IMG/VR virus record: IMGVR_UViG_3300020469_000302
Span: 1-21,586 of that record
Length of the DNA: 21,586 nucleotides
Direction: 5' to 3' (one strand)
Origin: a virus
In this document: piece by piece, positions 1 through 21,586 of the stretch
How the letters are laid out: each line of letters opens with the position of its first letter
How positions within the stretch are numbered: the first letter of the stretch is position 1
Made by a program: the position numbers and the translations under genes
Notes under the pieces: generated by a model
Seen by the model: the letters and a program-made list of their open reading frames with translations, nothing else
Told to the model about the DNA's origin: nothing
Database searches by the model: none

Positions 1-2
1 TA

Positions 3-776
3 AAATTATTTAGATATTTGTATGAATTAAATTTAAAAGACGGAAGAAATCGTAATAGAGAGTATGGCGGCGATAATGTATTTAATAAAGGACTGTATCA
101 ATCAAATCCATTAACGTCTGAAGATGATTTTATTAATCAACACAATTTTGGTTTAGATTCAAGTGTTAGCAATACCACATATCCAATAAAAAGTTTAGAC
201 TTATTTTTAATACATGGCGGGCAATACAATTTAATTAGATTTGTTCATCCAAAAATAATTTCTATGGATCATGATGTTCTATCATACGAATCAAGTGTGC
301 CAGTTGAACTTGGCATGCAGTTTGCATATGAAACAGTAATTTACGAAACATTAAATCACAGTATGGCAAATGCAAAAGATGTTACAATAGATTTTGATGA
401 AATACTTCAAAACAGTTTAACAATGCCAGCAACTCCTGGAATAACAATTGCACCAGAAGGTAGCAATGGTACATTTGAACCAAACAATGATTGGAGTGAG
501 GTAGCGGCAAATTTATCAACTTTTATTACATCAGAATCTCAAGGAGATGGGTCAACACTCCAAGAAGGAAATGTAGTGATAAGCACAGATGGTAACGTAG
601 CAAATACAATATCAACACATTCTGTAATCGCAAGTACAGGTTCAGTTTTTGGTAAAGCGTATTCTAGTGAACCTGACAAACTGTCAGCAAAAAATTATAC
701 TTCTAATCCTTCTTCAAATTTGGATAGTGATAAACTATCAAAAAATTTAAATGGTAACGTATCAAGGATAGTATAA
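3..776 (+). CDS. Tail-tube-fold baseplate/tail protein, 5' truncated
   Basis: The reading frame is open to the left edge with no stop, so this is the 3' part of a longer gene. The first possible start is a TTG at 18, with no ribosome binding site visible, and is probably not the real start. About 258 residues are visible. The segment from roughly residue 65 to 115 (window numbering from TTG) reads like the domain shared by T4 tube and tube-cap proteins (gp19/gp48/gp54): a basic VHPKI strand, then ISMDHDVLSYESS, then a MQFAYETVIYE strand. The C-terminal half is Ser/Thr/Asn-rich and low in charge, as in virion proteins. Placement just before gp4 fits a late structural module. I cannot decide between a gp48, gp54 or other tube-like paralogue; fold-level confidence is moderate. 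Confidence 0.5.
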   Translation, partial: KLFRYLYELNLKDGRNRNREYGGDNVFNKGLYQSNPLTSEDDFINQHNFGLDSSVSNTTYPIKSLDLFLIHGGQYNLIRFVHPKIISMDHDVLSYESSVPVELGMQFAYETVIYETLNHSMANAKDVTIDFDEILQNSLTMPATPGITIAPEGSNGTFEPNNDWSEVAANLSTFITSESQGDGSTLQEGNVVISTDGNVANTISTHSVIASTGSVFGKAYSSEPDKLSAKNYTSNPSSNLDSDKLSKNLNGNVSRIV

Positions 777-787
777 GGTATTGTAAC

Positions 788-1228
788 ATGGCAAATGAAA
801 GTACAAAACAAATAGCAAGAGTAGGTGGCGAAAGCAAAATAGTAGCACTGTTTGGAAATGTTTTTTCATCAATACAAAATGCACAACCAAATCTTAAAGC
901 ACAAGATGTAACAACACTAATATTAAATCAATATGGAAATCGACAAACTCAAATATCACCAGCACAGTATGATCAAATACTTGCTACTTTTACATCAAAT
1001 GGCGTAGAACAACAATTAGCAAAAGCATACGCATTGCTTTGTATTGATTCTATTAAAACTTTAAATATATCTTTTGATCAATTGTTTGTTTCAAAAAAAG
1101 ATCCAATATCATTTTCAGATTTAGGTTTAACACTAATTAATCATTACAGACCAGTTACCAGTCAAATTGGTACAGCACTATCAGTTTCACAAACACCAAA
1201 TCACGTTAAAAGAATGATTGCTTATTAA
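788..1228 (+). CDS. Conserved-looking small structural-module protein, function unknown
   Basis: A 146-residue protein whose ATG lies 11 bases after the preceding stop, with AAGG about 8 bases upstream as a weak ribosome binding site. The sequence is mostly helical by composition, begins MANESTKQIARVGGES and has a GNVFSSIQ segment. It has no signal peptide, membrane segment or cysteine cluster. Position between the tube-like protein and gp4 suggests a virion or assembly role. I do not recognise the family; it is shorter than T4 gp53 and I saw no gp53 similarity. Confidence 0.7.
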   Translation: MANESTKQIARVGGESKIVALFGNVFSSIQNAQPNLKAQDVTTLILNQYGNRQTQISPAQYDQILATFTSNGVEQQLAKAYALLCIDSIKTLNISFDQLFVSKKDPISFSDLGLTLINHYRPVTSQIGTALSVSQTPNHVKRMIAY

Positions 1229-1330
1229 ATGACATTAGGTATGGCATTGTTGCTGTGCGTTGTGGGTACACCATTGTCAATTGGTGTTATGATATTAATA
1301 ACTTATTTAGAAAACAAAAACAACAAATAG
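1229..1330 (+). CDS. 33-residue single-pass membrane micro-protein
   Basis: A short frame whose ATG starts on the base after the previous stop (TAA at 1226-1228, ATG at 1229). It encodes 33 residues. Residues 3-27 form one hydrophobic segment rich in L, V, I and G, followed by a polar tail ending ENKNNK. This is the usual topology of a small phage membrane peptide. Immediate stop/start adjacency suggests translational coupling to the gene before it. Reality rests on coding potential, the fit in an otherwise empty 118-base gap, and the hydrophobic pattern. Function is unknown. Confidence 0.5.
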   Translation: MTLGMALLLCVVGTPLSIGVMILITYLENKNNK

Positions 1331-1332
1331 TG

Positions 1333-1340
1333 GTTAAATA
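1333..1340 (+). promoter_or_regulatory. T4-like late promoter (GTTAAATA) for gene 4
   Basis: GTTAAATA differs from the T4 late -10 element TATAAATA at two positions and is followed by CTACTG and then the ATG of gene 4. The 6-base gap puts the predicted transcription start at or one base before the start codon. Confidence 0.5.
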
Positions 1341-1346
1341 CTACTG

Positions 1347-1775
1347 ATGGCTTATTTTAAAAGAGGACAATTTGAACCAAAAAATCCACGCAAGTATGTG
1401 GGGCAACGAGTACCAATATATAGATCAAGTTGGGAAGCAGTGTTTATGCAGTTCTGTGACACTAATCCAAATATTATTGCATGGTCGAGTGAGCCAGTTA
1501 AAATACCATATCGTAATCCGTTTACAGGCAAGTATACTGTGTATGTACCGGATTTCTTAGTACAGTATCTAACTAAAAATGGAAAGCCCCGTGCTGAAAT
1601 GATTGAAGTCAAGCCAAGGGCACAAACAATTCAAGAAGCGGCCAAGAACGCCAAAGACAGAGCCACTATTGCATTGAATAGAGCAAAATGGAAAGCGGCC
1701 GGAGAATGGTGTAAACGCAAAGGCATAATGTTTAGAATACTCAATGAAGACTCTATATATAAACTAAAGAGATAA
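1347..1775 (+). CDS. 4: Head completion protein gp4 (TnsA-like nuclease fold)
   Basis: 142 residues, close to T4 gp4 (about 150). T4 gp4 acts in head completion after DNA packaging, before tail joining; the family resembles the TnsA N-terminal endonuclease domain. Visible features: YRSSWEAVFMQFCD (about residues 25-38) and the nuclease-like core with VPDFLVQY (about 67-74) followed by MIEVKPR (about 85-91), the D...E-x-K arrangement of PD-(D/E)XK enzymes. The C-terminus is basic (GEWCKRKGIMFRIL). It starts just after a late promoter with no Shine-Dalgarno, so it may be translated from a leaderless mRNA. Its stop overlaps the late promoter for the next gene. Confidence 0.88.
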   Translation: MAYFKRGQFEPKNPRKYVGQRVPIYRSSWEAVFMQFCDTNPNIIAWSSEPVKIPYRNPFTGKYTVYVPDFLVQYLTKNGKPRAEMIEVKPRAQTIQEAAKNAKDRATIALNRAKWKAAGEWCKRKGIMFRILNEDSIYKLKR

Positions 1776-1778
1776 ATA
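1771..1778 (+). promoter_or_regulatory. T4-like late promoter (GATAAATA) for gene 16
   Basis: GATAAATA matches the late consensus at 7 of 8 positions and overlaps the gp4 stop codon. The ATG of gene 16 lies 30 bases downstream, so this transcript would have a leader of about 25 nt with a weak TTAGG before the start. Confidence 0.6.
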
Positions 1779-1808
1779 ATTATATACGTAGTTAATTAGG
1801 TTATAACA

Positions 1809-2396
1809 ATGACAGATGAAAATAAAATACCAATGGAAGATATTATTGATCAAGCCAAGGAGGGTTTAGATGAGCCAAAAAATGAAACCAAAAATGAAGA
1901 TACGCAACATCAAAACAGCGGCGAAGAAATTCAAACGGGGGCAAGTGACCAAGTTGAAGAAACGAGCAATGAGGACACCTCTGCAACACCAATCTTAAAA
2001 GCAATTACTACTGCTGAAAAAATAGATCGTGCATTACCCCAAGTTACTGGGTTAGATGCTGAAGATCAAGACATGGATACATACGCCACAGAAGCCATGA
2101 AATCATACCAAGATCTAATGAATTTAGGAATGAATGTAGAAGTTAGACATTCTGGAAAGTTATTTGAAGTAGCGTCTACAATGCTTAAAAATGCTGTTGA
2201 AGCCAAAAATGCTAAATTAGAAAAGAAATTACGCATGGTTGAGCTACAATTAAAGAAACAAAGAGTAGATCAAATGAACAACACAGGGGATAGTTCAGCA
2301 GATATTGTTGAAGGAGAAGGCTATGTTGTGGGTGATCGTAATGAACTGTTAAAGCAGATCTTAGACAGAGTAGATAACGATAAAAAAGATAAATAA
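1809..2396 (+). CDS. 16: Small terminase subunit gp16
   Basis: 195 residues (T4 gp16 is 164). The small terminase binds concatemeric DNA and regulates gp17 during packaging. The N-terminal 70 or so residues are very acidic and low complexity. The core from about 95 to 160 follows the T4-like DNA-packaging family pattern: YATEAMKSYQDLM, a GMNVE helix, FEVASTMLKNAVEA, then a Lys-rich helix. It ends with the typical YVVGDRNELLKQIL motif. The central helices are the oligomerisation coiled coils of this family. The long acidic N-terminal extension is unusual compared with T4. Gene 17 lies downstream after six small genes, not directly adjacent as in T4. Confidence 0.78.
   Translation: MTDENKIPMEDIIDQAKEGLDEPKNETKNEDTQHQNSGEEIQTGASDQVEETSNEDTSATPILKAITTAEKIDRALPQVTGLDAEDQDMDTYATEAMKSYQDLMNLGMNVEVRHSGKLFEVASTMLKNAVEAKNAKLEKKLRMVELQLKKQRVDQMNNTGDSSADIVEGEGYVVGDRNELLKQILDRVDNDKKDK
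2388..2395 (+). promoter_or_regulatory. T4-like late promoter (GATAAATA)
   Basis: GATAAATA overlaps the end of gene 16 and lies 19 bases before the ATG at 2415. The predicted start leaves a leader of about 14 nt that contains AGGA at 2403-2406, so this transcript would carry a normal ribosome binding site. Confidence 0.6.
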
Positions 2397-2414
2397 AAAT
2401 ATAGGAAACTAACG

Positions 2415-2984
2415 ATGAAAACATTTAAACAATATCTAGCAGAAGCAGTAAAAGAGTACACATTCAAAGTAAAAATTGCTGGTGTACTTGAAGATTCACA
2501 TTTAGATGCAATGGAATTAGCATTGGCTCCGTACAATGTAGTAAAAGTAGGTAGTCCTAAAAAAACTATCATGCAGGAACATCCTTTGGATTTTCCAGCA
2601 AACGTTACCAACACAGAAGTAACTATAATTGAAGTTACAACTGCTATGCCAGTTTCATATCAAACATTATCAAGACATTTATCAGATCATATGGGTTTAC
2701 CATATGAATCAGTTGTTGTTTGCCACGAAGGTGATCCTTTACAGGCTGAACAAGACAAACTAAATGCTGAAAAAACAGATGATGCATATGAGCCAATTAT
2801 GGGTCAGGATTATAAAAAAGAAGATTCAGAAGATGCTTCTAGTATTGTACATAGTGAAGATTCAAAACAAAGTTTTTTAAAAGGACTTGCTAAAGCACAA
2901 AAAAATGAAGGCGGCAATGTCGAAGTAGTAACTGGGTTACAAGAATCAAAAGTTACAAGTTATATTGCGAAAGGGAAAAAGTAA
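2415..2984 (+). CDS. Conserved late protein with T4-like capsid-targeting N-terminus
   Basis: 189 residues. The start is supported by AGGA 8 bases upstream within a late transcript. The N-terminus MKTFKQYLAEA closely resembles the capsid-targeting peptide of T4 internal proteins (MKTYQEFIAEA in IPI), which the gp21 protease removes after an L/I-x-E site. LAE followed by A at residues 8-11 fits that rule. The rest has an alpha/beta-looking domain (about 16-108: YTFKVKIAGV, PKKTIMQEHPLDF, EVTIIEVTTAMPVS, YESVVVCHEGD) and an acidic, flexible C-terminal half. The main domain is of a type I associate with marine T4-like phages, without known function. Inference: it is placed in the prohead core and processed or injected; no direct proof here. 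Confidence 0.75.
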   Translation: MKTFKQYLAEAVKEYTFKVKIAGVLEDSHLDAMELALAPYNVVKVGSPKKTIMQEHPLDFPANVTNTEVTIIEVTTAMPVSYQTLSRHLSDHMGLPYESVVVCHEGDPLQAEQDKLNAEKTDDAYEPIMGQDYKKEDSEDASSIVHSEDSKQSFLKGLAKAQKNEGGNVEVVTGLQESKVTSYIAKGKK

Positions 2985-3304
2985 TGTCAGACAAAATTAA
3001 TGAGAATGATGCATTGTCAAGATTACTTTCACTTGCTGGTATTCAGCCAACTATTCTTGTTGTACAACCAAAAGCAGATGAAGTTGCACAAGAAGAAGTA
3101 GAAGTAGAAGTTGCTGGTACTAATGAACCAAATGAGCAAGAGATTGACATTGATGCATTAACACCATCTAAAAAAGCACAACGTAAGTTAAAGTTTGTTC
3201 CTGCAAGATCAGGAGACAATCCAATTGCAACTGATGAATCTTTAGAAGATAAAGAATCACGTTTAGCAGAAGAATACGAAAGTTTCAAAAATGAACAACA
3301 GTAA
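2984..3304 (+). CDS. Small acidic protein, function unknown
   Basis: 106 residues; its ATG shares one base with the preceding stop (TAATG), so it is probably translationally coupled. The N-terminal DALSRLLSLAGIQP segment could form a helix. The middle is strongly acidic and Glu/Val-rich (EEVEVEVAG) and the region 60-75 is basic (SKKAQRKLKFVPAR), followed by an acidic C-terminal helix. No cysteines, membrane segment or known motif. It may be an assembly or scaffold-like accessory protein, but that is only a guess from charge and context. Confidence 0.65.
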   Translation: MSDKINENDALSRLLSLAGIQPTILVVQPKADEVAQEEVEVEVAGTNEPNEQEIDIDALTPSKKAQRKLKFVPARSGDNPIATDESLEDKESRLAEEYESFKNEQQ

Positions 3305-3371
3305 GTGCGAAAAGTGTAATCACAATTGTCCAGAAGAATGTAAACATTGTGACTGCGGTTGTTGTAAGTAG
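3291..3371 (+). CDS. 26-residue cysteine-rich micro-protein
   Basis: A short ATG frame overlapping the end of the acidic gene by 14 bases and the start of the membrane-protein gene. It encodes 26 residues with eight cysteines at 6, 9, 13, 17, 20, 22, 24 and 25, plus His 11 and 19. The spacing (C-x2-C-x3-C-x3-C-x2-C-x-C-x-C-C) is like a metal-binding or metallothionein-like peptide. Cysteine is rare in neighbouring proteins, so eight in 26 codons is unlikely to be chance. No Shine-Dalgarno is visible; it may be coupled to the overlapped gene. Confidence 0.5.
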   Translation: MNNSKCEKCNHNCPEECKHCDCGCCK

Positions 3372-3720
3372 TTTATTTTTTTTCCTGCTAATCAAACATT
3401 GCGTTATTGATTTATGGATTCAAAGTCTATTAACCTATAATCAAAAAAAATCTATATATACTTCTTTGTCAGCACAGGTGCATTATGTACAACATGGGCT
3501 TGGTACAATATTTGTGTTGTTGTTTTTTATACCATGGCCGTTGGCAATTCTTTTTGGTATATGTGATTATCTAGCACATTGGCATATTGATTTCCTAAAA
3601 AGTTCAACACAACAAAGACTTGGTATAAAATCTCCATCAAAAGGTTATTGGTTTTTATCGTCAATTGACCAAGGTCTACATTATCTAACTTATTATATTA
3701 TCATATTACTTGTATCCTAA
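3349..3720 (+). CDS. Polytopic membrane protein (DUF3307-like)
   Basis: 123 residues from a GTG start that overlaps the Cys-rich frame; no ATG exists upstream in this frame. Hydrophobic segments lie at about 2-18, 47-73 and 106-122. Conserved-looking His/Asp/Gln motifs flank them: KHCVIDLWIQS near the N-terminus, HYVQHG before the second segment, AHWHIDFLK after it and DQGLHYLTYY before the last. This pattern resembles the DUF3307 membrane family. It sits in the inner membrane by prediction; function is unknown. A holin-like or host-membrane role is possible but not shown. Confidence 0.65.
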   Translation: MTAVVVSSLFFFLLIKHCVIDLWIQSLLTYNQKKSIYTSLSAQVHYVQHGLGTIFVLLFFIPWPLAILFGICDYLAHWHIDFLKSSTQQRLGIKSPSKGYWFLSSIDQGLHYLTYYIIILLVS

Positions 3721-3725
3721 TATAC

Positions 3726-3733
3726 AATAAATA
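3726..3733 (+). promoter_or_regulatory. T4-like late promoter (AATAAATA), 5 nt from ATG
   Basis: AATAAATA followed by ATTGT and then ATG. Seven of eight bases match TATAAATA. In T4 this element spans about -13 to -6, so the predicted first transcribed base is the A of the start codon. Confidence 0.65.
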
Positions 3734-3738
3734 ATTGT

Positions 3739-4002
3739 ATGCGTATTAGAGATCAAATACTCAAAGATGCAAGAATAACAACAATAAAAGTGTATTATTG
3801 GATGCCGGATTACGAAAGTATCCTACAATTATTCATGTGGCAATTTTCAGACATACCTCCACAGTTTCCAAAAGCACACAAATTTTTAAATCATTGGAAT
3901 GACAATGTTGAAGCACGTATAAAGGACATATATTTGTCATATGCAGGTAATTTAAAACAAGTAGAATTCAATCCTGTGGACGATATATTCAATATCCATT
4001 AA
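3739..4002 (+). CDS. Conserved small protein upstream of gene 17, function unknown
   Basis: 87 residues, beginning MRIRDQIL directly after a late promoter, without Shine-Dalgarno. It is aromatic-rich: YYWMPDYESILQLFMWQ (about 19-35) followed by FPKAHKFLNHWND (about 43-55) and a C-terminal FNPVDDIF. I recognise this YWMPDY...ILQ...W pattern from small unannotated proteins of marine T4-like phages. No catalytic motif or membrane segment. Its own late promoter and position just before gp17 suggest a packaging or morphogenesis role. It is not gp16, which is encoded upstream. Confidence 0.7.
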   Translation: MRIRDQILKDARITTIKVYYWMPDYESILQLFMWQFSDIPPQFPKAHKFLNHWNDNVEARIKDIYLSYAGNLKQVEFNPVDDIFNIH

Positions 4003-4018
4003 GTACGCATTTAATTAG

Positions 4019-4026
4019 TATAAATA
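4019..4026 (+). promoter_or_regulatory. T4-like late promoter (perfect TATAAATA) for gene 17
   Basis: An exact TATAAATA, then CAAGT, then the ATG of the large terminase. The 5-base gap predicts a leaderless transcript. No Shine-Dalgarno lies between the promoter and the start. Confidence 0.8.
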
Positions 4027-4031
4027 CAAGT

Positions 4032-5627
4032 ATGGCACGTAGTAAAGTTTTAGAAGGTAACCTAGTCAAAAAAGCATATTCAAAATCTAAATACACAGCA
4101 GAACAGTTACAAGATTTAAAACTGTGTGCAGATTTAGAAACAGGTTACATACATTTTATGAAATCACACATGTGGATTCAACATCCTACTAAAGGACGTA
4201 TGAAATTTGATCCATATCCATTTCAAGAAGAACTATTAGAAACATACAATGGATATAGATTTGCTATTGCCATGTGTGCAAGGCAAACAGGTAAGACAAC
4301 CTGTGCGGCAGGATACTTATTATGGTATGCAATGTTTCATCCAGACACATTAATATTAATTGCGGCACACAAATATCAAGGTGCACAGGATATTATGCAA
4401 CGTGTAAGGTTTGCATATGAAGAAACACCAGATTATATTAGGTGTGGAGTAACAAGTTATAATAAAGGGTCGATGGATTTTGATAATGGGTCAAGAATTA
4501 TAGCACAAACAACCACAGAAACAACAGGACGTGGTATGTCCATATCAATGATATACATGGATGAGTTTGCATTCGTAGAACCACAGAACAAAGCACGAGA
4601 ATTTTGGACTTCACTATCTCCAACATTGTCAACAGGTGGTAAATGTATTATTACATCAACACCAAATAATGATGATGATCTATTTGCACAGTTGTGGAGA
4701 GGTGCTAACAAATTACAAGACGAATATGGTAATCCAGCAGATGTAGGACTGAATGGTTTTAGACCGAAGTTTGTACACTGGAGTCAGCATCCTGAAAGAA
4801 ATGAAGTATGGGCCAAAGAAGAAAGACAACGTATAGGTGAAGAAAGATTTAGACGTGAGCATGAATGTGAATTTATCGCATTTGATGAAACACTTATTGA
4901 TGGTATAAAATTAGTTACACTACAAGGCACACAACCACTAGTGAAACACGGACAAGTACGTTGGTATCAAAAAGTACAAAAAGGCAATACATATCTTGTA
5001 TCATTAGACCCGTGTTTGGGTACAGGTGGCGATTATGCCGCTATACAAGTGTTTAGCCTACCAGATTTTAAACAAGTTGCTGAATGGCAACATAATAAAA
5101 CGCCTATCCAGGGGCAAGTTAGAGTTATGCACAGCATACTCAAAGAACTAGATCAACAGTTACGAGCAAGTGGTACACCAAATCCAGAAATATATTGGAC
5201 AATTGAAAATAATACACTTGGTGAAGCCGCAATTGTAACTGTTGACGAAATGGGCGAAGATAAATTTCCTGGATATTTCTTACATGAACCACGTAGAGGC
5301 GGTCAACAACGTAGAGTAGTGCGTAAAGGTTACAATACAACCAACAAGTCAAAAGTCACTGCTTGTTCAAAACTTAAACAGTGGGTAGAAGCTGATAAAA
5401 TCACACTATATTCTAAACCACTCATAAGAGAACTTAAAGTATTTGTAGCAAAAGGCAATTCTTTTGAAGCAAAATCAGGAGAGCATGACGATTTAGTATC
5501 AGCATTGTTGTTAGTAGTGCGTATGACAGACTTTTTAACCAAATATGATGCTACAATGGAAGAGTCATTGGGTGCCAAACTTGAAGATGATGATGATTGG
5601 CAAGATCCAATGCCCATAATTATATAG
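4032..5627 (+). CDS. 17: Large terminase subunit gp17 (packaging ATPase/nuclease)
   Basis: 531 residues (T4 gp17 is 610; the N-terminal region is shorter). It pumps DNA into the prohead and cuts the concatemer. ATPase domain: Walker A ARQTGKTT (about 83-90), Walker B MIYMDE (D177, E178) and the coupling motif TSTPNNDDD (about 208-216). Nuclease domain (RNase H-like): SLDPCLGTGGD with D326, TIENN with E392 and SGEHDDLVSA with D486/D487, matching the T4 acidic triad D401/E458/D542. The C-terminus is short and acidic (DDDDW). The start follows a perfect late promoter by 5 bases. Confidence 0.96.
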   Translation: MARSKVLEGNLVKKAYSKSKYTAEQLQDLKLCADLETGYIHFMKSHMWIQHPTKGRMKFDPYPFQEELLETYNGYRFAIAMCARQTGKTTCAAGYLLWYAMFHPDTLILIAAHKYQGAQDIMQRVRFAYEETPDYIRCGVTSYNKGSMDFDNGSRIIAQTTTETTGRGMSISMIYMDEFAFVEPQNKAREFWTSLSPTLSTGGKCIITSTPNNDDDLFAQLWRGANKLQDEYGNPADVGLNGFRPKFVHWSQHPERNEVWAKEERQRIGEERFRREHECEFIAFDETLIDGIKLVTLQGTQPLVKHGQVRWYQKVQKGNTYLVSLDPCLGTGGDYAAIQVFSLPDFKQVAEWQHNKTPIQGQVRVMHSILKELDQQLRASGTPNPEIYWTIENNTLGEAAIVTVDEMGEDKFPGYFLHEPRRGGQQRRVVRKGYNTTNKSKVTACSKLKQWVEADKITLYSKPLIRELKVFVAKGNSFEAKSGEHDDLVSALLLVVRMTDFLTKYDATMEESLGAKLEDDDDWQDPMPIII

Positions 5628-5632
5628 GAAAG

Positions 5633-5640
5633 CATAAATA
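5633..5640 (+). promoter_or_regulatory. T4-like late promoter (CATAAATA), 5 nt from ATG
   Basis: CATAAATA, then CTTGT, then ATG of the 724-residue gene. A GGAA sequence lies further upstream, but before the motif, so it would not be part of the late mRNA. Confidence 0.75.
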
Positions 5641-5645
5641 CTTGT

Positions 5646-7820
5646 ATGGCAGTTAATAGTGACACAGTAGCAAATAAGATATTCAAAGTTATCAAAGGAT
5701 CTGGACATGATGTTAAGATGTATGACTCATCTACAGGCAATGAAACAGTAGATCCATCAGTATCACGTTACTTTTATGTAAAAATGCCTAATTATATGGT
5801 ACATTTAGACTCTGATAACAGTGAAATCAAACTACATCAGGGTGCTGAAAAAACAGACGAAAAAGTCAAAGGAGTCATAAATAACATTAAGCATATTGCA
5901 AAGAGTTATATGCTTGATTTTGATCATAGAATATTTGGCAAAGAATTAACGCCAAAAAACTATGCATTTAAAATTGATCAAAATAGGAATGAGAAAGACA
6001 TGAGCGAGTTACAAACAGAAGGTTACACACCATTACAAGGATCAACAAAAACAAGTGAACAAAAACTTGAAGGTGTTAAAGTGATCGTAAGACACAACAA
6101 AGCAGTTGATGAAACTAGCAGAGGTGCTAGATCAAGAAACATTCAAGGTATTTTCGTAGAAACATCAGAAGGTGAAAGATTTAAATATCCACATATTCAT
6201 TTAAACGGTGCTAGAGCAATGGCAAGACACGTACATGCAGGTGGTAAACCACATGACGAAGTTGGTGAAGCAATTGTTAACCTATCAGATCAATTAGCAA
6301 AATTAAAAGAAGTTACAAAATTTGCAAGACGCTTTTCACAAGTACAAGAACAAGCGGCAGATGTATTACCATTGGTAGACAACAAAGTTTTAAATATTAA
6401 AAAAACAATCCACAAACTAACTACTGAAAGTGGATACACAGAATTTAAAGAAAATTACAAAGCATTAGAAACTGCAGAACCAACAATTGAAGCATTAGAA
6501 GAATTAAAAGGCAAATTTACAGTCACAAAATTTGATGAAAAAATTGGTGAAGTACTTCCTTTGTTACAATCACTAGTTGATGAAGCAAAACAAGAACAAG
6601 ATAATTCATCAAAAGCAATAGCAGATAGAATTATGTCAAAAATTAAAGCAGGTGATCCTGTAGATATGCATCAAGCAAATGCTACACAGCAAGAATACGA
6701 TCCAGAAAAAGTTGGCTCATTCACAAACAAAGATGCAAAAGTGGCATACAGACTTTCAGACTTGGCGGCTAAAATCAAAGATGACGAAATGAGTGTGTTC
6801 CTTGCAAGACTTTCAGATAAGTTTACACAATATGCAACAGATCCAAATATCAAAATGAAGATCAAACAAGATCCTGAAACATATTTAATTCAACCATGGG
6901 AAAAAGAAACAGCAAAAGCAATTATCCAAGGCGTAAAAATGAAAACTATAAATCAAGAGCCTGAAGCATTGCCAAAAGCAGAAGATGTTGTTCCTAATCC
7001 AGAAGCAGAATTAGAAGAAGCAGTTGCACCATTTGGCACAGATGAATCATTTGGTGAATCACTATCTATGCAAGATAAAATCAAAGCAATGGATGAGATC
7101 AAAGCAAGACAAAAAGCATTACAAGATATCCAGATGGATCCAAACACACACAAAGATGAAGAACTTAAAAAAGAATTAATGAGAAAAAAGGCAGAACTTG
7201 CTGACATGAAACATAATCTTCAGCAAATGGCAAAAAATGAAAATCCAATGTCACCAGAGGATATGAATAGAGTTGCAAGACAAGAATTTGATAGTATGTC
7301 AATGGACGCACAGCAAGACTTTGAAGATTACAAAGATGCTTTACAAGATGAAATTAAAGATCCAACAAGTGAGTATGCTGGAAAATCAACAGAGGAAATT
7401 GTTGCTATGTTGAGAAAAGAAGCAGACTCAATTGGTTATGCTGATGTATCAGATGGTGATAGACATCCATCAGAACCAAGTTGGTTAAATGCTGTTGCTG
7501 ACGAAATGGAAAAATCAAAAACAGAAGCAAGTGGATATGGTGGACAATCAGAACCACACATGCACACAATTAAAGTTGATGGCGATTACGATATGGACAG
7601 AGGTATTACTGATAAAGATTGTAAAGATATGGAATATGATCTTGCAAAAGGTGGTATTAAAGCACAATGCGATGCAAATGAAATGATGCAGGGCGGTGTA
7701 AATATTCACACAATGAGTCCAAAAAGTGCTGTTGTTGACGCATTATCAAATGCAGGTTACGAAGTTAACGAACAAGCAGACAAAGATATTCAAAGAATTA
7801 AAGATCTAGCAGGTCTTTGA
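5646..7820 (+). CDS. Large conserved marine T4-like protein, probable structural or core component
   Basis: 724 residues read from a late promoter. The N-terminal 320 residues resemble a conserved cyanophage/pelagiphage protein: an alpha/beta start (KIFKVIKGSGHDVKMYD), ELTPKNYAFKI (about 99-109), then GVKVIVRHNKAVDE, RGARSRNIQGIFVET, and GERFKYPHIHLNGARAMARHVH (about 176-197, Arg/His rich). From about 210 on it is mostly helical and Lys/Glu/Gln rich, with a Met-rich coiled coil at about 480-550 (KIKAMDEIKARQKALQDIQM). The last 90 residues return to alpha/beta (MHTIKVDGDYD, GGVNIHTMSPKSAVVDALSNAGYEV). No cysteine cluster or membrane segment. Late expression supports a virion or assembly role; function is not known to me. 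Confidence 0.75.
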   Translation: MAVNSDTVANKIFKVIKGSGHDVKMYDSSTGNETVDPSVSRYFYVKMPNYMVHLDSDNSEIKLHQGAEKTDEKVKGVINNIKHIAKSYMLDFDHRIFGKELTPKNYAFKIDQNRNEKDMSELQTEGYTPLQGSTKTSEQKLEGVKVIVRHNKAVDETSRGARSRNIQGIFVETSEGERFKYPHIHLNGARAMARHVHAGGKPHDEVGEAIVNLSDQLAKLKEVTKFARRFSQVQEQAADVLPLVDNKVLNIKKTIHKLTTESGYTEFKENYKALETAEPTIEALEELKGKFTVTKFDEKIGEVLPLLQSLVDEAKQEQDNSSKAIADRIMSKIKAGDPVDMHQANATQQEYDPEKVGSFTNKDAKVAYRLSDLAAKIKDDEMSVFLARLSDKFTQYATDPNIKMKIKQDPETYLIQPWEKETAKAIIQGVKMKTINQEPEALPKAEDVVPNPEAELEEAVAPFGTDESFGESLSMQDKIKAMDEIKARQKALQDIQMDPNTHKDEELKKELMRKKAELADMKHNLQQMAKNENPMSPEDMNRVARQEFDSMSMDAQQDFEDYKDALQDEIKDPTSEYAGKSTEEIVAMLRKEADSIGYADVSDGDRHPSEPSWLNAVADEMEKSKTEASGYGGQSEPHMHTIKVDGDYDMDRGITDKDCKDMEYDLAKGGIKAQCDANEMMQGGVNIHTMSPKSAVVDALSNAGYEVNEQADKDIQRIKDLAGL

Positions 7821-7833
7821 TAATCCTCCCAAT

Positions 7834-7869
7834 AAAAGAATCTAAGGTTTTAGGACTATGATTCTTTTT
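7834..7869 (+). terminator. Rho-independent terminator after the late block
   Basis: A perfect 9-bp inverted repeat, AAAAGAATC at 7834-7842 and GATTCTTTT at 7860-7868, with a 17-base loop and a short run of T continuing to 7869. The stem is AT-rich, so strength is uncertain. It lies 14 bases after the stop of the 724-residue gene and before the gp32 promoter, where a transcription boundary is expected. Confidence 0.6.
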
Positions 7870-7894
7870 CTCTAAAATTTCTCCAAAAAAATAC

Positions 7895-7923
7895 TTGACA
7901 AAACCAAAAAGAATAAATATAAT
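7895..7923 (+). promoter_or_regulatory. Consensus sigma70 promoter for gene 32
   Basis: TTGACA at 7895-7900, exactly 17 bases, then TATAAT at 7918-7923: a perfect consensus for host sigma70 polymerase. The predicted start is near 7930, giving a leader of about 82 nt before the gp32 ATG. It is the strongest early-type promoter in the window, as expected for an abundant ssDNA-binding protein. Confidence 0.88.
7912..7919 (+). promoter_or_regulatory. Late promoter motif (AATAAATA) overlapping the sigma70 -10 box
   Basis: AATAAATA overlaps the first two bases of TATAAT. It matches 7 of 8 bases of the late consensus and would start transcription a few bases upstream of the sigma70 start. This may allow gene 32 to be transcribed both early and late. 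AT-rich composition makes chance occurrence possible. Confidence 0.4.
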
Positions 7924-7925
7924 AG

Positions 7926-8003
7926 TAGATAATGTTAACTAGAACATTATTTAATTATAGGCTAACATATACTAACACAGGCTAACATAGGCTAATATAG
8001 GAG
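7926..8003 (+). promoter_or_regulatory. gp32 mRNA leader: 5' hairpin plus four 10-nt repeats (candidate autogenous operator)
   Basis: ATAATGTT at 7929-7936 and AACATTAT at 7943-7950 form a perfect 8-bp hairpin with a 6-nt loop, extendable to 11 bp with one G-U pair. It would begin at the predicted 5' end of the mRNA. From 7961 to 8000 there are four tandem 10-nt units with core CTAAyA, the third and fourth reading GCTAACATAG and GCTAATATAG; they run straight into the AGGAG ribosome binding site at 7999-8003. T4 gp32 represses its own translation by loading from a 5' pseudoknot onto an unstructured repeat-containing leader. The same layout is seen here, so the role is inferred by analogy. Confidence 0.6.
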
Positions 8004-8011
8004 AAAACATT

Positions 8012-9046
8012 ATGGCGACTTTAGCAGAAATAAGAGCAAAACTTCAAGAACAAGAAGTAAAACGTTCACCAAATAGTTCAGGAGGCGACAACGCAATTTA
8101 TCCGTTCTGGAACATTCCTGAAGGCACAACAGCAACACTAAGATTTTTATCAGATAAAGATCCAAACAATACATTCTTTTGGGTAGAAAGACAAATGATC
8201 AGATTACCATTTGCTGGTATCAAAGGATCATCTGAAGCAAAACCAACTACAGTACAAGTTCCTTGTATGGAGATGTGGGGAGAACCATGTCCAGTATTAA
8301 GCGAAATTCGTCCATGGTTTAAAGACCCAAGTTTAGAAGACATGGGTAGAAAATATTGGAAAAAACGTTCATATATTTTCCAAGGTTTTGTTGTTAACTC
8401 TCCAATGGAAGAAGATTCAACACCAGAAAATCCAATTAGACGTTTTGTAATTAATCCGTCAATCTTTAACATCATTAGATCAGCATTGATGAATCCAGAT
8501 ATGGAAGATCTGCCAACTGATGTTGAAAAAGGTAGAGACTTTAAATTAACCAAAACTCAAAAAGGTGGTTACGCAGATTATTCAACATCAACTTGGTCTT
8601 TCAAAGAAAGAACAGTAAGTGATAGTGAACGATCAGCAATTGACTCTCATGGACTACATAATTTAGGCGATTATCTTCCTAAGAAACCTTCTGCAGAAGA
8701 AGTAAAAATAATTGCAGAAATGTTTAAAGCATCTGTTGATGGTGAATTATATGATGAAAGCAGATTTGGTCAACATTATAGACCAGCTGGCATGGCATCA
8801 TCACCAAGAACAAATAGCAATAGTGCAACAACTACAACAGCGGCACCAACAGCGGCACCAGTGGCTCCAGTAGCACCTGCGGCACCAGTTGTTGAAACTG
8901 CGGCACCAGTTGTTGAAACTACTACTGCTACAGCACCTGCGGCACAGCCAGAAGTGGCAACTGCTACAGCAACAGCAACAGATGATAAGTCAAAAGCATC
9001 AGCAGATGATATTTTGGCTATGATTAGAGCTAGACAAAGTAAGTAA
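8012..9046 (+). CDS. 32: Single-stranded DNA-binding protein gp32
   Basis: 344 residues (T4 gp32 is 301). It binds ssDNA cooperatively in replication and recombination and partners UvsX, UvsY and helicase. The ATG has AGGAG 8 bases upstream. The N-terminus MATLAEIRAKLQEQE is the cooperativity region; the OB core spans about 25-245 with YPFWNIPEGTTATLRFLSD, FFWVERQMIRLPFAG, CMEMWGEPCPV, YIFQGFVV and FVINPSIFNIIRSAL. Of the four T4 zinc ligands (H64, C77, C87, C90) only two Cys seem kept here, so zinc is probably not bound. The C-terminal 80 residues are an Ala/Pro/Val/Thr linker with a tandem repeat, ending in a helix SADDILAMIRARQSK in place of the long acidic T4 tail. Confidence 0.93.
   Translation: MATLAEIRAKLQEQEVKRSPNSSGGDNAIYPFWNIPEGTTATLRFLSDKDPNNTFFWVERQMIRLPFAGIKGSSEAKPTTVQVPCMEMWGEPCPVLSEIRPWFKDPSLEDMGRKYWKKRSYIFQGFVVNSPMEEDSTPENPIRRFVINPSIFNIIRSALMNPDMEDLPTDVEKGRDFKLTKTQKGGYADYSTSTWSFKERTVSDSERSAIDSHGLHNLGDYLPKKPSAEEVKIIAEMFKASVDGELYDESRFGQHYRPAGMASSPRTNSNSATTTTAAPTAAPVAPVAPAAPVVETAAPVVETTTATAPAAQPEVATATATATDDKSKASADDILAMIRARQSK
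8879..8920 (+). repeat. Two exact 21-bp tandem repeats in the gp32 linker
   Basis: The 21-bp unit GCGGCACCAGTTGTTGAAAC plus T occurs at 8879-8899 and again at 8900-8920 without mismatch, encoding AAPVVET twice. An exact in-frame duplication suggests recent linker expansion by slippage or unequal recombination. Confidence 0.9.
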
Positions 9047-9061
9047 AATCGTATATAGTAT

Positions 9062-9085
9062 TAGTGCATGAGCAATCATGCACTA
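9062..9085 (+). promoter_or_regulatory. Intergenic hairpin between gene 32 and uvsX
   Basis: TAGTGCATG at 9062-9070 pairs with CATGCACTA at 9077-9085, a perfect 9-bp stem with a 6-nt AGCAAT loop. There is no T-run after it, so it is not a standard terminator. It may stop 3' decay of gp32 mRNA or attenuate read-through into uvsX. The uvsX AAGGAG follows at 9094. Confidence 0.6.
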
Positions 9086-9104
9086 TTACAGACAAGGAGA
9101 AATT

Positions 9105-10172
9105 ATGGTAAGACCATTTGACGTAAGTAAATTTAGAAAGTCAATAACAAAAAGCATTGGTGGTATTTCTACAGGTTTTGATTCTGATCCAGACACATGG
9201 ATATCAACAGGAAACTACTGTCTAAACTATTTGATTAGTGGCGACTTTAATAGAGGTATACCGCTAGGCCGTGTAACAATGCTGGCAGGTGAATCAGGTT
9301 CTGGTAAAAGTTTGATTGCTTCTGGTAACATTATTAAAAATGCACAAAAGCAAGGCATATTTTGTATTGTGTTTGATTCAGAAAATGCATTAGATGAAAA
9401 TTGGTTACGAGCATTAGAAGTAGATACATCACCAGAAAAATTAATGCGTATTAATGTTGCAATGATTGATGATGTAGCAAAAACTATTTCTGAGTTTGTA
9501 TCAAGTTATAGAGCAGACTACGGATCTTTAGAGCAAGGCGACAGACCAAAAGTTATGTTTGTAATTGATTCATTGGGTATGTTGTTAACTCCAACAGATG
9601 TTGCACAATTTGAAAAAGGTGATATGAAAGGTGATATGGGTAGAAAACCAAAAGCCTTAACAGCACTTGTAAGAAATTGTGTTAATATGTTTGCTGAATT
9701 AAATTTAGGATTAGTTTGTACGAATCACACATACGCATCACAAGATATGTTTGATCCAGATGATAAAATTAGTGGCGGACAAGGATTTGTATATGCAAGT
9801 TCAGTTGTGGTTGCTATGAAAAAATTAAAACTAAAAGAAGATGAATCAGGAAACAAAATATCCGATGTTACTGGTATTAGATCAGCAGTTAAAGTAATGA
9901 AAACAAGATTTAACAAACCTTTTGAATCAGTACAGGTAAAAATTCCATATGAAGCAGGAATGGACCCGTACAGTGGTTTAGTTGATCTCTGTGAGAAAAA
10001 AGGATTGTTGGTCAAAGAAGGTAATAGACTCAAATACATTGATCGTTTAGGTAAAGAACACAAACATTATAGAAAAGATTGGACAGGTGAAAATCTTGAT
10101 CTTATAATGGCAGAGTGGGATAATGTCAAGTCGGAGGTAGAAGCAGAAGAACCTGCTAAAGCGGAGGCATAA
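9105..10172 (+). CDS. uvsX: RecA-like recombinase UvsX
   Basis: 355 residues from the preferred ATG at 9105, which has AAGGAG 5 bases upstream. An in-frame ATG at 9078 lies inside the intergenic hairpin with no ribosome binding site and adds nine non-conserved residues. UvsX (T4: 391) forms filaments on ssDNA and drives strand exchange with gp32 and UvsY. Walker A GESGSGKS (about 62-69), Walker B MFVIDSLGML (D155), and loop regions FEKGDMKGDMGRKPKAL and NHTYASQDMFDP typical of UvsX. The C-terminus is acidic (EVEAEEPAKAEA). It is followed after 3 bases by a small gene and then uvsY. Confidence 0.95.
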   Translation: MVRPFDVSKFRKSITKSIGGISTGFDSDPDTWISTGNYCLNYLISGDFNRGIPLGRVTMLAGESGSGKSLIASGNIIKNAQKQGIFCIVFDSENALDENWLRALEVDTSPEKLMRINVAMIDDVAKTISEFVSSYRADYGSLEQGDRPKVMFVIDSLGMLLTPTDVAQFEKGDMKGDMGRKPKALTALVRNCVNMFAELNLGLVCTNHTYASQDMFDPDDKISGGQGFVYASSVVVAMKKLKLKEDESGNKISDVTGIRSAVKVMKTRFNKPFESVQVKIPYEAGMDPYSGLVDLCEKKGLLVKEGNRLKYIDRLGKEHKHYRKDWTGENLDLIMAEWDNVKSEVEAEEPAKAEA

Positions 10173-10175
10173 ATT

Positions 10176-10421
10176 ATGACAGAAGATATCCAAGTGTTAA
10201 TTGAAGCATGGGACAAATTAAAAAATTATGTGCCAGCAAAAGATAGACTTGATGCGGCAATTGCCTACGTAACTTTAATTGATGATTATGGTGCAGATGA
10301 ATCTGATTGGAGAGAAGTTTTTTCTCATTCAAGTCATTTGCATGATGCATACAATGAAGTTTATGGTGAAATGGAGCAAGAAGAAGATCCATATAACGAA
10401 GATGAAAACGAGGACTACTAA
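10176..10421 (+). CDS. Small acidic protein between uvsX and uvsY, function unknown
   Basis: 81 residues starting 3 bases after the uvsX stop; CGGAGG within the end of uvsX can serve as its ribosome binding site. The N-terminal half looks helical (VLIEAWDKLKNY, LDAAIAYVTLIDD) and the C-terminal 20 residues are almost all acidic or polar (EQEEDPYNEDENEDY). No known motif. Its stop overlaps the uvsY start by one base. Context suggests an accessory factor for recombination or a DNA mimic-like acidic protein, which is speculation. Confidence 0.75.
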   Translation: MTEDIQVLIEAWDKLKNYVPAKDRLDAAIAYVTLIDDYGADESDWREVFSHSSHLHDAYNEVYGEMEQEEDPYNEDENEDY

Positions 10422-10897
10422 TGATTAACTGGTATGGGTTAGTTTCAAAAGATTTAGGCAAGTTGCCTGATTGTATTGATCATTACATGAAAGAACTTGA
10501 AGAAGCCAGAGTAGAAGCAGGACTAGTAGGTAATATCGAACGTAATGCTTCACATATACCCGGCGTAGTTGAACATAGATTTAATCAACTACAAGAAATT
10601 GAAGCCATACTAGAACATCTTAATATAGAATTGCGTAGAACAAGAGCAAAGCATTATAAGAAATTCTTAGAAGCATACCAAAGAGCTTTGACATCAAGAG
10701 ATGCTGAAAAGTACATTGATGGTGAAGATGAAGTTGTTGCTATGAGTCAACTTATTAATGAGTTTGCTCTTGTACGTAATAAGTATCTTGGCTTGTTAAA
10801 AGCAATTGATGCCAAGCAATTTCAAATCAATAATATTGTTAAATTAAGAGTAGCAGGATTAGATGACGCAGAATTATACAGCAAAAACTCAAGGTAA
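10421..10897 (+). CDS. uvsY: Recombination mediator UvsY
   Basis: 158 residues (T4 UvsY is 137). UvsY is a hexameric mediator that loads UvsX onto gp32-coated ssDNA. The protein is helical throughout and mixed in charge. The C-terminal half follows the UvsY pattern: RRTRAKHYKKFLEAYQRALTS, an acidic KYIDGEDEVV stretch, then a helix with NKYLGLLKAIDAKQFQINNIVKLR, comparable to T4 WGILLDFCSGALDAIKSRGFAIKHIQDMR. Position after uvsX supports the call. The start uses a TAATG overlap with the preceding gene. Sequence similarity to T4 is low, so confidence comes partly from context. Confidence 0.8.
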   Translation: MINWYGLVSKDLGKLPDCIDHYMKELEEARVEAGLVGNIERNASHIPGVVEHRFNQLQEIEAILEHLNIELRRTRAKHYKKFLEAYQRALTSRDAEKYIDGEDEVVAMSQLINEFALVRNKYLGLLKAIDAKQFQINNIVKLRVAGLDDAELYSKNSR

Positions 10898-11102
10898 ATC
10901 AAATCAATACAGTTTTAAGAATCATGAAGATGATCCTATGGAACAAATGCGTAGATCAATATTGGCAAAAGAAAATCAAATACAGCAATTAAAAAGATCT
11001 ATAGCAGACGAAGTTAAGGAAAAGTATTCTTTATACAAAAGAGTAAAAGAACTTAATGAAGAATTGTATAGGTTAAAAAATAAATCTAAGAATAGTCTTT
11101 AA
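10863..11102 (+). CDS. Small coiled-coil protein, function unknown
   Basis: 79 residues, overlapping the uvsY end by 35 bases if the ATG at 10863 is used; an internal ATG at 10938 (Met 26) would remove the overlap. The C-terminal 50 residues form an obvious coiled coil (ILAKENQIQQLKRSIADEV, YKRVKELNEELYRLKNK). The N-terminal 25 residues are polar and disordered-looking. No Shine-Dalgarno is clear. Its 3' end converges with the leftward gene by 17 bases. Role unknown; it may bind UvsY or UvsX. Confidence 0.6.
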   Translation: MTQNYTAKTQGKSNQYSFKNHEDDPMEQMRRSILAKENQIQQLKRSIADEVKEKYSLYKRVKELNEELYRLKNKSKNSL

Positions 11103-11298
11103 GAGGACCACCATACTTTTGGCCACGTACTTTTTTGCCTCTTAGGGTTTTACCATCATGTTTTTTACCACTATCTCTAGAACGTAAACCCTGTGATTTA
11201 CAACTGGCCTCATCAGAAGCACCAAGTTTTTTATCACTTCTACATACGGAAGTTGGCACTTTGCCCTTCCATTCGCTTATGAGATCGTTGATTTTCAT
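11086..11298 (-). CDS. Small basic late protein with possible capsid-targeting N-terminus
   Basis: 70 residues on the minus strand, about 18 Lys/Arg against 8 Asp/Glu. The N-terminus MKINDLISEW has the L/I-x-E shape of a gp21 cleavage site (ISE at 7-9), and the rest is Gly/Lys/Arg/Ser rich, ending in RGQKYGGPLKDYS. I recall small basic proteins of this CKSQGL...RD...KKVRGQKYGGP style from marine phages, without function. A late-type motif lies 5 bases before the ATG, like other late genes here. The opposite-strand frame over the same bases reads as non-native Leu/Ser/Pro-rich sequence. It may be a packaged, DNA-bound internal protein; that is inference. Confidence 0.72.
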   Translation of the reverse strand: MKINDLISEWKGKVPTSVCRSDKKLGASDEASCKSQGLRSRDSGKKHDGKTLRGKKVRGQKYGGPLKDYS

Positions 11299-11303
11299 AC
11301 AAT

Positions 11304-11311
11304 TATTTAGC
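11304..11311 (-). promoter_or_regulatory. Leftward late promoter (GCTAAATA), 5 nt from ATG
   Basis: On the minus strand GCTAAATA is followed by ATTGT and ATG, the same spacing and the same 5-base spacer as the late promoter at 3726. Six of eight bases match TATAAATA. Confidence 0.5.
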
Positions 11312-11320
11312 CAAAAAGTG

Positions 11321-11348
11321 TTGACAAACTAGGTAAATATGCTATAGT
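11321..11348 (+). promoter_or_regulatory. Sigma70-like promoter for the lysin gene, abutting ATG
   Basis: TTGACA at 11321-11326, 16 bases, TATAGT at 11343-11348. The predicted start is at about 11355, next to the ATG at 11356, so the mRNA would be leaderless or nearly so. No Shine-Dalgarno is present. Confidence 0.7.
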
Positions 11349-11355
11349 TAGTATT

Positions 11356-12000
11356 ATGAAAACTTATAAAATATTTATTTTGTCAGTTATTATTTTGGTA
11401 TTGGCAGGATTATTTTTTCCAAAAACATTAGCCAGTGCTGACAAACAAATTGATTTTTATGACCAACCAATTGAAAGCAACGAACAGTTTGTAAAACAAA
11501 TTTTTAATTGTGTACAACATTTGTATTCTGATTATGCAAAATATCCAATTGGTAGGCAAGTACCTTTTGATTTAATTGTAGCCATGGCGGCTTATGAAAG
11601 TGCTTGGGGGCAATCAAGGTTTGCTAAGGAAGGTCATAATTATTTTGGAATTAGGACTTGGGATTTAAAAAATATTCCACATATGAAAGCAAAGAAAAGA
11701 CCAGATGCTCCATGGGGTGTAAGAAAATATTCCAATATGTGTGCTTGTATAGAAGATTATATTCAGATACTAAACAATCATCCAGCATACAAAGAATTTA
11801 GAGATGCAAGAAGTTGGGAAATTCATATGTACGGGTATACCAATGCAACTACACTCTCTAGTTTTTTAATTGCTTGGAGCGAACTTGGTGAATTGTATAC
11901 AGAAAAATTGCGTAAAATTATTTTGTTAATTCATAAGCAAGGGTATTATAAAGAGCTACCAGTTAATCTTAGAGGCCAGATTGTTTACCAAGACAAGTAA
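11356..12000 (+). CDS. Membrane-anchored or exported glucosaminidase-type endolysin
   Basis: 214 residues. N-terminal signal-like segment: MKTYK, hydrophobic 6-22, then an A-S-A motif at 26-28 that could be a signal peptidase site; alternatively it is a signal-anchor-release segment. The catalytic domain (about 65-200) has the FlgJ/Bax-type glucosaminidase pattern: AMAAYESAWGQSRFAKEGHNYFGI, with E81 the likely catalytic acid, then YSNMCACIEDYIQILNNHPAYKEFR. Such enzymes cut the peptidoglycan glycan strand. Export by Sec would make lysis less dependent on a large-hole holin. It has its own sigma70-like promoter, unusual for a lysis gene that is normally late. Confidence 0.85.
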   Translation: MKTYKIFILSVIILVLAGLFFPKTLASADKQIDFYDQPIESNEQFVKQIFNCVQHLYSDYAKYPIGRQVPFDLIVAMAAYESAWGQSRFAKEGHNYFGIRTWDLKNIPHMKAKKRPDAPWGVRKYSNMCACIEDYIQILNNHPAYKEFRDARSWEIHMYGYTNATTLSSFLIAWSELGELYTEKLRKIILLIHKQGYYKELPVNLRGQIVYQDK

Positions 12001-12004
12001 GCTC

Positions 12005-12033
12005 TTGCATTTTTACTTTAAATAAGTTATTAT
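12005..12033 (+). promoter_or_regulatory. Sigma70-like promoter for uvsW, abutting ATG
   Basis: TTGCAT at 12005-12010, 17 bases, TATTAT at 12028-12033. An alternative -10 TATAGT begins at 12031. With the first, the predicted start falls at 12040, which is the A of the uvsW ATG. No Shine-Dalgarno is present. Confidence 0.55.
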
Positions 12034-12039
12034 AGTGTT

Positions 12040-13497
12040 ATGTCAAAAACTGCGAAATTAATAATTAGAGATGAAGTCAATGTAAAGTTTGAAGGCCTTG
12101 ATGTGATAACAAGGCGTAAAATTTCTGACAAACTGAAATTCTTTTTGCCGTATGCATATCATTTGCCTGCCTACAAGTTAGGTAGATGGGATGGTAATAT
12201 ACGTTTTTGTGACATAGGAGGAAGAACATATTTGAATTTACTGGATAGAATACTTCCTGTTATTGAAGAACAAGATTATGAAATTGATATTGAAGACAAT
12301 AGAAATGTACATGAGTTTAAATTTGAAAAAATCGATGAAAGTTTACACTTTAAAAAAGCATGGGGACCAAAACACCCACAAGCCGGCCAGCCAATAGTAT
12401 TAAGAGATTATCAAGTAGAAACAATCAATAAATTTTTAGAAAATCCACAATGCTTACAAGAAATTGCCACTGGTGCTGGTAAAACAATTATAACAGCAAC
12501 ATTATCACAATTAGTTGAACCATATGGAAGATCAATTGTAATCGTGCCTAACAAATCACTTGTTACACAAACAGAAGCAGATTATAAAACACTTGGATTA
12601 GATGTTGGTGTGTATTATGGCGAAAGAAAAGAGTTTGATAAACAACACACGGTTTGTACTTGGCAAAGTCTAAACAACATGCTTAAAAAAACTAAGAAAT
12701 TTGAAGCAGAAGTAAACATAGGTGACTTTTTAGATGGTGTTGTGTGCGTTATGGTAGATGAAGTGCATCAAGCCAAAGCAGATGTGCTTAAAACACTATT
12801 AACAGGCCCATTTGCTAGTGTGCCAATTAGATGGGGACTTACAGGTACTATACCAAAAGAAGATTATGAAAAAGCATCATTACAAGCAAGTCTTGGTGAA
12901 GTTATCAATACATTGTCAGCAAGTGAATTACAAGACAAAGGAGTGTTGGCAAACTGTCATGTTAATGTTGTGCAAACACAAGAAACAAATGCATTTTCAA
13001 CTTATGCAGGTGAACAAACATTTTTAGTAACAAATGAAACACGTTTACAATTTATTGCTGATCTAGTTGACACAATGAGAGCAGAAGGAAACACACTTAT
13101 TTTGGTTGACAGAATTAAAACAGGACAAGCACTTGAAGATATAATTGTTGATTCGGTATTTGTTCAAGGTCGAACTAAACTAGAAGATAGAGAAGAAGAG
13201 TACGACAGTATTGCAACAGAGCAACACAAAGTCATTATTGCTACATATGGAGTAGCGGCAGTAGGAATTAATTTGCCAAGAATATTTAATTTGGTATTAA
13301 TAGAACCAGGTAAATCTTTTGTAAGAGTAATACAGTCAATTGGTAGAGGTATTAGAAGAGCAGAAGACAAAGACCATGTAGAAATATGGGATATAACAAG
13401 TGCTTGTAAATTTTCTAAACGTCATTTGACAACAAGAAAAAAGTTTTACAAAGAAGCAAATTATCCTTTCACAATTGAGAAAGTAAACATAGAATGA
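12040..13497 (+). CDS. uvsW: Recombination helicase UvsW
   Basis: 485 residues (T4 UvsW is 503). An SF2 DNA helicase that resolves R-loops, drives branch migration and helps switch from origin- to recombination-dependent replication. N-terminal DNA-binding domain about 1-115 with YKLGRWDGNIRF. Q/motif I: RDYQVETI then ATGAGKT (143-149); motif Ia VIVPNKSLV; motif II DEVH (240-243); motif III GLTGT; motif V IATYGVAAVGINLP; motif VI QSIGRGIRR. All expected motifs are intact. It is the first gene of a run in which each following gene overlaps its neighbour. Confidence 0.95.
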   Translation: MSKTAKLIIRDEVNVKFEGLDVITRRKISDKLKFFLPYAYHLPAYKLGRWDGNIRFCDIGGRTYLNLLDRILPVIEEQDYEIDIEDNRNVHEFKFEKIDESLHFKKAWGPKHPQAGQPIVLRDYQVETINKFLENPQCLQEIATGAGKTIITATLSQLVEPYGRSIVIVPNKSLVTQTEADYKTLGLDVGVYYGERKEFDKQHTVCTWQSLNNMLKKTKKFEAEVNIGDFLDGVVCVMVDEVHQAKADVLKTLLTGPFASVPIRWGLTGTIPKEDYEKASLQASLGEVINTLSASELQDKGVLANCHVNVVQTQETNAFSTYAGEQTFLVTNETRLQFIADLVDTMRAEGNTLILVDRIKTGQALEDIIVDSVFVQGRTKLEDREEEYDSIATEQHKVIIATYGVAAVGINLPRIFNLVLIEPGKSFVRVIQSIGRGIRRAEDKDHVEIWDITSACKFSKRHLTTRKKFYKEANYPFTIEKVNIE

Positions 13498-13994
13498 ACA
13501 TATTAACAGTTGATAATAACACATATAATCTAAATGCAGTGCCTAATGAAGTTGACGATTTGCAGTATTGCGTGTTAGATTGTTCAAACGCAAAAGCATT
13601 AGACTACTTTTATATTCCACTTATATTTTTAGAATCTTTTAATGCTCCAGCAGTAATTTTAGATATTGGTGGACAGACATTTGAAATGCCAATGGATTGG
13701 AGTATAATGATTGGTGAAAAAGAAATGGGGCAATGTGAAATGGTACCATTAACAAGTTTAAACGACAGAGGATTTGAAGCATTTGTATACAATCCATTTT
13801 CGGGGTATACACACGACTTCAAAGAAATTAAAATAGTAAATGTGTTTCAAGAAGTAAAATGGTTTTTTCCAAAACTTAAAAATGGACACATACTAACAAC
13901 ACCATTAACAGCAGGAGATAAACCAAACTGTGTTTATTTTGCAAAAGAACTAAATCAAATTCCTGATGTAATGCAAGTAGGAGACTTAATATGA
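13494..13994 (+). CDS. Conserved-looking protein downstream of uvsW, function unknown
   Basis: 166 residues; ATGA overlap of 4 bases with uvsW. The sequence looks mainly beta: MNILTVDNNTYNL, YFYIPLIFLESFNAPAVIL, FEMPMDWSIMIGEKEMG, then VPLTSLNDRGFEAFVYNPFSGY, and a C-terminal part with FPKLKNGHILTTPL. No catalytic residues, cysteine cluster or membrane helix are evident. I do not recognise the family with confidence. Translational coupling suggests it is made in step with UvsW. Confidence 0.75.
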   Translation: MNILTVDNNTYNLNAVPNEVDDLQYCVLDCSNAKALDYFYIPLIFLESFNAPAVILDIGGQTFEMPMDWSIMIGEKEMGQCEMVPLTSLNDRGFEAFVYNPFSGYTHDFKEIKIVNVFQEVKWFFPKLKNGHILTTPLTAGDKPNCVYFAKELNQIPDVMQVGDLI

Positions 13995-14218
13995 AAATAG
14001 CAAACAAAGACCCAAGCAAAGGACATTTTTACATGAGTTTAATTAAAAGTATTTTTAGATTCATCGCATCTGGATTATTAGGATGGGCAGGATATATATT
14101 ATGGTCAGCAAATATGTACACTGATATTTTTATTGCTGATTCTGGACTCTTTATGATGTTGGCAGGAGCAATGTTATTTTTAGCAGAAGCACTGGGCATA
14201 GCAGAGGAAATGGTATAG
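13991..14218 (+). CDS. Small two-span membrane protein
   Basis: 75 residues; overlaps the previous gene by 4 bases (ATGA). The first hydrophobic span is about 24-41 (FIASGLLGWAGYILWSA) and the second about 53-70 (GLFMMLAGAMLFLAEALGI). The N-terminus is positively charged and the C-terminus is acidic. The size and two helices fit a class II holin-like topology, and a lysin gene lies 2 kb upstream, but sequence gives no proof of holin function. Other small phage membrane proteins share this form. Confidence 0.7.
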   Translation: MKIANKDPSKGHFYMSLIKSIFRFIASGLLGWAGYILWSANMYTDIFIADSGLFMMLAGAMLFLAEALGIAEEMV

Positions 14219-14700
14219 TGGCGGCAACAACTAAAAAAATAAATTTGAATCAAATGTTGTACAATATTGATATGGCAAACTCAAAGTGGTATGATAGTTT
14301 AGATGAAGAAGAGAAAAAAACTTTTTCCCCATACACTGCAATGAGATTCACAAGCAATGTTCAAGGGCAAAAAGCATTTAAAGAACACTATATACTTTCT
14401 GTAAATGAATTTGCTAATAAGCATTTTGGTACTACACAAAAGCATGAAGGTGATTCAGTAATGTTTTGGAAGTTGTTATCACTTGCAGGTATTAAGAAAA
14501 AAATGTTTCATCCATGGGTAAAAGCACCAAAAGGCAAAGGTAAGAAAACTGGTATAGATAAATTGTTATCAGAGTGTTTTCCACATGCTAAAAACGATGA
14601 AATAGAAGCATTAAAGCAAATTAATGATGTTGATGGCTTTAAAAAATTAGCACGTCAACAAGGATGGACAGACAAAGAAATTAAAGAAATAGGCAAATAA
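14218..14700 (+). CDS. Conserved-looking basic protein, function unknown
   Basis: 160 residues from GTG, sharing one base with the preceding stop. Helical. It contains NSKWYDSLDEEEKKTFSPYTAMRF split over about 21-44, a helix HYILSVNEFANKHF, then FWKLLSLAGIKKKMFHPWVKAPKGKGKK (about 82-109) and ends in GWTDKEIKEIGK. The layout of a SPYxAxRF segment, a VNE helix and a basic HPWVK segment faintly recalls the T4 clamp-loader small subunit gp62, but the match is too weak to assign. I have seen similar unnamed proteins in marine T4-like phages. Confidence 0.7.
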   Translation: MAATTKKINLNQMLYNIDMANSKWYDSLDEEEKKTFSPYTAMRFTSNVQGQKAFKEHYILSVNEFANKHFGTTQKHEGDSVMFWKLLSLAGIKKKMFHPWVKAPKGKGKKTGIDKLLSECFPHAKNDEIEALKQINDVDGFKKLARQQGWTDKEIKEIGK

Positions 14701-15374
14701 TGTTTGAGTGTAAGTATTGTGGAAAAAAATTTACAAAAGAAACAACTCTATCGGTACATCTGTGTGAACCAAAAAGGAGGTTTCAACAAAAAGATGAACG
14801 TTTTGTACAGTTAGCATTTAGATCATATCAATACTTTTATAAGTCGACTATGCCACAAACACAAAAAGATAGGTCATATGATGACTTTGCAAAAAGCAAA
14901 TATTACACAGCATTTACAAAATTTGGTAGATACTTGTATGATGTACATGTGGATGATCCTAGCAAGTATGTTGATTACTTGTTGAAAAATATGGTAAAGA
15001 TTGATAGATGGCATTTAGATTCTGTGTATGAAAAATACATTAAAGAACATTTAAAGAAAGAACCTGCACAGTTGGCAGTTGAACGTGCTGTTGTTATAAT
15101 GAAACGTTGGGGAATTGATAATGGTCAAGATTTTAATAATTGCTTAGAAAACATAACACCAAACAGAGCAGTACACTTTATTAGATCAGGAAAACTATCT
15201 CCATGGGTGCTATACAATTGTGAAAGTGGTGTTAAACTATTAGAAAGTTTTAATAACGAACAAGTTGGGCTGGTGCATGATTATATTGATCCTGATTACT
15301 GGACAGCAAAGTTCCAAATGGCACAACAAGATGTAAAGTTTGTTGAAGAGGTGCTAGAAACAGCAGGATTGTAA
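14700..15374 (+). CDS. Zinc-finger-like protein, function unknown
   Basis: 224 residues; ATG overlaps the preceding stop by one base. The N-terminus holds a C2HC-type zinc finger: C4, C7, H20 and C22 in ECKYCGKKFTKETTLSVHLC, followed by a basic KRRFQQK stretch. The remaining 190 residues are helical and aromatic-rich (FRSYQYFYKSTMP, YYTAFTKFGRYLYDVHVDDP, AVHFIRSGKLSPWVLYNC), ending in an acidic helix. A finger plus basic linker suggests nucleic-acid binding. Similar proteins occur in marine T4-like phages without a name. Role inferred only from the finger. Confidence 0.75.
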   Translation: MFECKYCGKKFTKETTLSVHLCEPKRRFQQKDERFVQLAFRSYQYFYKSTMPQTQKDRSYDDFAKSKYYTAFTKFGRYLYDVHVDDPSKYVDYLLKNMVKIDRWHLDSVYEKYIKEHLKKEPAQLAVERAVVIMKRWGIDNGQDFNNCLENITPNRAVHFIRSGKLSPWVLYNCESGVKLLESFNNEQVGLVHDYIDPDYWTAKFQMAQQDVKFVEEVLETAGL

Positions 15375-15913
15375 TGACAGATTATAACGAAGGTATACCA
15401 GAAATAGTAGCCAAAGTTGCTAACAAAAGCGATAATGAAACTGTAAAAGAAAAATGGGAAGAATTAAAAACACTAGTGCATCTAGTACATAAAGATGAAG
15501 TATTAAGGCAAAGAAAAAAATTAGATGATTGGAAAAGTGGAATGAATGATGTCAATAGAAAGTTATCACAATTGCAACAGTCGTCATGGGGTGTTGGTAT
15601 AGAAGAAGACAATGATTATACATTCCATACTAGTTATGCAGGTGGTAGTTTGTCTTTGGACGACTACGGAACAACAGCAATGTCAACTACTTTTGATGAT
15701 GACTTTGAAAGCATAGAAGAAGATAATCAAATAAAATTAAATTTTCCTATGACTAAAGAAGAAGAATACATTAATGCAGGATTTACACCAGAGCAAATAA
15801 AACATATAGAAGAAAACACAACATCAACACCGTTATCAGAATATGAAGCAATTGAAGAACTATCTAAAGAAAAAATTAAACAACAGAAAGATCCAAAACA
15901 TAATCAATGGTAA
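15374..15913 (+). CDS. Acidic protein of unknown function
   Basis: 179 residues; ATG shares one base with the previous stop. The N-terminal 65 residues look like a coiled coil (ETVKEKWEELKTLVHLVHK, QRKKLDDWKSGMNDVNRKL). The middle is Gly/Ser/Asp/Thr rich (SYAGGSLSLDDYGTTAMS). The C-terminal third is strongly acidic and then basic at the very end. It lies directly before the DnaE-like gene with a 7-base overlap. No known domain seen. Confidence 0.7.
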   Translation: MTDYNEGIPEIVAKVANKSDNETVKEKWEELKTLVHLVHKDEVLRQRKKLDDWKSGMNDVNRKLSQLQQSSWGVGIEEDNDYTFHTSYAGGSLSLDDYGTTAMSTTFDDDFESIEEDNQIKLNFPMTKEEEYINAGFTPEQIKHIEENTTSTPLSEYEAIEELSKEKIKQQKDPKHNQW

Positions 15914-16491
15914 ACATAGCAAAAACAGATATTGATATTGATGTGAAGAACAGGGATGTTTTATTAGAAAAACTAAAACACATACCTGCCAGTATTATAA
16001 ATGATGGTGAAATTAAAAAACACAATACTGGAGTTTATTTTACTGATATACCAACACATCCGTTTACTAATTCTGCAAACATTGATTACAAACAAGCAGA
16101 AGATAGAGGTTATTTTAAATTAGATGTATTAAACGTAAGTGTGTATGAACAAGTTAAAAATGAAAAACATCTACAAGAATTAATTGATCAAAAACCTGAT
16201 TGGAGTTTGCTAGAACACAAAGAAATTGTTGAACAATTGTTTCATATACATAATCATTTTGATATTGTTAATAAATTAAAACCAAAGTCAGTTGAAGAAC
16301 TGGCGGCAGTATTAGCAATAATACGTCCTGCTAAAAGAAACTTGCTTAATGCAACTTGGTCAGAAATTCATAATAGTGTTTGGATAAAACCACAAGATAA
16401 TACTTACTACTTTAAAAAGAGTCATGCTATTGGATATGCATTAGCAATTTGTGTACAAATGAATTTAATGTCTAACTGTCAGACTTTTTAA
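15907..16491 (+). CDS. Miniature DnaE-like (Pol III alpha palm/fingers) protein
   Basis: 194 residues, far smaller than DnaE (about 1100). Its motifs run in DnaE order. TDIDIDVKNRD (D8, D10, D12) resembles the PDFDVDF...RR region that holds E. coli alpha D401 and D403. KHNTGVYF (38-45) resembles the KHAGGVVI segment. GYFKLDVLNV (68-77, D73) resembles LVKFDFLGL, which holds D555. LAAVLAIIRP (132-141) and FKKSHAIGYA (169-178) match the RPGP and FNKSHAAAYA segments of DnaE. I recall similar proteins in marine phages. PHP, thumb and beta-binding parts are missing, so independent polymerase activity is doubtful. It ends convergently with the leftward gene, overlapping by 20 bases. Confidence 0.72.
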   Translation: MVNIAKTDIDIDVKNRDVLLEKLKHIPASIINDGEIKKHNTGVYFTDIPTHPFTNSANIDYKQAEDRGYFKLDVLNVSVYEQVKNEKHLQELIDQKPDWSLLEHKEIVEQLFHIHNHFDIVNKLKPKSVEELAAVLAIIRPAKRNLLNATWSEIHNSVWIKPQDNTYYFKKSHAIGYALAICVQMNLMSNCQTF

Positions 16492-16843
16492 CCAATTGAA
16501 TTTGGCGTCTTTTAATTCTTTTCTTTACAATATTATTTAAACTTGTAGTTGGGCCAAAAACCATTTTGGTATCTTTGGTAGTAAATGTTTTTAGCCAATT
16601 TTGATATATATGAAAATCACCTGCTAAAAATATGTTGATTGGAATTATTCTATTTGATTCCCACCACCAAACATCACCTAATCTTAAAAATTCAGTTCTT
16701 AGTTCTTCAGTTGGGATATCATCATACACATAGATGCTAGTTACAAAATCATCTTGATTTTGCAGTATACCTACGTATTCGTTAACACCGTGTTTCATAC
16801 ACGATAAAAAAGGAAATTTTTCTGCTAGTTCGTTATAGTCCAT
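16472..16843 (-). CDS. Conserved marine T4-like phage protein, function unknown
   Basis: 123 residues on the minus strand. It has the pattern of a small protein I know from cyanophages: FPFLSCMKHGVNEYVGILQNQD near the N-terminus, then YVYDDIPTEE, GDVWWWESNRIIPINIFL (about 56-73) and a basic C-terminus FGPTTSLNNIVKKRIKRRQIQLVKK. The WWWESNR-IPIN core is distinctive. A sigma70-like promoter lies just upstream on the minus strand; the leader would be about 12 nt without Shine-Dalgarno. No enzymatic motif. Function is unknown; expression is probably early, opposite to the flanking genes. Confidence 0.8.
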   Translation of the reverse strand: MDYNELAEKFPFLSCMKHGVNEYVGILQNQDDFVTSIYVYDDIPTEELRTEFLRLGDVWWWESNRIIPINIFLAGDFHIYQNWLKTFTTKDTKMVFGPTTSLNNIVKKRIKRRQIQLVKKSDS

Positions 16844-16861
16844 GTGTTACTTTTTCTTTAC

Positions 16862-16890
16862 ATTATACTTTCAATACTTCTATTTAGCAA
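16862..16890 (-). promoter_or_regulatory. Leftward sigma70-like promoter
   Basis: On the minus strand TTGCTA (16890-16885), 17 bases, then TATAAT (16867-16862). Predicted start near 16855, 12 bases before the ATG of the leftward gene. Its -35 box directly abuts the rightward late promoter at 16891. Confidence 0.6.
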
Positions 16891-16898
16891 CATAAATA
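16891..16898 (+). promoter_or_regulatory. T4-like late promoter (CATAAATA) for the structural protein/dehydrogenase unit
   Basis: CATAAATA, 7 of 8 to the late consensus. The predicted transcript starts near 16904 and includes AAGGA at 16911-16915 before the ATG at 16925. An upstream ATG at 16902 opens a frame of 8 codons ending across the main start, so coupling is possible. Confidence 0.7.
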
Positions 16899-16924
16899 TA
16901 TATGAAGTTTAAGGAAAACATAGT

Positions 16925-17713
16925 ATGACAGTAACCGTATATGTATATGACGATACTCATACAGTGATAGTAAATACAAGTGCAAGACAAGGTAGTACAA
17001 CAATGTATGATAAAACTATAAAATTGTATCAAGGTATTGATAACACTGTGAAGTTTGCGTTAAAAGACAACGACAGAAAAGCAGTTAATTTAACTAATTT
17101 AACTGTAACGTTTAACGTAGTAGACGCAACTACAAACGAATCAATACTTAAAAGACCATTAACAGTGTCAAATGCTGTGCAGGGTCTTGCTCAGATTAAT
17201 TTACCAGCATCAGATTTAGATAATATATCCGGTGGATTTTACAACTATTCATTATATACTACAAACACTAGTTCAGAACAACAAGTGGTGTTTACAGACC
17301 TCAATGAAGCGGCAAATGGCACTTTAGAAGTAGTTGAAGGTGTTGCTTCAAGTCCAAGAATAACTGAAGAAATGTCAACATTTACTTATGATACAGCACA
17401 ATGGTATAATTCAAATGCAGTTTCTGGAGCAACAGAAAGAAATTTAACTTCTTCAAATCACACTATTGCAACTTATACTTCTTCGTTTGATGGATTATAC
17501 AAAGTCCAAGGTTGCATGGATGCCACAGCAAGTTTAGATGATGCAAATTGGTTTGATATTACATTAGACAATGGAAATGCATCGGTAACAGTTACAAATG
17601 CAACAGCAATAGAATCATACAACTTTACCACTCAAGCAAAATGGATTAGAGTAGCATATGATCCAGATACAAGTAACAGTGGTACCTTTGATAAAGTCTT
17701 ATTAAGGAATTAA
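16925..17713 (+). CDS. Probable virion structural protein with BppU-like N-terminal domain
   Basis: 262 residues. AAGGA lies 9 bases before ATG in a late transcript. After a short Thr/Val-rich strand region, residues about 30-140 follow the baseplate upper protein (BppU) pattern: IKLYQGIDNTVKFALKDNDRK, NLTVTFNVVDATTNESIL, GLAQINLPASDLDNISGGFY and YSLYTTN. The C-terminal 120 residues form a second beta-sandwich-like domain (YKVQGCMDATASLDDANWFD, AKWIRVAYDPD), as in neck, collar or fibre-associated proteins. Composition is Thr/Asn/Ser rich with few Lys, typical of virion beta proteins. Likely part of the tail, neck or baseplate; the exact location is not visible. Confidence 0.72.
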   Translation: MTVTVYVYDDTHTVIVNTSARQGSTTMYDKTIKLYQGIDNTVKFALKDNDRKAVNLTNLTVTFNVVDATTNESILKRPLTVSNAVQGLAQINLPASDLDNISGGFYNYSLYTTNTSSEQQVVFTDLNEAANGTLEVVEGVASSPRITEEMSTFTYDTAQWYNSNAVSGATERNLTSSNHTIATYTSSFDGLYKVQGCMDATASLDDANWFDITLDNGNASVTVTNATAIESYNFTTQAKWIRVAYDPDTSNSGTFDKVLLRN

Positions 17714-17714
17714 A

Positions 17715-18866
17715 ATGCCAATCCAGTCAATGGAGATTAAAGAAATCAAAACACAAGGTTTTGAAAGAGTAGTTCACGGTTATCACGAAGCAAGTAATTT
17801 CAGTGCCTACATAGCAATTCACACATTAAAAAATGGTCCTGCTTTTGGTGGCATACGTTACTGGAACTACAAAGACAATCATCGACCTTATCTTGATGTA
17901 CAAAAACTTGCAGAAGCAATGACAGAAAAATGCATGGTAGCAGGTATAAAATTAAGTGGTGGAAAATCAGTAGTGCAACAATCCTATCATAGAGAAATAG
18001 GACAATGTGGTGTTGAAGAAAAAAGAATTTTTCCTTATCTAGGAGAACTTATAAATCATCTCAATGGTGATTACTATGGCGGATTAGATGTTGGATTTGA
18101 TTACAAAATGTTACAACGTTTGAGAAATTATACAGAATATACAACAACATATTCTGATCCAGATATTGGCGGATCATGTACTGCTTACAGTGTTTACAAT
18201 GCAATGTGTGGAGCAGTAAAATATGTGTTTGATAAAGACTCACTTGAAGGATTATCTGTAGCCATAAAAGGTTTAGGAAAAGTTGGATACCAATTGGTCA
18301 ACTATCTTGTTGAAGACGGTGTAAAGTTATATGTTGCTGATAGTAATACAGCACAGATTGATTTATTGAAACCAATAATGGCAAAATATCCTTTTACAAT
18401 AAATGTTGTTAGTACAGATGATATACACAAACAAGAGGTTGATGTATATTCTCCTTGTGCATTAGGAAACGATATCAAACTTTCAAAAATACCTGATATG
18501 AAATGTAAAATTATTTGTGGTGCGGCCAATAATCAATTAGATATAGTAGATACTGGGTTGGCTAAAAAACAATTACTTGATAGTAAAATCACTTACGTTC
18601 CAGATACCCTGGCAAATGTTGGAGGAGTTTTTAGGTCAGCAGGAGTCATACTAAATTCAAGAAATGAAGAGGAATCTTTTAAATTAATACAGACAGTACG
18701 TGATAGAACTATAAAAATATTAGAATTTGCCACCCAAGCAAACATAAATCCAGCCGATGTATGCACGGAAATAGGACAAGCAATAACAGGTAAACCAAAT
18801 AGATTTAAAATGGGTCTAAGTGGTATAAGTGGTGTACGTAGTGGAAATAATACTTACAGGATTTAA
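17715..18866 (+). CDS. Leucine/phenylalanine-type NAD-dependent amino-acid dehydrogenase
   Basis: 383 residues, close to bacterial leucine dehydrogenase (about 365). Catalyses reversible oxidative deamination of an amino acid to a 2-oxo acid, releasing ammonia. Visible: GPAFGGIRYW (41-50), MTEK with K72, LSGGKSV with catalytic-type K84, GGLDVG with D125 (equivalent to the catalytic Asp of the family), GGSCTAYSVYNAM, DSLEGLSVAIKGLGKVG with a Rossmann GxGxxG (186-191), VADSN with D209 (NAD preference), YSPCALG (255-261), CGAANNQ and YVPDTLANVGGV. These align with leucine dehydrogenase motifs and all key residues seem intact. The gene starts 1 base after the structural gene stop, with AAGGA before ATG, so it should be expressed late. 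Substrate (Leu, Val, Phe or other) is undecided. Confidence 0.88.
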   Translation: MPIQSMEIKEIKTQGFERVVHGYHEASNFSAYIAIHTLKNGPAFGGIRYWNYKDNHRPYLDVQKLAEAMTEKCMVAGIKLSGGKSVVQQSYHREIGQCGVEEKRIFPYLGELINHLNGDYYGGLDVGFDYKMLQRLRNYTEYTTTYSDPDIGGSCTAYSVYNAMCGAVKYVFDKDSLEGLSVAIKGLGKVGYQLVNYLVEDGVKLYVADSNTAQIDLLKPIMAKYPFTINVVSTDDIHKQEVDVYSPCALGNDIKLSKIPDMKCKIICGAANNQLDIVDTGLAKKQLLDSKITYVPDTLANVGGVFRSAGVILNSRNEEESFKLIQTVRDRTIKILEFATQANINPADVCTEIGQAITGKPNRFKMGLSGISGVRSGNNTYRI

Positions 18867-18893
18867 TTGACTTTTTGGCAAAAGTGTTATAAT
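18867..18893 (+). promoter_or_regulatory. Sigma70-like promoter for the primase gene, close to ATG
   Basis: TTGACT at 18867-18872 and TATAAT at 18888-18893, spacing 15; an overlapping TAATAT at 18890 gives 17. The predicted start is 0-3 bases before the primase ATG at 18903, and there is no Shine-Dalgarno. Confidence 0.6.
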
Positions 18894-18902
18894 ATATAAC
18901 AC

Positions 18903-19892
18903 ATGGAACTACAAAACACAATCATTACACACATGCCAGGCAAAAGGAAAAAGACGCCTAGTGGCTGGACAACAATAAATTGTCCAATGTGTACTACAAA
19001 TGGCCAATCAAGACCTGATAAAAGATCACGTGGTGGATTTAGATTTATTGACGGGGTAGTTTATCATTGTTTTAACTGTGGATTCAGTACAAGTTATAAA
19101 CCAGGCAAAACATTTGGTAAAAAAATGACAGGACTATTACGTGGCATTGGTGTTCCAGATAATGAAATAAGAAGACTACAACTTTTGGCTATACGTGAAA
19201 AAGAAAATAATCCAAACGTAGAAGAAAAACCAAAGCCAAAAGTCAGTTGGAGAGAAATTCAATTACCAAAAGGATCAAAACCTTTAATAGAAATAATAAA
19301 GCAAGACACTCCATCAGAAGATGCAATATGGGTGTACAAACATATTATTGATAGAGGATTAGATCATCATGGTGATTTTTACTGGTGCAATGATACATAT
19401 TTAGATTTAAATAGAAGATTTATTGTGCCATTTTATTACAATGGCAATACAGTTGGTTATACATCAAGAATAATTGACAACAACAAAAACAAGCCAAAGT
19501 ATTTTACTAACTCACAACCTAATTATATGTATAATATGGATGTGTTGAGTAAGCAAAGAAAATATTTGATTGTGGTAGAAGGTGTGCTAGATGCGTTAAG
19601 TATTGATGGACTAGCAGTGCTACACAACAAACTAAATCAAGTGCAAATTGATTTGATAAAAGAATTTGATGGAGAAATTATTGTGTGTCCAGATAGAGAT
19701 GCGGCAGGATCAACGTTAATTGATCAAGCAGTTGACAATGGATGGGCAGTTAGTTTTCCGCCATGGCAGGATCACATCAAAGACTGTGCTGATGCTGTAA
19801 AACACTATGGACAGTTGTTCACAGTAAAAAGTATTATTGACAGTCGGGTAAATAATAAAACAAAAATAGAAGTATTAAGAAAAATTGCGTAG
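18903..19892 (+). CDS. 61: DNA primase gp61
   Basis: 329 residues (T4 gp61 is 342). Makes RNA primers for lagging-strand synthesis with helicase gp41. N-terminal zinc-binding domain: C27, C30, C56 and C59 in CPMC...HCFNC. Toprim-type core: LIVVEGVLDALS with E226 and CPDRDAAG with D264 and D266. RRFIVPFYYNGNTVGYTSRII (171-191) is the usual strand pair before the Toprim core. The helicase gene begins 1.6 kb downstream, separated by three metabolic genes. Confidence 0.93.
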   Translation: MELQNTIITHMPGKRKKTPSGWTTINCPMCTTNGQSRPDKRSRGGFRFIDGVVYHCFNCGFSTSYKPGKTFGKKMTGLLRGIGVPDNEIRRLQLLAIREKENNPNVEEKPKPKVSWREIQLPKGSKPLIEIIKQDTPSEDAIWVYKHIIDRGLDHHGDFYWCNDTYLDLNRRFIVPFYYNGNTVGYTSRIIDNNKNKPKYFTNSQPNYMYNMDVLSKQRKYLIVVEGVLDALSIDGLAVLHNKLNQVQIDLIKEFDGEIIVCPDRDAAGSTLIDQAVDNGWAVSFPPWQDHIKDCADAVKHYGQLFTVKSIIDSRVNNKTKIEVLRKIA

Positions 19893-19900
19893 GAGAAATA

Positions 19901-20506
19901 ATGGCAACTTTAGATAAAGACAACAAGAAAAAATCTGGTCCTGATAAACCACAACAACCACTACAACCAGGAATGATGATGTGGGAGGCTGGAATAATGT
20001 ATTTCAGTGATGGCTTTGACAGTAATTCAACCAAACCAGTGATACAAGCAATAATTGAAAAAAACTTATTGCCTGATTCAGTAAGACCAAAAGAATTAAC
20101 ATTGGTAATTAATTCGCCAGGTGGACAAGTACACTCAGCATTTGCATTAATAGACACAATGAAAGGGTCAGCGATTCCTGTGAAAACAGTAGGACTTGGT
20201 ATGATTGCATCATGTGGACTATTAACATTTATGAGTGGTACAAAAGGTCGCAGAGTTATTACACCAAACACATCTATACTATCACATCAATACAGTTGGG
20301 GCAGTGTGGGTAAAGAACATGAATTGTTTGCAAGAGTAAAAGAGTTTGAATTGAGTACAGCAAGGATGATAGATCATTATAAAAAGTGTACTGGTTTAAG
20401 CGAAAAGAAAATTAGAGAAATACTACTACCTGCTGAAGATGTTTGGTTAAGTGCCAAAGAAGCAGTTAAGTACGGTATTGCAGATAAAATTGTTTCAACT
20501 TATTAA
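19901..20506 (+). CDS. ClpP-like serine protease
   Basis: 201 residues, the size of ClpP. ClpP is the peptidase barrel that works with AAA+ unfoldases. AGGAG lies 5 bases before ATG. Visible: LVINSPGGQVHSAFALIDTM (about 68-87), VGLGMIASCGLL with nucleophile S104, ILSHQYSWG with H129, and LPAEDVWLSAKEAVKYGIADKI with D180 as the third residue. The N-terminus is Pro/Gln/Lys rich and differs from cellular ClpP, so ClpX docking may differ. It is not the T4 prohead protease gp21, which is another family. It may join host ClpX/ClpA or act alone on host or virion proteins. Confidence 0.9.
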   Translation: MATLDKDNKKKSGPDKPQQPLQPGMMMWEAGIMYFSDGFDSNSTKPVIQAIIEKNLLPDSVRPKELTLVINSPGGQVHSAFALIDTMKGSAIPVKTVGLGMIASCGLLTFMSGTKGRRVITPNTSILSHQYSWGSVGKEHELFARVKEFELSTARMIDHYKKCTGLSEKKIREILLPAEDVWLSAKEAVKYGIADKIVSTY

Positions 20507-20517
20507 GGAGTACTTGT

Positions 20518-20832
20518 ATGAATGAAGAAACTAAAAACTTTATACAAAGCAATATTGAAAAAAACAATATATGTTTGTTTATGAAAGGTACACCAGATGC
20601 ACCGCAATGTGGATTTTCTATGGCAGTTGCAAATATACTAAAAGGTTTAGAAGTTGAGTTTACAGGTGTAAATGTATTAGCGGATCAAAATCTTAGAGAA
20701 GGTATTAAAGTTTTCAGCGATTGGCCAACTATACCACAACTTTATGTTAATGGAGAATTTATTGGTGGTTGTGATATTATAAAAGAAATGTATCAAGATG
20801 GTGAATTGCAAACAGTGTTAGGTATAAAATAG
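20518..20832 (+). CDS. Monothiol glutaredoxin (Grx4/GrxD type, CGFS)
   Basis: 104 residues, typical for single-domain monothiol glutaredoxins, which carry and deliver [2Fe-2S] clusters using glutathione. K23 in FMKG, active-site CGFS at 31-34, the cis-Pro segment WPTIPQLYVNGEF and the GGCDII motif are all present. AAGGAG lies 7 bases before ATG. Unlike T4 NrdC, which is a dithiol thioredoxin/glutaredoxin for ribonucleotide reductase, the CGFS site points to Fe-S handling. The stop overlaps the thyX GTG by one base. Confidence 0.93.
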   Translation: MNEETKNFIQSNIEKNNICLFMKGTPDAPQCGFSMAVANILKGLEVEFTGVNVLADQNLREGIKVFSDWPTIPQLYVNGEFIGGCDIIKEMYQDGELQTVLGIK

Positions 20833-21464
20833 TGGAAGTTACACTTATTGATAAAATGGGATCAGACTTAACTGTAGTGAATGCCGCTAGAGTTAGTTTT
20901 GGAAAAAACAAAGAGTTGTTTGATGCATCAGATGAAAAGTTAATTTCATTTCTAGCAAGGCATAATCATTGGTCTCCGTTTGCACATTGTAGTGTGCAGT
21001 TTAGAATTAAAGCACCAATTTTTGTTGCAAGACAGTTAGTAAAGCATCAAGTTGGTTTAAGTTGGAATGAAATCAGCAGACGTTATGTTGATTACGAACC
21101 TGAATACTATATGCCTAAAAACTGGAGACTACGAGCTGAAGATAAAAAACAAGGTAGCAGTAGTGAAACAATTGAGTACGATATCGCTAATACAATAAAA
21201 AATGCTAATACAACCTACAATGATATGCTGGCCAAAGGCATTGCTCCTGAATTAGCAAGAATGGTATTGCCACAAAATATGATGACAGAATGGTATTGGA
21301 GTGGAACATTATACGCATTTGCTAGGGTATGTGAATTAAGATGTGCTGAAGATACTCAAGCAGAAACAAGAGAAATAGCAGATTCAATTGATGAATTTTG
21401 TAATACAGAGTTTCCATACAGTTGGAAACATTTAAGACTTGAAAAACAAAAAGAAAATGTGTAG
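20832..21464 (+). CDS. thyX: Flavin-dependent thymidylate synthase ThyX
   Basis: 210 residues from GTG sharing one base with the preceding stop. ThyX makes dTMP from dUMP using FAD, NADPH and methylene-THF, supplying an AT-rich genome. Visible: FLARHNHWSPFAHCSVQFRIKAP in the N-terminal part (about 40-62), VARQLVKHQVGLSWNEISRRYVDY around the ThyX signature (65-88) and RMVLPQNMMTEWYWSGTL near the C-terminal dUMP site. The classical RHRxxSxxxxSxR signature reads KHQVGLSWNEISRR here: both Arg of RHR are changed, and one extra residue appears between them and Ser. Confidence 0.93.
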   Translation: MEVTLIDKMGSDLTVVNAARVSFGKNKELFDASDEKLISFLARHNHWSPFAHCSVQFRIKAPIFVARQLVKHQVGLSWNEISRRYVDYEPEYYMPKNWRLRAEDKKQGSSSETIEYDIANTIKNANTTYNDMLAKGIAPELARMVLPQNMMTEWYWSGTLYAFARVCELRCAEDTQAETREIADSIDEFCNTEFPYSWKHLRLEKQKENV

Positions 21465-21470
21465 TATAAT
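21465..21470 (+). promoter_or_regulatory. TATAAT box just before the gp41 start
   Basis: TATAAT lies 3 bases before the ATG at 21474. The best -35 candidate, TTGAAA at 21439-21444, is 20 bases away, which is too far for a good sigma70 promoter, and the predicted start would fall inside the start codon. Listed because of its resemblance to the other ATG-abutting promoters. Confidence 0.25.
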
Positions 21471-21473
21471 ATA

Positions 21474-21586
21474 ATGAATGATTTAAAAGATTATAATGAA
21501 GATTTACAAAAACTATTTTTAGAGTTTTGTGCAACAGATCCTGAACTGTTTGTCAGAGTAAAAAATATTGTTAAAGTAGAATATTT
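21474..21586 (+). CDS. 41: Replicative helicase gp41, 3' truncated
   Basis: The frame starting at ATG 21474 runs to the right edge (37 complete codons). LQKLFLEFCATDPELFVRVKN resembles the N-terminal domain of marine T4-like gp41 (DnaB-family 5'-3' helicase), where a DLQ-LFLEMML-D-E-FVRVQ-I pattern is usual. Placement near primase gp61 supports this. Only the extreme N-terminus is present, so no ATPase motif can be checked. The gene starts 9 bases after the thyX stop without a clear Shine-Dalgarno. Confidence 0.68.
   Translation, partial: MNDLKDYNEDLQKLFLEFCATDPELFVRVKNIVKVEY

Follow-up and report, generated by a model that had tools for sequence, protein, structure and literature searches.

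Elimination of GCWGC sites in groups of uncultured T4-like phages, probably under restriction by SAR11 hosts

Restriction-site elimination is in itself a known strategy. In the survey published as PMC6286503, a site is regarded as eliminated when its observed-to-expected ratio falls below 0.1 and no fewer than 15 occurrences are expected, and complete or almost complete elimination is reported in approximately one tenth of viral genomes. Among described enzymes, TseI (PMC6329791) and ApeKI (PMC8557920) are both reported to recognise GCWGC (GCAGC or GCTGC), and the known Bsp6I-type systems are reported to act on GCNGC (PMC9465063, PMC2824730). According to published accounts, marine bacteria of the order Pelagibacterales (SAR11) have hardly any restriction systems.

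The stretch of DNA analysed here (hereafter the window, 21,586 nt in full) comes from part of the genome of an uncultured T4-like phage, kin to PA5oct and MIJ3 and belonging to a group of large marine viruses. All of its features named below lie on the plus strand. The terminase large subunit (4032..5627), which shares 54.5% identity over 98% with that of Pseudomonas phage MIJ3, served as the query for relatives and as the basis of the tree. Upstream, an ORF with a TnsA-like nuclease domain (1347..1775; PF08722, E 4e-23) is presumably a head-completion protein. The ORF at 8012-9046 is one that we take to be gp32-like, and the following one (9078..10172), present in 19 of 26 related records, is assumed from sequence and gene order to be RecA/UvsX-like. 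Towards the end of the window lie a ClpP-like protease (19901..20506; PF00574, E 3.6e-32), a glutaredoxin whose nearest relatives are from SAR11 (20518..20832; PF00462), and a ThyX thymidylate synthase (20832..21464; PF02511, E 2e-50).

A first-pass annotation, made by reading the sequence alone, had claimed that GCWGC is absent throughout, that GCGGC occurs more than 20 times and GCCGC three times, and that GCA is the favourite alanine codon. Exact search of positions 1..21586 bears this out, with no GCAGC or GCTGC on either strand, 23 GCGGC and three GCCGC; GCA accounts for 301 of the 460 alanine codons and GCT for a further 92. A maximal-order Markov model ranks GCAGC/GCTGC as the window's most strongly depleted 5-mer (0 versus 22.5 expected). 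The alanine codons that are followed by GC, as in Ala-Ala pairs, are spelled GCG in 20 cases and GCC in three, and this recount of all 23 pairs reproduces the earlier tally. The same annotation held that synonymous codons are picked to avoid the 5-mer, and called for a codon-preserving shuffle. When synonymous codons were shuffled 2000 times across the 30 main ORFs (20,580 coding bases), the expectation, far from being near zero, was 21.3 +/- 2.0 sites (range 14-28, with no shuffle below 14), against none observed. The pattern is easily seen in the alanine-rich tail of the gp32-like ORF (8840..8943, plus strand), where GCGGC starts at 8840, 8852, 8879, 8900 and 8939, and where GCA or GCT at any of these five sites would create GCWGC.

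Beyond what had been remarked on before, GCGC and AGCT are likewise avoided in the window, with GCGC found 0 times versus 10.0 expected in the same kind of shuffle, and AGCT 7 times versus 53.8; TCGA occurs 9 times versus 23.4. In a pairwise comparison with the related record L003, two AGCT sites are shared, one is found in the window only and 12 in L003 only. The idea that the window lineage lost its AGCT sites recently was considered and rejected, as polarising the differences with outgroups gave 0 losses there and 10 gains in L003.

Extending the counts to related phages, as had also been proposed, showed that GCWGC is missing not only from the window but also from the 14 records closest to it and from two other groups. 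The records compared are fragments rather than complete genomes, and those without the word number 23 of 81, or 540,332 bases, partly overlapping. In the 107.6 kb relative G009, no site is found where 105 are expected, and in four records pooled, none where 238 are expected. On the tree the absence is clustered, requiring 2 changes versus 20 with shuffled labels, the labels being set by GCWGC count with short zero loci included as avoiders. In nine other avoider records GCA and GCT are avoided at 379/379 Ala-Ala pairs, and in the non-avoider G019 they are used at 199 of 226. One-base neighbours of GCAGC, GCTGC excepted, are not depleted, at 0.88-1.62 of expectation. In sister lineages it is other type II words that have gone: the 131 kb record G012 has CTAG 0/262 (observed/expected), and G015, a single record from which up to three words have been lost together, has AGCT 0/36 and CTAG 0/38.

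That a type II recognition site has been selected against through synonymous codon choice is well supported by the strict absence of the word through whole groups of relatives, by the undepleted one-base neighbours and by the elimination of other type II words in sister lineages. By the thresholds of PMC6286503, both the window (0/21.3) and G009 (0/105) are cases of site elimination. The packaging or nicking signal that the first-pass annotation had offered as an alternative is ruled out, because such a signal must be present, and here the word is absent rather than placed.

As for the agent, a host restriction enzyme is the most likely one and the best explanation, and we consider it likely that GCWGC was purged under a GCWGC-cutting type II endonuclease of the hosts, which we infer to be SAR11. 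Such an enzyme would cut unmethylated GCWGC and would leave a site-free phage genome uncuttable, so that each new site would be lost by purifying selection, mostly by a synonymous route in which Ala-Ala is spelled GCG-GCN or GCC-GCN. Protection by phage methylation was considered and looks less likely, as no methyltransferase of PF00145 (C5) or PF01555 (N6/N4) was present in any of 27 phage records, all of them fragments. The earlier proposal of host restriction evasion is partly supported: selection on the site stands, and a host enzyme is the probable agent, although the search found none with proven GCWGC specificity, and none known to cut GCWGC in a demonstrated host. That GCWGC is a known type II site was stated correctly, as the reported specificities of TseI and ApeKI (PMC6329791, PMC8557920) attest.

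The hosts are probably SAR11, as indicated by a single gene of the window, its SAR11-like glutaredoxin. All 80 genome matches kept for this protein belong to Pelagibacteraceae/Pelagibacterales, and among 337 sampled Alphaproteobacteria the top three matches are Pelagibacteraceae (166-171 bits), followed by one genome of unknown family (160 bits) and by others listed at 140 bits or less. The 80 SAR11 glutaredoxin loci themselves (GCWGC 33/71) were not used as evidence, being the same conserved region repeated. Restriction by hosts from a different marine group that has a GCWGC system, with a glutaredoxin that was acquired from SAR11 by some other path, is improbable given this ranking of matches. 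It would accommodate the behaviour of two phages grown on SAR11, HTVC008M and Mosig, which do not avoid GCWGC in the 50 kb tested of each (65/59 and 44/50, observed/expected), and is also favoured by the GCWGC methylation published for Lake Biwa Chloroflexi genomes (PMC6329791). Also in its favour, the glutaredoxin is the one window gene shown to be SAR11-like; a dehydrogenase gene tried as a host marker gave 12 candidate stretches with no relative among them, and was dropped for host assignment.

Candidate enzymes exist in SAR11, where genomes carry diverse predicted type II systems. A strong C5-methyltransferase match was found in 65 of 397 Pelagibacteraceae genomes, and several of these genes adjoin restriction endonucleases, including a Bsp6I-type system. 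The Bsp6I-type endonuclease family PF09504 occurs in only 5/397 Pelagibacteraceae versus 1/337 in the alphaproteobacterial sample; all five ORFs exceeded the cut-off when rescanned. The search for GCWGC enzymes in candidate hosts that had been suggested earlier yielded candidates of both kinds, none of proven GCWGC specificity. The methyltransferase of one locus (L248) is 48.5% identical to a Streptococcus plasmid enzyme that lies beside a gene annotated as Bsp6I family, and a Bacillus plasmid relative has no neighbour so annotated; the SAR11 endonuclease itself had 0 matches among plasmids. By sequence, the nearest solved structure to the SAR11 methyltransferase is M.HhaI, which does not settle its recognition site, and NCBIfam gives no specificity for the SAR11 enzymes. 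A footprint of the Bsp6I-type system in its hosts was sought and discarded: GCWGC stands at 1.05 of expectation in the five carrier genomes versus 1.18 in non-carrier loci, with no clear depletion.

It is unlikely that the phages carry their own GCWGC nuclease, directed at host or competitor DNA, with their own genome spared by lacking sites and not by base modification. Inheritance of the absence through whole groups of relatives would fit, and most of the clade genome lies outside the fragments read; if true, self would be told from non-self through sequence absence, with sister lineages tuned to CTAG and AGCT. Ten ORFs were scanned in search of a nuclease gene that avoiders have and non-avoiders lack. 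G009 has an HNH-like ORF (85518-85889; PHROG 2255, E 5e-9, with the Pfam HNH match under cut-off), but it is also found in non-avoiders, including G019 and G012, at 48-49% identity; its PDDEXK_15 ORF (65922-66437; E 3e-25) occurs in G009 only among the phage records compared. A 222-aa ORF without family match (80270-80938 in G009) is present in six avoider records and missing from G012 and G019. A Bsp6I-family nuclease is absent from 27/27 phage records, and the loss of up to three words in G015 would call for several phage nucleases.

A mutational or editing bias converting GCWGC to GCSGC or other words, with no nuclease selection, is disfavoured and very improbable: although the excess of GCG over GCC (20 versus 3) in window Ala-Ala pairs, GCC being commoner elsewhere, would fit A-to-G change of GCA, the same pairs in G009 have GCG 50 and GCC 43, an exact zero over 540 kb is hardly expected, and GCSGC outside the Ala-Ala frame, which should also rise under conversion, was observed versus expected at 3 versus 1.5 in the window, 9 versus 7.4 in G009, 2 versus 2.8 in G005 and 5 versus 3.0 in G007; G003 (5 versus 1.7) and G004 (4 versus 1.1) show small excesses.

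Under restriction by the hosts, the words missing from a phage genome would be a record of the enzymes that those hosts use, and here the absence of a single word is characteristic of entire groups of uncultured marine phages, which probably infect SAR11. If the SAR11 link holds, restriction would be a real force between these bacteria and their phages, and missing words could help host assignment for uncultured phages. SAR11 has been thought almost free of restriction enzymes, yet about one in six of the Pelagibacteraceae genomes (the 65 of 397 above) has a strong C5-methyltransferase match.

Compared with the cases described in PMC6286503, the present one is similar in that an orthodox type II site lies far under expectation in a double-stranded DNA phage, and differs in that the loss is common to whole groups of uncultured relatives, with enzyme and host putative. 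T4-like SAR11 phages HTVC008M and Mosig retain GCWGC in the 50 kb tested, unlike the window, but show a strong loss of several palindromes of their own (TCGA 2/121, CGCG 1/68 and AGTACT 0/40 in the former; ACGT 0/63 and GATC 8/149 in 50 kb of the latter). Five Pelagibacteraceae genomes resemble the Bsp6I-type restriction-modification systems of PMC9465063 and PMC2824730 in pairing a PF09504 endonuclease with a neighbouring C5 methyltransferase; those described systems act on GCNGC, whereas the phage avoids GCWGC only and keeps GCSGC, and any specificity assigned to the SAR11 enzymes is putative. The ApeKI and TseI systems have as their reported target (PMC8557920, PMC6329791) exactly the word missing here.

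An exact count over both strands of the window's 21,586 bases found no GCAGC and no GCTGC, against 23 occurrences of GCGGC and 3 of GCCGC, in agreement with the first-pass annotation, which had described GCWGC (GCAGC/GCTGC) as missing throughout and GCGGC as common. A codon-preserving shuffle of 30 ORFs (2000 rounds, proteins and codon usage held constant) gave an expectation of 21.3 ± 2.0 sites (range 14-28), far from zero. Although GCA is the favoured alanine codon (301 of 460, with 92 GCT), the same annotation had counted 23 Ala-Ala pairs all starting with GCG or GCC, and our tally was identical, with GCG as first codon in 20 pairs and GCC in 3.

The depletion is specific to these words. 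In the window pooled with the related phage records G009, G007 and G005, GCAGC/GCTGC occurs 0 times vs 238 expected, and the one-base neighbours of GCAGC, GCTGC excepted, lie at 0.88 to 1.62 of expectation; in G009, G007 and G005 taken singly, no 5-mer is depleted more strongly than GCAGC/GCTGC. Nine other records with zero GCWGC (avoiders) avoid GCA and GCT in all 379 Ala-Ala pairs; in G019, a non-avoider, 199 of 226 such pairs are written with them. The accompanying increase of GCSGC (GCGGC/GCCGC) is mostly confined to the Ala-Ala frame, with a small excess outside it in some records (5 vs 1.7 in G003, 4 vs 1.1 in G004), and the code table implies that GCWGC can be avoided by synonymous change in every reading frame.

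The absence recurs in related phages and clusters on their tree. A terminase scan gave more than 597 loci, and the 80 best were kept: 22 of these contain zero GCWGC by count, the whole contig having been read for 10 of the 22, and the remaining 58 carry at least one site each. Together with the window, these 23 partly overlapping records amount to 540,332 bases without a single site; the closely related G001, for example, shares 99.9% identity with the window across 6,088 aligned bases. A careful tree places them in groups of fifteen (the window, L002-L014 and L016), six (L044, L045, L052, L065, L071 and L075) and two (L078 and L079), and on a quick tree the pattern of loss takes 2 changes, vs about 20 with shuffled labels; given midpoint rooting and a long-branch warning, this does not fix the number of origins.

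Members of this phage family also eliminate type II sites other than GCWGC. Across 81 records, with palindrome zeros counted only where the expectation was at least 12 per locus, zeros were found for GCWGC in 17, AGCT in 8, CTAG in 5, and ACGT and GTAC in 1 each. An even stronger case is the loss of CTAG in the distant relative G012 (0 observed, 262 expected, in 131 kb); this record of 131,485 bases (L106-L112, including L015) is also low in AGCT (56 against 324). G015 lacks AGCT (0/36, observed/expected), CTAG (0/38) and GCWGC (0/21) together, whereas the 162-kb G019 holds 230 GCWGC, and its lowest listed palindrome still reaches 0.57 of expectation. Further low words in the window, by the codon-preserving shuffle, are GCGC (0 vs 10.0), AGCT (7 vs 53.8) and TCGA (9 vs 23.4); the relative L003, with 91.8% identity to the window where the two align, contains GCGC, and its AGCT count is near normal (17/20.9). 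Several palindromes are likewise eliminated in another marine T4-like phage, Methylophilales phage Melnitz-2 (50 kb; GGWCC 0/22, CGCG 0/25, CGWCG 0/19, GATC 15/182), and Agrobacterium phage Atu_ph07 (50 kb of 490 kb) has 0 CCWGG vs 35 expected, with a putative type II DNA modification enzyme in the annotated stretch.

The source of the window is a T4-like phage, probably with a large genome like its relatives, the Pseudomonas phages PA5oct and MIJ3, to whose terminase its own is 54.5% identical; the IMG/VR record consists of the window alone. Pfam identifies a TnsA-like nuclease, ClpP, glutaredoxin, ThyX and a dehydrogenase, and two further ORFs we take, from sequence and gene order, to be gp32-like and RecA/UvsX-like. 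The dehydrogenase (17715-18866) is of the Glu/Leu/Phe/Val type (PF00208, PF02812), and its search found no close bacterial relative.

Searches of 27 phage records, all fragments, for C5 methyltransferases (PF00145), N6/N4 methyltransferases (PF01555) and Bsp6I endonucleases (PF09504) found none in any. Ten avoider ORFs were scanned with PHROGs and Pfam, and two were nuclease-like: a PDDEXK_15 ORF (G009 65922-66437), not found in any of the other phage records compared, and an HNH-like ORF (G009 85518-85889; L100:13518-13889). The small HNH-like ORF is conserved family-wide, in avoiders and non-avoiders, and its longer matches are 44-81% identical.

The glutaredoxin points to SAR11 as host. The 80 genome matches kept for it, from a larger number in a contig collection in which SAR11 is abundant, are all Pelagibacteraceae or Pelagibacterales (69-79% identity). 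In a comparison of 337 alphaproteobacterial genomes, 302 with a match, the three best belong to the Pelagibacteraceae set (166-171 bits), and next comes a genome whose family is not known (160 bits). The others listed reach at most 140 bits; among them is G041, also from the Pelagibacteraceae set, with 139. The dehydrogenase search gave no host lead, and ThyX and ClpP, with close relatives in phage records G007 and G005, were left out of the host inference. HTVC008M and Mosig, two cultured phages of SAR11, retain GCWGC (50 kb tested of each) but have nearly lost certain other palindromes. Many are lost together in HTVC008M (147 kb; TCGA 2/121, CGCG 1/68, CASTG 10/158, AGTACT 0/40, GAATTC 0/24, GATC 83/405).

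SAR11 genomes do carry candidate restriction systems. Of 397 Pelagibacteraceae genomes, 72 have a PF00145 match above cut-off (65 of them with E <= 1e-20), and 61 loci, from 60 of these 65 genomes plus one from G032, yielded 67 methyltransferase ORFs (none recognised in L288). Clustered at 45% identity, the ORFs make up 30 groups, and the two biggest have 8 and 7 members. Twenty adjoining ORFs, picked by eye, were scanned with Pfam: seven exceeded nuclease-family cut-offs (Bsp6I 2, SinI 2, Eco47II 1, MvaI/BcnI 1, HNH 1), 12 had no match and one a weak, sub-threshold match; three further ORFs, selected as already found by the PF09504 search, also match Bsp6I. These Bsp6I, SinI, Eco47II and MvaI/BcnI endonucleases beside C5 methyltransferases (L230-L290) form type II restriction-modification cassettes. 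PF09504 itself occurs in 5 of 397 Pelagibacteraceae vs 1 of 337 class-sample genomes, counts too few to claim enrichment, and all five endonucleases adjoin methyltransferases of the 7-member group. Aligned with a plasmid relative, the five share an invariant Asp and Lys, a pattern compatible with a PD-(D/E)XK site. The methyltransferase of L248 has a relative on a Streptococcus plasmid (48.5% identity) that adjoins a gene annotated as Bsp6I family; a Bacillus plasmid relative has no adjoining gene so annotated. According to a passage of PMC7029224, just one of more than 100 SAR11 genomes has a restriction-modification system, a figure that looks too low because Pelagibacteraceae genomes hold these methyltransferases, some beside endonucleases; a methyltransferase by itself, however, does not make a restriction system.

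Evasion of a host restriction enzyme, as the annotation had proposed, is the most likely explanation of the loss of GCWGC; among the SAR11 systems recovered, no enzyme of proven GCWGC specificity was found. Known Bsp6I-type systems target GCNGC, according to passages of PMC9465063 and PMC2824730, whereas the window phage retains GCSGC, and the five PF09504 carrier genomes show no clear GCWGC depletion. In view of these points and of the retention of GCWGC by HTVC008M and Mosig, the Bsp6I-type systems are no more than candidates for the GCWGC enzyme, and SAR11 is a probable host.

What makes the finding valuable is its clean inherited signal, together with what it tells us about restriction in SAR11. 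Among literature matches on restriction-site avoidance, GCWGC and SAR11 or pelagiphages, best-ranked only for the larger sets, no title or opening of an abstract concerned this phage clade. The absence of GCWGC, common to whole groups of relatives, is a strong case of an anti-restriction strategy that is already known: the abstract of PMC6286503 reports that in about one tenth of viral genomes a site has been eliminated entirely or almost so.

Follow-up and report, generated by a model that had tools for sequence, protein, structure and literature searches.

The window analysed here, the whole 21,586-nt stretch of IMG/VR record IMGVR_UViG_3300020469_000302, is a 21.6-kb phage record with genes for a terminase, a structural protein, a gp32-like single-stranded DNA-binding protein (SSB), UvsX, and UvsY-like and UvsW-like proteins. 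In the leader of the SSB gene (7926-8003), a hairpin is followed by four 10-nt units that run in register into AGGAG, with the gene at 8012. The question raised by this locus is whether the leader is an operator through which the SSB represses its own translation. Such an operator is described for gene 32 of T4 and RB69: behind a 5' pseudoknot it has a tract of lesser structure that contains UUAAA/UAAA repeats and the ribosome site, gp32 nucleates on the pseudoknot and from there spreads over this tract, and the proteins of both phages tolerate diverged targets (PMC535899, PMC3014915). A 2010 review calls for study of gp32 autocontrol across diverse T4-related phages and describes RB49 as a phage without such a leader (PMC3014915). 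No paper on gp32 leaders in jumbo phages was found in the literature searches made. The features of the locus are as follows.

7895-7900 (+): -35 hexamer TTGACA, 12/12 consensus together with the -10
7914-7919 (+): TAAATA, overlapping the -10
7918-7923 (+): -10 hexamer TATAAT, 17-nt spacer from the -35
7926-7936 (+): 5' arm of the hairpin, from sequence reading and covariation
7943-7953 (+): 3' arm of the hairpin, from the same evidence
7960-7999 (+): four 10-nt units of GGCTAACATA type, from sequence reading, Tandem Repeats Finder and conservation
7960-7969 (+): unit 1, GGCTAACATA
7970-7979 (+): unit 2, TACTAACACA
7980-7989 (+): unit 3, GGCTAACATA
7990-7999 (+): unit 4, GGCTAATATA
7999-8003 (+): Shine-Dalgarno AGGAG, in register with the repeats
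8012-9046 (+): gene of a gp32-family single-stranded DNA-binding protein, from profile and predicted fold; ATG at 8012

The product is a remote gp32 homologue

The product matches PHROG 1192 'single strand DNA binding protein' with E 3.8e-70. The Pfam gp32 model gives the window protein 23.4 bits, under its cut-off of 26.8, and matches 33/37 members of the family at E <=0.01. When the family profile was used as query, the T4 and RB69 gp32 chains were found at E ~5e-5. With the predicted structure (mean pLDDT 73) as query, six hits fell under E 0.001; every one is a gp32 chain of T4 or RB69, and the best has E 3e-8. The last cysteine of the CPVC of T4 is replaced in the family alignment. Judged by profile and predicted fold, the SSB is a gp32 homologue, although a remote one, and the gene was correctly named by the original prediction. 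The C-terminal region (window 8835-8981) is a repetitive Ala/Pro/Thr-rich linker of low confidence in the predicted structure; its DNA carries tandem repeats of 12, 18 and 21 nt.

Promoter and expected transcript start

A sigma-70 promoter (TTGACA-17-TATAAT, 7895-7923) that agrees with the consensus at 12/12 positions precedes the SSB gene. From sigma-70 spacing the gp32 mRNA would start at about 7928-7930, so that the outermost 2-4 pairs of the hairpin could fall outside the RNA. The claim that the mRNA begins with the hairpin thus stands as regards an inverted repeat at the expected start, but perhaps not for these outer pairs. We take the TAAATA at 7914-7919 to resemble the T4-type late promoter core. 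It is found close to the -10 in 36/36 leaders of proteins at least 65% identical to that of the window, and at the offset of the window in 35 leaders in all. If it works as such a late promoter, it could start transcription a few bases earlier and take in the outer hairpin pairs; a T4-type late promoter sharing its start region with the sigma-70 promoter is possible. ATAAATA occurs in 10/237 against 1.0 expected, an expectation that leaves in the A/T-rich intergenic bias, and the reversed-motif control is void because the motif reads the same in both directions.

Hairpin and repeat array in the window

The hairpin has a perfect 7-bp core (TAATGTT/AACATTA, 7930-7936/7943-7949) that can be extended to 11 bp (7926-7936/7943-7953) with one G-U pair; its description as perfect therefore applies to the core and not to the longer stem. 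The CTAAyA core is present in 4/4 units at 7960-7999, which lead into AGGAG at 7999-8003 as had been predicted. Tandem Repeats Finder scores the array at 62, and an equally good array is held by 10/200 dinucleotide-shuffled windows. By itself, the repeat thus has p~0.05 for a window of such size; its position and conservation lift the array above chance. An Rfam search with the leader gave no match, and by-eye inspection of the window leader for a pseudoknot saw no pairing of the loop with downstream sequence.

The repeat tract had also been called unstructured. In absolute terms this is correct, since the predicted fold is weak (-3.5 kcal/mol for 65 nt). Relative to shuffles, however, the array is no less structured: the mean z of 42 leaders was -0.58, which means a little more structure. 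Shuffles of the region, with hairpins included and then without them, showed no selection for lack of structure beyond what composition gives. The operator reading is weakened by this result, and a different explanation gains from it, namely that the leader serves ribosome loading. The 5' hairpin would protect the RNA end, the A-rich AGG units would act as a standby or enhancer site, and a very abundant protein would be made with no repressor involved. The hairpin near the start site and the A-rich tract beside AGGAG suit such a leader, as does a hairpin ahead of uvsX. We consider this explanation rather unlikely, because conserved GGCW units with a preferred 10-nt spacing are unexpected in a generic standby site, and because, among 39 noncoding promoters of the relative G018, an array of this kind is found at gp32 alone, although high expression is required of other phage genes too.

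The hairpin between gp32 and uvsX (window 9062-9085) has 10 bp and a GCAA loop, and close relatives carry hairpins of altered sequence at the same spot. It could be an intercistronic or a uvsX 5' element. As uvsX has one too, a hairpin may be a more general 5' feature.

An ATG at 7932, within the hairpin of the window and near relatives, opens a frame of 17 codons that might be read as a leader peptide. However, neither length nor residues of this frame are conserved (4 codons in L013 and 8 in L014, for example), and other groups, such as L036, have no such ATG. The upstream frame was rejected for this non-conservation, and a leader peptide is scarcely credible here.

GGCW units are conserved in relatives

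The sequences came from five IMG/VR searches, from eight named phages and from the window. All 335 were scanned; 332 had a gp32 match from the first residues and 330 a usable ATG, 22 had less than 110 nt upstream, and 223 distinct leaders remained. GGCW was counted in 67 nt, i.e. the 75 nt before the start codon minus the last 8. At least two units were present in 193/223 distinct leaders as against ~64 in dinucleotide shuffles, and at least one in 214/223 as against ~160, counts that are not independent events because the leaders are kin. All leaders (38/38) of proteins at least 65% identical to that of the window had at least two. As a control, the next gene of the same loci was used: two or more units were found in 13/178 uvsX upstream regions versus 156/178 gp32 leaders. 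The 9/223 leaders without any GGCW are those of seven of the eight named phages (Phosso has the motif) together with L232 and L246.

The mode of the unit spacing is 10 nt (81 cases against 2.8 expected), the spacings run from 6 nt to above 20 (up to 30), and at least two successive spacings of 9-12 nt occur in 29/223 leaders. It is mostly the closer relatives that have strict tandem 10-nt arrays; conservation across the wider set is of an A-rich leader whose GGCW units commonly stand 9-20 nt from one another. A period near the footprint of a gp32 monomer had been proposed. With units commonly so far apart, and strict arrays in so few leaders, the footprint argument is loose. In leaders L212, L224, L236, L239 and similar ones, a conserved ATCTAA..TTAGAT hairpin lies between GGCAAC units, as if to bring these units together.

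The array is nearly confined to the gp32 leader. Within the first 80 loci, exact GGCWAACATA was found 41 times in 28 loci, in 41/41 cases a few tens of nt upstream of gp32 and on the + strand. The looser GGCWAAYATA occurred 26 times in 17 longer records, 18 of them at the gp32 leader by coordinate comparison. In G018 (242.6 kb), three GGCWA within 45 nt are met only at the gp32 leader, among 531 occurrences, and of the 39 noncoding promoters only that of gp32 has more than two GGCW downstream, the highest count; the array is thus near-unique in this genome. In some records GGCWA-GGCWA-GG stands at many other places as well, apparently inside coding sequence, and is not unique there. G018 also carries an alphaproteobacterial-type tmRNA and an AdoCbl-II riboswitch (L359:12221-12515 (+), L358:2165-2243 (+)), pointing to an alphaproteobacterial host.

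The hairpin covaries

For a survey of stems, the 180/223 leaders were used that have a promoter scoring at least 10 and a length of 45-115 nt. The best stem near the start site scored 16.1 versus 10.5 in shuffles; the score exceeded the shuffle mean in 93% of leaders and all 20 shuffles in 41%. Two alignments, A3 (17 sequences, the group of the window) and A4 (20 sequences), were hand-picked from two groups (26 and 34 leaders) whose stems were recognisable, a choice that biases them towards structure; in the group of 34, 11 gave no stem, being shortened by the trimming pattern. In A4, 7/8 pairs show compensatory changes on both sides (28 cells) and 91% of cells pair; its covariation score was reached by 0/500 shuffles, and slid versions pair in 19-53% of cells. 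In A3, 4/11 pairs changed on both sides (18 cells, 0/500 shuffles) and 93% of cells pair. RNAalifold recovered the same stems of A3 and A4 unaided. The hairpin alters its sequence yet keeps its pairs, and is a conserved, covarying 5' folded RNA element. The original prediction had named non-conservation of the repeats in relatives as evidence against itself; hairpin and repeats both turned out to be conserved, and the layout of hairpin, repeats and ribosome site is kept in most relatives of this marine giant phage.

These data also bear on a role at the DNA level, either as a transcription-factor operator (direct repeats spaced by one helical turn, with an inverted repeat where transcription starts) or as replication iterons. 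The period of 10 in the window is as expected for such an element, and in some relatives the inverted repeat reaches the edge of the -10. But the unit spacing varies from 6 to 30 nt, G-U is kept at one pair of the A3 stem in 11/17 sequences, hairpin and ribosome site flank the units, which are on the transcribed strand, and no GC-skew switch occurs at gp32 in G018. A DNA-level element is very improbable. The iteron or origin reading in particular was rejected, with no support from the spacing spread or the GC skew of G018.

Leaders of distant relatives

By-eye reading of leaders from several named phages found a hairpin followed by A-rich repeats of other sequence. Atu_ph07 has GTAGA/TCTAC and then ACAATTTAGC-like units of 9-10 nt, and CBB, GAP32, XbC2, BF and Kaldavass have a 25-nt hairpin with two AACAAAGAARCAAA-like units (both by eye). 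For the hairpin of the enteric jumbo phages, 1/7 pairs covaries in 5 sequences, which is not significant. PA5oct has a candidate T4-like H-type pseudoknot, formed by AGTTTTGC/GCAAAACT (8-bp stem 1) with AACCC/GGGTT as stem 2 and with an A-rich tract behind it; the five relatives sampled hardly differ in this region, with no covariation readable.

A second array heads a candidate noncoding RNA

In G018 and G003, two A/T-rich, promoter-adjacent noncoding GGCW arrays were found, that of gp32 and that of a noncoding RNA. The stretch behind the second array is 78% identical between G018 and G003, with no conserved reading frame evident on comparison. Two representatives are as follows.

L356:2950-3380 (-), i.e. 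G018:C1 about 102950-103380: candidate structured noncoding RNA of ~450 nt with a 5' GGCW array
L348:7538-7961 (+): candidate structured noncoding RNA of ~450 nt with a 5' GGCW array

By a pattern scan, 15 contigs have this RNA; in each, three or four units at 9-14 nt spacing stand directly after a sigma-70-like promoter, with no evident ribosome site. RNAalifold on 8 sequences gave 60 pairs, 9 of them changed on both sides, and a model of the RNA core matched 9/37 records. Five of the weaker core matches have the Rfam family Polynucleobacter-1 RNA immediately upstream; the distant copies adjoin that RNA and extend past its Rfam model. By these matches, Polynucleobacter-1 RNA, which a 2010 paper reported from Burkholderiales and from fresh water or estuary samples (PMC2864571), is placed in jumbo-phage contigs. 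The distant copies have neither promoter nor array, and in L238, L210 and L180 such a copy occurs together with GGCW units before gp32.

Since GGCW arrays also head a noncoding RNA, the array need not concern gp32 translation. Another RNA-binding factor, such as a phage repressor of the RegA kind or a host S1, cold-shock or Csr protein, might control gp32 and bind the 5' end of the noncoding RNA. The 15 contigs with arrays at that end, and the pairing of gp32 with this RNA in G018 and G003, are what such a factor would produce. The TAACTGA repeats of Beggiatoaceae and cyanobacteria, direct heptamer repeats just before start codons, have been proposed as post-transcriptional sites of this sort; they resemble the present units in being short and in their place, but belong to many genes per genome as against one gene and one noncoding RNA here, and the abstract links them to neither a hairpin nor an SSB (PMC4679880). 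We regard another factor as unlikely, because the deep conservation of the array sits at gp32, where in some genomes the units persist even when the RNA copy is distant and has none. In the one clade where two transcripts share the units, the sequences would fit either SSB binding to both or a different shared factor. A bolder and distinctly doubtful proposal is that in this jumbo-phage lineage the gp32-like SSB prefers a sequence in RNA, GGCWAACAUA, and that in part of the lineage the ~450-nt RNA with its 5' units is a second target or decoy which tunes free SSB and hence gene 32 translation.

A putative autogenous operator of the gp32 type

On balance, the leader at 7926-8003 is probably a lineage-specific form of the T4 gp32-type autogenous translational operator, with binding of the SSB predicted. 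This reading is the most likely one because the locus matches T4/RB69 in how its parts are ordered and spaced and in having a homologous protein. When single-stranded DNA is short relative to protein, free SSB would dock at the 5' hairpin; further monomers would be laid along the A-rich GGCWAACATA units until the in-register Shine-Dalgarno and start codon are covered and translation stops. Once single-stranded DNA appears, the SSB would leave and translation would resume. Binding to the leader, the direction of the effect and the hairpin as docking point are all what we infer from the layout. On the other side, gp32 is known as a sequence-nonspecific protein, for which a conserved GGC-bearing motif is odd.

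The gene 32 operators of T4, T2 and RB69 share with this locus a gp32-family product, a folded 5' element ~60-85 nt before the start codon and a repeat-bearing tract over the ribosome site; in T4 and RB69 this tract is less structured (PMC535899, PMC3014915). They differ in that T4 has a pseudoknot and UUAAA repeats, whereas the window has a plain hairpin and GGCUAACAUA units of period 10 (PMC535899, PMC3014915). The gene 43 operator of T4/RB69 combines a plain upstream hairpin with sequence overlapping the ribosome site and serves autogenous control by a replication protein, to which the control proposed here may be likened, but it belongs to another protein family and has no repeat array (PMC3014915). 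The T4-like logic of the original prediction stands for the order of structured 5' element, repeats and ribosome site (PMC535899, PMC3014915); the rest is putative. We do not claim membership in the T4 operator class: a homologous protein and a 5' structure are present, the window shows no evident pseudoknot, its repeats are of other sequence, and binding is putative. That the leader is an independent form had also been suggested. Repeats and hairpin do differ from T4, but because the proteins are homologous such a form is indistinguishable from divergence of one ancestral operator.

The gp32 leaders collected here amount to a large natural series: their layout is constant, and the repeat sequence changes by lineage. 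They open to testing how an SSB that is supposed to be blind to sequence recognises its own mRNA, and in what way operator and protein co-evolve.

Follow-up and report, generated by a model that had tools for sequence, protein, structure and literature searches.

The gene at 15907-16491 (+ strand) of the window, that is, of the whole 21,586-nucleotide stretch of viral DNA analysed here, encodes one part, here called half B, of a minimal Pol III alpha (DnaE) split between two genes. Judged from its sequence and predicted models, this is a genuine gene under strong conservation, and its product is homologous to the Pol III alpha palm and fingers; half B consists of the aspartate-bearing palm strands and shortened fingers, with no thumb. 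The homology, the split point, the pairing of the halves in genomes, the conservation of residues and the fold of each half come directly from the computation. The most likely function is that of a two-subunit, non-processive nucleotidyltransferase or accessory polymerase; with a probability of about 0.6, the gene is one half of a minimal C-family nucleotidyltransferase that works as a non-processive accessory polymerase beside the family B replicase.

Homology and conserved residues of half B

The half B ORF encodes 194 aa from an ATG start and has a 7-base overlap with the stop of the ORF before it. A preliminary description of this DNA had recognized a 194-residue protein with motifs in DnaE order, closing a run of genes that starts at uvsW; all of the motifs were located as described, in the order of E. 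coli DnaE, and the ORF layout agrees with the place in the run. On the + strand, DIDID (residues 8-12, 15928-15942; DnaE 400-406) corresponds to E. coli D401, D403 and D405, KHNTGVY (residues 38-44, 16018-16038) to KHAGGVV 510-516, and FKLDVLN (residues 70-76, 16114-16134) to VKFDFLGL 552-559. Similarly, profile alignment places IIRPAKR (residues 138-144, 16318-16338) on LFRPGPL 637-643 (DnaE 636-643) and FKKSHAIGYAL (residues 169-179, 16411-16443) on FNKSHSAAYAL 756-766, both in the fingers. Residue by residue, D8, D10, D12, K71 and D73 occupy the positions of D401, D403, D405, K553 and D555. The palm DxD and the third aspartate of family C (D401, D403, D555) are present in half B, and the earlier assignment of its aspartates to these three positions is backed by sequence, profile and fold (D8, D10 and D73). 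The catalytic aspartates of the family are well established, for example residues 424, 426 and 590 in mycobacterial DnaE1 (PMC12641269).

The residues D8, D10, D12, H39, G42, K71 and D73 are unvaried in all 115 half B sequences that cover the site, and the DxD and KxD positions played no part in choosing these sequences. In the same set, R140, P141 and K143 of IIRPAKR and H173 and Y177 of FKKSHAIGYAL are also unvaried, each of these two motifs having helped to pick part of the set. The dN/dS values of half B against eight relatives are 0.05-0.16, with dS partly near saturation, which indicates purifying selection.

Half B matches phrog_11778 ("DNA polymerase") over its full length with an E-value of 5e-73 and the DnaE family phrog_405 with an E-value of 5.5e-6; the profile-profile comparison with DnaE gives 7.5e-6, and 16 of 27 half B homologues match the Pfam Pol III finger domain (best E 6e-5). 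With hhalign, half B aligns weakly to the single E. coli sequence and clearly to the DnaE family profile. Profiles are likewise required for the PDB, where the single half B sequence found chance matches only. Because the phrog, Pfam, profile-profile and PDB structure matches agree, the homology stands above chance. By tblastn, half B was found in 90 phage records, 89 of them at ≥80% coverage and almost all from large T4-like phages, including PA5oct/Paride, Phosso, Atu_ph07, SCTP-2, Vibrio 2.275.O, 121Q, RaK2, XacN1 and Erwinia phages; at least 598 IMG/VR stretches encode a relative. The carriers infect hosts as unlike as rhizobia and enterobacteria, and the record labels of the homologues ("hypothetical protein", "putative membrane protein", "DNA polymerase") are often misleading.

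Both halves were modelled by AlphaFold2 without templates, from alignments of the window and viral-contig sequences only, and the models reached pLDDT values of 86.6 (half B) and 83.5 (half A). In Foldseek searches against the PDB, C-family polymerases account for the best 14 matches of half B and the best 12 of half A, below which only noise appears, and the best matches of both are Pol III alpha/PolC. The best E-values are 2e-3 (B) and 2e-2 (A), with TM scores of 0.43-0.44 by query length; these modest values imply that the matches are partial and distant. In the half B model, which aligns to Pol III palms, D8-D12 lie on or beside a predicted strand (residues 9-13) and D73 lies on another (71-76). 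The unrelated fold against which the preliminary description had wanted its reading checked did not appear, since the model matches C-family polymerases.

Relative to Pol III alpha, the thumb (about E. coli 414-509), between the DxD and HxGG strands, is shrunk to approximately 25 residues, and the finger segment ADMLRRAMGKKK (E. coli 705-716, the ADMLRRAM segment) is absent; half B thus lacks the thumb and the complete fingers, ADMLRRAM included, by which family C is recognized. The PHP, clamp-binding, OB, tau and C-terminal regions are also absent. The loss of the thumb and of the ADMLRRAM segment makes processive replication unlikely, and it implies that the grip on DNA and the selection of dNTPs must be weak or achieved in some other manner.

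Half A, genome pairing and gene order

The N-terminus of half B lies only a few residues ahead of the strand that carries the catalytic DxD (D401), and the nucleotide-binding GRGS motif, which in family C belongs to the same chain, is absent from it. When four relatives were searched with PF07733 (Pol III alpha palm), the ORF picked in each genome was not half B but a different one, about 170-180 aa long, here called half A. The C-terminal part of half A matches E. coli 320-393 and ends in the consensus WGVGRGSSVASYVLYLIGVHKVNSIKYxLDxxEFL(K/R)-stop; in 106 of 108 unique sequences, the stop falls 0-3 residues past EFL, which equals E. coli 392-393. GxGRGS is unvaried in 108/108 half A sequences, a set for which GRGS helped to select part, and GRGS is also found in all 25 sequences from an earlier search run without such selection. 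In the Pol beta-like fold, GRGS contacts the triphosphate of the incoming nucleotide. Because half A stops after EFL and half B starts before DxD, the alignments indicate one C-family palm, cleanly cut between the triphosphate-binding motif and the metal-binding strand. Of the three ideas in the preliminary description, a small specialised polymerase fits best, but the protein is only half of it, the GRGS half being a separate gene.

Among 124 B and 133 A ORFs, none was an A-B fusion and none shared a fetched locus with the other half. The idea that a split intein joins the halves was considered and rejected, since A ends right after EFL and B begins right before DxD, which leaves no room for it. 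Over its first ~100 residues, half A varies and shows no match to anything known, with W80, P83 and Y86 nearly constant (for example, 1204-1737 of locus L040).

The two halves occur together across genomes. One A and one B were found in each of 11/11 complete named phages and in 3 long contigs, and all 14 of these genomes also carry a family B polymerase; the PHP domain expected of family C gave no match in them. Among 12 further contigs of 200-425 kb, 8 have both halves and 4 are without one, as can be expected of fragments. Half A was not found within the window, a genome fragment of 21.6 kb, whereas every one of the 11 complete named relatives has it, as does a 328-kb contig whose half B is 82% identical to that of the window. 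Similarly, no family B polymerase was found in this 21.6-kb fragment, in line with the earlier remark that it lies outside. An obligate DnaQ-like proofreading partner was also considered and rejected, as only 8 of the 14 genomes carry one. The 141.6-kb genome of Alishewanella phage Slickus01 contains half A, half B and PolB, which shows that genomes below jumbo size can have the split polymerase too.

In the window, half B follows a recombination/replication run (8012-13497, + strand) composed of a gp32-like SSB (8012-9046), UvsX (9078-10172), a UvsY-like protein (10421-10897) and UvsW (12040-13497). A C2H2-like zinc-finger protein (phrog_11058; 14700-15374, +) is encoded upstream of half B, and in phage PAC2 a neighbour of the half B homologue is likewise annotated as a C2H2-type domain protein. 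On the other side, a small convergent gene (phrog_11637; 16472-16843, -) overlaps the 3' end of half B, and the DNA primase is encoded at 18903-19892 (+). The order in relatives is stable, namely, uvsW, several small genes, half B, the small convergent gene, a virion protein or other gene, primase and a DnaB-like helicase, with XacN1 as the exception. The convergent gene, which in relatives overlaps or abuts the 3' end of half B, is found there in nearly all of them, and the overlap or the gene order may be functional. The half A genes lie near a GroES-like gene and a clamp-loader gene. Replication clusters hold both genes, B between uvsW and primase/helicase and A beside the clamp loader.

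Several other genes of the window deserve mention. A Glu/Leu/Phe/Val dehydrogenase-like gene (17715-18866), possibly an auxiliary metabolic gene, lies between a virion-protein-like gene and the primase and is not annotated there in the named relatives. The primase is followed at 19901-21464 by genes for a ClpP-like protease, glutaredoxin and the thymidylate synthase ThyX, and a Usg-like protein (3739-4002; PF06233, E 4e-20) is encoded just upstream of the terminase gene.

Proposed function and alternative explanations

A mechanism may be proposed for the two halves. Half B would bring the aspartate triad for metal binding, the lysine that neighbours its third member and a reduced set of fingers, and half A, whose gene lies far away beside that of the clamp loader, would bring the triphosphate-contacting GRGS. 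The two chains would probably associate non-covalently and rebuild one palm, which would add nucleotides to DNA ends in gap filling, repair or restart during recombination-driven replication, alongside the family B replicase. It is likely that the halves bind each other, and likely also that the complex transfers nucleotides; on balance, this complex would be a template-dependent DNA polymerase. Its use in gap filling, repair or restart is plausible from the gene context.

An active site may also be conserved for nucleotide binding or for a transferase other than a polymerase. The complex might be an active nucleotidyltransferase that is no DNA polymerase, such as a terminal transferase, an RNA, protein or small-molecule transferase, or a nucleotide-signal enzyme. 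The DxD...D and GS core is common to the wider Pol beta superfamily, and the thumb and most of the dNTP-binding fingers are missing, both of which would suit such an enzyme; however, the Pol III-specific finger pieces RPxK and KKSHxxxY are kept throughout and both genes reside in replication clusters, and we consider this explanation unlikely. The drastic truncation and the complete PolB replicase in the same genomes could instead point to a non-catalytic protein, one that either serves the phage replisome as scaffold or regulator or, by mimicking Pol III alpha, acts on the host replisome as a decoy or inhibitor. This is rather improbable, as the metal- and triphosphate-binding residues are invariant, whereas inactive family X relatives lose theirs (PMC9226535). 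The alpha regions for binding clamp, tau and epsilon are also lacking. For a decoy in particular, the same conserved protein is found in phages of rhizobia and enterobacteria, whereas a host-specific decoy would be expected to change fast. The two remaining ideas of the preliminary description, a decoy for the host replisome and a clamp-loader or tau-binding mimic, accordingly find no support in the invariant catalytic residues, the lack of clamp-, tau- and epsilon-binding parts and the co-occurrence of the partner half in every complete relative tested. That only fragments of DnaE remain might also suggest a host dnaE that was captured and is now decaying, but the conservation data already contradict this very improbable reading: dN/dS is 0.05-0.16, conservation is near full length in 89 phage records, the catalytic residues are invariant and the gene order is stable.

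If the two-subunit accessory polymerase is active, it would set the lower limit of what a C-family polymerase needs, demonstrate that two separate chains can together form a polymerase active site and help to account for the presence of two unrelated polymerases in large T4-like phages. Somewhat short of an even chance, and hence tentative, is the wider proposal that the pair is the smallest known C-family polymerase, joined non-covalently and with a site divided between two chains at the exact boundary of the triphosphate-binding and metal-binding motifs, and a dedicated second polymerase beside the family B replicase in T4-like jumbo phages.

Comparison with known systems

Bacterial DnaE/PolC and the phage halves share the palm aspartate triad, K553, HxGG, RPG and NKSHxxAY in the same order. 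They differ in that the phage protein is split between the GS motif and DxD and amounts to about 370 aa in all, compared to 1160. A two-gene DnaE cut at the palm junction of halves A and B is also encoded by the Cbastvirus phages Cellulophaga phiST (2304-5904 of locus L357) and Tenacibaculum Larrie (3146-6726 of locus L104); in Larrie, the two products match PF07733 positions 3-98 and 100-260. Unlike A and B, the Cbastvirus genes are adjacent and encode a full-size protein that includes PHP, thumb, fingers and HHH. Searches of phiST and Larrie for family A and family B polymerases gave no match, which suggests that a palm cut at this point probably works, if this DnaE is their only replicase. 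Gene 1 of the Cbastvirus DnaE has a conserved tail of ~50 aa after ERFLN.

Noncanonical or truncated family X polymerases (PMC9226535) resemble the phage halves in that their palm is of the Pol beta type and both palm and fingers carry deletions. All doubly truncated members of family X have altered catalytic triads (PMC9226535), whereas the triad is kept in every member of the phage family examined; a truncation with a full triad argues for retained catalysis.

The closest known system is the split Pol III alpha described by sequence analysis in T4-like group 2.2 jumbo phages by Iyer et al. 2021 (Viruses 13:63, PMC7824862), a "phage-specific minimal version" encoded by two distant genes together with a family B polymerase. 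These authors suggested that the split protein may act in strand synthesis or repair and proposed that it models ancestral Pol III (PMC7824862); an active enzyme made of the two halves would also bear on whether such pieces are early Pol III relics or products of reduction. Experimental follow-up of the split Pol III alpha was not found in a literature search mostly outside subscription journals, and a 2026 jumbo-phage review contains none of the DNA polymerase terms sought. The system of Iyer et al. consists of an N-terminal NTP-binding piece and a C-terminal Mg- and template-binding piece, with no other Pol III domains, which matches the pair seen in the relatives of the window. Half B is a standalone C-terminal piece with the Mg-binding aspartates and part of the fingers, and among the T4-like genes of that system, those for SSB, UvsX, the UvsY-like protein, UvsW and primase are in the window, and PolB is seen in 14/14 relatives rather than in the window itself. 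In addition, Atu_ph07, a group 2.2 phage named by Iyer et al. 2021, carries homologues of both halves. By sequence, the half B gene is thus a member of this already described, sequence-defined family, and the window adds an uncultivated phage to it. To that description, the present analysis adds the exact split point, the invariance counts, the PHP and PolB tests, the loss of ADMLRRAM and a non-jumbo carrier, Slickus01 (141.6 kb).
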